This document shows positions 1 through 64,000 of a stretch of 64,000 nucleotides of DNA, piece by piece. The stretch comes from Algoriphagus chordae. Its GTDB lineage: Bacteria; Bacteroidota; Bacteroidia; Cytophagales; Cyclobacteriaceae. Position numbers and translations under genes: made by a program. The stretch spans positions 88,593 through 152,592 of the forward strand of contig NZ_QKZT01000010.1 in the NCBI RefSeq assembly GCF_003254055.1, written 5' to 3'. The notes under the pieces are model-generated. The model was not told the origin of the DNA. It did no database searches and saw only the letters and a program-made list of their open reading frames with translations. Numbering within the stretch: position 1 is the stretch's first letter; each line of letters starts with the position of its first letter.

Positions 1-2
1 TC

Positions 3-76
3 GGGCCTATAGCTCATTTGGTTAGAGCAACTGACTCATAATCAGTAGGTGCTTGGTTCGATTCCAAGTGGGCCCA
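3..76 (+). tRNA. tRNA with CAU anticodon (elongator Met or Ile2)
   Basis: A complete cloverleaf can be drawn. Acceptor GGGCCTA (3-9) pairs with TGGGCCC (69-75) with one G-U pair. The anticodon stem ACTGA/TCAGT encloses loop CTCATAA with CAT at 37-39. The T-arm is CTTGG/CCAAG with loop TTCGATT. No CCA is encoded. A CAU anticodon is used by elongator tRNA-Met and by lysidine-modified tRNA-Ile2, and I cannot separate these by eye. Its 3' portion is repeated in altered form at 415-490 and 829-904. Confidence 0.93.
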
Positions 77-77
77 C

Positions 78-110
78 AAGCCATTCGTTAATTCGGATGG
101 CTTTTTTTAT
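78..110 (+). terminator. Rho-independent terminator after the tRNA
   Basis: GCCATTCG (80-87) pairs with CGGATGGC (94-101) around the loop TTAATT and is followed by seven T residues. It ends the tRNA transcript and sits only 9 bases before the GTG start of the first GIY-YIG gene, so that gene probably depends on readthrough or its own start signal. Confidence 0.85.
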
Positions 111-118
111 TTCTAAGG

Positions 119-421
119 GTGGAAAAATTTTTCGTCTATATCCTACATTCCAATTCTCTGAATCGGTTTTATACTGGACTGACTTCTTTATCGGTCCTAG
201 AAAGATTAGAAAACCATATCGCCAAAAAGTACAGTAAATTCAACTTCACTCAAAAAGCGAATGATTGGATTCTTTTCCATTCAATTGAGTGTGAATCTTT
301 ATCTCAAGCAAGAATGATAGAACTTCATATCAAAAAAATGAAATCAAAAATCTACATCCAGAATTTGAAGATATATCCAGAGATTTCTACCAAACTACTA
401 ATAAAGTATAATGTCAACTGA
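119..421 (+). CDS. Small GIY-YIG nuclease-domain protein (copy 1)
   Basis: A 100-aa protein consisting of a single GIY-YIG catalytic domain. VYIL stands in for the GIY tract near residue 6, YTGLT for the YIG tract near residue 18, RLENH follows, and a conserved Glu lies in the RMIELHIKKMK helix. Stand-alone proteins of this size are common in Bacteroidota; their role is unsettled, with DNA repair or homing-like endonuclease proposed. The start is GTG at 119, just after the tRNA terminator. The stop TGA (419-421) lies inside sequence derived from the tRNA (CAACTGACTC). It is nearly identical to the copy 414 bp downstream. The His before AKKY here is Asn in copy 2. Confidence 0.8.
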   Translation: MEKFFVYILHSNSLNRFYTGLTSLSVLERLENHIAKKYSKFNFTQKANDWILFHSIECESLSQARMIELHIKKMKSKIYIQNLKIYPEISTKLLIKYNVN

Positions 422-490
422 CTCCTCCGAATACTTTCGGAGCAGTAGGTCCCTGCACCGATAGCTATCGGCAGATTCCAAGTGGGCCCA
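415..490 (+). pseudogene. Disrupted tRNA copy 1 (tRNA-derived repeat junction)
   Basis: The tRNA strings CAACTGACTC, CAGTAGGT and ATTCCAAGTGGGCCCA recur here in the original order. The anticodon region is replaced by the palindrome at 425-442 and the T-loop region by the palindrome at 458-471. The 5' acceptor strand and D-arm are missing, so it cannot fold as a tRNA. It marks the junction between two 414-bp repeat units. Confidence 0.75.
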
Positions 491-493
491 CAA

Positions 494-522
494 GCCATTC
501 GTTAATTCGGATGGCTTTTTTT
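494..522 (+). terminator. Terminator hairpin, repeat copy 2
   Basis: Same GCCATTCG/CGGATGGC stem, TTAATT loop and T-run as the hairpin after the tRNA, carried along by the 414-bp repeat. Confidence 0.8.
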
Positions 523-532
523 ATTTTTAAGG

Positions 533-835
533 GTGGAAAAATTTTTCGTCTATATCCTACATTCCAATTCTCTGAATCGGTTTTATACTGGACTGACTTC
601 TTTATCGGTCCTAGAAAGATTAGAAAACAATATCGCCAAAAAGTACAGTATATTCAACTTCACTCAAAAAGCGAATGATTGGATACTTTTCCATTCAATT
701 GAGTGTGAATCTTTATCTCAAGCAAGAATGATAGAACTACATATCAAAAAAATGAAATCAAAAATCTACATCCAGAATTTGAAGATATACCCAGAGATTT
801 CTACCAAACTAAAAATAAAGTATAAAGTCAACTGA
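533..835 (+). CDS. Small GIY-YIG nuclease-domain protein (copy 2)
   Basis: A 100-aa duplicate of the protein at 119-421. It differs at a few residues: H to N before AKKY, K to I after KKYS, and small changes at the C-terminal tail. The GIY-YIG core (VYIL, YTGLT, RLEN and the Glu-containing RMIELHIKKMK helix) is intact. The start is GTG at 533. The reading frame has stayed open despite several nucleotide changes relative to copy 1, which suggests both were recently functional. As in copy 1, the stop codon lies in tRNA-derived DNA. Confidence 0.78.
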   Translation: MEKFFVYILHSNSLNRFYTGLTSLSVLERLENNIAKKYSIFNFTQKANDWILFHSIECESLSQARMIELHIKKMKSKIYIQNLKIYPEISTKLKIKYKVN

Positions 836-904
836 CTCCTCCGAATACTTTCGGAGCAGTGGATCCCTGCACCGATAGCTATCGGCAGATCCCAGGTGGG
901 CCCA
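829..904 (+). pseudogene. Disrupted tRNA copy 2 (tRNA-derived repeat junction)
   Basis: Second junction with the same layout as 415-490: CAACTGACTC, palindrome 839-856, GTGGATCCCTG, palindrome 872-885, then a variant tRNA tail (CCCAGGTGGGCCCA). The tail differs from the true tRNA at several bases, so this copy is older or descends from a different tRNA allele. Confidence 0.7.
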
Positions 905-907
905 CCA

Positions 908-936
908 GCCATTCGTTAATTCGGATGGCTTTTTTT
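908..936 (+). terminator. Terminator hairpin, repeat copy 3
   Basis: Third instance of the GCCATTCG/CGGATGGC hairpin with its T-run, directly before the truncated third GIY-YIG frame. Confidence 0.78.
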
Positions 937-946
937 ATTTTCAAGG

Positions 947-994
947 GTGGAAAAATTTTTCGTCTATATCCTGCATTTCAATGGATTAACCTGA
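947..994 (+). pseudogene. Truncated GIY-YIG gene (copy 3 remnant)
   Basis: GTG at 947 opens the same reading frame as the two full copies (first nine residues MEKFFVYIL). Similarity is lost after about ten codons and the frame stops at TGA 992-994, inside the palindrome CCTGAATATTCAGG (990-1003). Only the N-terminal beta-strand of the domain remains. Confidence 0.75.
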
Positions 995-1019
995 ATATTC
1001 AGGCAGTAGCTTTTCAGCT

Positions 1020-2483
1020 TTATTCTACCTCTATAATAATACGTTTATATCTGGTAAGACGCGGAGTCCCATTGTCCGTGACAGCTAGGATAATATGCAT
1101 AGTTCCTGTCCCTGGACGCATAACACGGCTAGTTTTAACTTTGAGCCAAGCTTTCTGGTGATCAAAACCACTGATATCGTGTTTTACACCTGAGTCTGAA
1201 CTTGACATCCCTCGAGTGCCTGGCTCTTCGTAGCAAAACCACTCATAGGAAAGTAAATCCCCATCTGGGTCAGTGGTACCGACAGCACTAAGATCTACTC
1301 GTTCTCCTGGCTTGGCCTTGATAAAAGCCGGATGATCAAGCTTCACTACCGGTGGATGATTGGCCTGATCATACGTCTTAATGGTCCAATCCATTCTTGC
1401 TGCAAAATCATTTTGGTAAGCCTCGCGCCATCGCCAAATTGTAGCATGATTTGTAGTGTGCCACTCTCCGTCATTTCCCAATACTTCATCTTGTACATTG
1501 GTCCAGATAGGACGGGTTTCAGGTTCAAAGAACCACTTCTCAGTTTTCGGGGTGTAAAGTTCATAGCGACCTCCCCATCCGCCCCAATTGGGATGATCAG
1601 GATTATTCAAACCATTATTTATAAGATACAGGAAAGAAGGGGTATCACCTTCCATCATGTATTCCCAATGAGGATATACCTTTCCCAAAGGACCTTTGCG
1701 ACGTATATTTTTTTCAAGCCATTCATTGGTCACCAATTGAAAGTCTGCTCCATCAAAACGGCCATGAAATTTATCTCCGCCAATAGCTATCCAAGTGGCA
1801 TGGTGATAAGCACCACCTCCATTAGTACCTGGTGTAACGATATAAAAAAGCTCAGGAAACTCTTTACGTATCCATGGCCCACTATCATCCTGATCAGAGA
1901 TGGCATAAACTCGGAGTTTAGAAACAAATTTGGCTACCTCATCCTCTGAGCGTGTAGATCGCACTTTATAGAGTGCTTGAGCCAATACACTTGGCCCACC
2001 CCAAACAGTCACCCAAACAGGTCGTGGATCCTCTCGGTCTACCACCTTTATCAGCTGTTCAGACCCAGGTGAATCTTTCCCTTGACCAACGCCTTCCATG
2101 CCTCCAACAGGAATCCCTTGTGAAATGCAAGCCTTTAAAGAATTAGCTGTGGGAAATCCTGGCTCGTGAAGCTCCAAATTATCCCTTACTTCACCATAGG
2201 CGTCTACAATCTGATGAATACGCTCAGGATTGACCTTGTCCTTCACTTCAGAAGCAACGAGACCTTCAATATCAAGTTGATTGGAATAGGTCATCAACCT
2301 AACCATTGACATCTGATCATCTGGATCTCCACCGATATCTGTTAGAACAAATAACCTTGGCTTTTCCTGAGCTGAAACTGGGTTTAATCCACTTCCAAGT
2401 AAAAAAAATACTGGAATAAGTTTTAAACTAATGCTCTTAAGAAGTAATGTCAACATTCGATTGACTCCCCATCTATCTCTCAT
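1020..2483 (-). CDS. Exported Sde182-type nucleoside-hydrolase-like protein (paralogue A)
   Basis: 487 aa. An N-terminal signal peptide (about residues 10-39, ending in VSAQ) precedes a nucleoside-hydrolase-like domain of the DUF1593/Sde182 family. The metal/catalytic signature is TDIGGDPDDQMS (Asp 49, 53, 55, 56), and the conserved EGDTPSFL motif (Asp about 280) is a candidate third calcium ligand. The C-terminal part (about 395-487) carries DPDGDLLSYEW and ends TRYKRIIIEVE, the Sde182 C-terminal beta-sandwich. Family members are exported and linked to plant polysaccharide degradation, but their reaction is not established. Met10 (2456) is an alternative start with a cleaner signal peptide. 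It is the last gene of the minus-strand run 9023 to 1020 and most resembles the paralogue at 28481. Confidence 0.85.
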   Translation of the reverse strand: MRDRWGVNRMLTLLLKSISLKLIPVFFLLGSGLNPVSAQEKPRLFVLTDIGGDPDDQMSMVRLMTYSNQLDIEGLVASEVKDKVNPERIHQIVDAYGEVRDNLELHEPGFPTANSLKACISQGIPVGGMEGVGQGKDSPGSEQLIKVVDREDPRPVWVTVWGGPSVLAQALYKVRSTRSEDEVAKFVSKLRVYAISDQDDSGPWIRKEFPELFYIVTPGTNGGGAYHHATWIAIGGDKFHGRFDGADFQLVTNEWLEKNIRRKGPLGKVYPHWEYMMEGDTPSFLYLINNGLNNPDHPNWGGWGGRYELYTPKTEKWFFEPETRPIWTNVQDEVLGNDGEWHTTNHATIWRWREAYQNDFAARMDWTIKTYDQANHPPVVKLDHPAFIKAKPGERVDLSAVGTTDPDGDLLSYEWFCYEEPGTRGMSSSDSGVKHDISGFDHQKAWLKVKTSRVMRPGTGTMHIILAVTDNGTPRLTRYKRIIIEVE

Positions 2484-2669
2484 AGTTGTATAGTTATTAT
2501 ATGTATATCCGCTTTTCTATCAGTAAAGAGGGAAAAGCAATCTAGAATATGTTCAAATTTATAATTTGACATTTCGGTCTTGTGTCTTCGGTCTTCCGAC
2601 CAGATAAGCAAAGAATCTAAGGCAACTGGCTTTATTGCGGATAATCACAATTTATTAATAATCAATCCT

Positions 2670-4058
2670 TTATAAAATAGAGTTTAGATACTTTTCCAAC
2701 ATAGTATAACCGTCTTCCCCTATCTTATTCCCATCACTAGCCTTATTGGGATCAAGGCCATTTTGTTTTTCCCAATCATCTGGCATGCCATCATGGTCAG
2801 TATCCACCGGAGCAGGTCCCGTTTTCAACTCTGGCCAGCCCCCTACATCCTCCTGTGTGTCAATGATTCCGGTATTTTTGGATTTATCTGCGACTTTATG
2901 GTCCTTTTTGTAAGTCGCGCCTTCAAAAGTAGCGTAGCCATTTCTAACTTCTTCTATAATTCGAAGGTCTACTACGTCGCGTTTTGGAAAAATAGCTCCT
3001 GCATTTTCTAGGACAGAATCGAAGGCTTCCTCAGCAGGCTGTTCATTGATAGGCATAGATGGCCAAGGCTCATCCAGCTTTAAACCCTCAAGATACGCGC
3101 TACCATCTTGAGGTTGCACACCACCCAGCCAGTTATTCTCTGAGATCCAAACATTCCCTTCTAAAGTGTTGTCTGAGATGTACCATTTCCCATAGTCCTC
3201 GGCTTTATTACGTGACCAAGGCGAGGCAAGTCGATGGGAAATCTGACCAGGTTCTGTAGCAGGCCCTGCTTTATAATAGTTTCCCACCATGTTGATGTTG
3301 GTGAAATTGAATTTCTCATTTCCAACTTGGTTCACTTCAGCACCATAGGTAGACTCATATCCCCAATTGTACACCACATTATTTCGATAATCAATGTTCC
3401 CTCCTCCAGATGCAAAGCGTGGATTTCGGTTGGAATGGTTGGCGATTAAATTATGATGGTATGTGCTGTAATTAGAACCCCAAATCCCTCCAAATCCATG
3501 GTTGCCTTTTTGATGATTGGAGTTATAGAGACTCTCAGAAATCACAGACCATTGAACCGTTACATTTTTTCCATGGTAAATGGACATCGTTTCATCAATG
3601 CTCCAGCTCGCTGATATATGATCTAATATAAGATTGGTGGTATATCTGCTGGAAATAGCATCGGTTTCCCCTCCCGATTCATTCCCAAGTCGAACCCTGA
3701 TGTATCTAATAATAACTTCATCTGCATCGATCATCAGAGGATAATCCCTTAGGGTAATTCCATCTCCAGGAGCCGTTTGACCAGCTATCGTGATAAAAGG
3801 GTTTTTGATTCTCAAATCCTTTTCTAATTTGATAGTACCAGATACCCTGAAAACAACAGTTCTTGGACCTTCTGCTTCTACAGCCGCACGAAGGCTTCCT
3901 TCTCCAGAGTCATTTAGATTGACTACTTCGTAAACTGTACCTCCACGTCCTCCGACAGTGTATTTCCCATATCCTTCAGCGGTTGGAAATGCTAATTGTT
4001 GGGCAAAACTGCTCAATGCAATTAATGCCAATGCGATACTTAAAATAGTTCTTTTCAT
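2670..4058 (-). CDS. Pectate lyase, polysaccharide lyase family 1 (copy 1)
   Basis: 462 aa. Signal peptide MKRTILSIALALIALSSFAQ is followed by a right-handed beta-helix of PL1 type, with FPTAEGYGK at the N-terminus, VFRVSGTI, ITIAGQTAPGDGI, and the central DHISASWSIDETMS and HHNLIANHSNRNPR segments with the basic residues typical of the active cleft. Near the C-terminus DTDHDGMPDDWEKQNGLDPN is a thrombospondin-3-like calcium-binding motif. PL1 enzymes cleave alpha-1,4-polygalacturonate by beta-elimination, acting outside the cytoplasm. It lies between a GH127-family gene and an Sde182-type gene on the same strand. The protein at 6294-7682 is a close paralogue with the same layout. Confidence 0.9.
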   Translation of the reverse strand: MKRTILSIALALIALSSFAQQLAFPTAEGYGKYTVGGRGGTVYEVVNLNDSGEGSLRAAVEAEGPRTVVFRVSGTIKLEKDLRIKNPFITIAGQTAPGDGITLRDYPLMIDADEVIIRYIRVRLGNESGGETDAISSRYTTNLILDHISASWSIDETMSIYHGKNVTVQWSVISESLYNSNHQKGNHGFGGIWGSNYSTYHHNLIANHSNRNPRFASGGGNIDYRNNVVYNWGYESTYGAEVNQVGNEKFNFTNINMVGNYYKAGPATEPGQISHRLASPWSRNKAEDYGKWYISDNTLEGNVWISENNWLGGVQPQDGSAYLEGLKLDEPWPSMPINEQPAEEAFDSVLENAGAIFPKRDVVDLRIIEEVRNGYATFEGATYKKDHKVADKSKNTGIIDTQEDVGGWPELKTGPAPVDTDHDGMPDDWEKQNGLDPNKASDGNKIGEDGYTMLEKYLNSIL

Positions 4059-4169
4059 AATTTAATAAGTTAAAAGTTTCTTCATTTCAACGGTAAAATT
4101 GAGCAGCAAATCCGCGCATAGAGAATGAATTCACCCTATTACCCCAAAGAATTGTATCTCTAGATTATT

Positions 4170-6203
4170 TTACTTTATCAGAGGAATCCAGACAGACATT
4201 TCAGACTCCCCTCTATTCCCCCAAGAAAAATAGGGTACCAGTCTGATCTCAAACTCTTTAAGTTCAGTCTCGGAGTTAATAGGCCGGTAAAGCTCAGCCT
4301 CCCAGCTTTTTTCAGTCTCAAGCAGAGCTTTACCATCCAAAAATGCGATTTGGGCTCCATCGATGTCTTCCTTCACAGGAGTGAATAGTATATCTGAAGG
4401 GATTTTCACATCAAAAATCCTAGCGCCTTTAATATCAGGCGATTCGATACAATAAACTATAGGACCTCTCATAACAGCTACCTGATTCCTTGTCTCCTCT
4501 ACCAATGGATTTGCTTCCATCAATCGCACAGGCATAGGAAGGTATAGTTCGATCACATCCCCTTTTTTCCAGTTTCTGCTTAGGCTCGCGTATGTTCCTG
4601 AAACGGCGTTGATTTCTATTTTTTCACCATTTACCTTAATTTCAGCATTTTCTGACCAAGCAGGGATTCGCATATCAATAGCAAATGGATTACCTGAAGA
4701 TTTTTTAATTTCTAACTTAATCGAACCATCCCAGGGATAATCAGTCTCCTGATTCACTTCCAAATCAGTACCATCCAGCAATTTTGTCTTTAAACTATTG
4801 CTACCATACATATTCACTATAAGTCCCTTTTTGGACAATGCATAAGCATAATTCTGGGATTCTGCCACCGTCCTCACCACATTAGGAGGACAACAGTTTG
4901 ACTTGGAAATATAGGGTTCCCTCTCCTTTGACCAGCGGAATTCAAAAGGCAAGTCATCGTCCACTCGAAGAGGATTGGTATAGTTAAAATTCGTACCACC
5001 TAGATCAGTTCCTGATAAGACGCTGTTGAACAAACTGAGCTCTAAGACATCTGCAAATCGACTGTCTCCAGTCACCAACAGCATCCTGTGGTTCCAAAGG
5101 ACATTTCCAATATTGGCACAGGTTTCATTGTAAGCTGCAATATTCGGGAGCTGATAGGCTTGTCCATAGGCTTGATGCACCTGCTGAATGATCGGCTGAT
5201 TGTAGGTGGTACCATTTGGCGAAACTCCATCGTATAAAGCTCCCGTTGCACCGGTGATATATAGCTTTTTACTCACCACATCTTGCCAGATACTTTCCAA
5301 AGCCATCATCAATGAATCCTCACCAGTCTCAGCATACAAATCCGCAACTCCTGCATATAAATAATTAGCACGTACCGCATGACCTACCGCATCGCGTTGT
5401 TGCCTGAATGGAATTCGGTCCTGATTATGGTCTGTACCATCAGCAATCATTCCTCGAATATCAATCATCTTCTCTGCCAGATCTAGGTAGCGCTGGTCTC
5501 GTGTGGTTCGATACATTTCAACCACTCCCATATAGTGAGAGGGACAGATGGCATTTTGAGCTTGCTCGGCAGAAGCATTTTCATGATATTCTACAAGAAA
5601 ATCTGTCGCTTTTATCGCTATATCCAGAAAGTTAGTCTGACCAGTAGTCCGGTAATGCAAACTGGCAGCTGTCATCAGATGCCCCATATTGTAGGTCTCG
5701 AAATTCATCCTATCCTCAAACTCTACAGCATCTTCAGGATTGGTTCTTTGCTTAATCAACGTCGAGGTATGGAGATAGCCATCGCTTCGCTGAGCAGCAG
5801 CTATTACCGGAATAATACGCTCCAATTCCTCATAATACTTGGAATCACCCGTGGTGGCATAAACTGACACGAGCGCTTCCAGAGTTTTATAAAAATCCCC
5901 ATCATGAAAAGGGGCTCCGCGGTATCTTCCTTCTTTGAGTCCAGCAGCTATTTCAAAATTGAGAAAGGCATGGCTCAAGGTGTCATTTTCATAGACATGA
6001 AGCATATTCATAGCCATGGTATCCCGGCTGACTTCCGCCCATCTCCCCCAAAATCCTCCCGTCCAGTGAACGGCATCCATATCTACTGAAACCTGCTGGG
6101 CAAAAGGGCTTTTTGAGGTATTCACCATACTTTTTTCCTGTGCATATACCTGCACGGAATTCATCAGCAGGAGGCAGCTGATAATTCCTAAATAGCTTTT
6201 CAT
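4170..6203 (-). CDS. GH127-family (DUF1680) exported glycoside hydrolase-like protein
   Basis: 677 aa from Met at 6203 (Met at 6221 is also possible). A signal peptide ends in VYAQ. It is followed by the alpha/alpha barrel and beta-sandwich of the DUF1680 family, whose founding activity is zinc- and cysteine-dependent beta-L-arabinofuranosidase. The zinc/nucleophile residues are visible: NETCAN (Glu360, Cys362) and NCCPPN (Cys437, Cys438). The position 16 residues before Glu360, which holds the proposed acid/base Glu in characterised enzymes, is Gln344 here (QAYGQAYQLPN). That makes the exact activity uncertain. It sits between two pectate lyases, consistent with removing furanosyl decorations from pectin. 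Confidence 0.82.
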   Translation of the reverse strand: MKSYLGIISCLLLMNSVQVYAQEKSMVNTSKSPFAQQVSVDMDAVHWTGGFWGRWAEVSRDTMAMNMLHVYENDTLSHAFLNFEIAAGLKEGRYRGAPFHDGDFYKTLEALVSVYATTGDSKYYEELERIIPVIAAAQRSDGYLHTSTLIKQRTNPEDAVEFEDRMNFETYNMGHLMTAASLHYRTTGQTNFLDIAIKATDFLVEYHENASAEQAQNAICPSHYMGVVEMYRTTRDQRYLDLAEKMIDIRGMIADGTDHNQDRIPFRQQRDAVGHAVRANYLYAGVADLYAETGEDSLMMALESIWQDVVSKKLYITGATGALYDGVSPNGTTYNQPIIQQVHQAYGQAYQLPNIAAYNETCANIGNVLWNHRMLLVTGDSRFADVLELSLFNSVLSGTDLGGTNFNYTNPLRVDDDLPFEFRWSKEREPYISKSNCCPPNVVRTVAESQNYAYALSKKGLIVNMYGSNSLKTKLLDGTDLEVNQETDYPWDGSIKLEIKKSSGNPFAIDMRIPAWSENAEIKVNGEKIEINAVSGTYASLSRNWKKGDVIELYLPMPVRLMEANPLVEETRNQVAVMRGPIVYCIESPDIKGARIFDVKIPSDILFTPVKEDIDGAQIAFLDGKALLETEKSWEAELYRPINSETELKEFEIRLVPYFSWGNRGESEMSVWIPLIK

Positions 6204-6293
6204 TGGTAGTTTTTGGGTCATTGTTTCCTTGAGATTCAGATTCCTTGTGTTAGAAAGTCTGGTTATTTATATTAATCCAGATGATCTAAAGAT

Positions 6294-7682
6294 TTACCTA
6301 ATGGAATTCAGATAAATTTCCAACATGGTGTATCCTCCCTTGATCAAGTTTCGATCTGTAGCGTCAGCAGGATTCAATCCATTTGATTTTTCCCACTCGT
6401 CAGGCATACCATCGTGGTCAGCGTCTTTAGGGGCAGGTAAACTCTTCAATTCTGGCCAGCCACCCACATCGTTTTGAGAGTCTATAATTCCTGATTTTTT
6501 TGAGGTATCAGTCAATGTGATCCGCTTTCTATAAGTTCCGCCTTCATAGGTTGTAAACCCTCCTTTTGTCTCATTGACAATCCGGGTATCCACCGCATCC
6601 CGCTTAGGCAAGGTAGCCCCAGCATTTGCAAGTACTAAGTCGAATGCTTCTTCAGCGGACTGCTGATTGATAGGCATTGATTTCCAAGGTTTTTCAAGTC
6701 TGACATATTGAATATTTGATTTACCACCTTGAGGCTGCACCCCACCATCCCAATTGTCAGCCGTGACGCGATCACTCCCAATCATCACATTATCAGCAAT
6801 ATACCATTTACCAAAATCACTGACATCCTTACGCATGGATGGATTTGCCAACCTGTGTGAATTATCACCCGCCTGTGTCGCAGGCCCAGGCTTATAGTAG
6901 TTGGCGACCATATTGATGGTCGAAAAGGTAAATCGAGGATCCGTACCTTGTTTGTTTTCTCCACCATAGGTGCTGTTATACCCCCAGTTATAAACCACAT
7001 TATTTCTATAATCAGTATATCCAGAACCTGAAGCCATTCTAGGATTTCGACTTCCATGATGCGCTAGCAAGTTATGGTGATAGCTCCCAAAGTTCGAGCC
7101 CCATATACCGCCGAAGCCATGCGCTCCTTTTACATGATTAGAGTCGTGCATGCTTTCGGAAATAATACTCCACTGTACCGTAATACTATCATTATGATAA
7201 ATTGACATGGTTTCATCAACACTCCAGCTGGCCGAAATATGATCGAAAATAAGGTGCTTATTATATCTGCTGGAAACCGCATCAGTGTCATCACCTGATT
7301 CATTTCCCAGTCTAACTCTCAAATACCTTACAATCACATGATCTGCTTCGATTACCAGTGGATTTTTTTTGATGCAAATACCATCTCCGGGAGCTGTTTG
7401 ACCAGCTATGGTGATATATGGATTCTTGATCCGTAGAGCACTTTCGAGTTCTATAGTTCCTGATACCCGAAATACAACAGTTCGAGGTTCCGATGCTTCC
7501 ACAGCAGCTCGCAAGCTTCCCTCTCCACTATCATTTAGATTGGTAACTTCATACACTGCTCCTCCACGACCGCCTTTTGAGAACTTCCCATATCCTTCAG
7601 CTGTGGGGAATGCTAATTGTTGAGAAAATGCCGAAGTGATAGCAATAATGCTTATCACTACGACTAAATTGATTCTTTTCAT
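6294..7682 (-). CDS. Pectate lyase, polysaccharide lyase family 1 (copy 2)
   Basis: 462 aa from the MKRINLVVV start at 7682; the frame is open upstream to 7727, but the signal peptide begins at 7682. It has the same order of motifs as the lyase at 2670: FPTAEGYGKF, VFRVSGTI, ITIAGQTAPGDGI, DHISASWSVDETMS, HHNLLAHHGSRNPR, and the C-terminal DADHDGMPDEWEKSNGLNP calcium motif. Differences lie mainly in strands and loops (for example NKQGTDPRF), so the two may differ in preferred substrate decoration. It lies in a same-strand run between an Sde182-type gene and the GH127-family gene. Confidence 0.9.
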   Translation of the reverse strand: MKRINLVVVISIIAITSAFSQQLAFPTAEGYGKFSKGGRGGAVYEVTNLNDSGEGSLRAAVEASEPRTVVFRVSGTIELESALRIKNPYITIAGQTAPGDGICIKKNPLVIEADHVIVRYLRVRLGNESGDDTDAVSSRYNKHLIFDHISASWSVDETMSIYHNDSITVQWSIISESMHDSNHVKGAHGFGGIWGSNFGSYHHNLLAHHGSRNPRMASGSGYTDYRNNVVYNWGYNSTYGGENKQGTDPRFTFSTINMVANYYKPGPATQAGDNSHRLANPSMRKDVSDFGKWYIADNVMIGSDRVTADNWDGGVQPQGGKSNIQYVRLEKPWKSMPINQQSAEEAFDLVLANAGATLPKRDAVDTRIVNETKGGFTTYEGGTYRKRITLTDTSKKSGIIDSQNDVGGWPELKSLPAPKDADHDGMPDEWEKSNGLNPADATDRNLIKGGYTMLEIYLNSIR

Positions 7683-7727
7683 AAAGAGGGGCTTATTGTT
7701 ATTTCTTTGAATTTGAGTTAGGCACAA

Positions 7728-9023
7728 TTACTTTTCAAGCCATTTCCATCTATCTGCCCAATCCAATAAAAACTCTTTCCTATGTTTTGAGATGGTTTTA
7801 GCTCCCTGTTGATCCTTTATAAAGAGAGCCGGATCTACCTTGTCACTATACCAATTACTTCCTAGCTGATAATCATCGGGCGAAGCCTTTCCTGGCCAAG
7901 GATCCGTACTTACATAACCGCCTTGCAAGCCATCTAATTCAGCAATTGCACTTCGGGTTTTGTAGGTTCCTTTTTCTGGTTTTTTGGAGCTATACTTTAC
8001 ACCATACATACCTTCCCCTAAGTAATAGCCTGGCCAGATTTGATTTTGTACTTCCAGTTCAAATACAATCGAATCTTCTGAAACACTCAATTCTGGGCCA
8101 GTAAATCTCCATTCGATAGTGCCATAAGCAGCTACTGTATCCTCCAAAGTACTTCCGTCTATAAAAATATTTCGTGAGCTGTGATCGATTTTCTCAAAAC
8201 TACCTCCCCAACTTTCACCCATGGGATCATTTGGATCGCCGCTCATCAGGTAGGCTAGTGAGGGAGTATCCCCCATTTTAATCCTACCATCATAATACTT
8301 GATGAAATCCTTGCCCATAGCACCTCTGCCTTGGATGTAGTTGTCATAATAAGCATCACCTTTCACGTCTTTTGGAGAATCTTCATCCATAAACCAACCT
8401 CTATAAGTTGCATTTGCCTCAATCATCCACAAATCCGGATGATGCTCAGCGATATAAGAATAGGCATTGATGCTCCATTTTTTATTGGGCCCTCCTATCC
8501 AATAGACTCGAATATTGTCTTTAATCTCCGGCGCATCGTGGAGTGCCTGAGCGACATCCTCGATGCCTCCCCAGACAAGGACCCAAAGTGGTTGATCACT
8601 ATCTTTTTTCGCGCATTGAATAATCCATTCTGATCCTTCTGTAGCTGTGGTAAATCCTTTGAAAGGTGCCGCATCTTTCTCGCCTTGCTTGGTAATATCC
8701 CGAAGTGATTTTGGGGAAGGCAGTTCTGGAGCTTGTTTTAGTAGTTGCTTATAATCCTTTTCGTATAGGTCAATAATATCCAAAAAGTCCTGTTTACTCC
8801 CATCACCGAAAGGAGAAGAAACTAATCCTTCGATTTCGAATTGGTCAGAGTACATCAATAAATGTATCATTGACTGAAAGTCATCTGGATCTGTCCCTCC
8901 TATATCTGAGCTAATCAGTACCCGAGGCTTAATTGCCTTGTTATCAGCTGCACCGCAGCTTAGAAAGGAACCAATTACTAGGTATCCTATCAAACTCAAT
9001 CCAAAAACCCAAGTACTTTTCAT
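7728..9023 (-). CDS. Sde182-type nucleoside-hydrolase-like lipoprotein (paralogue B)
   Basis: 431 aa from Met at 9023 (the frame extends to 9077, but MKSTWVF starts the signal peptide). The signal ends FLSC with lipobox Cys23, so it is probably a surface or periplasmic lipoprotein. The nucleoside-hydrolase signature is SSDIGGTDPDDFQS (Asp 40, 45, 47, 48), and the later MGDTPSLAYLM matches the EGDTPS motif of its relatives. It is the most divergent of the six paralogues. It lacks the DPDGD-type C-terminal sandwich and instead ends in a region containing SKHRKEFLLDWADRWKWLEK. It is the first gene of the minus-strand run and is divergent from susC at 9347. Confidence 0.8.
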   Translation of the reverse strand: MKSTWVFGLSLIGYLVIGSFLSCGAADNKAIKPRVLISSDIGGTDPDDFQSMIHLLMYSDQFEIEGLVSSPFGDGSKQDFLDIIDLYEKDYKQLLKQAPELPSPKSLRDITKQGEKDAAPFKGFTTATEGSEWIIQCAKKDSDQPLWVLVWGGIEDVAQALHDAPEIKDNIRVYWIGGPNKKWSINAYSYIAEHHPDLWMIEANATYRGWFMDEDSPKDVKGDAYYDNYIQGRGAMGKDFIKYYDGRIKMGDTPSLAYLMSGDPNDPMGESWGGSFEKIDHSSRNIFIDGSTLEDTVAAYGTIEWRFTGPELSVSEDSIVFELEVQNQIWPGYYLGEGMYGVKYSSKKPEKGTYKTRSAIAELDGLQGGYVSTDPWPGKASPDDYQLGSNWYSDKVDPALFIKDQQGAKTISKHRKEFLLDWADRWKWLEK

Positions 9024-9077
9024 ATTGTATAACCTTCTTTTTAAGAACCTCATCAATATATCACAAACATTTATCAA

Positions 9078-9346
9078 TCAATGATATATCGTCCACATTC
9101 AGATTCAACTCTAGACTTGCAGCCCATCAAATGTATCAAAAAGAAAGTAAACGAAAAATAAAAAACAAATAATCGTAAATATTTTAGGCTAAATAGTTTG
9201 TTTATTTGTGCAAATTCATACTTTTATCCTACAAACCACTTGTTAATCCTTACTTTTAGCTTCTTTTGATTTCTTTTTATTAGGAAAAAGTAAACTATAA
9301 GTTCTACAAGTGTATTGAATCAACTTATTAACAAAACCCAGCTAAC
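9078..9346. promoter_or_regulatory. Divergent promoter region between Sde182/PL1 run and susCD
   Basis: A 269-bp AT-rich gap separates the minus-strand degradation genes from plus-strand susC. On plus, TTTG (9197-9200) is followed after 18 bases by TACTTTTA (9219-9226), close to the Bacteroidota TTTG/TAnnTTTG promoter pattern. On minus, TACATTTG (9135-9128) matches the -7 element, but no well-spaced -33 element was found. This arrangement would allow both arms to be induced together. Confidence 0.4.
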
Positions 9347-12300
9347 ATGAAGAAAATTTCACACACTAAAACAAAGCCTCCGCGGGAACAAGCCAAATTA
9401 TGGAGGTTTCTCTGGCTCTCCACCTTTTGTTTTGCCCTTATCAATTTCGAGATTTTGGCACAGAACACTCAGGTAATTGGAATTGTAAATGCCACAGATT
9501 ATGACGGAGCCCTTCCTGGGGCGACTATTTTGGTCAAAGGGACTAACACCGGGACTATTACCAATATAGATGGTAAATATTCCATCTTTGTCCCAAGTGG
9601 AGCCATTTTAGTATTCAGCTCTATAGGTTACATCACACAAGAAATAGAAGTAGGAAACCAGACAACCATCAATGTCATGCTAGAACCTGACGTGACTAAC
9701 ATGGAAGAAGTGGTAGTGATCGGTTATGGTACGGTGAAGAAAAGAGATCTAACAGGTGCGGTCACCTCTCTTAAAAATGAAGATATCGTACAAGTCCCTG
9801 CCCAAAACCCACTGGAGTCTATTCAAGGTAAGGTAGCAGGGGTGGACATCACCAGAGGTAGCGGTTCATCTTCATCAGGTATTAATATCCGAATCAGAGG
9901 AAATAGATCTATTGGGGCGAGCAACAACCCATTATTTATAGTAGACGGAGTGCAGACTGGAAATATTGACAATATCAATCCAAATGATATTGAATCCATG
10001 GAATTTTTAAAGGACGCTTCTTCAACAGCAATCTATGGATGGCAAGGCGCAAATGGAATAGTTATTATTTCTACCAAAAAGGGTGCAGTAGGCAAGCCAA
10101 AAGTAACATTCAATTCTTACTATGGAATTTCCGAAGTCTCTAGATATCCATCAGTAATGAATGGAGATGAATATGTGGCTATCAAAAGAGAAGCAAATAG
10201 AACTACCGGAAAATGGAATTCTGTTTCCGACGACCCCCTAATTTTTAACACCCAAGAACTGGATGCCATTGCAAATGGTGATTGGATCGATTACCAGGAT
10301 CTTCTATTCAGAAATGGTACTCAACAAAATTATAATATTGGTGTAAATGCAGGCAGCGACAAAACCAAAGTTTACACTTCAGTGGATTACTTTGGTGAAA
10401 CTGGTATTTTAAAATTTGACGATGTTAAGCGCTATACCTTAAGGGCAAATGTTGATCATACATTCAATAGTTGGATCAAAGCAGGACTGCAATCTCAAAT
10501 TGCTAATAGAGATGAAAGCTATCGCAGAGATCCGCTAAATATGGCGAATAAAATCATCCCTTTAGGAACAGTTTATGATGAAAATGGAGACTTTATAGTG
10601 TATCCCCTAGGCGGATCTTCAATAAGCCCATTAGCTGATGAGCAACCAGATATTTTTTCTAATACAGGCAAAATCACCAATGTGATAGCCAATGTCTATT
10701 TAGACCTGAAGCCTTTCAATGGATTTAGTTTCCGATCTAATTTCGGGACAAACATCAGTAACTCTAGAGTTGGCCTTTTTGAAGCATCTAATTCTATCAG
10801 TAGAAACGGAGGAACCAGCAGAGCGCAATACACCGCTTCGAACGGCCGCTTTTTCAATTGGGACAATGTGATCAATTATCAAAAAGAGATAAAAGATCAC
10901 TCTTTTACTATAACAGCTTTGAGTAGTTATGTTCAAAATGAAGGAGACGATGTACTAGCTCAAGGCGAAAATCAATTACTCCCAGGTCAATTGTTTTATG
11001 GCCTTGGGAATGCCCCGGATAATATTGCTATCAACAGTGGGTATGCCAAATGGAACGTCTTGTCCTTTGCTGCAAGATTAAATTACAGCTTCAAAGGAAA
11101 ATACCTTATCACCTTGACTGACAGAGCTGATGGAGCATCAAGATTGTCTGCAGGCAACAAATGGGCGTTTTTCCCTTCTGCAGCTTTTGCTTGGAGAGTA
11201 GTAGATGAAGGATTCATGCAAAACCTAGAAAGCATCAGTGAATTAAAGCTTCGTGCAAGCTATGGTGTGGCAGGAAATTCGGGCATACAACCATATGGAA
11301 CACAGAGCTCATTGACTAGAATGCCAATGGCCTTTGGTGAGTCAAGTTTCCAAGGATTCACCTTTTCACCTCTATTAGGCAATCCAGATGCAGGATGGGA
11401 GCTATCTGCTACCACCAATTTCGGGATTGACTTAGGGCTTTGGAAAAACAGACTTAGCGCTACCATAGACATTTATAACACCCAAACTTCAGATTTACTT
11501 CTTCCTCGTGGTTTACCCCCTACCACAGGAGTGCAGCAAGTGTTTCAAAACATCGGTAAAACAAGAAACCATGGAATTGAATTAGGGATAAACACGGTGA
11601 ATATAGAAAAAGCCGATTTCACTTGGGAGAGCACGCTGACTTTTACCAGAAATAGAGAAGAAATCGTATCTCTGGTAACCGATGGAGTGGATGACATAGG
11701 AAATGGATGGTTTGTAGGACAGCCTATTTCAGTATTTTATGACTATGAAAAACTTGGTATTTGGCAGACATCTGAAGCAGATGAAGCCCAATCCTACGGT
11801 CAAGTACCCGGAGACATTAAAGTAAAAGATCAAAATGGGGACAATAAAATAGATGCTGTTAATGATAGAATCGTCCTTGCTGGAAATAATAGACCTGATT
11901 GGTTTGGTGGTTTAAATAATAAGCTAACCTATAAAGCATTCGATTTCAGTGTGTATTTCTTTGCAAGATGGGGACAAACTATCAACCCAAATTTTCTCAG
12001 CAGGTATGACAGACAATCCAATCTAAGCAATAGCTCAAAGGCCATTGATTACTGGACCCCAGAAAATCCAACAAATGAATACCCTAGACCAAATGCAGGA
12101 GTATCAGGTTCATCAACACTCTATTGGAGTACAATAGGCTATGTAGATGGATCTTACATTAGGCTCAGAAACATTTCCTTAGGTTATACTTTGCCTGTAA
12201 AGGATAACTCATTCCTAAGCAATATGAGGATCTACTTCACCGGCACCAATTTGCTAACCTGGACTAAGAGTTCCAAACTAGATGAGTATGATCCCGAAAG

Positions 12301-12364
12301 AGGTGGCGGAGAAAGCTTCCCTATGTTAAAAAACTATGTTTTCGGAATTAACCTTGGTTTTTAA
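9347..12364 (+). CDS. SusC/RagA-type TonB-dependent outer-membrane receptor
   Basis: 1005 aa. A long N-terminal leader precedes a carboxypeptidase-D-like domain (GVVNATDYDGALPGATILVKG type, about 40-120), then the TonB plug beginning EEVVVIGYGTVKKRDLTGAV (about 125-240, with the SusC hallmark NPLFIVDGV). The 22-strand barrel follows and ends in a terminal Phe (VFGINLGF). It imports oligosaccharides across the outer membrane with the partner SusD encoded 21 bp downstream. Neighbouring pectate lyases and the sugar operon suggest a pectin-derived ligand. Confidence 0.93.
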   Translation: MKKISHTKTKPPREQAKLWRFLWLSTFCFALINFEILAQNTQVIGIVNATDYDGALPGATILVKGTNTGTITNIDGKYSIFVPSGAILVFSSIGYITQEIEVGNQTTINVMLEPDVTNMEEVVVIGYGTVKKRDLTGAVTSLKNEDIVQVPAQNPLESIQGKVAGVDITRGSGSSSSGINIRIRGNRSIGASNNPLFIVDGVQTGNIDNINPNDIESMEFLKDASSTAIYGWQGANGIVIISTKKGAVGKPKVTFNSYYGISEVSRYPSVMNGDEYVAIKREANRTTGKWNSVSDDPLIFNTQELDAIANGDWIDYQDLLFRNGTQQNYNIGVNAGSDKTKVYTSVDYFGETGILKFDDVKRYTLRANVDHTFNSWIKAGLQSQIANRDESYRRDPLNMANKIIPLGTVYDENGDFIVYPLGGSSISPLADEQPDIFSNTGKITNVIANVYLDLKPFNGFSFRSNFGTNISNSRVGLFEASNSISRNGGTSRAQYTASNGRFFNWDNVINYQKEIKDHSFTITALSSYVQNEGDDVLAQGENQLLPGQLFYGLGNAPDNIAINSGYAKWNVLSFAARLNYSFKGKYLITLTDRADGASRLSAGNKWAFFPSAAFAWRVVDEGFMQNLESISELKLRASYGVAGNSGIQPYGTQSSLTRMPMAFGESSFQGFTFSPLLGNPDAGWELSATTNFGIDLGLWKNRLSATIDIYNTQTSDLLLPRGLPPTTGVQQVFQNIGKTRNHGIELGINTVNIEKADFTWESTLTFTRNREEIVSLVTDGVDDIGNGWFVGQPISVFYDYEKLGIWQTSEADEAQSYGQVPGDIKVKDQNGDNKIDAVNDRIVLAGNNRPDWFGGLNNKLTYKAFDFSVYFFARWGQTINPNFLSRYDRQSNLSNSSKAIDYWTPENPTNEYPRPNAGVSGSSTLYWSTIGYVDGSYIRLRNISLGYTLPVKDNSFLSNMRIYFTGTNLLTWTKSSKLDEYDPERGGGESFPMLKNYVFGINLGF

Positions 12365-12385
12365 CCCATTCAAAAGCTCTTAACA

Positions 12386-14023
12386 ATGAAAAATACATCA
12401 CTAATTACACTACTCATTTTATCGATGGCTATGCTCAGCACTTCTTGTGATGACATGCTCGATGAGTACAACCCAAGTGGATTAACTGCTGAGGCAGTTT
12501 ACACTACACCTGAAGGCTTCGAATCACTAGTAAATGCCGCTTACTCTTATCAGAGATGGTGGTATGGCAAAGAGGAAGCTTATAATATGACAGAAATGGG
12601 AACAGATATTTGGATGAGTGCGGCTGGCGATGTTTGGCCGGATTTGACCACCTATACCAACCTGCAAGGCACCAATGCTCCAATTACAACACTTTGGACT
12701 CAACTTTATGCTGCAATCAACCTTACGAATGCAGGCATCAATAGAATCTCGGATGCTGGATTGACTCCAGCCTTACGAGTTCAAAGAGAAGCAGAACTCA
12801 GGTTCTTAAGAGCATTTTATTACTATCACATTGTAGAAACTTGGGGTGGAGTGCACTTCACCTTGGAAGAATCTCAAGGTATCATTACCACGGCCAACAA
12901 AACACCTGTGGACACATTTTACGCTCAAATTCTTGAAGACTTGGATTTTGCAGTGGCTAATCTCTCTCCTACTACTCCAGACTACGGAAGAGTTACCAAA
13001 CCTGCAGCTATGTCTTTCTTAGCACGCATCTACTTAACACGCAAAATGTATAGCGAAGCAAGTGCTATGGCCGAATCAGTGATCAATGGCGGGTTTGGGT
13101 TTGAACTGGTGTCTAATTACGCAGACCTGTGGGACATGGGTAATAACCATAATAGCGAAATTGTCTATGCTGTTAATTACGCAGAAAACTTAACGCTAAA
13201 TGATCTACGGAACACCTCTACCAATCCACTGGGTCATGGTCGAGGCAGTAACAACGGCCACTTGCACTTCTTGATGAAGTATGACAATCTACCAGGACTG
13301 ACAAGAGCAATTGAGTATGGAAGACCATTTAATAGATATATGCCAACTCGCTCATTATTAGATTTGTATAGTGAATCAGATGCTAGATATGAAGGGTCAT
13401 TTATGGAAGTATGGTATGCCAATTCCACTAACCTTCCTGATGGAATGAATATGGGAGACACGGCAGTAGTAGCCACTAGAAGTACTTTCTCAGGTAGCCA
13501 AGGTCATATTTACCAGGTATATAATAGAAATGATATATACAATGAAAATGGAACTGTGCGGGACAACCTTCGCTATCCTACTCTAACAAAACACATGGAT
13601 AATACTAGATCTAGTGCAAATGAAGCACAAAGCTCAAGAGATGCCTATGTAATCCGCTTTGCGGAATTGTATTTAATTGCTGCAGAAGCTCAGATGTATC
13701 AAGGTAACCTTCAAGCAGCCGCTGATCATATCAATGTAATTAGAGAAAGAGCTGCTAAACCAGGTCAAGAAGACGCCATGAAAATCACTTCGGATCAAGT
13801 TACGCTTGATTTCATCTTAGATGAGCGTGCAAGAGAATTTGCAGGTGAGCAATTGAGATGGTTTGACCTGAAAAGAACAAACAAACTAGTAGATAGAGTG
13901 CCTGCCTTGAACCCAGATGTGAAATCTGTAGACCAACATCATATGATTCGTCCTATTCCGCAATCACAATTGGATGCTGTCACAAACCGGTCCGAGTTCA
14001 CTCAAAATCCAGGATATCAATAA
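12386..14023 (+). CDS. SusD/RagB-type glycan-binding lipoprotein
   Basis: 545 aa. Signal peptide with lipobox STSC (Cys21), then DDMLDEYNPSGLT, the usual SusD start. TPR-like helices (LRFLRAFYYYHIVETWG) and the C-terminal DERAREFAGEQLRWFDLKRT motif followed by RPIPQSQLDAV define the family. It forms the lid on the SusC transporter encoded just upstream and binds the glycan at the cell surface. A GC-rich hairpin follows the stop codon. Confidence 0.93.
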   Translation: MKNTSLITLLILSMAMLSTSCDDMLDEYNPSGLTAEAVYTTPEGFESLVNAAYSYQRWWYGKEEAYNMTEMGTDIWMSAAGDVWPDLTTYTNLQGTNAPITTLWTQLYAAINLTNAGINRISDAGLTPALRVQREAELRFLRAFYYYHIVETWGGVHFTLEESQGIITTANKTPVDTFYAQILEDLDFAVANLSPTTPDYGRVTKPAAMSFLARIYLTRKMYSEASAMAESVINGGFGFELVSNYADLWDMGNNHNSEIVYAVNYAENLTLNDLRNTSTNPLGHGRGSNNGHLHFLMKYDNLPGLTRAIEYGRPFNRYMPTRSLLDLYSESDARYEGSFMEVWYANSTNLPDGMNMGDTAVVATRSTFSGSQGHIYQVYNRNDIYNENGTVRDNLRYPTLTKHMDNTRSSANEAQSSRDAYVIRFAELYLIAAEAQMYQGNLQAAADHINVIRERAAKPGQEDAMKITSDQVTLDFILDERAREFAGEQLRWFDLKRTNKLVDRVPALNPDVKSVDQHHMIRPIPQSQLDAVTNRSEFTQNPGYQ

Positions 14024-14043
14024 TTATTGGCCTATAGGGTTAG

Positions 14044-14088
14044 AAGGGAGGGCTGTGTTAAATTTTACAGAATACCCTCCCCTCTTTT
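14044..14088 (+). terminator. Terminator-like hairpin after susD
   Basis: GGGAGGG (14046-14052) pairs with CCCTCCC (14075-14081), with an inner CTGT/ACAG pairing, followed by CTCTTTT. It separates susCD from the regulator and sugar operon downstream. Confidence 0.65.
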
Positions 14089-14175
14089 AATTCAAAAATT
14101 TCAACTACCCCAACTCAATAAATCCAGAATAATTGGCTCAATCAATTTAGAATAATTATAGGTTAGTAGGGATTT

Positions 14176-14232
14176 AGCGAAAGCAAACAAAAACAAAAGC
14201 ATAAGTATTCGAAATAAGTTACTTTTGTTTTT
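14176..14232 (+). promoter_or_regulatory. Putative operator/promoter of the DeoR-led sugar operon
   Basis: An 11-bp perfect inverted repeat, AAAAACAAAAG (14189-14199) and CTTTTGTTTTT (14222-14232), brackets a 22-bp spacer. The right arm overlaps TACTTTTG (14220-14227), a match to the Bacteroidota -7 element TAnnTTTG. GCGAAAGC just upstream resembles A-rich DeoR-family half sites. Autoregulation by the gene starting at 14253 is inferred. Confidence 0.45.
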
Positions 14233-14252
14233 AATCAAGAAACAAAAAATCT

Positions 14253-15029
14253 ATGCTCCCCAAACAAAGAAAAGAAAAAATACTTGAGCTATTAAAAGAA
14301 GATGGTTCAGCTAAGGTGAATGATTTGGCACGCATCTTCAAAGTAACAGAAGTCACGATTCGACAAGACTTAGAAAAACTGGAAAAAAATGGTTTAGTAA
14401 TAAGGGAACATGGCGGAGTACATTTAAAAGATGTCGAAGATAAGGTCCGAAACTTCTCATTGGTACACCAAGAGAACCTCAAAGAAAAAGAAATCATTGC
14501 AGAAAAATGCCTTGAATTCATCCAACCCGGTGACACCATCATTCTAGATTCTGGATCTACCACTACAGAGATCGCCAAAAAGATTGTAAACATCAAAGGG
14601 CTCACAGTTATCACCAACGCTCTGAATATTGCACTTATGCTAGGCGCTAATCCCAATATTGACATCATCATGACAGGGGGAGAATTCAAAGCACCTACGC
14701 TTTCATTGACAGGACAGAAGGCTGCGGATTTCTTCAAAGGTCTAAACGTCCAAAAACTCTTTCTTGCAACAGCCGGGATTTCTTTAAAATCAGGACTTAC
14801 CTATCCTAGTCTTAGTGATCTGGTTGTGAAAAAAGCAATGATTGATGCAGCAGACACCACCTACTTGGTAGCAGACTCTTCCAAAATAGGCAAAAGTGCC
14901 TTTGCTAGCTTGGGTGCTCTGTCTTTGATAGATTATATCATCACAGATGAGGGGGTAGAAAACAAACATAAGGAAGTCTTTAAGGAACACGATATCCAAT
15001 TGATCATCGCAGAAGACACAACTAAATAA
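14253..15029 (+). CDS. DeoR/GlpR-family transcriptional repressor
   Basis: 258 aa. N-terminal winged helix (residues about 4-60: KVNDLARIFKVTEVTIRQDLEKLEKNG, then REHGGV), followed by the DeoR sensor domain with the sugar-phosphate loop DSGSTTTEIAKK (about 94-105). DeoR-family repressors respond to phosphorylated sugar intermediates, which fits control of the isomerase, transketolase, ABC importer and kinase genes that follow on the same strand. The isomerase gene begins 28 bp after its stop codon. Confidence 0.92.
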   Translation: MLPKQRKEKILELLKEDGSAKVNDLARIFKVTEVTIRQDLEKLEKNGLVIREHGGVHLKDVEDKVRNFSLVHQENLKEKEIIAEKCLEFIQPGDTIILDSGSTTTEIAKKIVNIKGLTVITNALNIALMLGANPNIDIIMTGGEFKAPTLSLTGQKAADFFKGLNVQKLFLATAGISLKSGLTYPSLSDLVVKKAMIDAADTTYLVADSSKIGKSAFASLGALSLIDYIITDEGVENKHKEVFKEHDIQLIIAEDTTK

Positions 15030-15057
15030 AACGCAGAAAACAGCTATAGCACAAGGA

Positions 15058-16473
15058 ATGAAAAAGCAAAACATAACTTTAGGGATAATCATCGGAAACA
15101 GAGATTTTTTTCCGGACAAACTGGTATCAGAAGCACGGATAGAAGTTCTTAAAATGCTGGGTGAACAGGGAATTAGAGCCATTATTCTGGATGAGACAGC
15201 CACTAAATTGGGTGGAGTAGAAACCTATACCGATGCAAGAAAATGTGCAGACCTATTCAAGAAACATAAAGATGATATAGCTGGAGTTTTGGTCGTCCTT
15301 CCAAATTTCGGAGATGAAAGAGGCATAGCTGACACGCTCCACCTAGCCGACCTGAAAGTACCTGTACTGATACAAGGCTACCCTGATGAACTCAATAAGC
15401 TTAATGTAGCAAATCGCCGAGATTCTTGGTGTGGCAAGATTTCCGTTTGTAACAACCTCTATCAATACGGCATCAAATACTCAATCACTACCAAACACGT
15501 AGTCCACCCTACAGACCCTTCGTTTTTGGCAGATCTAAAGCAATTTTTGGGTGTATGCCGTGTAGTGAAAGGAATGAAAAATGTGCGTATCGGTGCAATT
15601 GGAGCAAGACCAACTGCCTTTAATACCGTACGATACAGCGAAAAAATCCTGCAAAAAAATGGCATCTCTGTAGTTACCTGCGACCTGTCTGAGATCCTAG
15701 GATATGCAAATAAATTGGACAAATCTGATCAGCGCGTAAAGGACCATTTGGAGAAAATCCACAACTACGCGTCCACAGGAAAAACTCCTAGCGAGTCTCT
15801 GATCCAAATGGCCAAGCTTGATGTAGTATTGAATGATTTCATGACCGAAAATCAACTTGATGCAAATGCCATTCAGTGTTGGACTTCTTTGCAGCAAAAT
15901 TTTGGATGTAATGTCTGCACCAGCTCCAGCATGTTCAGCGAGGGAATGATCCCTAGCGCCTGCGAAGTGGATGTCACAGGAACGCTCAGTATGTATGCCA
16001 TGCAATTGGCTTCAGGCTCCCCGAGTGCATTAGTGGATTGGAACAATAACTACGCTGATGATGATGAAAAATGTGTGCTTTTCCACTGTGGAAACTGGGC
16101 AAAATCATTTCTGCCAGACATTGAAATCAGCAATGCTCCCATCCTAGGAACAACTGTGGGAGTAGAAAACACCTACGGAGCTTTGGATGGACGTACTCCT
16201 GCTTCCCCATTGACTTTCGGTAGAATCAGCACGGACGATACCCGAGGAATCATGAAAGCCTATGTCGGAGATGGTCAATTGACGGATGATGAATTGAAAA
16301 CATTCGGAAACCGAGCAGTAGCCAAAATCCCTAATCTTCAAGGTTTGATGAAACACATCTGCAAAAATGGCTTTGAGCATCATGTAGTTATGAATGCATC
16401 ACATACATCCGAAGCACTTAAGGAAGCATTTGAAAATTACATGGGATGGGAAGTTTACCATCACGAAGGATAA
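15058..16473 (+). CDS. L-fucose/L-arabinose isomerase-family sugar isomerase
   Basis: 471 aa, shorter than FucI. The C-terminal half shows the FucI/AraA metal-site pattern: CEVDVTG (Glu303) and LVDWNNNY (Asp327) with the later FHCGNW and HHVVMNASH histidines. The family interconverts aldoses and ketoses with Mn2+. By context (FGGY kinase, split transketolase, ABC importer and a GH140 enzyme in the same run) it is a candidate aldose-to-ketose isomerase for D-apiose to D-apulose; this is inference. A sulfoquinovose isomerase role (SqvD-like, with a split transketolase) is the main alternative, but the other genes of that route are absent here. Confidence 0.82.
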   Translation: MKKQNITLGIIIGNRDFFPDKLVSEARIEVLKMLGEQGIRAIILDETATKLGGVETYTDARKCADLFKKHKDDIAGVLVVLPNFGDERGIADTLHLADLKVPVLIQGYPDELNKLNVANRRDSWCGKISVCNNLYQYGIKYSITTKHVVHPTDPSFLADLKQFLGVCRVVKGMKNVRIGAIGARPTAFNTVRYSEKILQKNGISVVTCDLSEILGYANKLDKSDQRVKDHLEKIHNYASTGKTPSESLIQMAKLDVVLNDFMTENQLDANAIQCWTSLQQNFGCNVCTSSSMFSEGMIPSACEVDVTGTLSMYAMQLASGSPSALVDWNNNYADDDEKCVLFHCGNWAKSFLPDIEISNAPILGTTVGVENTYGALDGRTPASPLTFGRISTDDTRGIMKAYVGDGQLTDDELKTFGNRAVAKIPNLQGLMKHICKNGFEHHVVMNASHTSEALKEAFENYMGWEVYHHEG

Positions 16474-16520
16474 AACACATTAGATCAACTAACCTAATTG
16501 TTGAAAAAAATCACTTAAAG

Positions 16521-17345
16521 ATGACAGATAAAGAATTGAAACTGAAGTCTGTATTTCTGAGAAAAAACCTTCTCAAATACATTTATAAAGCAAAGGCGGG
16601 ACATACGGGAGGAAGCCTTTCATGTGTGGACATTCTCAATGTACTCTATAACAGAGTGCTTAATGTAGATCCAAGCAATTTCAAAAACCCTAACCGTGAT
16701 CGCTATATCCAAAGTAAAGGACATTGTGTAGAAGCCCTTTTTGTGACCTTGTCGGATCGCGGTTTTTTTCCAGAATCTGATCTGGAAACTCTATGTCAAT
16801 ACCAATCCCACTACATCGGGCATCCCACCAAAAAGGTGAATGGTGTAGAGCAAAATACCGGTGCACTGGGACATGGTCTTCCTATCTGCGTGGGAGAAGC
16901 TATTGCAGCGAAACTGGATAAAAAAGAGCATAGAATATTTACGCTTCTAGGAGATGGGGAATTGCCTGAAGGCTCAAACTGGGAAGCATTTCTATCCGCT
17001 TCTCATTACAAGCTGGATAATTTATATGCCATTCTGGACAACAACAAGCAGCAAATTACTGGGTCCAATCAAGAAGTAATGAACACAGATTCCCTACGGG
17101 ATAAATTGGAAGCTTTTGGCTGGTCGGTCCGGGAAGTAGATGGACATAATCTCGCCGATCTGGATGAGGCTTTGAATAATGGGCCTTTCGAAGCTGGTAA
17201 GCCCAATTTTATAATTGCCCATACCATTAAAGGTAAAGGAATCAGCTACATGGAACGTGTACTAAAATGGCACCATGGTGTACCAAGCCCAGAGCAGTAC
17301 GACTTGGCATTATCAGAATTAGACGCGACTGAAGCATTAATCTAG
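16521..17345 (+). CDS. Transketolase N-terminal (TPP-binding) subunit
   Basis: 274 aa from ATG at 16521; an in-frame ATG at 16446 overlaps the isomerase gene and is less likely. It covers only the pyrophosphate-binding half of transketolase: the AGHTGGSLSC start, the GHCVEALFV segment, and the TPP/Mg motif GDGELPEG followed by NNK (about 144-172). The C-terminal half is encoded 6 bp downstream, so the active site forms between two polypeptides. Split transketolases of this kind occur in special sugar routes, including apulose-4-phosphate transketolase (EC 2.2.1.13). Confidence 0.9.
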   Translation: MTDKELKLKSVFLRKNLLKYIYKAKAGHTGGSLSCVDILNVLYNRVLNVDPSNFKNPNRDRYIQSKGHCVEALFVTLSDRGFFPESDLETLCQYQSHYIGHPTKKVNGVEQNTGALGHGLPICVGEAIAAKLDKKEHRIFTLLGDGELPEGSNWEAFLSASHYKLDNLYAILDNNKQQITGSNQEVMNTDSLRDKLEAFGWSVREVDGHNLADLDEALNNGPFEAGKPNFIIAHTIKGKGISYMERVLKWHHGVPSPEQYDLALSELDATEALI

Positions 17346-17351
17346 CAAATC

Positions 17352-18320
17352 ATGGAATTAGATAAAATCGTAGAGAAAGACCTGAAAATGGGAAGCGCAA
17401 ATCAGGAGATTTTCGCTAAAACTTTGGAATCATTGGCTGCCACAGATAAATCGATCATCGTGGTGACAAGTGACTCTCGAGGTTCAGGAAAACTTGTACC
17501 CTTCGGTCAAAAATTCCCGGAGCAGATTGTAGAAGTTGGGATAGCAGAACAAAATCTCGTTGGAGTAGCCGCGGGCTTAGCATCTGCAGGAAAGAAATCA
17601 TTTGCCATTTCTCCGGCTTGCTTTCTTACTGCACGGGCTTTGGAACAGATCAAAAACGACGTAGCCTATTCCGACAACCCAGTCAAACTGGTAGGAATCA
17701 GTGCTGGAGTAAGTTACGGGGCACTTGGAACTACTCACCATAGTCTTCATGACTTTGCCGTGCTTCGAGCGATCAATAATATGATCATTGTCGCACCGGC
17801 AGACAATTTCGAAACTGAACAAGCTGTGCTATTGGCAGCGAAGCTAGAGCAACCGATTTATCTCCGATTTGGTAAAAAACCCATGCCTTTTCTATCTGAA
17901 GAAAACCAAGAGTTTGAATTTGGAAAAGGAAGAATAATAAGGAAAGGAAATAATCTCACCATCATCGCAAACGGTGAGACGGTCTATCCTGCTTGGCAGG
18001 CTGCAAAAGCTTTAGAAGAAAAGCATGGAGTCTCTGCCAAAGTAATAAGTATGCATACGATCAAACCACTTGACACAGCACTATTGGATGAATTGGCTGC
18101 TGAAGGCAAACCGATTATCACGGTGGAAGAGCAGATGGTAAACGGAGGTTTGGGCGAAGCCTGCGCTTCCTACCTTTTCCAAAAAGGAGCCAGAAACCGA
18201 TTCCATATCATCGGAATACCAGATGAATACACCGTAACAGGTTCACAGGGAGAAATCTTCAATCACTACGGCATATCCCGAGATGGTATTTTGGCGCAGG
18301 CCGAAACACTTCTGAAATAA
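17352..18320 (+). CDS. Transketolase C-terminal subunit
   Basis: 322 aa covering the pyrimidine-binding domain (with EVGIAEQN; Glu66 is the expected cofactor-activating Glu) and the C-terminal transketolase domain ([11 protein letters not shown] and [13 protein letters not shown]). It follows the N-terminal subunit by 6 bp and the two must work as a pair. If the apiose assignment holds, the pair would convert apulose 4-phosphate plus glyceraldehyde 3-phosphate to DHAP and xylulose 5-phosphate. Confidence 0.9.
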
Positions 18321-18336
18321 CAACAACCCACCCAAA

Positions 18337-19296
18337 ATGACCTATTTCAAACCCATAAAAATTCTATGCCTGCTCCTCTTCACCGCTATATTATTCAGCT
18401 GCCAAAAGCAGAAGTCTGAAAAGCAGGGTCAGCCTAAAAAAGTGGCCGTAATCGTATCCTCACTCAATAACCCATGGTTTGTAGTGCTGGCAGAGACTGC
18501 TGCCAACCATGCCATAGAGCTAGGATTTGAGGCTACTATTTTTGATTCCCAAAATAATACCGCACTGGAGACAGATCACTTTGAAAATGCCATCTCTTCA
18601 GGCTACGACGCTATACTTTTCAATCCCACAGATGCGGATGGCTCGATCGCAAATGTGAGGATAGCCAAAAAGGCTGAAATCCCTGTATTCTGCATGGATC
18701 GTGAGATCAACGCTACGGACGCAGCAACCAGTCAAATCCTCTCAGACAGCTATGCGGGATGCGTAGCTATAGGCAAATACTTCGTGGAGAAGCTGAATAA
18801 AAGTGGAAAGTATGTAGAAATCTTAGGCTTGGTCGGAGACAATAATACCTGGAGTCGCTCCAAAGGGTTTCACTCTGTAGTCGATAACTATCCTGAGCTG
18901 CAGATGGTCGCTCAGCAAAATGCTGACTTTGACAGAAACAAAGCCATGGAAGTAATGGAATCTATTTTACAGGTACATCCAGATATCAAGGGAGTCTTTT
19001 GTGGCAATGACGGCATGGCCATGGGAGCTTACCAGGCTTTGGTGGCTGCAGGAAAAGCAGAGCAAGTCATGGTTTTTGGCTTTGACGGAGCAAGCGATGT
19101 GATCACCTCCATCGAGCAGAAAAAAATCCTAGCTACCGGAATGCAATTCCCAAAGCTAATCGCTAGAACAGCCGCCAACTACGCATTGGAGTACTTCAAT
19201 GGCAAACGGGATTTCGCACAAAAAGTCCCTGTGACTGTAGAAATGGTCAATCAAGAAAATGTACATGATTACGAAGCCTACGGAAGTGATGAATAA
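18337..19296 (+). CDS. Sugar ABC transporter substrate-binding lipoprotein (RbsB-like)
   Basis: 319 aa. Signal peptide with lipobox LFSC (Cys22), then a Peripla_BP_4-type two-lobed binding protein ([54 protein letters not shown]). This class binds pentoses and related monosaccharides. It overlaps the next gene by 8 bp and forms the binding component of the importer encoded by the following three genes. ABC sugar importers are unusual beside a SusCD system, which suggests that a free monosaccharide is the transported species. Confidence 0.92.
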
Positions 19297-19912
19297 TAAA
19301 GCTATAAAATATGGCATTGGAGTAGTTGCATTAGCTCTTGTGGGTTACAATTCAATCTATATCCAGCCCCTAGACCAAAAACTGGCAGAAAATCAGCAAA
19401 CGGTTTTCAATGCGAAGGCCTATGTGGATGGCATCTGGAATCAGGATCTCGCAAAGGCTTACCAAGATTGCACTGATATTTTGCAACTAATAGACAGTTT
19501 CAATCAGGACGTTAACAGCACATTTGAGAAAAATAGTCATGCCTTAGGTATTGGCAATATTGGCTATTTCCGCGTGAAAGGAGAAGGCATAGTCATCGCT
19601 GTAAATGAAAACAATGTGCTGCTTCAAGTAGGCAGTTCTAGAATAGAAATTGAAACGGAATTCATTTTTGGAAATGCCCTCCGTGATGCTTCAGGATTGG
19701 TCAAAATCAACGATTACGAAGACACTGCGGATTTCAACAGCATCTCTGAGGCAATGAATGACAGGATTCGCCAAGAAGTAATACCAAGCTTTAGATCCAA
19801 AGTGAAAGAGGGAGATTCAGTGAAGTTTGAAGGAGCTATAGAACTCAACAAAGTTCATTTGAATCTAGATCAACTTGAGGTTATTCCATTTACTCTCCAA
19901 ATCTCCTCATAG
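19289..19912 (+). CDS. DUF2291 family exported protein of a sugar ABC operon
   Basis: 207 aa from the ATG at 19289, which overlaps the preceding stop by 8 bp; an in-frame ATG at 19259 lies deeper in the upstream gene. One N-terminal hydrophobic segment ([20 protein letters not shown]) is followed by a soluble domain. DUF2291 proteins are found next to RbsABC-type importers; their role is unknown, with accessory function in transport assumed. The sandwich between the binding protein and the ATPase genes is the typical arrangement. Confidence 0.8.
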
Positions 19913-19913
19913 C

Positions 19914-21434
19914 ATGACGGCACTACTGGAAGTAAAAGAAATAACCAAAAAGTTCTCTGGAGTTACTGCCCTCAGTAATGTCAATCTCCGTCTAGAAGGA
20001 GGAAAAGTAACCGCATTAATCGGTGAAAACGGCGCAGGAAAATCTACCCTCTTGAAAATCATGTCAGGTATTTACACTGATTTTGAGGGACAAATCCTCT
20101 TTAAAGGTCAAGAAATTAAATTCTCCAAACCTAAGGACGCACAGGAAATGGGAATTGGAATTATTCACCAAGAGTTAAATCTGATTCCTTACCTGACAGT
20201 AGCTCAAAACATTTTTTTGGGAAGAGAATTAGTCAATGCATTTGGCTTTTTGGATCGGGAGAAAATGATCAACAAGACCAAAGCTTTATTAAGCAGACTC
20301 AAACTGGAAGTAGAACCTACAGCCTTGGTAGGCACTTTGAAAGTTGGCCAACAGCAAATCGTAGAAATCGCCAAAGCCCTGCTCACAGAATCTGAGGTAG
20401 TTTTTATGGATGAGCCTACTTCAGCCATCGGGGAAAGCGAAGTGGAAGTCCTCTTCGAAATCATCAATAAACTAAAAGCAGAGGGTAAAGCCATTGTCTA
20501 TATCTCGCACAAACTGGATGAGCTTTTTGCCTTAGCAGATGATTTTGTAGTGCTACGGGATGGGAAAGTGGTCGGTCAAGGTGGAGTATCAGAAATATCC
20601 CGTGCGCAACTCATCAATATGATGGCAGGGCGTGAAGTGAAAGTGGTCAAAAAACCCACCAAAAACTGTACAGAAGAGAAAGTCTTAGAAGTCAAAAACC
20701 TTGGTTTACTCAATCCTGAAAATCCCCAACGTCCTTTACTAAAAGATATTAGTTTCGATTTATGCAAAGGTGAAGTCCTGGGAGTATATGGATTGATGGG
20801 AGCAGGAAGAACAGAGCTTTGCGAAAGTCTCTTTGGGCTGAACCACCGCAAATTGACAGGCTCTATCCTACTCAATGGCCAGAAAACAGGCTTCAAAAGT
20901 CCCATTGAAGCAATAGATGCGGGTATGGCTCTGGTACCTGAAGACCGCAAAAAAGATGGAATTGTAGCAGGAATGTCGGTTTCAAAAAACCTAAGCCTTA
21001 CCGTGATCGAGAAGGTCAGCAAATTCGGCTTTCTGAGCGATGTGTTACATACCAAACTCTATGACAAACATGTCGCTTCCCTGAAAATCAAAGTTCACAA
21101 CGAGGATCAAGCAATCAAAAATCTGAGTGGCGGAAATCAGCAAAAAGTAATACTAGGAAAGTGGATAGAGCGAAATCCCACCGTGCTCATGCTGGACGAA
21201 CCTACGCGTGGAATAGATATAAATGCCAAAAATGAAATCTATGAGCTTATCGCTCGACTAAGCGCCTCTGGTATTTCCATTCTGGTTATTTCTTCTGAAA
21301 TCCCCGAAATACTGGCTATTTCAGACAGAATATTAGTCATGTCTGAAGGCGAAATCACCGCCGAGTTTTCGAGTGAAGAAGCCACCGAAACTAACATAAT
21401 GAATGCCTGCATCCCTGAAAACATGAATCAATGA
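19914..21434 (+). CDS. Sugar ABC transporter ATP-binding protein (RbsA/MglA-like)
   Basis: 506 aa from ATG at 19914; the frame opens at 19875 inside the previous gene. Two nucleotide-binding domains are fused. Domain 1 has Walker A GENGAGKST (37-45), signature LKVGQQQIVEIAKAL and Walker B VVFMDEPTS. Domain 2 has the degenerate Walker A GLMGAGRTE, signature LSGGNQQKVILGKWI and Walker B VLMLDEPTRGID. This is the standard layout for monosaccharide importers of the ribose/xylose type. The stop codon overlaps the permease start (ATGA). Confidence 0.94.
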   Translation: MTALLEVKEITKKFSGVTALSNVNLRLEGGKVTALIGENGAGKSTLLKIMSGIYTDFEGQILFKGQEIKFSKPKDAQEMGIGIIHQELNLIPYLTVAQNIFLGRELVNAFGFLDREKMINKTKALLSRLKLEVEPTALVGTLKVGQQQIVEIAKALLTESEVVFMDEPTSAIGESEVEVLFEIINKLKAEGKAIVYISHKLDELFALADDFVVLRDGKVVGQGGVSEISRAQLINMMAGREVKVVKKPTKNCTEEKVLEVKNLGLLNPENPQRPLLKDISFDLCKGEVLGVYGLMGAGRTELCESLFGLNHRKLTGSILLNGQKTGFKSPIEAIDAGMALVPEDRKKDGIVAGMSVSKNLSLTVIEKVSKFGFLSDVLHTKLYDKHVASLKIKVHNEDQAIKNLSGGNQQKVILGKWIERNPTVLMLDEPTRGIDINAKNEIYELIARLSASGISILVISSEIPEILAISDRILVMSEGEITAEFSSEEATETNIMNACIPENMNQ

Positions 21435-22405
21435 TCTCTTTGAAGAAAAACTTTAACATAGCCCAGTTTCAGTCCCTTATCGCATTATTCGTCTTATGCT
21501 TGGCTTTGGCATTGCTGACAGACAATTTCATGACTACGGACAATTTTTGGAATGTCATGCGCCAAATCTCTGTGAACGTATGCATCTCAGTGGGAATGAC
21601 TCTGGTTGTTTTAACTGCCGGGATTGACCTTTCTGTAGGTTCTATCTTGGCATTTTGCGGAGCAGTGACGGCAGGTTTATTGAAAAATGGACTCAGCATA
21701 CCCTCATTAAACCTGTTTATTGGATTCACTGTATTAGGCGCAATAGTAGCCGGATTTTTAATCGGCGGAGGCTTAGGATTTGTTAATGGATATGCCGTCA
21801 CCAAATTCAAAGTTCCTCCTTTTGTCGCTACGCTGGCCATGCTTACCATGGCCCGGGGATTCACCATGCTCTGGACAAAAGGCCATCCCATCACAGGCCT
21901 GGGAGATAGTTTCGGTTTCTTAGGCACGGGATGGTTCTTAGGAATACCTATGCCAGTATGGATCTCAGGTCTAGTGGTAATCACAGCAGTTATTCTTACG
22001 AGCAAAACCCGATTTGGAAGATACATCTACGCCATAGGAGGAAATGAAAATGCTTCCCGCCTCTCTGGAATCCCGATTAACAAAGTTAAAATCTGGGTGT
22101 ATTCCATTGCTGGATTGCTTGCAGCCGTTGGTGGGGTGCTGGTAACAGCTCGACTGGATTCCGCCCAGCCAAATGCCGGAATAAGTTATGAATTGGATGC
22201 AATTGCCGCAGTGGTGATCGGTGGTACTTCACTTTCCGGGGGTAGAGGAACAATCTGGGGAACAGTCCTCGGCGCAATCATTATAGGAGTGCTGAACAAT
22301 GGTTTGATTCTCATGAATGTCTCTCCTTTTTGGCAGCAGGTAATCAAAGGGATGGTGATCCTACTAGCTGTCATTATCGACAAATCGAATCAAAAGAGTG
22401 AGTAA
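21431..22405 (+). CDS. Sugar ABC transporter permease (RbsC-like)
   Basis: 324 aa with about ten hydrophobic segments. Family hallmarks are GIDLSVGSILAF, TLAMLTMARG, IYAIGGNENASRLSGI and the loop IGGTSLSGGRGTIWGTVLGA that couples to the ATPase. Its ATG overlaps the TGA of the ATPase gene, indicating translational coupling. It forms the inner-membrane channel of the importer. Confidence 0.94.
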   Translation: MISLKKNFNIAQFQSLIALFVLCLALALLTDNFMTTDNFWNVMRQISVNVCISVGMTLVVLTAGIDLSVGSILAFCGAVTAGLLKNGLSIPSLNLFIGFTVLGAIVAGFLIGGGLGFVNGYAVTKFKVPPFVATLAMLTMARGFTMLWTKGHPITGLGDSFGFLGTGWFLGIPMPVWISGLVVITAVILTSKTRFGRYIYAIGGNENASRLSGIPINKVKIWVYSIAGLLAAVGGVLVTARLDSAQPNAGISYELDAIAAVVIGGTSLSGGRGTIWGTVLGAIIIGVLNNGLILMNVSPFWQQVIKGMVILLAVIIDKSNQKSE

Positions 22406-22456
22406 TCTTCCATATAGGCCAGATTATGAAACGATTTAACAACAGAAATTAGAAAC

Positions 22457-23950
22457 ATGTCTTTCATATTAGCAATAGATCAAGGAACCAGCAGTACCAA
22501 AACCATCATCTTCGATGAGCAGGGGAATGCTGTGCACAAGGAGACAGAACTACTCAAAACCCACTACTTAGAAGGAAACCGTGTGGAGCAAGATCCTGAG
22601 GAGATTTACCAAAACATATTAACCTCTGTTGGTAAATGTCTGGGCGGCTTTGTGTCCAAAAAAGGAGATTTGAGCAAAATTAAAGCCTGTGGTATTTCCA
22701 ATCAGCGGGAGACTTTTGTGCTGTGGGACAAAACAGGAAAACCACTCTATAATGCCATTGTATGGCAGTGCAAGCGTTCTGTAGCTATCTGTGAAAGATT
22801 GGAAAAAGAAGGTTTGGGACCAAAAATCAACGAGAAAACCGGATTGATCATTGACCCTTATTTTTCGGGAACCAAAGTAATCTGGCTCTATGAAAATGAG
22901 ACGAAAATCAAAGAAGCAATCGATCAGGGAGAAGCATATTTTGGAACGATTGACACTTGGTTGCTTTACAAGTTGACCAAAGGTCAATCTTACCTGACTG
23001 ATTATACAAATGCATCCAGAACATTATTTTTCAATCTGAAAGAGCTTTGTTGGGATCAGGAGCTATTGTCAGATTTCGGTTTATCCAAACTGAATTTACC
23101 AGAATTAAAGCCCTCCTCTGTTCATTTTGGTACCACCAATTTGGAAGGCCTATTGGATCATCAAATCAGCATTTCGGCGATGATTGGGGACTCCCATGCG
23201 GCGGCATTTGGGGAAGGTTGTTTTGAACCAGGCAGTGCCAAAGCCACGCTGGGAACGGGTAGTTCAATTCTGATGAATATTGGAAAGAACCCGAAAACTT
23301 CTCAGAATGGAATGGTCACTACTATTTGTTGGAGCACAGAAAATCGAGTGGATTATGCGCTGGAGGGAATAATAGTCTCTGCCGGTGCCACGATAGAATG
23401 GATCAAAAATCAACTGGGTCTCTTTGAAAACGCATCAGATCTGGAGCAAATATGCCTTTCACTTTCCGACAATGGAGGCGTCTATATTGTGCCGGCCTTC
23501 TCGGGATTGGGAGCACCTCATTGGGACATGAATCGCAAAGCAACCATTGAAGGATTGTCTTTCGAATCATCGAAAAACCATGTAATCCGCGCAGCTGTGG
23601 AATCTGTTCCTTACCAGATCAAAGATGTGATCGTCGCCATGGAAGCCGATTCCGGGACGCCACTTACAGAGCTAAAAATAGATGGAGGGATCACTTCAAA
23701 CAAGTTTGTGGTACAGTTCCTAGCTGACATTCTTGAGCGCAAAGTAACCAACATAGCGATTGCCGATGTATCTGCTTTGGGTGCCGCCTATTTGGCAGGC
23801 CTGAACTCCAAAGTCTATAAAAGTATAGATCAACTCAAATCTTTTAACCAAAACTCCATCAGCACTTTACCTGGAGAAAACTCTGTGAAAGTAGCTGGAT
23901 ATTATGAGGGTTGGAAAAAAGTAATTGGCAATAAAAAGACCCAAACCTAA
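22457..23950 (+). CDS. FGGY-family carbohydrate kinase (GlpK-like, altered pocket)
   Basis: 497 aa, full-length two-domain FGGY kinase: DQGTSSTKT at the N-terminus, NQRETF, WQCKR, DPYFSGTK, GDSHAAAFG, and the C-terminal LKIDGGITSNKF and ALGAAYLAGL. It aligns by eye along its whole length with glycerol kinase. Arg84, Glu85, Trp103, Tyr135 and Asp245 are kept. The next pocket residues, Gln246 and Phe270 of GlpK, are Ser246 and Ser270 here. That argues for a substrate larger than glycerol. In the context of isomerase and split transketolase genes, a ketopentose such as D-apulose is a fitting substrate (inference). It starts 51 bp after the permease gene. Confidence 0.88.
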   Translation: MSFILAIDQGTSSTKTIIFDEQGNAVHKETELLKTHYLEGNRVEQDPEEIYQNILTSVGKCLGGFVSKKGDLSKIKACGISNQRETFVLWDKTGKPLYNAIVWQCKRSVAICERLEKEGLGPKINEKTGLIIDPYFSGTKVIWLYENETKIKEAIDQGEAYFGTIDTWLLYKLTKGQSYLTDYTNASRTLFFNLKELCWDQELLSDFGLSKLNLPELKPSSVHFGTTNLEGLLDHQISISAMIGDSHAAAFGEGCFEPGSAKATLGTGSSILMNIGKNPKTSQNGMVTTICWSTENRVDYALEGIIVSAGATIEWIKNQLGLFENASDLEQICLSLSDNGGVYIVPAFSGLGAPHWDMNRKATIEGLSFESSKNHVIRAAVESVPYQIKDVIVAMEADSGTPLTELKIDGGITSNKFVVQFLADILERKVTNIAIADVSALGAAYLAGLNSKVYKSIDQLKSFNQNSISTLPGENSVKVAGYYEGWKKVIGNKKTQT

Positions 23951-23961
23951 CCTGACCCTTC

Positions 23962-25389
23962 ATGACAAATCTACCCAAAACACCTTTTCTACTTATTGCC
24001 TTACTCCTACTTGGTTTTTCTGAGGGAATGGCTCAAAAAAAGAAATCCGAGAAAACTCGAATTTTGGTCACCAGTGATGGAGAAATAGATGATCAATGTT
24101 CTATAGTGCGTTTCCTGCTTTATGTAAACGAATGGGATGTAGAAGGAATAATCACCTCGAGTTCCCAATATCACTGGCAAGGGCACAAATGGCCTGGTGA
24201 TGATTGGATTGATCCTTATTTGGATGCCTACGCCAAAGATTATCCAAATCTGGTCAAGCATGATCCGGATTTTCCGAGCCCAGAATTTTTACGCGAAAGA
24301 ACGCTCTTAGGCAACGTGAAAACCGAAGGTGAAATGACTGAAGTCACACCCGGTTCAGAGCTTATAGTAAAGGTTTTGTTGGATGAAACAGATGATCGTC
24401 CTATTTGGATTCAAGCTTGGGGCGGGACAAATACAATAGCCAGAGCTTTGAAAACCATCGAAGAAAGCTATCCTGACAAAATGGAATATGTTGCCAATAA
24501 GATGCGTCTGTATTTGATCTGGGAGCAGGATGTGACTTATCAGGAATACATTCGTCCGAATTGGGGGAAATATAATATTCCGACCATCATCGCGGATCAG
24601 TTTGAGGCGATTGCCTATCGATGGGCTCAGGTGCAACCTCCAGAAATGCTACCCTATTTTGAAGGTCCATGGATGAAAGCCAATATTCTTGAAAATCACG
24701 GTGCTTTAGCTGCACTTTATCCCGCTATGGAAAACGGTGATTTCCGCTCTGAAGGGGATTCCCCAGCTTTTTTACATACCATTCCTACAGGCTTGAGAAG
24801 TTTGGAATCACCAATGTATGGAGGTTGGGGAGGGAGATTTGTAAAGGTCCGTGACAATACCTGGTTGGATTCAGTGCCTGTCTCTGGCTATGAGTATCCA
24901 GAAGGCAGATGGTACGGAAGCAATGGTTGGGGAAGAACAAGTTTACGTGAAGGTTCCAAGTCTACTGCGGAACAGCGCAGCACTTATTTCAAACCTATGT
25001 GGCGCTGGTCTGATGCGATGCAGAATGACTTTGCCGCTCGGGCAGACTGGAGCGTAAAGTCCTACACTGACGCAAATCATCCTCCATTCGTCCACACCAA
25101 AAGCAAGCTGAATCAGAGTGCCAAACCTGGTGACACTATCAAACTAAGTGTAGCTGGCAGCAAAGATCCAGACGGAGATAAACTCAGCTACCATTGGTAT
25201 GTTCATACTGAGCCCAGCACTCTCGCAAATGCTGGCGAACAGGTAAAATTGACAGGCGCTGATCAAGCACAATCTTCTTTTAAAGTACCTCAAGGAACTG
25301 GAACCATTCATTTAATCTGTGCAGTGACTGATAACGGTAGTCCAGCACTGACGCGATATACCCGTGTGATAGTAACAGTGAAACCTTAA
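23962..25389 (+). CDS. Exported Sde182-type nucleoside-hydrolase-like protein (paralogue C)
   Basis: 475 aa, with a signal peptide ending GMAQ. The signature is TSDGEIDDQCS (Asp39, Asp43, Asp44) in place of DxGxDPDD. EGDSPAFLH is the conserved second motif, followed by GGWGGRFVKV. AANAD-type NDFAARADW and the C-terminal SKDPDGDKLSYHW sandwich complete the protein. Placement 11 bp after the sugar kinase gene ties it to the monosaccharide pathway. It pairs with the next gene as a recent duplicate. Reaction unknown; a glycosidase acting on furanosides is inferred from the fold family. Confidence 0.83.
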   Translation: MTNLPKTPFLLIALLLLGFSEGMAQKKKSEKTRILVTSDGEIDDQCSIVRFLLYVNEWDVEGIITSSSQYHWQGHKWPGDDWIDPYLDAYAKDYPNLVKHDPDFPSPEFLRERTLLGNVKTEGEMTEVTPGSELIVKVLLDETDDRPIWIQAWGGTNTIARALKTIEESYPDKMEYVANKMRLYLIWEQDVTYQEYIRPNWGKYNIPTIIADQFEAIAYRWAQVQPPEMLPYFEGPWMKANILENHGALAALYPAMENGDFRSEGDSPAFLHTIPTGLRSLESPMYGGWGGRFVKVRDNTWLDSVPVSGYEYPEGRWYGSNGWGRTSLREGSKSTAEQRSTYFKPMWRWSDAMQNDFAARADWSVKSYTDANHPPFVHTKSKLNQSAKPGDTIKLSVAGSKDPDGDKLSYHWYVHTEPSTLANAGEQVKLTGADQAQSSFKVPQGTGTIHLICAVTDNGSPALTRYTRVIVTVKP

Positions 25390-25430
25390 AAGTCAAATTG
25401 AAATCAACTTCAATGTGAAACAAAACAGCC

Positions 25431-26876
25431 ATGAACCTACTTAACCATTTCCCTAAATCCATACTAATAGCTATTCTAATTAGCAGTTTAGGTTCTGATC
25501 TCATTGCTCAGGAAAAGACAGTAAAACCACGAGTCATCGTAACGAGTGATGGGGAAATAGATGATGAATGCTCTTTGGTTCGGTTTCTTCTATATGCCAA
25601 TGAATGGGATATTGAGGGAATCATAACTTCAAGTTCCCAGTACCACTGGCATGGCCACAGATGGGCTGGAGATGACTGGGCTGTCCCCTACTTGGATGCT
25701 TACGCCAAGGTGCAGCCCAATTTACTCAAGCATGACAAAGATTATCCCACAGCAGAATTTCTCAGATCTAGAACCTTTCTAGGCAATGTAGAGACAGAAG
25801 GTGAAATGGAAAAAATCACAGACGGCTCTCAGCATATTGTAAAAGTATTGTTGGATGAATCTGACGCAAGACCAATCTGGATACAGGCTTGGGGTGGGAC
25901 AAATACTATTGCTCGAGCATTGAAAACTATAGAGGAAGATCATCCCGAAAAAATGGATGCCGTAGCTAGTAAAATCCGATTCTATTTCATCTGGGAACAA
26001 GACGATACTTTTCAGAAATACATTCGTCCAGTCTGGGGGAAATACAATATCCCAACAATCATCTCAGATCAGTTTATTGCCATTTTCTATCATTGGAAAA
26101 AGTATTTGCCAGAAGCTGAGCAGAAATACCTTGCTGCAGATTGGATGAATGAAAATATCCTGGAAGCACATGGCCCACTTTTGTCAATGTACCCTGCCCA
26201 TGAAGAAGGTGACAAGGGATTTGACAAGGGAGATTTTAGATCTGAAGGAGATTCTCCAGCTTTTTTACACGCGATACCTACAGGCTTGCGCAGCATGGAA
26301 TCTCCAGACTATGGAGGCTGGGGAGGTAGATATGTGAAAGTCCGAGAAAATACTTGGCTAGACCCGGTGTTGGACTCCTCTTATACTTATCCTGAAGGCA
26401 GATGGTATGGAAACTCAGCTTGGGGAAGAGAACGACTCAAAGAAGAAATTCCCAACGATCAAGAACTCACAGACTATCTCGAACCACTCTGGCGCTGGAC
26501 TGCTGCTATGCAAAATGATTTTGCAGCACGTGCAGACTGGACTATCAAGTCCTATGATGAAGCCAATCATGAGCCGATCGTTAAACTGGCTCACGAGGAA
26601 GACCTGCTACTAAAACCAGGATCAAATGTAAAACTTAGCGCAGCGGGATCATACGACCCAGACGGAGATAACCTTAGCTACAGCTGGTGGCAGTATCAAG
26701 ATCCAGGAACTTACACAGGAGAGGTTTCTATAAATCAGTCAAAAGAGCAAAACGCAAACTTAACAGTACCAAAAGATGCCAAACCTGGGCAAACAATACA
26801 TGTGATCTGTGAAGTCACGGACAATGGAAGCCCAGCTTTGACTAGGTATAGACGAGTGATTATTACAATAAAATGA
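25431..26876 (+). CDS. Exported Sde182-type nucleoside-hydrolase-like protein (paralogue D)
   Basis: 481 aa. The signal peptide ends DLIAQ. TSDGEIDDECS (Asp40, Asp44, Asp45), SSSQYHWHGHRW and EGDSPAFLH match paralogue C closely, and the C-terminal domain contains SYDPDGDNLSYSWW and ends SPALTRYRRVIITIK. Compared with C, an insertion (HEEGDKGFDKGDF) sits just before the EGDSPAF motif. A gap of 41 bp separates it from C, so the pair is probably cotranscribed. Confidence 0.83.
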   Translation: MNLLNHFPKSILIAILISSLGSDLIAQEKTVKPRVIVTSDGEIDDECSLVRFLLYANEWDIEGIITSSSQYHWHGHRWAGDDWAVPYLDAYAKVQPNLLKHDKDYPTAEFLRSRTFLGNVETEGEMEKITDGSQHIVKVLLDESDARPIWIQAWGGTNTIARALKTIEEDHPEKMDAVASKIRFYFIWEQDDTFQKYIRPVWGKYNIPTIISDQFIAIFYHWKKYLPEAEQKYLAADWMNENILEAHGPLLSMYPAHEEGDKGFDKGDFRSEGDSPAFLHAIPTGLRSMESPDYGGWGGRYVKVRENTWLDPVLDSSYTYPEGRWYGNSAWGRERLKEEIPNDQELTDYLEPLWRWTAAMQNDFAARADWTIKSYDEANHEPIVKLAHEEDLLLKPGSNVKLSAAGSYDPDGDNLSYSWWQYQDPGTYTGEVSINQSKEQNANLTVPKDAKPGQTIHVICEVTDNGSPALTRYRRVIITIK

Positions 26877-26971
26877 TATAGGAGGCTAACAGAGCAAAGT
26901 GATTCAAAATTAAAGCAAGTCCGACGCAGAATTAATTACCTTTTTAACTAATACCTCTAATCTAAATAACC

Positions 26972-28450
26972 ATGAAAAAACAGATAATTTTTACGCTAGT
27001 CCTACTTCTATCTTCGGTAAATATTTTTGCCCAAGCACCATGGGATAGCCATGGCAAACTCCAGGTTGCTTCAAACGGGCACTACATAGAACACAAAGAC
27101 GGCACACCATTTCTTTGGATAGGCGATACGGGGTGGGGTTTGTTTCAGCAACTTACCCGAGAAGAAGTAGATCAATACTTGGACAATCGGCAGGAGACGG
27201 GCTTCAATGTCATCCAATCTGTGGCGTTCTGGTATCCTCACGGAGGTGGGTTAAAAAATGGCCCCCATAATGCTGCAAATGCTTACGGTCATCGTCCATT
27301 CACCGGTGGAGAAGACAACCCCAACACTGCGAAACCGCTAGTTGAGTCTGGGGGATCTCCTGACGCACCAAACGATTATTGGGATCATGTAGACTATATC
27401 ATCGAGGGGATCAAAAAAAGAAATATGTATGTAGCCCTCCTCCCAAACTGGGGACGAGCCTATATCACAGATCAATTTAGTGGTGCTCATCAAGAGTTTA
27501 CAGCGCAGGAGGCTAAAGAATACGGTGTTTTTTTAGGAAAAAGATATAAGACAGAACCTCACATACTGTGGGTTCTGGGTGGAGATGCGAAAGGAAAATA
27601 TTTTGCAGTTTCAGATACGATCTCAGAAAAAAATGTGGACAGACGTTCCATTTTCCGGGCAATGGCAGAAGGGATAGCCAATGGGGTCACTGGCAAAACA
27701 GTTCAATGGAACAAAGCTGATCAAGCATGGAAGGACGTTTTTTTCACTTATCACCCTGATGGGGATCCTAGTGACAACTCATCCACTTGGTTTCATGAAG
27801 ATGCTTGGATCACAGCCAATGGGGTGGAAGTATGGACACAGGTCAATGAAGTATATCCAACTATGGCAAGAGAATACAATCTGGACAATCCTAAGAAGCC
27901 AAGTCTATTCCTGGAGGGTTCCTACGAATTTGGAGCTTACGGTCAAGAGTGCGGATATATTACTCCTCTACGTTTGCGTCGACAAGTATACCATACATTT
28001 TTTGCTGGAGGAGCTGGTCACACTTATGGAGCAGGCCCTATTTGGGCAATGCGCGGTACTCAAGGGAACTACAATTGTGGCTTTACCTGGGAACAAGCTT
28101 TGAATTTCCCTGGAGCAGTTCAGTTTGCGCAGCTGGCAAAAAACTTACTTATCGAAAATAATTGGTCTGAATGGATTCCTGACCAAAGCATCCTCCAAGG
28201 AACTGAAAGTGACAACGAAAGCCTAAAAGCAGCGGTCAGACTCTCTTCCGGTAAGAAAATTCTGGTCTATTTCTCTGACAATTCAGAGGCAACAGTCAAA
28301 AACATCCTGGATAAAGACGCCGAAGCAAATTGGTTTGATCCGATGGAAGGGCGTGAAAGTACGGCTGAATCATTCCAAACTGGTGAATCTCGAATAATCA
28401 CGCCACCAACAGGTTGGGAGGACGCAATCCTCATTCTAACATCAAACTAA
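26972..28450 (+). CDS. GH140-family (DUF4038) apiosidase-like glycoside hydrolase
   Basis: 492 aa. The signal peptide ends NIFAQ. The catalytic TIM barrel of the DUF4038/apiosidase-like family begins HYIEHKDGTPFLWIGDTGWG and includes DNRQETGFNVIQ. The acid/base and nucleophile candidates are Asp205 in WVLGGDAKG and Glu315 in LFLEGSYEFG. The C-terminal sandwich (KKILVYFSDNSE, WFDPMEGRE) matches the small domain usually attached to DUF4038. The founding GH140 member removes apiose-linked side chains from RG-II. Here it lies among four Sde182-type genes, downstream of a kinase and split transketolase. Confidence 0.87.
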   Translation: MKKQIIFTLVLLLSSVNIFAQAPWDSHGKLQVASNGHYIEHKDGTPFLWIGDTGWGLFQQLTREEVDQYLDNRQETGFNVIQSVAFWYPHGGGLKNGPHNAANAYGHRPFTGGEDNPNTAKPLVESGGSPDAPNDYWDHVDYIIEGIKKRNMYVALLPNWGRAYITDQFSGAHQEFTAQEAKEYGVFLGKRYKTEPHILWVLGGDAKGKYFAVSDTISEKNVDRRSIFRAMAEGIANGVTGKTVQWNKADQAWKDVFFTYHPDGDPSDNSSTWFHEDAWITANGVEVWTQVNEVYPTMAREYNLDNPKKPSLFLEGSYEFGAYGQECGYITPLRLRRQVYHTFFAGGAGHTYGAGPIWAMRGTQGNYNCGFTWEQALNFPGAVQFAQLAKNLLIENNWSEWIPDQSILQGTESDNESLKAAVRLSSGKKILVYFSDNSEATVKNILDKDAEANWFDPMEGRESTAESFQTGESRIITPPTGWEDAILILTSN

Positions 28451-28480
28451 GCCTCATCAAAGCATCAAACCCATCAAATA

Positions 28481-29911
28481 ATGAAGAAGTATTTTAGATA
28501 TTGGACGATTTTAGTCGGAATCCTACTCCACGGACAAGTCGATCTATTTGCCCAAAGCAGCACAGAAAAAGAACGAATCATCGTCCTGACAGATATCGAA
28601 AATGAACCAGACGATGCGATGTCCTTGGTCCGCTTTCTCACCTACTCCAATCAATGGGATGTAGAAGGACTTGTGGCCACTACTTCCATTCATCAACGGG
28701 ATACTATAGCAACCTGGAGAATATTTGAAATCCTGGATGCATACGGCAAAGTGCGAGACAACTTAGAAAAACATGAGCAAGGCTACCCTACCGCTGAATA
28801 CCTCAAAACAATCGTGAAAGAAGGGATTCCAAAGTATGGTATGGAAGCTGTAGGCGAAGGAATGGACTCGGAAGGTTCAGAGCTGATCATTAGTACAGTA
28901 GATAAAGAGGATGAGCGGCCTGTTTGGGTTCTTGTATGGGGCGGGCCAAATTGTCTTGCCCAAGCACTATGGAAAATCAAAGAAACCAGAAGTTCTGAAG
29001 ACCTAGCAAAATTCGTATCGAAACTGCGGGTCTACACGATATCCGACCAAGACAATAGTGGCCATTGGCTTAGAAAGACCTTCCCAAACCTGTTTTATAT
29101 AGCCAGCCCTGGGGTACACGAATTGGGAGGATACCATTTTGCAACTTGGTCTGGCATCAGCGGAGATAAGTTCCACGGAAGATTTGCCGGAGGAAATTTT
29201 GAAATTGTCGACAACCCTTGGCTTGACGAGCATATTCGAAATAAAGGACCATTAGGAAAAGAATATCCTCATATGGAATTCCTCATGGAGGGAGATTCTC
29301 CAAGTTTTATGCACTTGATCCATACCGGCATGGAAAATCCTGAGCGACCAGACTACGGAAACTGGGGAGGTCGCTATGAATTTTACCTACCAAAAACAGA
29401 GAGTTGGTTTTCGGAACCGGAAACACGTGCACTTTGGACAGATACCATGGACGAAGTATATGGTGCAGATGGGAATTGGCATACGACGAATAAAGCAACA
29501 ATTTGGCGCTGGAGAGAGGCTTACCAAAATGATTTCGAAGCTAGAATGGACTGGACAATCAAGGAATACAAGGATGCAAATCATCCACCAGTAGTCAAAC
29601 TCAAAACTCCAGAATTCATATTGGCAAAAGTTGGAGATAGAATCGAGCTAAGTGCCGATGAGAGCAGCGATCCTGATGGTGACGGTTTAAACTACCACTG
29701 GTTTTTCTATGGAGAACCTGGAGAGTACACGCTAGCGAGCGGGCGAACTGCTACTCCCTTAAAAATTGAAAATGCAGATACGGCAAATGCGTTCTTCATA
29801 GTTCCTAAGCCTGGAAAATTTGGAGAAATGCACCTTATTCTGGCAGTGACTGACCAAGGGTCCCCTGCCCTAACACGATACAAAAGGATAATTGTAAAAG
29901 TACAGCCTTAG
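28481..29911 (+). CDS. Exported Sde182-type nucleoside-hydrolase-like protein (paralogue E)
   Basis: 476 aa. The signal peptide ends DLFAQ. The signature is [12 protein letters not shown] (Asp38, Asp44, Asp45), with a Glu in the usual Gly/Asp stretch. [19 protein letters not shown] and [14 protein letters not shown] are conserved with paralogue A, to which it is most similar. The C-terminal [13 protein letters not shown] sandwich ends [12 protein letters not shown]. It starts 30 bp after the GH140 gene. Confidence 0.83.
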
Positions 29912-30026
29912 TTGAGTATCAGATAAAATTAAACCTATTGAGATTGATCAGCAGTGAGACTTGTACAGGACAAGTACACCATTGTCGACTTGAAGTCAAT
30001 AAACAGTTAACCCAAACCTATTTTAC

Positions 30027-32285
30027 ATGAAGCCTAACCAATTGATTTACTGTGTAACGACAGTTGCACTACTTTTTTGCTCTCCCTATACAACTAGGGC
30101 GGATCAACAGAAAAATGAAAGTAATTCATACAAACCTAGAATAATCAATACCACCGACCTTGGAGCTGATCCAGATGACGAGCAATCTTTAGTTCGTCAG
30201 CTGGTCGCTTCAAATGAATTTGACATTGAAGGGCTAATTGTAGCGACAGGATGCTGGAAGAAAACCCAGGACAATACAGCTATGTTAGATGTGATTTTGG
30301 ATGCCTACGAAGAAGCTTATCCAAACCTGTCTGTTCATGCTGCTGAGTTCCCTACACCTGAATACCTTAAATCCATCGCTGTAATGGGACAAGATGGCTA
30401 TGGTATGAGCGACGTGGGTACAGGAAAGGACAGCCCAGGATCTGAACTCATCATAGCAGCAGCAGACAAGGATGATCCTAGACCTCTTTGGGTAATGGGA
30501 TGGGGCGGAATGAATAACATTGCTCAAGCTATCTGGAAGGTTCGAGAAACACGTAGCCCAGCAGAATTGAAGAAGTTTTTGTCAAAGCTAAGATTGTATG
30601 ATGTCTTAGGACAAGACGATGCTGGTGCTTGGATTGCCAAAAACTTCCCGGATGTATTCTATATTCGAGCAACTGGAGTCTATGGATGGCAGCCTTCTAA
30701 GGAACATTTTGCTGAAAATATCCAAAGCCATGGCCCACTAGGCAGCGTCTATCCAGATACTAAATGGGCAACAGAAGGAGACACGCCTGCATTTATGCAT
30801 GTCTATCCCAATGGGCTCAATGACCCAGAGCAGATTGATCAAGGTGGCTGGGGAGGTCGTTTCAGTTTCACCAAAAAAGCTGGGATTCGAAGTATGTCAG
30901 AAGTTCCTAAAATTCAGGAAGACGGAGAAACACAATATGACCCTTACTTGATGTATGGAAATACAGATGAAAAAGCCGAAGCCATCAAAAAATGGAACAA
31001 AGGATATAACAATGATTTTGCGGCACGGATGGACTGGAGTATTAGCAGCAAATATGAAGATGCTAACCACCATCCCACAGCCATACTCAATGGAGATAAA
31101 TCTCGAAAGGTGCTGAGGATGTCCGCTTCTTCAGGAGAAAAAATCACATTGAGTGCTGAAGGCTCGAGTGATCCTGACGGAGATGCTTTGACCTATAATT
31201 GGTCTTATTATGACGAACCAAGTTCTTATAATGGTACTGTAGAAATTCACACTAGCACTTCATCCCAAGCGACCGTCCAGATACCTAAGGATGCTGCGGG
31301 AAAAACAATTCATGTGATCCTGGAGGTCTATGACGACGGGGAGCCTAATTTATATGTCTACAGAAGGATGATAATCGAGGTAACAGGTTCGGCTACTGCT
31401 GAAATCCTAGAACCGCTTGCAGGTAGTCCTTATACTCCTTTTCCAGAGTCGGTGGTGGTGACTAAAGTTCGCCATTTCGACAACATGTGTTGGAAAATCG
31501 CCGCAGCAGGTGGCACTTGGTATTTTGAAAATGGTGAGACCGATGGTAAAACAGGTTTTAGTAGTGCTTTTGACCAGGCAGGAAACGACTGGATAGGCAA
31601 TGATGCCGATCGAGGATACAACAAGTCCTCCAATATAGGTGGTAAACATGAATACCGGGGCTGGCCAAATTTCGGCGAGGGAAACTTTAATCATCCACAG
31701 CGTAAAAGCAACTCCAACTCTTGGTGGGTGGATAAAAATGGAAAGCAAATAGCTTTTGAAGACAGCCTTTCTGGTGATCACCTGATTATGAGAAGCTCCA
31801 ATCCTTCCTATGAACTGGAGTACCATTTTTTTCCATCTCATGCAACAATCAAGATCATCAGAGCTGATGACAAGTATGCATTTCTGTTTGAAGGACCAGT
31901 TGGGGGAGAACAAGAAACGTCGGTCGACAAAGACTATTACGTATTAAAAGATGGCATACACCGAGAGATCAAATCAGGTGGTCTAGGTTACTTAGAGCCT
32001 GAATTTGGAAATAAATTCCCCTCTCCATTTTTCTACCTAGCAGACAGCGATCCAAAGGACAAGCAAGTATTCTATGCCGGTGTTCGTGACGTAGGACCAA
32101 TTACGGCAGGTGATGAAGGATGGAGACAGGGAGAAAATATGGTGATTTTCAGTTTTGGAAGAGATGAGGACAAGCGTGCATACACCGGCACTGAGGCTAT
32201 ATGTGTATTTGGGTTTGCTGAAAAAACGGAACACAAGGAAATCAGCAGTTTTATCGAGTCAAAAATTAAATCTCCTTTCAAATAG
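30027..32285 (+). CDS. Sde182-type protein with extra C-terminal domain (paralogue F)
   Basis: 752 aa, about 270 aa longer than its relatives. The signal peptide is followed by TTDLGADPDDEQS (Asp44, 48, 50, 51), EGDTPAFMH and the SSDPDGDALTYNW sandwich to about residue 455. The additional region (about 460-752; Trp-rich, with CWKIAAAGGTWYFENGETDG, SNSWWVDKNGK and ELEYHFFPSHATIKI) looks like a beta-rich module with an aromatic surface, perhaps a carbohydrate-binding or second catalytic domain. I do not recognise its family. A 115-bp gap with no clear terminator separates it from paralogue E. Confidence 0.82.
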   Translation: MKPNQLIYCVTTVALLFCSPYTTRADQQKNESNSYKPRIINTTDLGADPDDEQSLVRQLVASNEFDIEGLIVATGCWKKTQDNTAMLDVILDAYEEAYPNLSVHAAEFPTPEYLKSIAVMGQDGYGMSDVGTGKDSPGSELIIAAADKDDPRPLWVMGWGGMNNIAQAIWKVRETRSPAELKKFLSKLRLYDVLGQDDAGAWIAKNFPDVFYIRATGVYGWQPSKEHFAENIQSHGPLGSVYPDTKWATEGDTPAFMHVYPNGLNDPEQIDQGGWGGRFSFTKKAGIRSMSEVPKIQEDGETQYDPYLMYGNTDEKAEAIKKWNKGYNNDFAARMDWSISSKYEDANHHPTAILNGDKSRKVLRMSASSGEKITLSAEGSSDPDGDALTYNWSYYDEPSSYNGTVEIHTSTSSQATVQIPKDAAGKTIHVILEVYDDGEPNLYVYRRMIIEVTGSATAEILEPLAGSPYTPFPESVVVTKVRHFDNMCWKIAAAGGTWYFENGETDGKTGFSSAFDQAGNDWIGNDADRGYNKSSNIGGKHEYRGWPNFGEGNFNHPQRKSNSNSWWVDKNGKQIAFEDSLSGDHLIMRSSNPSYELEYHFFPSHATIKIIRADDKYAFLFEGPVGGEQETSVDKDYYVLKDGIHREIKSGGLGYLEPEFGNKFPSPFFYLADSDPKDKQVFYAGVRDVGPITAGDEGWRQGENMVIFSFGRDEDKRAYTGTEAICVFGFAEKTEHKEISSFIESKIKSPFK

Positions 32286-32375
32286 GTATCATAAATCCGC
32301 TCTGGAAATTGATTAAAAATGTACTCTTACAAATAGTATCCAGCCTAATAAACTAGTACCATTAACAACAAACCT

Positions 32376-34082
32376 ATGAAATCAACCCAGACTATGAAGG
32401 CTAACTTCTTTGTTATCCTTCTCACATCATTGATTTTGATTGCCCCCGTCAGAAATGCGCAGGCAGAAAAACTAAAGCAAGAAGAATTGATACTGACTGA
32501 CTGGTTGAGGAATTATATTCCTTCTCAATACCCAGGAGTCGAAATAATTGACAACAAAGATTGGTATCAGGCAGTGATTCCTGCCATTGATGTAACTATC
32601 AGTTGGGCATTTTTACCGCAGGAGCAGTTGAAACTGAAAGGTGTTACTGGCCACTACGAAGGAAAGGCGCTTTACATTTCCGAACCTAAGAATGACGATT
32701 GGACTACTGTCCCAACTATGGAATTAACTGAAGGAGCGGGTTACTTTATCCCAGGCTATACAGAAGCTACCATGGGAGACCTCGAAGTAGCCAAACTATC
32801 TGTTCTTCAATTTAGAGGTACAGGTGCCAGAAGATTTGTTGAAAGGATGCAGAAAGATTGGTTGTTTGAAAATACTCCAGAATACGAATCATCAATGACT
32901 AGATGGTTAAAAGACTACACACAATCAGAATTTCCTCAAAATAATTTCCTGCAGCACCACGGTTGGTATCATGTAGAAATACCAGAGTATGACATCAAAT
33001 TAAGTTGGGGACAAATGCTCCAGGATCACATGGATCTGGGTGTTAGTGAGGGCCTTAATGAGAACCAGACCATATTTATAGCCAAAGAGGATAAAACTGA
33101 TTGGGTAAAGAATACTTCCATTCAATATTATAAGGGCGTTGGTTACTATGTTCCTAATTACAAGTCTGCGAGCATGGGCAAATTTGATGTAGGACGACTG
33201 GCAGTTATCCATTTTAACGGAGGTAACACGCGTCCTTTTGTAGAGAAAATGCAAGAAGTCTACGTAAAAACGCCTGACAAATCAGAGTTGAACTTCGCTC
33301 TTTGGCTAGTGGACTATGTGAAGGCAAAACACCCAAACAATCCTATCACCTATCATGGAGCTTGGTATCAAAGCGTATTTCCTAATGATGAACTGACGGT
33401 AACCTGGGGCTCTATGTCCAATTCTCAAATGGAGTTGAAAGAACTTCACGGACTTTTTAAAGGCAAATCTATATTCATAGAACAACCTAAAAGCCAAGGC
33501 TGGGAGTCCATTCCCAATGTTAACTTTATTAGCGGAGTGGGATATAGTATACCCAGCTATGATGAAGCCACGATGGGACACTTTGAGGTGGGCCTAGTAG
33601 CGGTGATTCAATACAGTGGTGGAAAATCTGATGATTTCACTAAAAAGATGGCAGAGGCTTGGCGGGCAAAAAAGGTCGCAGATATACCAAATCTACCATT
33701 CAGACAGTGGCTCTATGAATATATCCCTACTCAATATGCCAATGCTAAAATGATTGATCACAAGTACTGGTTGCAAGGCCATATAGGTGGAGGTCTCGTG
33801 GCTAGCTGGGCACTTTTTGATCAAGAAAATGTAACACTCAAGTACGTTGAAGATCACAATTTGACAGAAGGGAAAACCATTTTCATAGAGAAAAGAGGTG
33901 AAAATGAATGGGTGAAAAACCCAAAGGTAATCTAATACGACAATGCAGGCTACTTAATCTCAGGATATAATTCGGCTACGATGAGCAGCTGGAATGTACA
34001 AGATTGCAATATAATCCAGTTTGATGGTGAGCCTGGAGAATTCACTGCACATATGGCCAGAGCTTGGGGAAAGATTAAGTAA
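32376..34082 (+). pseudogene. Four-repeat exported protein interrupted by an in-frame TAA
   Basis: The open frame runs 32376-33935 (519 aa). A signal peptide ends NAQA, then tandem repeats of about 128 aa begin near residues 37, 166, 296 and 422. Each has an LxxWLxxY start, W(Y/L)xxxxP, an SWxxxxQxxxxL stretch, GxGYxxPxYxxAxMGxxxV and a closing IQFxGG..FxxxMxxxW. The fourth repeat stops at TAA 33933-33935, yet the same frame continues 48 more codons (AGYLISGYNSATM ... FTAHMARAWGKIK) to a second TAA at 34080-34082 and completes the repeat. The sequence therefore has one nonsense codon at the position of a conserved Tyr (TAT/TAC to TAA). The function of the repeat is unknown. It is the last gene of the operon. 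Confidence 0.75.
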
Positions 34083-34518
34083 TCCTATTCAAAACAACAG
34101 GTTTTGCATAGGGTGATAAGCTGTTTGCGGCAACTATGAAATTTACAAATAGAAGAGATACTATTATCCCCAATGATTCCAGTATCCAATATTTCTTTGC
34201 TCACCCGCCGAAAGACCTAAGGCAGGTGACCGAAGTGGCCTAAAATCTAGAGTTTAGCATATTTAAAAATGCTTTATCAACCTAACACCATTTATAATTA
34301 ACATTTTCACTAGTATTTACAGAAGTTTGAGCTAGTCACATCTTTTGAAGCTTAAGTCTTAAATGGTGATCATATCAATTGATTGCTAGACTTTTAACTC
34401 AAAAAACTCTGAATTAACATATGCTTAACTCATTTAACCCTTTCGTAAGGGTATTTAACTTTTAGCTTTCCCAACTGTAGTTAAAAAAGTAAGTCATTTG
34501 GATATATAAACTGTCCCT
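34083..34518. promoter_or_regulatory. Intergenic region upstream of the barrel protein, with TTAAC repeats
   Basis: A 436-bp AT-rich gap without a gene. A weak inverted repeat, TCACCCGCC / GGCAGGTGA, lies at 34201-34229. Five TTAAC units start at 34394, 34414, 34425, 34434 and 34455, i.e. spaced 20, 11, 9 and 21 bp, close to helical phase. A CCCTT/AAGGG hairpin (34438-34451) sits between the last two. The 11/9 spacing recurs upstream of the histidine kinase gene. Direct-repeat arrays of this type are typical of OmpR-family binding sites. Confidence 0.5.
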
Positions 34519-37257
34519 ATGAAACCGCTACGTTATTTACTTTTCCAGTTCGCATTTCTTTTAGCCATAATATCAAATGCGCAATCAATAAAAGGGAAAA
34601 TTCTAGATAAGAATGAGAACTTTTACTTGCAAGGAGTATCTATTGTAATTTTAAACAATTCTGATTCTTCAATGGTACAGGGCACAATCACTGATCTAAA
34701 TGGGAGTTTCGAAATTAAGAATCTAAAAACTGGAGATTACAGGATGGAAGCCATATATATTGGCTATCAGACAGTTACAAAATCAATTTCATTACAAAAC
34801 AGCGATTTAGATCTAGGTAATATTGAAATAGCTGAAGCACTGACAGATCTGAATGAGGTAACGGTTTCTGCCAGAAGATCACTGGGATCTCAAAAAGGAG
34901 ATACCACCCAATTTAATGCAAATGCATTCAAGACATTAAAAGATGCAAGTTCTCAGCGACTCCTTGAAAAAATACCAGGGATTAACATGATGGATGGTGT
35001 ACTACAGGCTCAGGGTGAAACCATCGTCCAAATATATGTAGATGGAAAGCCATTTTTTGGAACAGACGTAAAAGCTGCCTTACAGAATCTCCCTGCAGAA
35101 GCTGTGGAAAGCATACAGATATACGATAAGCTAAGTGATAAAGCATCCTTTAGTGGCTTTGACGATGGGGAGCGAGAGAAAACTATTAACATCATCACAA
35201 ACCCAGCTTTTAGAACAGGGCAGTTTGGTAAAATCACCACGGGATATGGCAGCAATGATAGATACTTAGCTGGCATGAGCTTGAATGCCTTCCAAAATGA
35301 TCAGAGATTAACTATCACTGGCCTAAGTAATAATGTAAATGCTGTTGACTATTCTGGGGAAGTCAATAGCATGGGAGATACAAAACCGCAGAATGGAATC
35401 ATCAAGTATAACTCTATAGGCCTAAACTATAGTGATATGATCTTTGACAAATTGCAGTTAAATACCAGCTATCAATACCTGGACCGAACAAACAAAGAAT
35501 ACGCTACTTTGGTCAGAGATTATCTTCTGGATAATGGAGGAGACCAGCGTTATGCGGAAGAAAGTTCAAATGTCCGACGCAATAGAGAGCATGCATTTGA
35601 TTTGAGGTTAAACTACAATATCAATAGCAACAATCAATTCCTGGTAGTTTCCAAGGTTTCTGCTGAAACAGACGTAGAAGGATCTAGCTTTAAAGGAATG
35701 ACCGAGCAGCAAGGAGAATTAGTAAATCAATCCACCAATACCAATTCTGCAATTAGTAATAATCTTGATTTTACAAACTCTATTTATTACAACAAAAGAT
35801 TTAATAAAGCAGGCAGAACCGCCACTATAGGTATTAAATCAGGAACTCATATCGATGAAGAAAAAGGATTACGAGAAGCTGAAAACATTTATTATAATCC
35901 CGAGGAGCAAGTAGAAAACCTGAATCAAAGTAGGCTAAAAAGCAGAAAAGGTCTTTCTTGGGAAGCTGATTTTTCATACACCGAGCCTTTAGGAAACCAA
36001 GGAAGGTTAAAATTTGAATATGAAATCGGCAATAGAATTGAAGATTCTGATCAGAGACTTTCCAATCTAGATTTGGATGAAAACTCAGGAGATTTTATTG
36101 CTGCATTAGATACTGCCCTAAGCAATGTATTTAACAGTACTTATTTGGCTCAGGAATCAGAGCTAGGATATCAGTATTCTGACGATAAATTCAAACTTCA
36201 AGCTGAAATAGGTTATGAAACAGCCACCTTGAAAAACAGTCAGCACTTTCCTAGAGAAGACTATTTGGAACGAACCTTTCAAAACTTCCGACCTACCTTA
36301 AGAATAGATTATAAATTCAAACCTAGCCAAATTTTAGAAATTGATTATGACACCAGGACTGATGCTCCTTCAGTATCTGAACTGCAGAATGTAATTAACA
36401 ATTCTAACCCACTTCAATTAAGGAGCGGCAATCCTAACCTAGTACAATCCTACTCAAATCGATTTAGAATTAGATACAAAAGCACAAATTCTGACACGGA
36501 TCATTCTTTTGTAGCCTACGTCCAATCAAATTTTGATAATAACAGAATTTCAACCAGTTCATTTATAGCTGAGGAGAGAATAGATCTTGGCGATAGTATT
36601 TTTCTGGAAAAAGGTGCCCAGTTAACTAGACCTGTTAACTTGAATGGTTATTGGAGAGTAAAATCCTACTTCAATTATGGTCTGCCGATAGACGTAATTA
36701 GATCAAATGTGAGCCTAAACGGAGGAGTTGAATTTTCACACAGTCCAGGAATGGTAAATGAAGTCATAAACTTTACAAATTCGACTAGATTCAGAGCTGG
36801 TGTGTCCAGTAGTAGCAATATCAGCGATAGATTGGATTTTAACATTTCTACCAATGGCTCTTATAACCTAGTTAGTAATAGCTTAAGGCCGAATCTCAAT
36901 AACAACTACTTTAATCTTAACACGAGAGTTAATTACAACTGGATTTTTGGAAATGGTTTTGTTTATAGAATGGAACTCAACCATCAATTGAACACAGGAT
37001 TGACAAAAGGTATTGGTAAAAGCTTTATGCTGCTGAACATGAGTGTAGGCAAAAAAGTATTTAAAAACGAGAGAGGTGAGGTAAGCCTGAATGCATTTGA
37101 TCTACTCAATCAAAATACCAACGTCAGAAGAAATGTCAACGAACTTTATATTGAGGACAAGCAGAGCAATGTATTGAATCGATATTTTATGCTAACGTTC
37201 AGTTATAACCTGCGTCATTTCTCTCTGGGAGCATCCAGTTCGGACTTTAAGAATTAA
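34519..37257 (+). CDS. Outer-membrane beta-barrel protein, TonB-receptor-like with CarboxypepD_reg domain
   Basis: 912 aa. The signal peptide ends SNAQS. A carboxypeptidase-regulatory-like domain (about 24-105, GKILDKNENFYLQGVSIVIL) and a plug-like region (about 110-215, LNEVTVSARRS, LLEKIPGINMMDG, IYVDGKPFFG) precede an OMP_b-brl_3-type barrel with many alternating strands (LRSGNPNLVQSYSNRFRIRYK). Members of this group are commonly under two-component control, with a substrate that is often unknown. A response regulator/kinase pair lies convergent just downstream and shares an upstream repeat array. Confidence 0.87.
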   Translation: MKPLRYLLFQFAFLLAIISNAQSIKGKILDKNENFYLQGVSIVILNNSDSSMVQGTITDLNGSFEIKNLKTGDYRMEAIYIGYQTVTKSISLQNSDLDLGNIEIAEALTDLNEVTVSARRSLGSQKGDTTQFNANAFKTLKDASSQRLLEKIPGINMMDGVLQAQGETIVQIYVDGKPFFGTDVKAALQNLPAEAVESIQIYDKLSDKASFSGFDDGEREKTINIITNPAFRTGQFGKITTGYGSNDRYLAGMSLNAFQNDQRLTITGLSNNVNAVDYSGEVNSMGDTKPQNGIIKYNSIGLNYSDMIFDKLQLNTSYQYLDRTNKEYATLVRDYLLDNGGDQRYAEESSNVRRNREHAFDLRLNYNINSNNQFLVVSKVSAETDVEGSSFKGMTEQQGELVNQSTNTNSAISNNLDFTNSIYYNKRFNKAGRTATIGIKSGTHIDEEKGLREAENIYYNPEEQVENLNQSRLKSRKGLSWEADFSYTEPLGNQGRLKFEYEIGNRIEDSDQRLSNLDLDENSGDFIAALDTALSNVFNSTYLAQESELGYQYSDDKFKLQAEIGYETATLKNSQHFPREDYLERTFQNFRPTLRIDYKFKPSQILEIDYDTRTDAPSVSELQNVINNSNPLQLRSGNPNLVQSYSNRFRIRYKSTNSDTDHSFVAYVQSNFDNNRISTSSFIAEERIDLGDSIFLEKGAQLTRPVNLNGYWRVKSYFNYGLPIDVIRSNVSLNGGVEFSHSPGMVNEVINFTNSTRFRAGVSSSSNISDRLDFNISTNGSYNLVSNSLRPNLNNNYFNLNTRVNYNWIFGNGFVYRMELNHQLNTGLTKGIGKSFMLLNMSVGKKVFKNERGEVSLNAFDLLNQNTNVRRNVNELYIEDKQSNVLNRYFMLTFSYNLRHFSLGASSSDFKN

Positions 37258-37314
37258 TCAGGAGCAAGGCACTGGAGATAACTATGTGCAATTAGGCAAA
37301 TGTATTAAAACGAT

Positions 37315-38001
37315 TTACTCAGCTTTATCCTCCAAAATATATCCTTTGCCATGAATATTGATGATGCTAATAGCTGGGTCTAACTGTAAGTGCTTGCGTA
37401 GTTTGGCCATGTGCACATCCATGCTTCTGCGGTTGAAGTAATCAACCTTACCCCATAATTCCTGCAACACAATTTTTCTATCCAGCAATTGATTTTTCTT
37501 CTCACTGAGAAGGCGAAGTAAGTCGGCTTCTTTTTCGGTAAGGATGATTGTTTCATTCAGGTTACATAACCTTCGGCTATTCCAATCAAATTTTAATTGA
37601 CCTATGAGATAACTATTTGTTTGATTTGGTGCGGTAGAAACTCTTCGTAATACAGCCTTGATGCGAGCTATTAATTCCTCTTCATCCACTGGCTTTACAA
37701 TGTAATCATCAGCCCCTTTTTGAAAGGCCTGAAGCTTGTCTATTTTCATAGATCTTGCCGTTAGAAAAATCAATGGTATAGCAGGATTAATTTTTTTGAT
37801 TTCATCCGCTAAAGTAAAACCATCCATGATAGGCATCATTACGTCGATCAGGCAAAGATCAAATGGCTGGTCAGCGAAGGTCTCTTTTCCTTGAGCACCA
37901 TCTGTTCGCCATGTAACGGCAAATTGATGCATTTCCAGGTACGTTTTTAAAGCGTAGCCTAAAGTTTGATCATCTTCAACTAGTAATATTCTTGGGTCCA
38001 T
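37315..38001 (-). CDS. OmpR-family response regulator
   Basis: 228 aa. Receiver domain with acidic pocket EDD (9-11), phosphoacceptor Asp53 in CLIDVMMPIMDG, conserved Thr in FLTAR and Lys in YIVKP. The C-terminal winged helix shows LTEKEADLLRLL and the RRSMDVHMAKLRKHL recognition region ending NIHGKGYIL. Its ATG overlaps the stop of the kinase gene by one base (TAATG), so the pair is translationally coupled. Predicted target: the TTAAC direct repeats at 34394-34459 and 39378-39402. Confidence 0.95.
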   Translation of the reverse strand: MDPRILLVEDDQTLGYALKTYLEMHQFAVTWRTDGAQGKETFADQPFDLCLIDVMMPIMDGFTLADEIKKINPAIPLIFLTARSMKIDKLQAFQKGADDYIVKPVDEEELIARIKAVLRRVSTAPNQTNSYLIGQLKFDWNSRRLCNLNETIILTEKEADLLRLLSEKKNQLLDRKIVLQELWGKVDYFNRRSMDVHMAKLRKHLQLDPAISIINIHGKGYILEDKAE

Positions 38002-39338
38002 TACGGTTTATTATTGATTTCCAAAACAGGGAATTTCAGAATAACAGTCGTTCCCTCGCCTAGGCTACTTTCCATTTTTATCTCACCATCATGCAAGTCA
38101 ACCATCATTTTCACATAACTTAAACCAAGTCCAAAACCTTTGATTTTATGCAGGTTACCATGACTTACTCTATAAAATTTGTCAAAAACATAAGGGAGAT
38201 TGTCAGGCTCTATGCCGATTCCATGGTCCTTTATCTCCACAAACAAATGATTTCCTTTGTTGTAGGTTTTCACTAGCACTTCAGGCGCAGAATCAGAGTA
38301 CTTAATCGCATTGTCCAGCAAATTATCCAAGATATTGCTCAAATGCATTTCATCCCCATATAGTAGGGATTCATTTGCTTCCAGCATGCAATTCAATACT
38401 CCATGGTTGGATTCAAATAGAATTTTATAGACCTCCGCCTTTCTAGTAATGATTTGATGAAAATCTATCTTCTCAAAATTTAATCCCGGATTTCCACTTT
38501 CTAAAACAGTAAGTTCCAATACTTTTTCCACCTTATTTTTAAGAAGGTGATTTTCGTTTTCCAATAACTGTAAATGATAATCCAGTTCATCTTCAGATAG
38601 ACTTTTTCTGTTTTCCTTGATGATTTTATGGATTATAGAAGAGGCAAAAATTGGTGTTTTAAGCTCATGCGTAAGGTTATTGATGAAATCGTTTTTCAGT
38701 TGTGAAATCAATTTCTGACGTTTCAGAACAAGAAAAGTACTGAAGAAGCTACCTAACAAAATCAACACGAAAAACGCTGTAATAACTAGCGTAGGCAAGA
38801 TACTGTAAGTGATAAAAAGAGATTCGTTATGAAATGAAAATCCAAACTTAAAATTAGCCTTGCCAAATTCCTTGCGAATTTGATCCCCTGGAGTAAATGA
38901 AAAATGCTGAAAATCAGGCTGAAGTAAAGTTTTCGAAGAACTCAAAGCGATCGTATCTTTATGTCTTTGATAGAAGGCGAACTCATAATCCAGATAACCT
39001 ATTTCATGCTGAGTAAGCAGGCTGTCCGTAATATCCCTTATAACCAATAGAGTGAAATTTTCAAGGGAATCTCGCTTAGCTTTAGGGTGAACCCTGTCTC
39101 CTATTAAGTCTATAACCTGATCGCTTAACTGATCGTCTTCCTTTAAAATATCTTCAAAGTCACCTAGAACTTTATCAATTTTTTTGTCAAAAAATTTAGT
39201 TTGAACATCAATATCTAATTTAATTAAGCTATTCTGAACAACAAGAAGTCCAACTAGCGCCATTGCAATAAGGATGGTGATCACATAAAGGTGATCCCTG
39301 ACGAAGTCCAGCCACTTACTTAACATTTGCTTGATCAT
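38001..39338 (-). CDS. Membrane sensor histidine kinase
   Basis: 445 aa. Two membrane segments (about 16-38 and 180-205) enclose a periplasmic sensor domain of about 140 residues. HisKA box FINNLTHELKTPIFA has its phosphoacceptor His near residue 224, and the HATPase_c N, G1 and G2 boxes are present (LDNAIKYS, DHGIGIEPDN, GFGLGLSYVKMMV). It pairs with the response regulator encoded immediately downstream. The periplasmic part has no recognised sensor motif, so the signal is unknown. Confidence 0.95.
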   Translation of the reverse strand: MIKQMLSKWLDFVRDHLYVITILIAMALVGLLVVQNSLIKLDIDVQTKFFDKKIDKVLGDFEDILKEDDQLSDQVIDLIGDRVHPKAKRDSLENFTLLVIRDITDSLLTQHEIGYLDYEFAFYQRHKDTIALSSSKTLLQPDFQHFSFTPGDQIRKEFGKANFKFGFSFHNESLFITYSILPTLVITAFFVLILLGSFFSTFLVLKRQKLISQLKNDFINNLTHELKTPIFASSIIHKIIKENRKSLSEDELDYHLQLLENENHLLKNKVEKVLELTVLESGNPGLNFEKIDFHQIITRKAEVYKILFESNHGVLNCMLEANESLLYGDEMHLSNILDNLLDNAIKYSDSAPEVLVKTYNKGNHLFVEIKDHGIGIEPDNLPYVFDKFYRVSHGNLHKIKGFGLGLSYVKMMVDLHDGEIKMESSLGEGTTVILKFPVLEINNKP

Positions 39339-39375
39339 TATGCTAGTTAGCTTGTAATCTGAAACATAGATATAG

Positions 39376-39403
39376 AATTAACCTTTCCTTAACATTTTTA
39401 ACC
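39376..39403. promoter_or_regulatory. TTAAC triple repeat upstream of the kinase gene
   Basis: TTAAC starts at 39378, 39389 and 39398 (spacing 11 and 9), the same spacing and similar flanks (GAATTAAC at the left end) as 34412-34438 upstream of the barrel-protein gene. It lies 40 bp upstream of the kinase start, so it is a plausible autoregulation site for the response regulator. Confidence 0.5.
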
Positions 39404-39562
39404 TTTGGTTTAGAAGTAAAAGGCAGCATATGAAAGTGTTTCTCTCTATTACTACCCCTTCTCAGCCATACAGTTTGTCCTAGGTACAAATTATTTCTAA
39501 ATATATTCTCGAATTAGTGAGTAAACCACCTATATTTCCCATTAAACCTATCGAATTCCAAG

Positions 39563-40396
39563 ATGGAAAACAGCTTTGATAAAAATGGGGATGAATTAAA
39601 ATCATATGGATTGACTTGTGAGAAATGGACTCCGAGTCTGATGCGCAAGCCCGATCGGCATAATGAGATTGAAATCAACTATTTTCCAGAAAGAGGAATC
39701 ACCTATTTATTTCAAGGGAAAAAGACAATTATTCCAGCCAAAAAACTAACCATTTTTTGGGGGTTGGTACCACATCAGATTATCGGCTGCGACGGAAATG
39801 CACCTTATTATGTATGCACTGTCCCCTTCTCGTTATTTTTAGAATGGAAATTCCCGCAGTCTTTTGTAGATAGATTGTTCAAGGGCGAGGTGCTTTTCGA
39901 AGTATCTGAGAGCAATTGGCAATATGACGAGTACCTATTCAACAATTGGCTTAATGATATCAATAGTAATAAGTCTGCAGATGTCGCACTACTAGAAATT
40001 CGTGCGAGGTTGGGCAGAATGGCTATTGGAAACCTGTCTTTTGAACGGAAAGACCCTTCTTCAGTTCATTCTACTGAAATCAGTCAGGTGGAGAAAATTG
40101 CCATCTTCATTGCACAAAATTACTACAAGCCAATAAAGGTATCCGATATCGGTAAGGCCGTTGAACTGCACCCAGACCACGCCAACGCAATTTTCAAGAA
40201 AACTTTCGGCAGTACCTTAAGTGAATATATCACTGAAGAAAGAATCTCTCACGCTCAAAGGATGTTAGTATCCACAGATAGAAGCATCACAGATATCGTT
40301 TTTGATTGCGGATTCAATTCCATCAGCCGATTTAATGCTGCATTCTTGAAGATCAATGAATGCACCCCAAGAGAGTTTAGAAAGCGGTACCAGTAA
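39563..40396 (+). CDS. AraC-family transcriptional regulator
   Basis: 277 aa. The N-terminal half is a cupin-type sensing domain (GITYLFQGKKTIIPAKKLTIFWGLVPHQI). The C-terminal half (about 175-277) holds the two AraC helix-turn-helix motifs, IKVSDIGKAVELHPDHANAI and the signature ITDIVFDCGFNSISRFNAAF...CTPREFRKRY. The layout resembles MelR-type sugar-responsive activators. Its target is not evident from position; it stands alone, between the kinase gene and the SulP gene. Confidence 0.9.
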   Translation: MENSFDKNGDELKSYGLTCEKWTPSLMRKPDRHNEIEINYFPERGITYLFQGKKTIIPAKKLTIFWGLVPHQIIGCDGNAPYYVCTVPFSLFLEWKFPQSFVDRLFKGEVLFEVSESNWQYDEYLFNNWLNDINSNKSADVALLEIRARLGRMAIGNLSFERKDPSSVHSTEISQVEKIAIFIAQNYYKPIKVSDIGKAVELHPDHANAIFKKTFGSTLSEYITEERISHAQRMLVSTDRSITDIVFDCGFNSISRFNAAFLKINECTPREFRKRYQ

Positions 40397-40471
40397 AATT
40401 CGAAGTAATTAATTTAAGATTGACTCCAAAAATTACTGATACCTACTAAAAAACTATAGGACTCTAATAGC

Positions 40472-40486
40472 TCCGTTTTGAACGGA
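40472..40486 (+). repeat. Short hairpin between AraC gene and SulP gene
   Basis: TCCGTT/AACGGA with loop TTG lies in the gap between two convergent genes. It has no T-run, so it is only a weak candidate for a terminator. Confidence 0.3.
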
Positions 40487-40531
40487 ACTAATGTGGATGT
40501 AGCGAATATTTCTTAATAGAATTCAGCTAGT

Positions 40532-42073
40532 TTAAAGCTTATCAACCACCACTTTATAATGTGGATCTTCCATGACATTGATATCAATAATCTTATCAGC
40601 ATTTTGCAACAGCTGCTGGCAATCATTGCTCAAATGTCTTAGATGGATTTTTTTACCAACCTTGTGATAACGCTCCGTAAGCTTATTTAAGGCTTCAATG
40701 GCAGACATATCTACAATTCTACTTTCTTTGAAATCAATTATCACTTCATTTGGATCATCCAACACATCAAACTTCTCATTGAAAGCAGTCACCGAGCCGA
40801 AAAATAGTGGCCCATATATTTCGTAATGCTTCACTCCTGCTGTATCAACAGATTTTCTAGCTCTAATACGCTTGGCATTATCCCATGCGAAAACCAAAGC
40901 GGAGATAATAACGCCTACAATTACGGCCAGAGCCAAATTGTGTAGAAAAACCGTCACTAAAGTTACCACAAGCATTACGAAAATATCTGATTTTGGCATC
41001 TTGTTGAAGGTTTTCAAACTAGCCCATTCAAAAGTCCCTACTGCCACCATTATCATCAGACCGGTCAAGGCAGCCATTGGTAATTGCTCGATCAATCCAG
41101 CCCCAAACATCACGAAAACAAGCAGTGCTACTGAGGCCACTATACCAGACAATCTGGCTCTGGCTCCATTCGAAATGTTAATAAGACTTTGTCCCAACAT
41201 GGCACATCCTCCCATTCCAGAAAACAACCCTGAAAGAATATTAGCTGCACCTTGCGCTACAGCTTCCTTGTTTCCTCTTCCTCTGGTTTCGGTGATTTCA
41301 TCAATGATATTTAGTGTCAACAAGCTCTCTATCAAACCAACTCCAGCCATTATGGCGGCATAAGGGAAAATTAGCGTTAATGTTTCAATAGTCAAGGGTA
41401 CCATCGGTATGTGAAACGGAGGAAATCCACCTTGAATTGAAGCAATGTCGCCTACCGTTTTGGTGTCGACACCTAGACCAACTACAATTCCAAAAACAGT
41501 TAAAATCGCTACCAGTGAAGCGGGAATAGCCTTAGTAAGTTTTGGTAGGCCCCAAATAATCAGCATAGTTAAGCCAACCAAACCTAGCAAAATGTATAAG
41601 GATTGGCCTGTTAACCAACTGCCATTGGAGTCTTTAAATTGATCCAATTGAGACATAAAGATGATGATAGCAAGTCCATTCACAAAACCAAAAATCACCG
41701 GATGAGGAACCAGGCGCATTAATTTACCTAGCTTAAATACCCCAGCTAAAATTTGGATAAGACCTGCAAGAACTACCGTAGCAAATACATACTCAGGGCC
41801 GTGCGATATTGCCAATGCAACAATAACAACTGCTACAGCGCCTGTAGCTCCAGAAATCATTCCTGGCCTGCCGCCCAAGATGGAAGTAACTAAACCCATC
41901 ACAAACGCGGCATAAAGACCTGTCAAGGGAGATAATCCAGCGATTAATGCAAAGGCAACGGCCTCAGGAATAAGTGCTAATGCTACTGTAAACCCTGATA
42001 ATACTTCTGTTTTGTAATCTACTTTTTGATTAAAATCGAATAAGTTAAAATATTTTTTCATATAGCTTTTCAC
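40532..42073 (-). CDS. SulP-family anion transporter with STAS domain
   Basis: 513 aa. The N-terminal hydrophobic core has the SulP signature ALIPEAVAFALIAGLSPLTGLYAAF and the later GLFSGMGGCAMLGQSLINISNGARARLSGI. A C-terminal STAS domain (about 420-510) includes EVIIDFKESRIVDMSAIEAL. SulP transporters carry sulfate, bicarbonate or other anions; the exact ion cannot be read from the sequence. No sulfur or carbon-concentration genes lie nearby. Confidence 0.92.
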   Translation of the reverse strand: MKSYMKKYFNLFDFNQKVDYKTEVLSGFTVALALIPEAVAFALIAGLSPLTGLYAAFVMGLVTSILGGRPGMISGATGAVAVVIVALAISHGPEYVFATVVLAGLIQILAGVFKLGKLMRLVPHPVIFGFVNGLAIIIFMSQLDQFKDSNGSWLTGQSLYILLGLVGLTMLIIWGLPKLTKAIPASLVAILTVFGIVVGLGVDTKTVGDIASIQGGFPPFHIPMVPLTIETLTLIFPYAAIMAGVGLIESLLTLNIIDEITETRGRGNKEAVAQGAANILSGLFSGMGGCAMLGQSLINISNGARARLSGIVASVALLVFVMFGAGLIEQLPMAALTGLMIMVAVGTFEWASLKTFNKMPKSDIFVMLVVTLVTVFLHNLALAVIVGVIISALVFAWDNAKRIRARKSVDTAGVKHYEIYGPLFFGSVTAFNEKFDVLDDPNEVIIDFKESRIVDMSAIEALNKLTERYHKVGKKIHLRHLSNDCQQLLQNADKIIDINVMEDPHYKVVVDKL

Positions 42074-42382
42074 GCCAAAATGTGTTGAACATTTTGATCA
42101 ATTGAATTTTAGAAATTGGATAAAAATTAATAGGAGAACTACCCTAGCAAAGGAGAGCTAGAGAAAAAGTACACTGTGCCTCAGGGTGGAGTTACCGCCG
42201 GCAAGTTAAAGTTATATGTAAGTGCTATACTTTTCATTTTTGAAAACGCGAATATAGTGTCTTCAAAATAAAATCACTAATAAAATATCGCTAGCCTAAG
42301 AAAAAACACTATTCAAATTACAAAGGATGTCTACCCAAAGTACTTGATGAATTGTAATTCCTGAATAAAACGCTTTAAAAAT
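42074..42382. other. Intergenic leader region upstream of the SulP gene
   Basis: A 309-bp gap containing no gene. Read on the minus strand as the SulP leader, it has a GC-rich patch (42178-42202, GGCGGTAACTCCACC) and a CTAGC/GCTAG hairpin (42143-42160) whose loop is TCTCCTTT. A structured leader is possible, but I recognise no riboswitch class. Confidence 0.35.
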
Positions 42383-45300
42383 CTACTTAATCAATTTACT
42401 TGGTGCATATCCAAATTGCTCCTTAAAACGCCTGCTAAAATATAGAGGATCATTAAAGCCAACTGCATTAGCAACCTCAGAAACATTGTAGTTTTTGGTT
42501 TTTAATAAGGAAGCTGATTTTTTCAATCGTATTGTCCTTATAAACTCATTTGGGGACATACCCGTAAGCTCAGTGATTTTCCGATATAGTTTCGAAGAAC
42601 TTAGACCTAATTCCGAACAAAGAACTGTTGATGTAAGATCTGAATCTGAGATGTGCTCCTCAATAATTTCTTTAATTTTTGAAATCAGATCAATATCTAT
42701 CTGTGAATGTGCCAAACTGGTCACATCACTTTCTGTTTCTTCTGAAAAGCGTTGTTTTAGATCAAAACGAATTTTGATAATATTATCTATTCTCGATTTC
42801 AACAGGTATGGATCAAATGGTTTTACTACATACCCATCTATTCCAATTTTATAGCCTTTAATCCTATTTTCATTTTCGCTTAGTGCAGTCAGCAAAACAA
42901 TCGCAGTATGAGAAATTTTCTCATCACTTTTAAGCGCATTTACAAATTCAAAACCATCCATAATGGGCATCATAACATCCACCACGCAAAGAACTGGCTT
43001 AATTTTATGACATAGCTCTAATCCTTCTTTTCCATTTTCAGCTCCATAGACTTGATAATATGGAGATAGGAAGTCGACGACATAATTGCGAAGGTCTGCA
43101 CTATCGTCTATAACCAAAATAGAAGATTTTACATCTGTAGTTGAATTACGCGAATTATATGCTGCTTGAGGATAGAGAGATTTAGTAAATCCTAAACTAA
43201 CGACCTCTTCTTTCACAACAGGTTTGCTAGAAATCTCATGGCTCTCGAATGCATCTTTTGAGATTGGTAATTCCACCGTGAAAATACTGCCTGAATTAGT
43301 AGAACTTTTAACGGAGACCTTGCCCCTATGAATCTCGACCAAAGATTTCACCAGGGCTAAGCCGATCCCAGTCCCTGTGGTACTCTCTTTGCTATTTGAG
43401 GCTTGATAAAACCTCGAAAATATCTTCTCCTGACTTTCTAGTGGGATACCTATACCATCATCACTAACCTCTATAATTAATGTTTGGGAGTCCTTACCTT
43501 TAACACCGACAAACAAATCTACATGCCCATGATTGTTAGTGAATTTCAATGCATTCGATAATATATTGTATAGTATTTTACTGTATTTATCGATATCTAT
43601 CCAACACTCAATCTTCTCATCTTCTACGTTAAAGTTGAAATTAATATTTTTGGACTGTGCCAATTCCATAAAGGAATAGAATACGTTGTTTGTATAGGGC
43701 AGTATATCCAGTCTCATTACTTTCAACTTGATCTCTCCTGTTTCAGCACGCCTGAAATCGAGTATTTGATTAACCAACCTTAAAAGTTTGTTTGTGCTAT
43801 GGTTGATTAGATTTGCCTTGTTTCTAACAAAATCGTTACTGGTTTCATGCTCTAAAATCTGCTTTACTGGCCCCTGTATTAACGATAGTGGGGTTCTTAA
43901 TTCATGTGAGATATTGGTAAAAAACCTCAGCTTTTCATTATTTAGTTTTTCATCCCGTTCCCGCTTGACTTTTTCAGTTAACAACTCCTGTCGTAATTTG
44001 ATACGGACTTTGATTTGCCTTCTTGTAAAGAATACGATTAGTCCCAGTACGAACACGGTCAATACTATCCCTTCGGAACTTGCCCAAAACGGAGGTAGGA
44101 TCTTGATACTGTATGACGAGACATCACTCCATTTACCGTCACTATTACTTGCTCTAATTTGGAAATTATAAGTACCCCAAGGCAAATTGGTATATTGAAC
44201 AAGCCTTGAATTACTATTGGTTTCAATCCAATCTTGATCAAATCCTTCCAGCATGTATTCGAATTTATTTAACCGCTGATTAGTATAAGAGGCTGTTGAA
44301 AATTGAATTGAAAAATTTCGATTTCCGTAGGTTAAAGTAGCATTTCTCGAATAATTCAAGTCCTTCAAAAAGGGGACCTGTCCATTCAATTTCACTCCTG
44401 GTAAAACCAATTCGTTATTCACCTTAAACTCTGTAATGATAGGTTTGGGCGACCATTCATTTTCTTTTATGGTCTTAGGCGAAAAGTAGATTATCCCGTT
44501 TTTCCCACCTAAATAAATATTTGAATTATTTAAATTGTAAAAACCACTTGAACTAAATATATCAAGCCTGTTGCCACTATTCACATTATATATGGTAGCT
44601 TGATTTTTATCAACATCATACCTGGATATTTTATTATTGTTCAAATTCAGCCATAAATATCCATTTATATCTTCAACAATATCTGTCACCCAAATCCCAT
44701 CTAATTCTTTGGATTCTGACTTTGGTTTAAAGTCGATGATGGTTGGATCGTAAATAGCAAGACCTTTTCGGGTAGCAGCCCAAATCAATCCTCGGGAATC
44801 AATCAGGATATCACTTACATTTTCGTGCGGAAGGCCTTCGCTCAAGTTCGTACTCTCGCTATAAACTGTGGTATCCTGCTTATTCACGTCATATTTCACC
44901 ACCCCTGTTTCAGTTGCAAACCAAATATTATCATCCCTGTCAACTGCAACCTTATTAACATCAAAATTTGGCAAAATGTGAATTGCTGGTTCTAAAGTTT
45001 GCTTGTCCAAAAGAATTGCTCCTTCACCAAATGAGCATACAATTAATTCTCCCTTATATTCCAAAATATTAAAAATGGGAGAGTTTTTAAAACCTACATC
45101 TACTACGGAAGACAATTTTTTGTGATAGTCATAAACCAGCATTTTCCCATTCCATAATCCACAATAAAAAGTGATTCCATCGTAAGAATAAATACTTGCT
45201 ATGTCATACTTTTCATTAAACAAGGGGACAAAATCCCCGTCCTTTGATATAAAAAGGCCATTATGCCTAGTTGCTACTACAGTTTCATCCAAATTAGTCT

Positions 45301-46420
45301 TTGCAAATCCCCTGATTCTTGGGGCTTGATTTTGGATATACTTCGAGATGTCCTTCTTGATTTTAAATTGATTTTCGTAAGGGTCATACTTATCAAGCCC
45401 CTCCTCTGTCCCAATCCAAAGCACACCTGATGGATCAAAATACAGGGCAGAAATCAGATTATCCACTAATGATTTATCTTCTGACAATACAGAAAAATAC
45501 CACTGATAATCCCCCTTTTGAATATCTTCTAGGGCGTCACAAACTAATAGCCCACCAAGGGTGCCTACCCAATATTTGCCGTCGGGAGCTTGTGCTACTG
45601 ACAAAAAATATGGTCCCAATTTGCCACTTATCTCCTCATCAGTAATTTGCAAATTCTCGAAACTTTCTAAGGTCAAATCATATTTATACAGCCCCATTCG
45701 TGTACCAACAAAAATATCCTCTTTTCCATCTTGATAGATAAAATACAAATAAGGGTTTACGGAGGTTGATCCACTTATTGGCAAGCTGAAATACTTGATT
45801 TCTGAAATCATCCCGGTGCTACCCAGCTTGATCTTTGCTACCCCGGCTGTATCATAGGAACCTACCCAAATGTTTCCACTTTTATCTTCAAAAATTTCCT
45901 TCACGTAATTAAAACCATCCAGCGGGACCTTGGTAAACGTGTTCTTATCAGGCTCAAACATATATAAGCCTGCATCTTTTGTGCCGACCCAAATCCGGCT
46001 AAAATTATCTACATAAACAGCGCGAACCTCCTCATCAGGCAGGCTATTTGGGTCATTCGCATCAGAAAAGTATGTCGAAAAAACTTGAGTTTCTAGGTCA
46101 AGATGGGATAAACCTTTTCGCGTCCCTATCCATAAGCTGTTTGTAGCACTATCAAGTTTTACAGCGGTGATATCATCATTTGGAATAGTATTCTTTCCTT
46201 CCTCATTGCTCAAATAGTTCTGAAATTGGAAACCATCAAAACGGTTCAATCCATTAAAAGTGCCTACCCAAAGAAAACCTTGATTATCTTGTACTATATG
46301 CCGGATAGAATTATGCGACAGGCCATCTTTATCATTATAATGCTGAAACTCTATACTCTGAGCAAAAGCACTAGCTGATGAAATTGCAACTAATAAAATT
46401 ATAACTAAAAACCTCCTCAT
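42383..46420 (-). CDS. Hybrid two-component system regulator (HTCS)
   Basis: 1345 aa. After a signal peptide (1-20), about 700 residues of regulator-propeller repeats (NQGFLWVGTFNGLNRFD type) form a periplasmic sensor. A Y_Y_Y domain (about 705-770) follows, then a membrane segment (about 778-795), HisKA (FFTNISHELRTPLS, His near 838), HATPase_c (DDGIGIP, GTGIGLALV), a receiver (VVDVMMPIMDG, Asp near 1145; VKPFD) and an AraC-type DNA-binding domain (about 1250-1345). HTCS proteins sense specific oligosaccharides and activate the adjacent PUL. This one is downstream of the susCD/GH92 run on the same strand, so it is its likely activator. Confidence 0.95.
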   Translation of the reverse strand: MRRFLVIILLVAISSASAFAQSIEFQHYNDKDGLSHNSIRHIVQDNQGFLWVGTFNGLNRFDGFQFQNYLSNEEGKNTIPNDDITAVKLDSATNSLWIGTRKGLSHLDLETQVFSTYFSDANDPNSLPDEEVRAVYVDNFSRIWVGTKDAGLYMFEPDKNTFTKVPLDGFNYVKEIFEDKSGNIWVGSYDTAGVAKIKLGSTGMISEIKYFSLPISGSTSVNPYLYFIYQDGKEDIFVGTRMGLYKYDLTLESFENLQITDEEISGKLGPYFLSVAQAPDGKYWVGTLGGLLVCDALEDIQKGDYQWYFSVLSEDKSLVDNLISALYFDPSGVLWIGTEEGLDKYDPYENQFKIKKDISKYIQNQAPRIRGFAKTNLDETVVATRHNGLFISKDGDFVPLFNEKYDIASIYSYDGITFYCGLWNGKMLVYDYHKKLSSVVDVGFKNSPIFNILEYKGELIVCSFGEGAILLDKQTLEPAIHILPNFDVNKVAVDRDDNIWFATETGVVKYDVNKQDTTVYSESTNLSEGLPHENVSDILIDSRGLIWAATRKGLAIYDPTIIDFKPKSESKELDGIWVTDIVEDINGYLWLNLNNNKISRYDVDKNQATIYNVNSGNRLDIFSSSGFYNLNNSNIYLGGKNGIIYFSPKTIKENEWSPKPIITEFKVNNELVLPGVKLNGQVPFLKDLNYSRNATLTYGNRNFSIQFSTASYTNQRLNKFEYMLEGFDQDWIETNSNSRLVQYTNLPWGTYNFQIRASNSDGKWSDVSSYSIKILPPFWASSEGIVLTVFVLGLIVFFTRRQIKVRIKLRQELLTEKVKRERDEKLNNEKLRFFTNISHELRTPLSLIQGPVKQILEHETSNDFVRNKANLINHSTNKLLRLVNQILDFRRAETGEIKLKVMRLDILPYTNNVFYSFMELAQSKNINFNFNVEDEKIECWIDIDKYSKILYNILSNALKFTNNHGHVDLFVGVKGKDSQTLIIEVSDDGIGIPLESQEKIFSRFYQASNSKESTTGTGIGLALVKSLVEIHRGKVSVKSSTNSGSIFTVELPISKDAFESHEISSKPVVKEEVVSLGFTKSLYPQAAYNSRNSTTDVKSSILVIDDSADLRNYVVDFLSPYYQVYGAENGKEGLELCHKIKPVLCVVDVMMPIMDGFEFVNALKSDEKISHTAIVLLTALSENENRIKGYKIGIDGYVVKPFDPYLLKSRIDNIIKIRFDLKQRFSEETESDVTSLAHSQIDIDLISKIKEIIEEHISDSDLTSTVLCSELGLSSSKLYRKITELTGMSPNEFIRTIRLKKSASLLKTKNYNVSEVANAVGFNDPLYFSRRFKEQFGYAPSKLIK

Positions 46421-46510
46421 TATTCAACACCTGTATTTATCTGGCAATTTACTTCATACTCCTTGTACTTAAGTCATTCTTCCCATCAAGATTCTTTTTC
46501 TGCGACACTG

Positions 46511-48175
46511 TTACAAATCCCCTTCTATCAGCGGCCAGGAATCAAAATCCCTATTAAGTTTTTGACCATCTTCTGAAATCATCACCCACTGATCTTTTTT
46601 CGCACTAGCGTCATACTTTAGCAAGGCACCATCTGGAAATTGAAATTGATTTTTCAACAAGGCTGACTCAGGGTTTTCTTTTAACACTTTCTCAAAAATA
46701 GCAGTAGGTTCTACATCCTCAAACACAGCTATTATCCCTAAGCTATCACTGGAATATACAACTATGGACACATGATTAGCGCCTGTATAGAGCGACCAAT
46801 TACCATTTTCTACTATTGCTTGCATATTCTTCGGAATTGATACTGGACCCGCAGCACAGGCAAAATTCTTATAAACACCAGTATTATTCCATTCCATAAA
46901 ATCATCACCTGGACCTGAGATGTGGATCGTTTCGGATAAATGATCAGCACTATCTTTCAAAAAAAGGCAAATAGGTCTAGTCACAATTTCTGAAAACTTG
47001 CCCCTATTTACACCTCCAGAACTAATCAGAAAATGCTTTCCCGCACTACTGATTTCCGGGGAAGATTTGGGGCCATGACCCTGACGGACAAGATAACCAC
47101 CCTGCTTATCAAATAACATTTTCACAAATCTATCCGAAGGACGATAAGGCATACTTGCTCCCATCATCGCGTGTATTCCGGCTACACCTACATTTTTGTC
47201 ATAGTTCTCAATATCTGAATAACTCAACCAGGATTTTATAAAAGCGGAGTGATAATCTGTCGTGAGCTCCTGGATACCAGCTTTTTCGTACCTCCTACGC
47301 ATCGGTGGAAAATGCTTCAAGTTCAGACTACTCAGGGCATAACTCCAGTTGATGTAATCCAATACATCCCTAGCCGTTTGGCTCACTTCTTTTGATGCAA
47401 AAGCTTCGAGGTTCAGTAAGGCTGTAATGGTGTAGGCTAAATATGGAATGGAATTAAATTCAACAAGGCCATTGGTTTTCATTTCTTCCATGAGGAATAA
47501 AAGCTTCTCTTCCATCCCAGTTTGGACATTGTCGTAGTAGTTATCCGAATTGCCATGAAGACTGATCCATCTGTTTTTCAGATACCGAGATCCTTCCGTC
47601 ATGAGCATATGGTTTTCAGTTTCCATCACTAGTCCTAATGTTCTCGGGGCGGTATAACTGAATTTCCCACCATCTTCTGACAGGAGTGTTTCCAACAAAT
47701 GCTGTTTGGTTTCGGGATAAAGAATAGCTGGTTCGTCTCCGAATTTCCAAAGGATGGTCGTAAGTATAGTGAGCGAAAAATCGTAATCCCCTTTGGGGTT
47801 CATAAACCAAGAAGAACCACAATTTCCCCACACAGTCATTTTTTGAAGTATTTCATTTACCTCTGAAATATTCTCTCTCAACATCAGTCTCGCTAATAGA
47901 ATGCGGGTTGTATTTCCCTTGCCAAAAAGCACGTCATCCGTAATCGGCATTTTAGCAATGCTACGGTAAATGCTGTCCGCAAAAGCAGATTCCTTTTTCC
48001 ATACTAGAGTCCTTTCGTAAGGAATAGCAATATTTCCCGGACTCATCTCAACATCACGATAGTTGATCGGGCCGAAAACCTGAGATTTAAGTTGCTTATT
48101 ATTGAACAGGATCAATAATAGCAGTATGCCAACTGGCGTAATCAAAAGGTATCTCTTTATTTTTTTCTTCTGCAT
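46511..48175 (-). CDS. Uncharacterised exported protein of the GH92 locus
   Basis: 554 aa. One N-terminal hydrophobic stretch (about 8-25) serves as signal or anchor. The middle is rich in alpha-helix (YDFSLTILTTILWKFGD, ETENHMLMTEGSRYL, IPYLAYTITALLNLEAFA), suggesting an alpha/alpha toroid; the C-terminal third is beta-rich (GNWSLYTGANHVSIVVY). That two-part plan is shared by several polysaccharide lyases and hydrolases. I cannot place it in a named family. It follows the GH92 gene by 95 bp and precedes the HTCS gene, so it is probably part of the same glycan pathway. Confidence 0.7.
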   Translation of the reverse strand: MQKKKIKRYLLITPVGILLLLILFNNKQLKSQVFGPINYRDVEMSPGNIAIPYERTLVWKKESAFADSIYRSIAKMPITDDVLFGKGNTTRILLARLMLRENISEVNEILQKMTVWGNCGSSWFMNPKGDYDFSLTILTTILWKFGDEPAILYPETKQHLLETLLSEDGGKFSYTAPRTLGLVMETENHMLMTEGSRYLKNRWISLHGNSDNYYDNVQTGMEEKLLFLMEEMKTNGLVEFNSIPYLAYTITALLNLEAFASKEVSQTARDVLDYINWSYALSSLNLKHFPPMRRRYEKAGIQELTTDYHSAFIKSWLSYSDIENYDKNVGVAGIHAMMGASMPYRPSDRFVKMLFDKQGGYLVRQGHGPKSSPEISSAGKHFLISSGGVNRGKFSEIVTRPICLFLKDSADHLSETIHISGPGDDFMEWNNTGVYKNFACAAGPVSIPKNMQAIVENGNWSLYTGANHVSIVVYSSDSLGIIAVFEDVEPTAIFEKVLKENPESALLKNQFQFPDGALLKYDASAKKDQWVMISEDGQKLNRDFDSWPLIEGDL

Positions 48176-48270
48176 AATTCATTCATTTCACCCGGTTTGA
48201 TTCGACCGCAATGAACTTTCACCCTCATTGATTCACCTTGTTGCTTATCCTTGACTTTAATCTACCTTAT

Positions 48271-50613
48271 TTATTTTTGAGTTTTGATAGTATCTGAGTT
48301 AGGTGTAGAATTATTGCTTAATTGTAATTCCAGCTTGCCACCGCCAATGATCTGACTATGACGGATTATATATCCCTTAAGCGGCTGCTCATTTAATAAA
48401 ACTGATTGTACATATACATTCTCTTTGCTGTTGTTATTCGCATCTATAGTGAATGCCGCACCCGAATAATAATCCGGATTCAATTGAATAGTGACTTTAT
48501 CGAAAATAGGGCTACCTATGAGATACTCAGGATCTTCATTCACCCCACCATTCATTTGAAACAAGCCTATTTTCATCAATACGGATAAGCTTCCCATTAG
48601 CCCTTGATCTTCATCCCCGTTGTAGCCTGTAGATGGAGCCAAACCGCTAAATGTTTTTTCAACCACTTTGCGGGACCAATAGTGAGTTAGATCAGGTCTG
48701 CCTAGTTTGTGAAAAATGAACGCCGTCTGAATGGATGGCTGATTTCCATAATTAATTGGAATTCTTCTGTACTCTGGATGCTCTTCCAAGTCATGGGATG
48801 TACCTGCCGTGAAGCCCAGTTTTTCCGCTTCCTCAAATTGTGAATTCAACTTATCAACTGCTTTGGCAGATCCTCCCATCAATTCCGCCAATCCTTCCAA
48901 ATTGTGTGGTACAAACCAAGTAGCCTGTGCACCGTTAGCCTCCACAAAACCCACCTTGTAAGCATAAGGATCATAGTTTTCAAACCATTTTCCATCCACA
49001 TTTTTTGGACGCATCCAGCCTGTTGACTCATCGTAAACATTTTTGAAATTATCTGAGCGCTTTAAGAAATACTGGTAATCCTCCTCTTTGCCTAGCTTCT
49101 TAGCCAATTGAGCAAGAGTCCAATCCTGATAGGCGTACTCCAGCGTAAGACTTGCCCCATCTTGGTGTCCGGCAAATACTCCTTCCGGTATTGGATAAGG
49201 TACAAACCCATTTTCCATATAGTACTTCAATCCACCACCGAGATTTGTTTTATGCTCGTATCCTGCTTTTTCCATCATACCACCTGTCATGTGATTCTTT
49301 TTCAACCCCTGATACACATTTTCTAAATCCTCGGTAATCAAGCCTTCCTGAATTGCAGATACAATAAAAGGTGTACTGGAAGCCCCAGTCATCACATAGG
49401 TATAATTACCTCCAGATGGGCCTCGGGGAATCAAGCCTCCATCCTTATAATATTGCATAAGAGAGTAAACAAACTGTTTTTTGATCTCAGGATAAACCAA
49501 GCCCCAAAGTGTATTGATGGTCCACTGTGCTCCCCAAAAAGAATCAGAGTTGAATTGATTGAATTTTGGTTTGCCATTTTCGTCCAATGGCAACTGCCCA
49601 ACTCTAAATTTTTCCCCTGTATTATCTGGATAAGCGCCGTTGAAATCACTGATAATTCTTCTACCCTGCAGTGCATGCCACAGATCTGTATAAAATCTTC
49701 TTTGATCCTGTTCTGAACCACCTTCTACTTTTATTCTCCCTAATAATTTATTCCACTCACTTTTTGATTCTGTTACCACCTGATCAAAGTCCCAATGCGG
49801 CAATTCTTTTTCAATATTTTGACTAGCATTTGCTATGGAAGTATATGACATTCCTACTTTCATAAGCACATCCTTGTCAGCCTTATCAAGATTAACGAGA
49901 TAATTCCCTGTTTTCTCGTCTTGGATGACATCTGTTATCTCTGCATCGAGTAGTACCTTGAAAAATACTGTAACAGGTTTCGGCCTTCTGCTTGTTGAGC
50001 TGATTACCACTTTTCCGGAAAGCTCCCTATTATTAATTTTATTCAGCTCACCATCTTGGTTTTCACTTGGACCTAATAGGGTGTTAAGGTTAAACAAAAT
50101 CGCCGCCTGATCATTGGCGGGAAAAGCATAGTGATGTAGGCCAACCCGTGTTGTGCTCGTAATGGCTGTTTTGATCTGATACCTATCAAGCTCTACATAT
50201 TGATATCCTGGAGATATTTTTTCGGTTTCATGGCTGAATTTGGAATAAAAATCTTCAAATACAGTCTTTTCATTTTCAGCCGAAATAGTAACAGGCATCA
50301 CTGATATACCAGCCATCTGCCAAGCGTGAATGTGGCTAAATCCCTTGATGGTATCTGTATTATATCTATATCCACTTCCCCAGGCTCCATCAATTTCTGT
50401 ATCGGGACTGAGGTTCACCATGCCAAAAGGCCTGCTGGCTGAGGAAAAGAAAAACCATCTGGAGTTCTCCGTGTCAAGAGCGGGATAAACCATGTCTGTA
50501 AAGGACTTTTGGTCTGCTAATTTGTCCTCAGACTTCCCTTTTTCAGTACAAGAACTCAGTGTTCCTAGGATCAGACAAAATAAGATTAGTATATATATCT
50601 TTTTATTATGCAT
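48271..50613 (-). CDS. GH92-like alpha-mannosidase-family lipoprotein
   Basis: 780 aa. Lipobox LSSC (Cys22). N-terminal beta-sandwich with FSHIHAW (family GFSHxH motif) and SPDTEIDGAWGSGYRYN, then the alpha/alpha barrel with GHQDGASLTLEYAYQDW. GH92 enzymes are calcium-dependent exo-alpha-mannosidases. Two usual motifs are changed: the GNEPSxH segment reads YGNQPSIQ and the GNDDxG segment reads GDEDQG, so substrate or activity may differ from classic members. A terminator hairpin sits between susD and this gene. Confidence 0.85.
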   Translation of the reverse strand: MHNKKIYILILFCLILGTLSSCTEKGKSEDKLADQKSFTDMVYPALDTENSRWFFFSSASRPFGMVNLSPDTEIDGAWGSGYRYNTDTIKGFSHIHAWQMAGISVMPVTISAENEKTVFEDFYSKFSHETEKISPGYQYVELDRYQIKTAITSTTRVGLHHYAFPANDQAAILFNLNTLLGPSENQDGELNKINNRELSGKVVISSTSRRPKPVTVFFKVLLDAEITDVIQDEKTGNYLVNLDKADKDVLMKVGMSYTSIANASQNIEKELPHWDFDQVVTESKSEWNKLLGRIKVEGGSEQDQRRFYTDLWHALQGRRIISDFNGAYPDNTGEKFRVGQLPLDENGKPKFNQFNSDSFWGAQWTINTLWGLVYPEIKKQFVYSLMQYYKDGGLIPRGPSGGNYTYVMTGASSTPFIVSAIQEGLITEDLENVYQGLKKNHMTGGMMEKAGYEHKTNLGGGLKYYMENGFVPYPIPEGVFAGHQDGASLTLEYAYQDWTLAQLAKKLGKEEDYQYFLKRSDNFKNVYDESTGWMRPKNVDGKWFENYDPYAYKVGFVEANGAQATWFVPHNLEGLAELMGGSAKAVDKLNSQFEEAEKLGFTAGTSHDLEEHPEYRRIPINYGNQPSIQTAFIFHKLGRPDLTHYWSRKVVEKTFSGLAPSTGYNGDEDQGLMGSLSVLMKIGLFQMNGGVNEDPEYLIGSPIFDKVTIQLNPDYYSGAAFTIDANNNSKENVYVQSVLLNEQPLKGYIIRHSQIIGGGKLELQLSNNSTPNSDTIKTQK

Positions 50614-50689
50614 TATTTTCTTTTTAAACCGCGGCTACTGAAAATTTTCAATTTTGTTTAAATAGACCAGTGTGTTCTTGGGCCAGTAT

Positions 50690-50720
50690 AAAAGGCAGAC
50701 AAAAAATTCGTCTGCCTTTA
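50690..50720 (-). terminator. Hairpin between susD and the GH92 gene
   Basis: A 10-bp perfect stem, AAAGGCAGAC (50691-50700) / GTCTGCCTTT (50710-50719), with A/T-rich flanks on both sides. It lies 57 bp after the susD stop and before the enzyme genes of the same strand, so partial termination could set a higher level of SusCD than of enzymes. Confidence 0.7.
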
Positions 50721-50776
50721 TAAATAAAAAACCCCTTACTATTTTAACTGTAATAATTATATTCTAAACACATCAG

Positions 50777-52618
50777 TTAGTATCCATCATTTTGAGAAAT
50801 AGATGGAATTGACCTGTCTATCTCTTTCTGAGGTATAGGGCGTAGGTAATGCTGCGGTCCTAACTCGCCGAAAGCTGCAGTCCACGGATTCATTTTTGTG
50901 GTTCTTTCTATCAGCTTTTCAGTTCTTTTTAGATCAAACCAACGGCTATATTCTCCCATCAACTCTCTAGCGCGCTCATCCAAGATCATATCTATATCCA
51001 AATTTCCTTTGGCTCTGTAAGAAACTTCGTCCAAGGAAGTTAGGTTAGCTGGCTCCGCTGCACGCATAGGATCACTACCTGCATTAATGCCAAGTGCTCT
51101 ATCAACTATCGTATTGTAATATACTTCGGCTCCACCAAGGATACCGTTGGATGCTCCTTTGAGAATAGCCTCTGAAGCTATCAAATATGCTTCAGCAGAA
51201 CGGAATAGCGCTAGATTAAAAGTCCCTTGAGCTTCATCATATGGTAAACCTGGCTCCCAAAACTTCCACATGAGTGGCGTCATATCCTTGATATGATATG
51301 GTGTAAGATCATTTACGCCAATCTCATCCAGATTCAACACTGCGTAAGGTTTGCTTCCTCCCACGTCCATACCTTTTTCTGCATTGTTTACAGGTTTGTT
51401 CCATGGAGGAAAATACAACACCGTATCACCTTTTGCGATATTGATCTTATTTCCCGGATTGCTAAGATTTGGCACAAAATCAGTAACATCTGTCATGGCA
51501 TACATTGCTTCTATGAAATTATGCTGGTATCGTGTATCCAACTGCGGATCAAATAGTCGAAACATAGCTGGAGTAGTTATGTGAGTATTTCTTCCTCCTT
51601 GGCGGTTGTAATGGCTGGTTCTCCCCAAAGAGCCAGGGATACTTTCAGCGTCCCCACCGAAAATCGAATGGTAATCATTACCTACCTGATACTCACTCGG
51701 CTCGTCATCATCACTTCCGTTTGTTAGTATATTATTACTATACTGAACTGAAAAGACTATTTCACCATTTTTATCATTTTGGTCAGCAAAGGTTTCCAGA
51801 AGCGGATTTTCAGCACGAAGTGGAAACAATTTGCGATACTCTGACTCAAGCGGATAAGCGGCTATGATCATGTCTGCATACATTACAGCTTTGTTAAAGT
51901 CATCTGCCGTACCACCCAGAGAATTATTAAAATTCCATCCTCTAGTCAGGTGAACTCTTGCCAAAAGAAACTGTGCAGCTCCTTTTGTGGCCCGGCCATA
52001 CTCTGTATTACCGTGAGTCGGAAGTACAGCTTCTGCCTCTTCCAGATCCTTTATGATCTGATCATATACTTGTGCAGAAGGCACTTTAATCACTTCCCTA
52101 CTTGCAGTAGTGGTTTCCTCTAATGGCATTGGAATATCACCCCATTGTTGTACAGCATAGAAATAGGCAAGTGATCTAAGAAATTTAGCCTCAGCTACTC
52201 TGATAGCTAACACCTCAGGATCTATTCCCTCTACATCTGCCTGTCTGGAGATCGCAGTATTTGTTCTGGCAATTTGCTTGTACAGCAAATCCCAAAGAGC
52301 AGTAGCTGAACCTAAATTAGGGTTAAAGCGAATATCATATGCATTTAAAGGGCTTCCCTGATTTCCTGACCCTACTTCATCCCAAGCGTTACTAGTAAAA
52401 ATATCCGTACCCATCAAGACCAAATCACGTTCTTTGTGGATTTCTCTTAGCTTAGTATAGTTCGATCTGACTAGGTCCTCAAAACCCTGCGCAGTACTGT
52501 AATAATTATCAGTAGTCTGGTAGGACAATGGATCTTCTTTTAAGAAGTCATCGCAACTGGTTCCTAGCAGCGCAATAAGGATAAGAACTATAGTATGTTT
52601 TTTATTAAATAGCTTCAT
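50777..52618 (-). CDS. SusD/RagB-type glycan-binding lipoprotein
   Basis: 613 aa. Lipobox GTSC (Cys22) followed by DDFLKEDPLSYQTTDNYY. TPR-type helices (AEAKFLRSLAYFYAVQQWGDIPMPL) and the C-terminal ERARELMGEYSRWFDLKRTEKL and LRPIPQKEIDRS motifs are those of SusD. It partners the SusC encoded immediately upstream on the same strand (gap 32 bp). Confidence 0.93.
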   Translation of the reverse strand: MKLFNKKHTIVLILIALLGTSCDDFLKEDPLSYQTTDNYYSTAQGFEDLVRSNYTKLREIHKERDLVLMGTDIFTSNAWDEVGSGNQGSPLNAYDIRFNPNLGSATALWDLLYKQIARTNTAISRQADVEGIDPEVLAIRVAEAKFLRSLAYFYAVQQWGDIPMPLEETTTASREVIKVPSAQVYDQIIKDLEEAEAVLPTHGNTEYGRATKGAAQFLLARVHLTRGWNFNNSLGGTADDFNKAVMYADMIIAAYPLESEYRKLFPLRAENPLLETFADQNDKNGEIVFSVQYSNNILTNGSDDDEPSEYQVGNDYHSIFGGDAESIPGSLGRTSHYNRQGGRNTHITTPAMFRLFDPQLDTRYQHNFIEAMYAMTDVTDFVPNLSNPGNKINIAKGDTVLYFPPWNKPVNNAEKGMDVGGSKPYAVLNLDEIGVNDLTPYHIKDMTPLMWKFWEPGLPYDEAQGTFNLALFRSAEAYLIASEAILKGASNGILGGAEVYYNTIVDRALGINAGSDPMRAAEPANLTSLDEVSYRAKGNLDIDMILDERARELMGEYSRWFDLKRTEKLIERTTKMNPWTAAFGELGPQHYLRPIPQKEIDRSIPSISQNDGY

Positions 52619-52650
52619 TTTTTTAATTTTTACTGTCCGAAATAAAATGA

Positions 52651-55638
52651 TTAGAAAGAGACATTAACTCCAAACAAATAAGTGGCAGTAGGTAAGCCAT
52701 CGTTGTAAGTGCTGGAATTAAATTCCGGATCCATTCCATCAAAATCATAGAAAACAAATGGATTGCTCACCTGTGCATACATTCTGAATTTGCTAAAACC
52801 GATTTTATCCAATGCCGTTCTAGGCAGGGTAAAACCGAAAGTAATGTCGGAGATTCTCACAAAACTTGCATCCTGATATTGGATTGGTGTTCTATAAGGA
52901 TTTGGCACACCTGGCCCATAATATTCGTTGGAAGGATTGTCTACTGTCCAATAATTAAGGTTCAAAGCATTATATCTACCAGACCCTACTTCACCCATCG
53001 TTCCACTCAACATGCTATTTCTAAACATAGCTCCTTGGCTAGTGTAGATTAAGAAAGACAAATCAAAATTGCCATAGGTGAATTTATTTGTCATACCCAT
53101 AGTCCAATCCGGCTGCTGCGAGCCTAGTACTCTCCTATCGTCTATACCATCATTTGAAGAAATAACACCATCACCATTTTGATCTACCACCTTCACTGAT
53201 CCTGGTACCTGACTGTACTCAGCTGCTTGAGCTTCTTCACTTAATTGCCATATCCCGGCAAACTCATAATCATAAAGAGCTTGTAACGGTTGACCTACAA
53301 AAAGTCCTGTAGCGATATCAGCCTGTATTCCATCACTGCCAATTGAAACAACTTCGTTTACATTTCTGGCAAAGTTGATATTTGTAAACCACTTGAATTT
53401 TTGTGTCACAACGTTCACCGTGTTCAAGGTCAACTCAACACCTTTATTGGAAACCTCACCAATATTGGTAGTCACACTACTGAATCCGGAAGAGGTCGGA
53501 ATTTGTTCGTTGTAAATCAAATCCACCGTATTTCTAAAATACAGTTCCAAAGCTCCTCCAATTCGGTTGTTAAGGAAGCCCATATTTAAACCGATGTTCA
53601 GTTCTTTACTTTTTTCCCAGCTTAGAGACTTATCAGCCAAGTTTTCTGGTGCAAAACCGAATGCAGGCGAGCCATCAAAATCATAAGGAGTTTTTACTAG
53701 TCTGGCCTGCGTACTGTAAGGAGTCACTGCACTGTTACCTACATAACCATAACTCACTCTAAGTTTCAAGTCGGAAATGGCACTTACATTTTTGATAAAT
53801 TCCTCGTCACCCAATCTCCAGGCTACAGCGGCCGATGGGAAAAAATCCCATTTGTTGCCTTCACTTAGCTGAGAAGCTCCATCCCAACGACCGGTTAGTG
53901 TAAGTAGGTACTTGTCTTGGAAACCGTAGATTACCCTTCCCATGTAGGAAAGCAAAGATCTTTCGGTCAATCTTGTATCCAATTGTGTCGGTCTTCCTGT
54001 TCCAAAAGCATACCATAAAGAGTTATAAGGAATCTCATCCACCGAACTATCCAGTTCTTCAAATCTCTCCTGAAATGTACTTTGTACACCTGTCACAGTG
54101 AAATTATGATCACCTAACTGCTTTTTATAGGTGATGATATTATCTAAGGTAAAGTTGGAAATATCATCAGTTTGGTAGAATGCTCTAGGTAATCTTGTAG
54201 TTGCTCTATCCTTGGTCATAGTACCTCTGAACTGACCCCATCTTGAATTATTAATTCCAGCGGAAAAAGATGATCGGATAGAAAGGCCTTCGAAAGGAAT
54301 TATTTCTAAATAAGCATTACCAAAGAACGAATTTGATCTGGTTTCATCCTGGAAGTTTTCAGGGTCAATTTCTATAAGTGGACTCAAAACCTGCTTATCA
54401 TTGATTCCCATCCAAGCAGCATAACCATTCCATGAAAAATCCTGGTTTTCATCCGGATTGAGAATATCATCATACAATGCTACGCCGGTAGGACGTGCAC
54501 GGTAGGCACTCCTCAAGGCTTCATTAGATCCTAGCTCTGTTTTTGAAACACTATAATTGGCAGTGAAACCAACATTCAGGAACTTAGTCAACTTACTATC
54601 CAAACTTCCTTTGATGTTGTATCGCTGGAATTTCGTGTTTTGTAAGGCTCCTCCTTCATTCAAGTATCCACCAGAAAAATGGTAGTTAGTATTATCACTT
54701 CCACCACCTACTGATAATGAATGATTTGTTTGAAGAGCCGTTTGGGAAATTTGATCAATCCAATTTGTACTGTTACCAGAATTTACCAAGTCTAACTCCG
54801 TCGAAGTGAAAGGTAACGATTGAGTGTAGCCATTCAACTGACGATCAGTCACACTAGCCTGATAAAATTCCTGTGCATTCATCAAATCAGGCAAGTGGGC
54901 AGGTGTCTTTACCCCTACATAACCATCATACGTTACCACTGGTTTACCTTTGGTTCCTCTTTTGGTAGAAATAATGATCACCCCATTTGCTCCTCTGGAC
55001 CCGTAAATAGCTGTAGATGAAGCATCCTTTAGAATATCCATAGACTGGATATCTGCTGGGTTAAGTGCATTAATATCACCGCCCATTACCCCGTCAATTA
55101 CGATGAGTGGCTCATTGCTATAATCAATTGAACTTAAGCCTCGAATATTAATATTGTACCCAGCTCCAGGTCGACTGTTCTGCTTAGTCACTATCACTCC
55201 AGCAGCTTGACCCTGAATGGCTTTGGCAGCCTGAACTGGGTTTGCTCGCACGATGTCATCTGACTCCACCGAGCCTATGGCTCCTGTCACATCTTTCTTT
55301 TCTACCTCACCGTAGCCGATGACGACTACTTCTTCCATGCCTGTAACATCGAACTCCAAAGCCAAATTAATCACGGTCTGGTTACCTACCGATATTTCTT
55401 GGGTGAGAAAGCCAATCGAGCTAAATACCAAAACTGCATCTGGGCCAGATACCTGCAAGGTATAGCGCCCATCTATATCAGTTACTGCCCCTCCTGTGGT
55501 CCCTTTAATAAGGATGTTTACTCCTGGAATTGGGAAATTTGAATCATCGGTCACAAGGCCCGATATTTTTGTCTGTGCATAGGACATAGTAAACATGCCT
55601 AGCAATAGAAGAATCATAATGGGTTTACGTTTTTTCAT
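52651..55638 (-). CDS. SusC/RagA-type TonB-dependent outer-membrane receptor
   Basis: 995 aa. The signal peptide ends SYAQ. The CarboxypepD_reg domain (GLVTDDSNFPIPGVNILIKG) leads to the plug (EEVVVIGYGEVEKKDVTGAIG, then NEPLIVIDGVMGG and IYGSRGANGVIIISTK), followed by the barrel ending in Phe (YLFGVNVSF). It is the first gene of the GH92 locus run and imports the glycan bound by its SusD partner. Confidence 0.93.
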   Translation of the reverse strand: MKKRKPIMILLLLGMFTMSYAQTKISGLVTDDSNFPIPGVNILIKGTTGGAVTDIDGRYTLQVSGPDAVLVFSSIGFLTQEISVGNQTVINLALEFDVTGMEEVVVIGYGEVEKKDVTGAIGSVESDDIVRANPVQAAKAIQGQAAGVIVTKQNSRPGAGYNINIRGLSSIDYSNEPLIVIDGVMGGDINALNPADIQSMDILKDASSTAIYGSRGANGVIIISTKRGTKGKPVVTYDGYVGVKTPAHLPDLMNAQEFYQASVTDRQLNGYTQSLPFTSTELDLVNSGNSTNWIDQISQTALQTNHSLSVGGGSDNTNYHFSGGYLNEGGALQNTKFQRYNIKGSLDSKLTKFLNVGFTANYSVSKTELGSNEALRSAYRARPTGVALYDDILNPDENQDFSWNGYAAWMGINDKQVLSPLIEIDPENFQDETRSNSFFGNAYLEIIPFEGLSIRSSFSAGINNSRWGQFRGTMTKDRATTRLPRAFYQTDDISNFTLDNIITYKKQLGDHNFTVTGVQSTFQERFEELDSSVDEIPYNSLWYAFGTGRPTQLDTRLTERSLLSYMGRVIYGFQDKYLLTLTGRWDGASQLSEGNKWDFFPSAAVAWRLGDEEFIKNVSAISDLKLRVSYGYVGNSAVTPYSTQARLVKTPYDFDGSPAFGFAPENLADKSLSWEKSKELNIGLNMGFLNNRIGGALELYFRNTVDLIYNEQIPTSSGFSSVTTNIGEVSNKGVELTLNTVNVVTQKFKWFTNINFARNVNEVVSIGSDGIQADIATGLFVGQPLQALYDYEFAGIWQLSEEAQAAEYSQVPGSVKVVDQNGDGVISSNDGIDDRRVLGSQQPDWTMGMTNKFTYGNFDLSFLIYTSQGAMFRNSMLSGTMGEVGSGRYNALNLNYWTVDNPSNEYYGPGVPNPYRTPIQYQDASFVRISDITFGFTLPRTALDKIGFSKFRMYAQVSNPFVFYDFDGMDPEFNSSTYNDGLPTATYLFGVNVSF

Positions 55639-56248
55639 AAGTATGATTTTAGTTTTACAAACATTCCACCGTAGTGAACACCGTGAAATAAGAGTAATTG
55701 CAGCTCTTGAGAATGGATTTTTTGTTCAAAAACATGGATGGAAGCTGTCTATTATCAAAAAATCACATAAAACACATGGATCACAGCACTTTTAAGGCTC
55801 TTTCTATTGGAGAACAGTATTTTTTTAGAACTGAATGGAGAATAATTAGAGAAACTGAGAATCTATGAGCATTATCATAGTAAGTAAAACCCAGTAAGCT
55901 GATGCCAATTCATGACTATTCCTATCCATGAAGCGAACCCTGAGCTGGCTACTCATACCAAAAAGTATAGCTCGTACCAGTTTTTAAATGGTAAGAACTG
56001 GAGAATCACATCTTCCTAAGCCTATAACGGCTTGATTGTTTTAAAGGCAAGTAATTGCATCTAAGCATTTGCCGCAAAACTTAAGAGGATTAAGTTTAAC
56101 CAAGGAACTCCAAAAAAAGCATATGATTGAGATATCTGGCTGTCCCGATAGCGGGGAGCGAAGATGCCTGCCCCTCCTCGAATTTACCAAATCCTATGAT
56201 GCACTTGTTACTATACTGTTAGAAAAGCAGATATACTAAAAAAATAAG
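55639..56248. other. 610-bp intergenic region upstream of susC
   Basis: No convincing gene on either strand. It should hold the promoter of the minus-strand susCD run, but I could not pick out a well-spaced -33/-7 pair. A hairpin CCCG-ATAG-CGGG lies at 56144-56155; its CCGATAGC core also occurs in the palindromes at 458 and 872. Confidence 0.5.
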
Positions 56249-57643
56249 CTACCTACCTGTAGTACTAGCTAGAGGGCGAATTTTAATGTTTCTAAATGAC
56301 ACTAAATCACCATGATCCTGTAAGAGTATTTGCCCCCTGTCCAACTCACCAAAATCCTTCCATTTTACATACTTACTCTCAGCAACCAGCTTTCTATATT
56401 CCGAGCTTTTTCGTTCATATTCTAAAACTTTGACGCCATTAAGCCAATGCTCAACATGATTATTTATAGATTTAATAGATGCTGTATTCCACTCGCCAAC
56501 TGGTTTAATAGGCTTGTCGGTATCCGCCTGAATCAAATCATATAGACAGGCTACAGTTCTACTTCCTTCATGAGATCCCAATTTAGCATCTGGGTGCAGC
56601 TCATCATCCAAAATCTGATATTCCAAACCGGTCGTAGCTCCTGGCCCCTTATTGATCTCGGTATCTACATAATATTTGATACCGCTATTGCCTCCAGGCG
56701 TTACCTTAAAGTCCAAAGACAGTTCAAAATCTCCATATAAAGTTTCTGTCACTATATCACCGCCAGCTCTGTCACTCGCATTTTCGCCTGCTAGAATAGA
56801 CAAAACTCCATCTTCAATTACCCAGCCTTTTTCGGGAAAACCATCCATTTTTGCTCCTCTCCAGCCCTTGCCTGTTTTGCCATCCCATAGTAATTCCCAT
56901 CCATTTTTGGCTTCATCGATGGTTAAATTATTCATAGTCAGAACTGGCTCCAATGGAGACTTAGTTGAATACTTGTCCAAACTATCGATAAGAATTCGAA
57001 TATTCTTCCAAACTATGTTGGTTCCTTCTTTCTTGTCATCACCGATGCTATGCACTTGCAGCGCGATAAACCCAGTGGCAGTTTTATCATCAATAAGGAA
57101 AGCCGCCGGAACGCCATTGATCCATGTTTTGATAGTATCAGCTATGGCTTCAATTCTGTAATGGTTCCAATCATTCTGTTTGAAGGCTTTTTGTGCTTCA
57201 GGATTATCATCCAGAGTAACCAGCCATCCCCTTCTAGCTTCGTCAAATATTCCCGCACTCCAGGCTCTTTCTGAGGGATCAATTTCTATCTGGTAGCCAT
57301 GTACCCTTCCGTTGCGATACTGCTCTAAACTATTGCTTCTGATTTGGATGCCCGAGTTCATCGAAGGATCAACCTTGTAATCCAGTTCCAAAATAAAATC
57401 ACCGTACAGCTTATCAGTCCTCAAAAAAGTATTGCCCGTATTTCTCACCGTTGTCCCTACGATGGCTCCATCCTCCGCTTTATAGGTCGCCTCTCCTCCT
57501 ACTATATGCCAGCCCTCCAGAGTTTCTCCATCAAATAATTCAATCCAGGGAGTTTGATCATTATTCTCCCCAACACAGGCAAGTAGACTTGCAGCAACCA
57601 AAAATGCACAAATAGTCTTTAGTCCCTTAATTTTAATCTTCAT
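56249..57643 (-). CDS. Lipoprotein with two DUF1080 (3-keto-disaccharide hydrolase-type) domains
   Basis: 464 aa from MKIKIKG at 57643 (the frame opens at 57679). Lipobox LLAC (Cys23). Two concanavalin-like DUF1080 domains are in tandem: domain 1 (about 30-220; WIELFDGETLEGWHIVGG, NSGIQIRS) and domain 2 (about 245-460; WELLWDGKTGKGWRGAKMDG, NSGIKYYVD, SFRNIKIRPL). The family includes 3-keto-disaccharide hydrolases of the glycoside oxidation route, and many members with unknown substrates. No 3-dehydrogenase partner is nearby. Confidence 0.87.
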   Translation of the reverse strand: MKIKIKGLKTICAFLVAASLLACVGENNDQTPWIELFDGETLEGWHIVGGEATYKAEDGAIVGTTVRNTGNTFLRTDKLYGDFILELDYKVDPSMNSGIQIRSNSLEQYRNGRVHGYQIEIDPSERAWSAGIFDEARRGWLVTLDDNPEAQKAFKQNDWNHYRIEAIADTIKTWINGVPAAFLIDDKTATGFIALQVHSIGDDKKEGTNIVWKNIRILIDSLDKYSTKSPLEPVLTMNNLTIDEAKNGWELLWDGKTGKGWRGAKMDGFPEKGWVIEDGVLSILAGENASDRAGGDIVTETLYGDFELSLDFKVTPGGNSGIKYYVDTEINKGPGATTGLEYQILDDELHPDAKLGSHEGSRTVACLYDLIQADTDKPIKPVGEWNTASIKSINNHVEHWLNGVKVLEYERKSSEYRKLVAESKYVKWKDFGELDRGQILLQDHGDLVSFRNIKIRPLASTTGR

Positions 57644-57826
57644 GTGATTGAATAATTTTTTGAAGTGGTGTAGTCTCACAAACTTAACATGTTCCCGACA
57701 AGCTCCTATGGATTATTTACTCAAAAACATGGTCATATCTGTAGAAAGACATAATTCAGTCGAGAATAAATCAAATACAACTTATAGTCCTCCTGAAACG
57801 AGATTGTTGTTAGAAATTTAGTATTT

Positions 57827-58837
57827 CTAAAAGCTAGAAGATGCACGTATTTTAAGTTCTGCTTCAACGACAACATCCCGGCTTTCAGCATTAAAATCTT
57901 TGATTTTCTCTAAAACCAAACGAGCTGCCTCCTCCCCCATTTGGACAAGCGGAGGCTCCACGCTACTCAATTGCGGATATACCATCGTAGCCAACTCGGT
58001 ACCTGAAAAGCTTGTCACGGACACCTCTTCGGGAATCAGGATACCTGCTTCTAAGAGAAAATTCATTGCTCCAATAGCCAAGGTGTCTGTAAACGCAAAA
58101 ATTGCATCAAACTCAACTTGCGTTTCTCTAAGGCTTTTTATGGCTTTTTTCCCGTCTTCAAAGCCTAAACCTCCAGCTTCAATAAGTAGACTTGGATCAT
58201 AAATACCGTGTTTTTTCATTACCTCGATATAGCCTTTCGCTCTTTCTCCAGAACTCCTGAGAGTCGGCGGTCCCATGATATGAACGATTTTTTTTCTACC
58301 AGTAGCAACTAAGTGTTCTATCATGGCAGTTGCATACAAAGGATTGTCTAATCTCACCTTCGACACATTCAAACTATCATTAGGCATTCTGTCGAAAAAA
58401 ATCAGCGGGATTCCTTGATCTAACAGCTGCTGGTAGATGTCAGAGTTTTTGGTTTCATCACATAGATTGATAATGATTCCATCCACATTGAACTCCTCCA
58501 AAAGCAAGAGATTCTCCCGTTCTCGCTGCGGATCCTCATCGCACTCAGTGATGATCACTCGATAGCCCAAAGGGTATAGAACTTCCTGGATCCCACGCAA
58601 AACTTTGGCGGAAAATGGAGTGACCATTTCGGGAACTACTAATCCTATATTCTTGGATTGACCATACTTCAAACTCGTTGCAGCAGAATTACGACGGTAG
58701 CCAAGTTCCTTTGCAGCTTCCAATACTTTCTTCTTTGTTTCCCAATGAATGTTCTTGTCGTTCAGCAAAGCTCTTGAGACTGTCGAGGTCGAGAGAAGCA
58801 GATGCTTTGCCAAATCTTTTACGGTTACCCTTTTCAT
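57827..58837 (-). CDS. LacI-family transcriptional regulator of the polyol operon
   Basis: 336 aa from MKRVTVKD at 58837; the longer frame to 58948 would overlap the operator. The N-terminal helix-turn-helix VTVKDLAKHLLLSTSTVSRAL and hinge region (about 1-60) are followed by a periplasmic-binding-like sensor (NIGLVVPEMVTPFSAKVLRGI; IFFDRMPND; DAIFAFTDTLAIGAM). Divergent placement from the polyol dehydrogenase gene and the 36-bp palindrome between them point to control of the following three-gene operon and probably of itself. Confidence 0.93.
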   Translation of the reverse strand: MKRVTVKDLAKHLLLSTSTVSRALLNDKNIHWETKKKVLEAAKELGYRRNSAATSLKYGQSKNIGLVVPEMVTPFSAKVLRGIQEVLYPLGYRVIITECDEDPQRERENLLLLEEFNVDGIIINLCDETKNSDIYQQLLDQGIPLIFFDRMPNDSLNVSKVRLDNPLYATAMIEHLVATGRKKIVHIMGPPTLRSSGERAKGYIEVMKKHGIYDPSLLIEAGGLGFEDGKKAIKSLRETQVEFDAIFAFTDTLAIGAMNFLLEAGILIPEEVSVTSFSGTELATMVYPQLSSVEPPLVQMGEEAARLVLEKIKDFNAESRDVVVEAELKIRASSSF

Positions 58838-58880
58838 AAAATTGCATTGGTAGTAACCAAAAATAATAAAAATTAACCCA

Positions 58881-58916
58881 CTGGGAACGTTACCAAAATT
58901 TTGGTAGCGTTCCCAG
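58881..58916. promoter_or_regulatory. LacI-family double operator (36-bp near-perfect palindrome)
   Basis: The 36-bp element has a single mismatched pair. It contains two LacI-like sites, GGGAACGTTACC (58883-58894) and GGTAGCGTTCCC (58903-58914), whose CG centres are 20 bp apart, around a central AAAATTTT. It lies 44 bp upstream of the regulator start and 75 bp upstream of the dehydrogenase start. Confidence 0.8.
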
Positions 58917-58961
58917 CCCATTTTTTTGTACCAAAAAGTGCCAAGCAATAGTGTAATAGTA

Positions 58962-58969
58962 TATGTTTG
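58962..58969 (+). promoter_or_regulatory. -7 element of the polyol operon promoter
   Basis: TATGTTTG fits the Bacteroidota TAnnTTTG consensus exactly and ends 22 bp before the dehydrogenase ATG. No well-spaced -33 TTTG was found (the nearest is too far, at 58925). Confidence 0.4.
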
Positions 58970-58991
58970 AACCAGTTAATAAACAATTAGC

Positions 58992-60434
58992 ATGGTATTA
59001 GAAAACAATAAGTACACCCAAAATGATTGCACTTCTAGAATTTTACACATTGGAGTCGGCAACTTTCACAGAGCTCACCAAGCATTTTACACCCACTTAC
59101 TTTTAAAAAATGGAGGCGCAAATAACTGGGCGATCTGTGGAGTGGGAATGTTGAAATCAGATGAAGTTTTATTCGAAAAGCTTCGAGCTCAGGACCTGAA
59201 TTACACACTTACAGTCTGTGGCAGAACAGGCAAAAATGAGAAGCACCTGATCAGCTCTATCCAGGAGTTAATATTGGCTTTTCAGCAGCCAGAACTTGTA
59301 CTTGCTAAAATAGCTGATCCAGCCACTAAGATTATTTCCTTGACCATCACCGAAGGCGGTTACAACTTGGACAAGTCCACGAACGAATTTATCCTGGACG
59401 ATCCTCAAATTGCATTTGACCTTGCACATCCATCAACTCCCAAAACTGTATTTGGTTTCGTCGCTGAAGGTCTCCGCCAGAGAAGGGCAAGTGGATCTGG
59501 TGGAATCACCATACTTTCCTGTGACAACCTGCAGCACAATGGGAATACTGCCAAAGCAGCCTTTATGTCTTTTATTATTGCTCAAGATAAAGATCTTAGC
59601 CTTTGGGTAGAGAAAAATGTAAGCTTCCCAAACAGCATGGTTGATAGAATTACACCTGCTACTACAGCTGAGGATGTGGAACGACTAAACGAGGGAAGTG
59701 AATTCAGAGATGAGGCTCCAGTTTATTGTGAGGATTTTATCCAATGGGTTATTGAGGATGATTTCGTTGCAGGAAGACCCGCTTGGGAGACTGTAGGAGT
59801 ACAGTTTACAGATGATGTTACAGCATTTGAGAACATGAAACTAAGCCTACTCAACGCTTCACATACCCTACTCTCCTATCCTTCTTTTCTTTTGGGTTAT
59901 AGAAAAGTGGATGAGGCAATGGCAGATGAAGATATTGTGAGATTTGTACGCGAGTTTATGGACACTGATATTACGCCTAATGTTCCTGCCCCTGCCGGAA
60001 TAGACTTGGAAGAATATAAGCAAACACTAATTGAACGCTTCGCCAATAAAGCAGTGAGTGATCAGCTAAGTAGACTATGCTTTGATGGACTGTCCAAGTT
60101 TCCGGTTTATATCATGCCCAACTTGGCCAAAATGATAGCCAACCAGCAAAATCTTAAACGTGTGGCATTTTTGATTGCTAACTACAGGCATTACCTCAAA
60201 TATCAGGAAGACGATAAACAGGTATCATTCCAATTTGCTGAGCCATGGATAACTTCCGTTGACAAGGAGCTGATAGCAAGTGAAGACCCAATCAATTTCT
60301 TAGGGATATCTGCTTTCAAAAGCATACCGCTTACGACGCATAATGAATTTATAAGCCCGTACCTAGAGTATGTAGACAGCATTAAAAAGTTTGGGACCAG
60401 AGTGACTCTTCAGGCCATCCTATCTAATTGCTAG
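58992..60434 (+). CDS. Mannitol/polyol dehydrogenase (long-chain PSLDR family)
   Basis: 480 aa. N-terminal Rossmann region with GVGNFHRAHQAFY, and the family catalytic pattern KxxxxNxxH seen as Lys283, Asn288, His291 (KLSLLNASH). Members oxidise mannitol to fructose, or reduce fructuronate/tagaturonate. With an FHS-type porter and a PfkB sugar kinase directly downstream, mannitol 2-dehydrogenase (EC 1.1.1.67) is the best fit; arabinitol or another polyol cannot be excluded. Confidence 0.87.
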   Translation: MVLENNKYTQNDCTSRILHIGVGNFHRAHQAFYTHLLLKNGGANNWAICGVGMLKSDEVLFEKLRAQDLNYTLTVCGRTGKNEKHLISSIQELILAFQQPELVLAKIADPATKIISLTITEGGYNLDKSTNEFILDDPQIAFDLAHPSTPKTVFGFVAEGLRQRRASGSGGITILSCDNLQHNGNTAKAAFMSFIIAQDKDLSLWVEKNVSFPNSMVDRITPATTAEDVERLNEGSEFRDEAPVYCEDFIQWVIEDDFVAGRPAWETVGVQFTDDVTAFENMKLSLLNASHTLLSYPSFLLGYRKVDEAMADEDIVRFVREFMDTDITPNVPAPAGIDLEEYKQTLIERFANKAVSDQLSRLCFDGLSKFPVYIMPNLAKMIANQQNLKRVAFLIANYRHYLKYQEDDKQVSFQFAEPWITSVDKELIASEDPINFLGISAFKSIPLTTHNEFISPYLEYVDSIKKFGTRVTLQAILSNC

Positions 60435-60458
60435 TCTTCATTCTTCTTTAACAACATC

Positions 60459-61781
60459 ATGACAACAAAACCCCAAAATCGTCTACTTCCATTTATAATA
60501 GTAACCTTCATCTATTTCATAGTAGGTTTCCTAACTACTGTAAATGAACAGTTACAGGCTCCGCTCAAGTTTACATTTCTCTCCGAAGCTGGAAGTTTAA
60601 GAAACACATTAACAACCCTGATTTCCTTCTTCTTCTTTCTAGGATACCTCATCAATGGCACCATCGCCAGCAAATGGGTGAATAAGCATGGGTATAAAAC
60701 GACCATATTAAGAGGCCTATTATTTATGATTTCCGGGCTTTTTATGTACTTCATCTCATCCTTTGTAGGCTATAGAATTCCTGAATTAGGAATTCATTTC
60801 GCAGATGTTTTCATTCCTTATGGCTTTATCATTTTTATCCTAGGATCTTACCTGATGGGTACTGCAGCAGCAATAATCCAAGTGGTAGTCAATCCCTATG
60901 TAGCTTCATACGAATTGCTAGGAACACTTCCTGTGCAGCGACTTAATATTACCACTGCAATCAACTCCATCGGAACTACAACAGCTCCATTTTTCGTAAC
61001 TCTGGTGATGTTTAGTGGGATATCTATCCTTGATGTGCAAATAAGCCAGTTGCTACTTCCTATAAGCCTGTTGATACTTAGTGTACTGATAGTTACCCTG
61101 ATTACCAAAAACCTTCACCTGCCGGATATTGCGAATACCCGAGCTGCAGATGGAGAAAAGCTTTCCAGAAAACTCTGGTCATTCCGACATTTTGCTTTGG
61201 GTGTGATGGCCATCTTTTTTTATGTAGGAACAGAAGTGGCTATCGGGGCTAATATCAACTTACATGCTTTTGAACTAGCTGACACTGGCCATCCCATGTC
61301 CTTTTTCGGCAAAACTGAAATCATTATTGGCGGGATGGATCTTGGCATTCATGCCTTGCTTTCTACACTTTACTGGGGTGGATTCTTTATCGGCAGGGGC
61401 ATTTCCAGCTTTTTTAGCAATATTTCAGCAAGAACGCAACTCACCGTAACCACTTCTTTATCTACTATTTTGGCGATTATAGCCATGATTACTCAGAACT
61501 TATGGTTTTTGGGAGCTATCGGATTACTACATTCCACCATGTGGAGTTGTATTTTTTCCCTATCTATTAAGGGATTGAAAAAATACACCTCTAAAGCTTC
61601 AGGAGTCTTTATCTCGGCAGTTTTTGGGGGTGCTGTTTTCACTCTTCTACAGGGAGGATTAGCTGATGTATTTGGCTCTTGGAGATGGACTTGGTCTATC
61701 ACTGTAGTCTGTGAATTGCTCATGCTATCCTATGCTTTGTTTGGTTCTAGAATTAGAGAAAAAGATATGATCGATGTCTAA
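60459..61781 (+). CDS. FHS-type MFS sugar/polyol porter
   Basis: 440 aa with about twelve membrane segments. The protein resembles the FucP-type sugar:proton symporters of Bacteroidota: GFLTTVNEQLQAPLKFTF at helix 1, and STMWSCIFSLSIKGLKKYTS before helix 10-11. It sits between the polyol dehydrogenase (24 bp upstream) and the sugar kinase genes, so it probably imports mannitol (inference). Confidence 0.88.
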   Translation: MTTKPQNRLLPFIIVTFIYFIVGFLTTVNEQLQAPLKFTFLSEAGSLRNTLTTLISFFFFLGYLINGTIASKWVNKHGYKTTILRGLLFMISGLFMYFISSFVGYRIPELGIHFADVFIPYGFIIFILGSYLMGTAAAIIQVVVNPYVASYELLGTLPVQRLNITTAINSIGTTTAPFFVTLVMFSGISILDVQISQLLLPISLLILSVLIVTLITKNLHLPDIANTRAADGEKLSRKLWSFRHFALGVMAIFFYVGTEVAIGANINLHAFELADTGHPMSFFGKTEIIIGGMDLGIHALLSTLYWGGFFIGRGISSFFSNISARTQLTVTTSLSTILAIIAMITQNLWFLGAIGLLHSTMWSCIFSLSIKGLKKYTSKASGVFISAVFGGAVFTLLQGGLADVFGSWRWTWSITVVCELLMLSYALFGSRIREKDMIDV

Positions 61782-61838
61782 TCCAGAATGCCACTGAAAA
61801 GTCGTAAAACTCAATGCCCTCAATAAACCCTAAGTAAA

Positions 61839-62768
61839 ATGAATACTAAGAAAATTAATGTAGCCTGTTTCGGAGAAGTCCTTTGGGACAAGTTTATGGA
61901 TGGAAATAGACGAGCAGGCGGTGCACCTTTCAATGTGGCCTATCACCTCTCCAAAATGGAAATTGAAGCTTACATGATAAGCAGTGTGGGCAAGGATGCC
62001 TTAGGTATAGAATTGTTAGAAAAAATACAGAACTGGAAGATTCCCACAGAAGGAATACAGGAATCGACTCAGTACCCAACGAGTCAAGTGCTAGCGACTT
62101 TGGATGAAAACAATGAGGCACAGTATGAAATAGTAGATCAAGTGGCTTGGGATTATATAGAATCTCAGCCTAGTGACATAGTGAAAGTTGCAAACAGTGA
62201 TGCACTGGTCTTTGGCACCTTAGCTGCAAGAAACGCTACCTCTCGGAACACCCTATTAGAATTAGTAGAGGCAAGTCCATATAATATATTTGATATTAAC
62301 TTAAGACCTCCTCATTTTGATGTTGCGCTCATAAAGCAGCTCCTTCACCATACTAATCTGGCCAAATTCAATAAAGCCGAACTACGCTTAATCTTGGACT
62401 TTTTGGATAAATCTTACCAAAACGAAGTAGATAGCATTCGATTTATCCAGGATACTTTTGGGATCAAGGAAGTAATCGTATCGAAGGGTAGTAAAGGTGC
62501 AATATATGCCTATGAGGATGTCATCTACCACTATCCAACTATTCCTATTACAGTAAAAGATACCGTTGGAAGTGGTGACTCCTTCTTGGCAGGTTTTATC
62601 TCCAAAAGTCTAGAAAAAGGCAGTTCAGCCGAAGAGATCATGAGCAATGCTGTTTCCTTAGGTGCCTTTATTACATCTAAAGAAGGAGCCTGTCCTGATT
62701 ATTCCTTGAGTGATTTCCTAGCATTTAGAGACCAACATAATGTAAAGCCAATCCCAGAACTTATTTAA
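61839..62768 (+). CDS. PfkB-family fructokinase
   Basis: 309 aa. RRAGGAPFNVAYHLSKM gives the substrate-binding N-terminus. The PfkB signature DTVGSGDSFLAGF carries Asp241 and the catalytic base Asp247. Fructokinase (fructose to fructose 6-phosphate) completes the route mannitol to fructose to F6P encoded by the operon. Confidence 0.88.
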   Translation: MNTKKINVACFGEVLWDKFMDGNRRAGGAPFNVAYHLSKMEIEAYMISSVGKDALGIELLEKIQNWKIPTEGIQESTQYPTSQVLATLDENNEAQYEIVDQVAWDYIESQPSDIVKVANSDALVFGTLAARNATSRNTLLELVEASPYNIFDINLRPPHFDVALIKQLLHHTNLAKFNKAELRLILDFLDKSYQNEVDSIRFIQDTFGIKEVIVSKGSKGAIYAYEDVIYHYPTIPITVKDTVGSGDSFLAGFISKSLEKGSSAEEIMSNAVSLGAFITSKEGACPDYSLSDFLAFRDQHNVKPIPELI

Positions 62769-63344
62769 ATTCAGCATCAAAGGAATGTCAATAGGATCTA
62801 AAGTCGCCCTTGTAATTAGGGGCATATTGAAAAACAGGAATATCCAGCTATACCAAAGTTCACTTTTACTTATCCGTCTTCAGTGAAGCATCATACTTTT
62901 CCAGCTTGTTTTTAAGCTTATTGACCAGCTTAGGATTGTTCTCAGCCAAATTTTTGGTTTCGGAAATATCCTCACTTAGGTTATAAAGTTCTACGATGCT
63001 ACTTTCTGGGCATTTGCAAAAAGTGGCAGGGCGACCAAAGCGAGGCCGATTCTCAATGCCCTGCCTAGTTGCTGTATCTTATTGTGATTCCAACGTTCCA
63101 TTAAACTCATATAATTCTCACTTTACTGTACATATTGGATCCTACTCATCCTATTATTTTAATACTAATTCGTTTCAGTATATAATGAAACTATTCGTTG
63201 AGTCAATTTCCCAGTAAACCAAAAACTATTCCCCGAAAGTTACTCTTGCGAGTTTTCTAGGATTTTCATCTTCTGATAAAGCGTCCAAAAGTACAGGCAA
63301 CTTTTCTTTTTAAACTAGCTTCAATCTTATAGACCTGCTCTATC
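62769..63344. other. 576-bp gap with decayed gene fragments
   Basis: No intact gene. The sulfatase remnant at 62866-63110 and a further minus-strand fragment (63226-63306, KEKLPVLLDALSEDENPRKL...TFGE) with a stop at each end suggest degraded coding sequence. Confidence 0.5.
62866..63110 (-). pseudogene. Deleted sulfatase gene remnant (signal peptide joined to C-terminus)
   Basis: Read on the minus strand, ATG at 63110 encodes MSLMERWN followed by a clear signal peptide (IGLALVALPLFANAQ) that hits TAG at 62993-62991. In another frame, 63007-62866 reads VELYNLSEDISETKNLAENN and further to a TAA, the tail typical of Bacteroidota arylsulfatases. The catalytic core (including the CxPxR motif) is missing. 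An internal deletion that joined start and end in different frames explains the arrangement. Confidence 0.65.
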
Positions 63345-64000
63345 CTAAGGTTCGAAGGTATCCGTTCTGAATGGGTAGGCTGGTAATTCTAATTCGTTGA
63401 CCAAATTCACGGATGGCATGCCAGCAAATGCATAGCGTATGAACATAGGGGATGAAATATCCTCAGAACTTAGCACAACAGTCTCTCCTTCAAGTTTGGC
63501 TTCTGCCCTTTTCCATTCGCCTGACTTGTCTGCAAGCCAAAATCCCATTGGAGCTTTGCCATTAGATGTTTTCAAACCCTTTGCATTACTAAAGTGCACG
63601 ATTAATTTTTTTCCTTTTACCTCCACATCCTGCAGCATTGGCCCCATTGCAACTCGATCTTGCCCTAAGGCAGTCACAGCTGCTAGCAAGGCCAAGCGCT
63701 GTCCCACTGGAAGTTTATCCGTAGGATGAATATTAGTCTTATCGCCTAGGTCTATGGTATTGGCAACAGCCGTCTTAGGCAAATCCAAGATCTGTAACTG
63801 TGACTCTCTCATCCAAGCCCAGGATTCTTCGGTCGGGTCTTCTGGATCAATTTCTGGAGTTTTCACCGTACCCTTTCCATAGCCAGGAAGCATCACCACA
63901 AGCAAATTCATTTCATCGTTTTGCCACTCCTTACGGTATCGCAGCATCCAGTCTTTGAGTATGCTTCCATACTCCTTCATTCCTGCTACCCGATGAAACC
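63345..64000 (-). CDS. Sialate O-acetylesterase-like protein (5' end outside the window)
   Basis: At least 218 aa of the C-terminal part; the frame stays open through the right edge (FHRVAG before MKEYGSILKDWMLRYRKEW). The segment NTIDLGDKTNIHPTDKLPVGQRLA contains the DxxxxHPxxK-type motif of SASA-family esterases with the catalytic His in IHP. The C-terminal beta-sandwich (FSNAKGLKTSNGKAPMGFWL, SPMFIRYAFAGMPSVNLVNE) matches the family. SASA esterases remove acetyl groups from sialic acid or plant glycans such as RG-I and xylan. Confidence 0.85.
   Translation of the reverse strand, partial: FHRVAGMKEYGSILKDWMLRYRKEWQNDEMNLLVVMLPGYGKGTVKTPEIDPEDPTEESWAWMRESQLQILDLPKTAVANTIDLGDKTNIHPTDKLPVGQRLALLAAVTALGQDRVAMGPMLQDVEVKGKKLIVHFSNAKGLKTSNGKAPMGFWLADKSGEWKRAEAKLEGETVVLSSEDISSPMFIRYAFAGMPSVNLVNELELPAYPFRTDTFEP

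Follow-up and report, generated by a model that had tools for sequence, protein, structure and literature searches.

A probable D-apiose utilization operon within a pectin locus of Algoriphagus chordae

The window, i.e. the whole 64,000-nucleotide stretch of the Algoriphagus chordae genome analysed here, very probably carries an operon for the utilization of D-apiose, set within a pectin locus (RG-II side chains), as judged from gene content, gene order, tree grouping and residue signatures. The use of D-apiose, already proposed in the first-pass annotation, is the best-supported reading in view of the orthologous isomerase, the transketolase and kinase traits shared with known apiose clusters, and the adjoining GH140-type and RG-II enzymes. 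The GH140-type enzyme—and perhaps also the proteins of the family PF07632—would act outside the cytoplasm to release apiose from apiosides; the sugar would then enter via an RbsB-like binding protein and an ABC importer with a DUF2291 protein, be converted to apulose by a FucI-type isomerase and to apulose 4-phosphate by a GlpK-like kinase, and a two-subunit transketolase would transfer a two-carbon unit from apulose 4-phosphate to glyceraldehyde 3-phosphate, so that xylulose 5-phosphate and dihydroxyacetone phosphate are formed; a DeoR-type regulator is the presumed controller of the gene set. These reactions, the apulose kinase acting before the transketolase, make up the published transketolase route of D-apiose degradation. 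The available part of PMC13001218 names the MetaCyc pathway PWY-8089 and describes E. coli strains possessing an apiose cluster, with two oxidoreductases replacing the isomerase, as growing on D-apiose, which K-12 does not.

Gene set and its conservation

The run on the plus strand begins with a DeoR-family regulator (14253..15029; PF00455 and PF08220 over cut-off) and continues with a FucI/AraA-type isomerase, the proposed D-apiose isomerase (15058..16473; PF02952, 104 bits), the AptA-like N-terminal (16521..17345; PF00456) and AptB-like C-terminal (17352..18320; PF02779 and PF02780) transketolase subunits, an RbsB-type periplasmic sugar-binding protein (18337..19296; PF13407), a DUF2291 lipoprotein (19289..19912; PF10054, 162 bits), a sugar ABC ATPase (19914..21434; PF00005), a sugar ABC permease (21431..22405; PF02653) and a GlpK-like FGGY kinase, the proposed apulose kinase (22457..23950; PF00370/PF02782). 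Four PF07632 genes and one GH140-type gene follow, and no gap in the run exceeds 115 bp. The likely starts at 16521, 19289 and 19914 were chosen by position and overlap, the longest open frames beginning at 16446, 19259 and 19875, respectively. All the genes named by the first-pass annotation are indeed open frames, located and ordered as it had claimed, and their domains agree (DeoR, Fucose_iso_C, Transketolase_N, Transket_pyr + C, Peripla_BP_4, ABC_tran, BPD_transp_2, FGGY and Apiosidase PF13204). It did not mention the DUF2291 gene, the six PF07632 genes (four of them in 14253..32285) and an aceric acid hydrolase at 4170-6221. Scans for promoters (27 sites against a mean of 35.2 in shuffles) and terminators (15 against 17.9) gave no excess.

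Relatives of the isomerase turn up in at least 574 sequence stretches, paralogs possibly included, and the best 80 loci were analysed; these are not independent, because they were selected for their similarity to the window and include several species from a single genus. The order of the core genes is identical in 67 of the 68 loci having at least six core genes on the plus strand, the regulator is present in 58/80, and both transketolase subunits lie alongside the isomerase in 78/80 (the presence of the C-terminal subunit was set by tblastn; with ATG as the only start codon, it appeared shortened in one group of 12 loci). The gene set is thus real and conserved, the conservation of its order being far beyond chance.

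Pectin neighbourhood and the PF07632 family

In this neighbourhood, the plus strand encodes a putative SusC-type outer-membrane porin (9347..12364), an open frame assigned by eye next to a SusD-type binding protein (12386..14023; PF07980, PF14322). The minus strand carries a PF07632 + DUF5060 protein (7728..9077) and a further PF07632 protein (1020..2483), both profile matches, as well as a GH127 aceric acid hydrolase, an RG-II marker (4170..6221), which scores 1096.5 bits with the equivalog model NF049879 (cut-off 950) and is the single match of the genome at E 1e-50. Concerning the pectate lyases announced by the first-pass annotation, the two minus-strand neighbours (2670..4058 and 6294..7727) may be called pectate-lyase-like, with 167 and 138 bits to the PelZ model and, for the former, 207 bits to PDB entry 9buj, entitled 'Pectate lyase', but both stay below the PelZ cut-off of 840 and neither matches a Pfam pectate-lyase profile.

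The GH140-type enzyme (26972..28450) is the sole PF13204 protein of the genome (about 252-253 bits, cut-off 26.5), and the fact that it shares this locus with the only aceric acid hydrolase counts for apiose. Its PDB matches are 8t9w, entitled 'Apiosidase' (161 bits), and 3kzs/5msy (150 bits), which we take to be BT1012. The residues D205, E315 and E319—presumably the catalytic ones of the GH140 apiosidase—align with five GH140-like proteins from other loci; the Listeria protein retains E315 and E319, its D column being shifted. The profile score and the conserved acidic residues uphold the apiosidase-like assignment of the first-pass annotation, the activity itself being predicted. It should be noted that 25 of the 34 other PF13204 matches in the genome sample outscore the 253 bits of the window, and that GH140-like genes occur in just 7/80 neighbourhoods with the wider profile (6 with a single-sequence profile), which counts against apiose. 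A strict isomerase ortholog was found in 4 sample genomes and not in 242 others, the host (G000) being excluded; PF13204 occurs in 3/4 of the former, but in none of them at a distance of 10 kb or less from the isomerase, one contig being cut short. In favour of apiose, a PF13204 gene closes the Listeria cluster, DUF5060-PF13204 follows the kinase in the Monoglobus cluster, and in a Chitinophagaceae locus (L080) the genes for the isomerase, both transketolase subunits and the kinase are surrounded by GH140-like, BT_1020-like, GH43-like, GH2 and rhamnosidase genes.

The PF07632 proteins of the operon comprise two nucleoside-hydrolase-like ones with PF07632 and PF21027 (23962..25389, with a hydrophobic N-terminus, and 25431..26876), one with close relatives within the operon in other genera (28481..29911), and one with an extra C-terminal part (30027..32285; PF07632 and PF21027). 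They are candidate furanosidases, possibly apiosidases, the PF07632 profile being matched over its cut-off and the metal-binding aspartates D38, D44, D45 and D272 being kept in 55/55 PF07632 proteins. We tentatively propose, at somewhat less than an even chance, that those linked to the operon are metal-dependent furanosidases that act on plant glycans, liberating apiose or further furanoses with a cis-diol, and would thus form a second, unrelated apiosidase family. Such a family would explain why PF07632 genes lie near the operon in 38/80 loci and GH140-like genes in 7/80; it would likewise account for the prototype, Sde_0182, which is inactive on nucleosides and thought to bind a furanose, according to the accessible part of PMC8910321. 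A PF01156-type member lies within the operon in Spirosoma-type loci.

It is almost an even call, however, that the PF07632 genes travel as hitch-hikers with plant-polysaccharide loci and play no part in apiose release, and the inactivity of the prototype on nucleosides suits this explanation, too. The family is found in 19/242 genomes without the isomerase ortholog, i.e. also away from the operon, it lies within 10 kb of the isomerase in just 1/4 strict-ortholog genomes, and in the 5 plasmid records (of 8 matched) of which the surroundings were covered, the annotation shows neither an isomerase nor a transketolase close to the PF07632 gene. Against hitch-hiking speak the PF07632 genes located inside the operon in 21/80 loci, representing three subtypes at three positions, and the co-occurrence with the strict ortholog (4/4 versus 19/242 genomes, p 5.9e-5). 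Two earlier Fisher tests, for PF07632 (6/11 versus 17/235, p 1.2e-4) and PF13204 (5/11 versus 23/235, p 0.004), have been superseded, 7 of the genomes having another isomerase paralog of ~50% identity. The literature searched yielded neither a known reaction for PF07632 nor anything joining apiose to a nucleoside hydrolase; within it, the link between PF07632 and an apiose operon seems unreported; the family gains a directly testable substrate, apiose.

Isomerase, transketolase, kinase and importer

The isomerase, the only PF02952 match of the genome, is 52-53% identical to the FucI-type isomerases of the Rahnella, Sodalis and Klebsiella clusters, whose AptA proteins are 78-79% identical to the E. 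coli AptA tied to growth on apiose. In the tree, the isomerases of Bacteroidota operons and enterobacterial clusters are grouped together (100/100, with a long-branch warning on other rows), and the ~50% paralogs, coming from other sugar-gene settings, fall outside the group. By identity and tree position, the isomerase is orthologous to that of the isomerase-bearing enterobacterial apiose clusters, the latter being taken, from gene content, to be the published ApsI. Against apiose, no relative is named 'D-apiose isomerase' among the 120 of 7999 matches listed, the names being partly cut. A FucI-type isomerase in this role had been offered as a possible new variant, which it is not, because the enterobacterial clusters already have the ortholog; those of Listeria and Monoglobus possess more distant FucI-type enzymes (25-27%).

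The transketolase subunits are 47% (N) and 40% (C) identical to those of the E. coli SE15 apiose cluster, compared with 35% and 34%, respectively, to the other split transketolase of the genome; this contrast and the N-subunit tree indicate that the enzyme is dedicated to the operon. Counting against apiose, other isomerases of this kind may also have a transketolase nearby: L117 and L118, two of the seven loci with ~50% paralogs, contain a full-length transketolase-like open frame with 34% identity to the N subunit. It shares a 20-kb stretch with the isomerase, the only resolution at which gene neighbours were placed in L117, L118, L120 and L121.

The kinase belongs by its profile scores to the GlpK subfamily (566.8 bits, over the cut-off) and not to the ribulokinases (62.6 bits). 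It keeps the GlpK residues R83, E84, W103, Y135 and D245, and Ser takes the place of F270 in all operon kinases from Bacteroidota (65/65) and in the 8 kinases read from other clusters; the GlpK paralog encoded elsewhere in the genome retains Phe. The retained residues and the subfamily score would fit another order of reactions, in which the transketolase acts on unphosphorylated apulose and the kinase phosphorylates the resulting dihydroxyacetone, with the same net result; the loss of F270 throughout the operon kinases and the published route, in which the apulose kinase precedes the transketolase, make this order rather unlikely. The substitution marks off the operon kinases from the glycerol kinase of the genome and may help to correct labels such as 'ribose', 'glycerol kinase' and 'fucose isomerase'. 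With the E. coli cluster kinase, the kinase shares F270S and 39.7% identity; in the tree, the Bacteroidota operon kinases form no common clade with the enterobacterial ones and lie nearer to GlpK, which counts against apiose.

So does the ribose-type pocket of the binding protein, the residues of which are present in 70/70 Bacteroidota proteins read, the cluster proteins of Rahnella, Sodalis and Klebsiella carrying D and W at two of the positions. With such a pocket, the refuting condition set by the first-pass annotation, a binding protein for ribose, may still hold. Certain binding proteins accept both ribose and apiose. The best PDB match is the ribose-binding protein 2fn8 (360 bits), presumably that of T. 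maritima, and the permease scores 353 bits with the ribose permease model (cut-off 398). Together with the fold of the isomerase, best matching L-arabinose, then L-fucose isomerases and also D-arabinose isomerase, the pocket and the match to 2fn8 would suit a D-ribose/D-arabinose operon, in which imported ribose or arabinose would be isomerized to D-ribulose and then phosphorylated to D-ribulose 5-phosphate by the kinase, while the transketolase would simply boost the pentose phosphate pathway. In line with such an operon, a similar set in T. maritima is termed a ribose operon in the available part of PMC3750489; it has two enzymes predicted to be D-arabinose enzymes and is induced to about the same degree by ribose and by xylose. 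The ribose/arabinose reading is nevertheless improbable: the kinase is of the GlpK rather than the ribulokinase type, both transketolase subunits stay with the isomerase and are distinct from the other split copy, GH140-type and RG-II enzymes adjoin the operon, and a single PfkB query, run at E 1e-5 against 80 + 11 loci, detected no ribokinase, although a distant one could escape it. A sulfosugar pathway, raised because the closest named isomerase model is the sulfoquinovose isomerase SftI, is rejected as having next to no probability, the isomerase scoring 94 bits against a cut-off of 700, those of the Rahnella, Listeria and Monoglobus clusters being similarly low (104-117), and the scan of ten operon proteins yielding no sulfosugar gene.

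Comparison with known systems

By its description, the RbsR operon of T. maritima shares with the present one a ribose importer, a transketolase and two predicted sugar enzymes, but it differs in having the LacI-family RbsR and a ribokinase (PMC3750489, as far as accessible). With Sde_0182 and the nucleoside hydrolases (IUNH fold), the PF07632 proteins of the operon share the fold and the metal ligands, yet they have the C-terminal domain PF21027, and no nucleoside-use gene was seen around the operon. The Bacteroides RG-II loci, with the apiosidase BT1012, presumably have in common with this locus the GH140-type enzyme, the aceric acid hydrolase and SusCD; unlike them, this genome is devoid of a BT_1020-like protein (no match at E 0.001), and a complete RG-II system is therefore not claimed.

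The D-apiose transketolase pathway (ApsI, ApsK/AplK, AptA/AptB; PWY-8089) shares the isomerase, the GlpK-like FGGY kinase and the two-subunit transketolase with the operon, the binding protein, DUF2291, ATPase and permease being also common to both; DUF2291 is encoded in the E. coli, Rahnella, Sodalis and Klebsiella clusters. The isomerase belongs to the same FucI-type clade here as in the enterobacterial clusters, although in the present operon a DeoR protein replaces their sugar-binding regulator, the kinase is found on another branch, the pocket is of the ribose type, and the setting is a pectin locus with PF07632 genes. The known apiose route would be extended in this way to a highly conserved operon in many Bacteroidota.

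Layout and conservation of the operon

The window (C10:88593-152592, C10 being contig NZ_QKZT01000010.1) belongs to a genome of 5.19 Mb and carries at 14253-32285 a single co-directional gene run, the intergenic gaps being -8 to 115 bp with the start codons chosen in this analysis. All the genes named in the first-pass annotation are present with fitting domains, and domain profiles additionally place DUF2291 and four PF07632 (Sde182 nucleoside-hydrolase-like) genes in the same run. The link between the operon and PF07632 is, as far as the literature searched, new. A nucleoside-hydrolase-family protein of PF01156 is found between both transketolase genes in the Spirosoma-type operons of six loci (at 14987-16024 in L070, and its relatives).

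The contig scan with the window isomerase, 98% identical to one from Algoriphagus yeomjeoni, gave at least 574 relatives among at least 590 matched stretches, the best 80 loci being used. Within these, tblastn detected the isomerase in 80, both the transketolase N and C subunits in 78, the binding protein in 71, DUF2291 in 70, the ATPase in 69, the kinase in 65, the permease in 64 and DeoR in 58, many of the absences falling at contig or flank ends. Of the 68 loci in which six or more core genes lie on the plus strand, 67 have an identical core gene order; L012, L014, L029 and L080 are among the few with isomerase, transketolase and kinase adjoining, i.e. with no importer between them. Concerning the host and its 57 relatives (58 genomes), five exhibit any match, three of them—the host, G017 and G039—a strong one.

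Probable source of apiose and the surrounding genes

The GH140-type gene at 26972 is the single PF13204 (Apiosidase) copy of the host genome; it scores 253 bits, 25 of the 34 other PF13204 matches in the Bacteroidota sample scoring higher. Its protein aligns to PDB 8t9w, entitled 'Apiosidase', as well as to 3kzs and 5msy, both of which we take to be BT1012. BT1012 is described as the beta-apiosidase of RG-II (PMC7939467). The genome also contains a single aceric acid hydrolase (4170-6221), above the equivalog cut-off. GH127 genes occur in four of the 80 neighbourhoods (L010, L014, L051 and L073); in a scan of the first three, L014 and L051 passed the aceric acid hydrolase cut-off, a 487-residue piece from L010 reaching 816 bits. 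To our knowledge, aceric acid is confined to RG-II. The host genome has no BT_1020-like protein, so the claim made here stops short of a complete RG-II system.

The genes for isomerase, transketolase and kinase in the Chitinophagaceae locus L080 are flanked on one side by a pectate-lyase-like gene of the type at 2670 in the window and by DUF6298, MFS, GH140-like, GH43-like and BT_1020-like genes, and on the other by MGH1-like, GH2 and rhamnosidase genes. After the core of isomerase, two transketolase genes and kinase, Listeria has a PTS and a PF13204 gene, and in Monoglobus the next gene is one for a DUF5060-PF13204 protein. These separate neighbourhoods point to apiose.

As regards other genes, directly 3' of the operon there is a 519-aa protein (32376-33935, plus strand) with, by eye, four repeats of one unit; its Pfam matches are no better than E 0.024, and none of the ORFs in the 80 loci came up as a relative in BLAST at the setting used. 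The minus-strand region 46511-50613 encodes a GH92 protein (48271-50613) and an adjoining 554-aa protein without family match, a second SusCD-like pair being seen nearby by eye. A sugar-alcohol set separate from the operon (58992-62768, plus strand) consists of three genes in a row, for a mannitol/arabinitol-type dehydrogenase, a 440-aa protein that has no Pfam match and by eye resembles a transporter, and a PfkB kinase.

Ribose as a possible alternative substrate

Counting against apiose, the RbsB-type binding protein (18337) carries the ribose-type residue set in 70 of 70 Bacteroidota copies. At two positions where these have N and F, its counterparts from Rahnella, Sodalis and Klebsiella have D and W, as does, in the alignment, R. 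etli 5ibq, presumably solved with apiose; 4ry0 is taken to have been solved with ribose, and 2fn8 to be the T. maritima protein. On the same side of the argument, a T. maritima operon of similar make-up, which includes a transketolase plus two enzymes predicted for D-arabinose, is called a ribose operon, rising 14- to 92-fold on ribose versus glucose and by almost as much on xylose (PMC3750489). Based on these residues and that operon, a role in ribose uptake is possible. One PfkB query (E 1e-5) found no ribokinase near the operon in 80 + 11 loci. The T. maritima control genome has matches to PF13204, PF02952 and aceric acid hydrolase, the last being matched in two genomes, T. maritima included, just one of which is above the cut-off.

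Comparison with known apiose clusters

The reading as a D-apiose operon draws on the reference cluster of E. coli SE15 (L004); strains with this cluster use D-apiose for growth, whereas K-12 does not (PMC13001218). The window transketolase subunits share 47% and 40% identity with those of SE15, as against 35% and 34% with the host's other split transketolase. Plasmid records of Rahnella, Sodalis and Klebsiella contain the binding protein, DUF2291, ATPase, permease, regulator, transketolase pair, isomerase and kinase. The transketolase in these records shares 78-79% identity with its E. coli counterpart, and the isomerase 52-53% with that of the window. In the isomerase tree, for which the program flags long branches, the enterobacterial cluster and the Bacteroidota operon isomerases lie on one side of a 100/100 split, the other side holding Bacteroidota paralogs of about 50% identity together with the Listeria and Monoglobus isomerases. 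The FucI-type isomerase in this role, previously named as part of a possible new variant, is therefore not new. Residues E303, D327 and H441/H442, presumably the metal site by analogy with FucI, are conserved in 14 of 14 aligned isomerases, including those of Listeria and Monoglobus.

Of ten proteins scanned from stretches around the paralogs, five are SSF symporters, the others being two FGGY kinases, a class II aldolase and two oxidoreductases; no split transketolase pair was seen in those stretches. Full-length transketolase-like ORFs, 682 residues long and 34% identical to the N subunit, do share the same 20 kb with a paralog in L117 (13649-15694) and L118 (13815-15860), so the contrast between operon and paralogs concerns the split pair, not every transketolase; in L118, an SSF symporter lies next to the ORF.

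The window kinase belongs to the GlpK subfamily (566.8 bits, over 498 and under the equivalog cut-off of 590); that of the E. coli apiose cluster is GlpK-like, below both cut-offs (495 and 490 bits). At the position of GlpK F270, 65 of 65 operon kinases from Bacteroidota have Ser, as do the cluster kinases of E. coli, Rahnella, Sodalis, Klebsiella, Listeria, Monoglobus, Rhizobium and Shinella; the host's own GlpK paralog has Phe. Since the Bacteroidota and enterobacterial kinases do not form one clade in the kinase tree, the former being nearer GlpK, the shared Ser may be convergent. The clusters of E. coli (L004), Rhizobium (L109) and Shinella (L112) carry short-chain dehydrogenases and no annotated isomerase. 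They may represent apiose clusters of the oxidoreductase type, the Ser in the Rhizobium and Shinella kinases being the pointer.

In sum, the run at 14253-32285 is well supported as a Bacteroidota operon for D-apiose that follows the published transketolase route.
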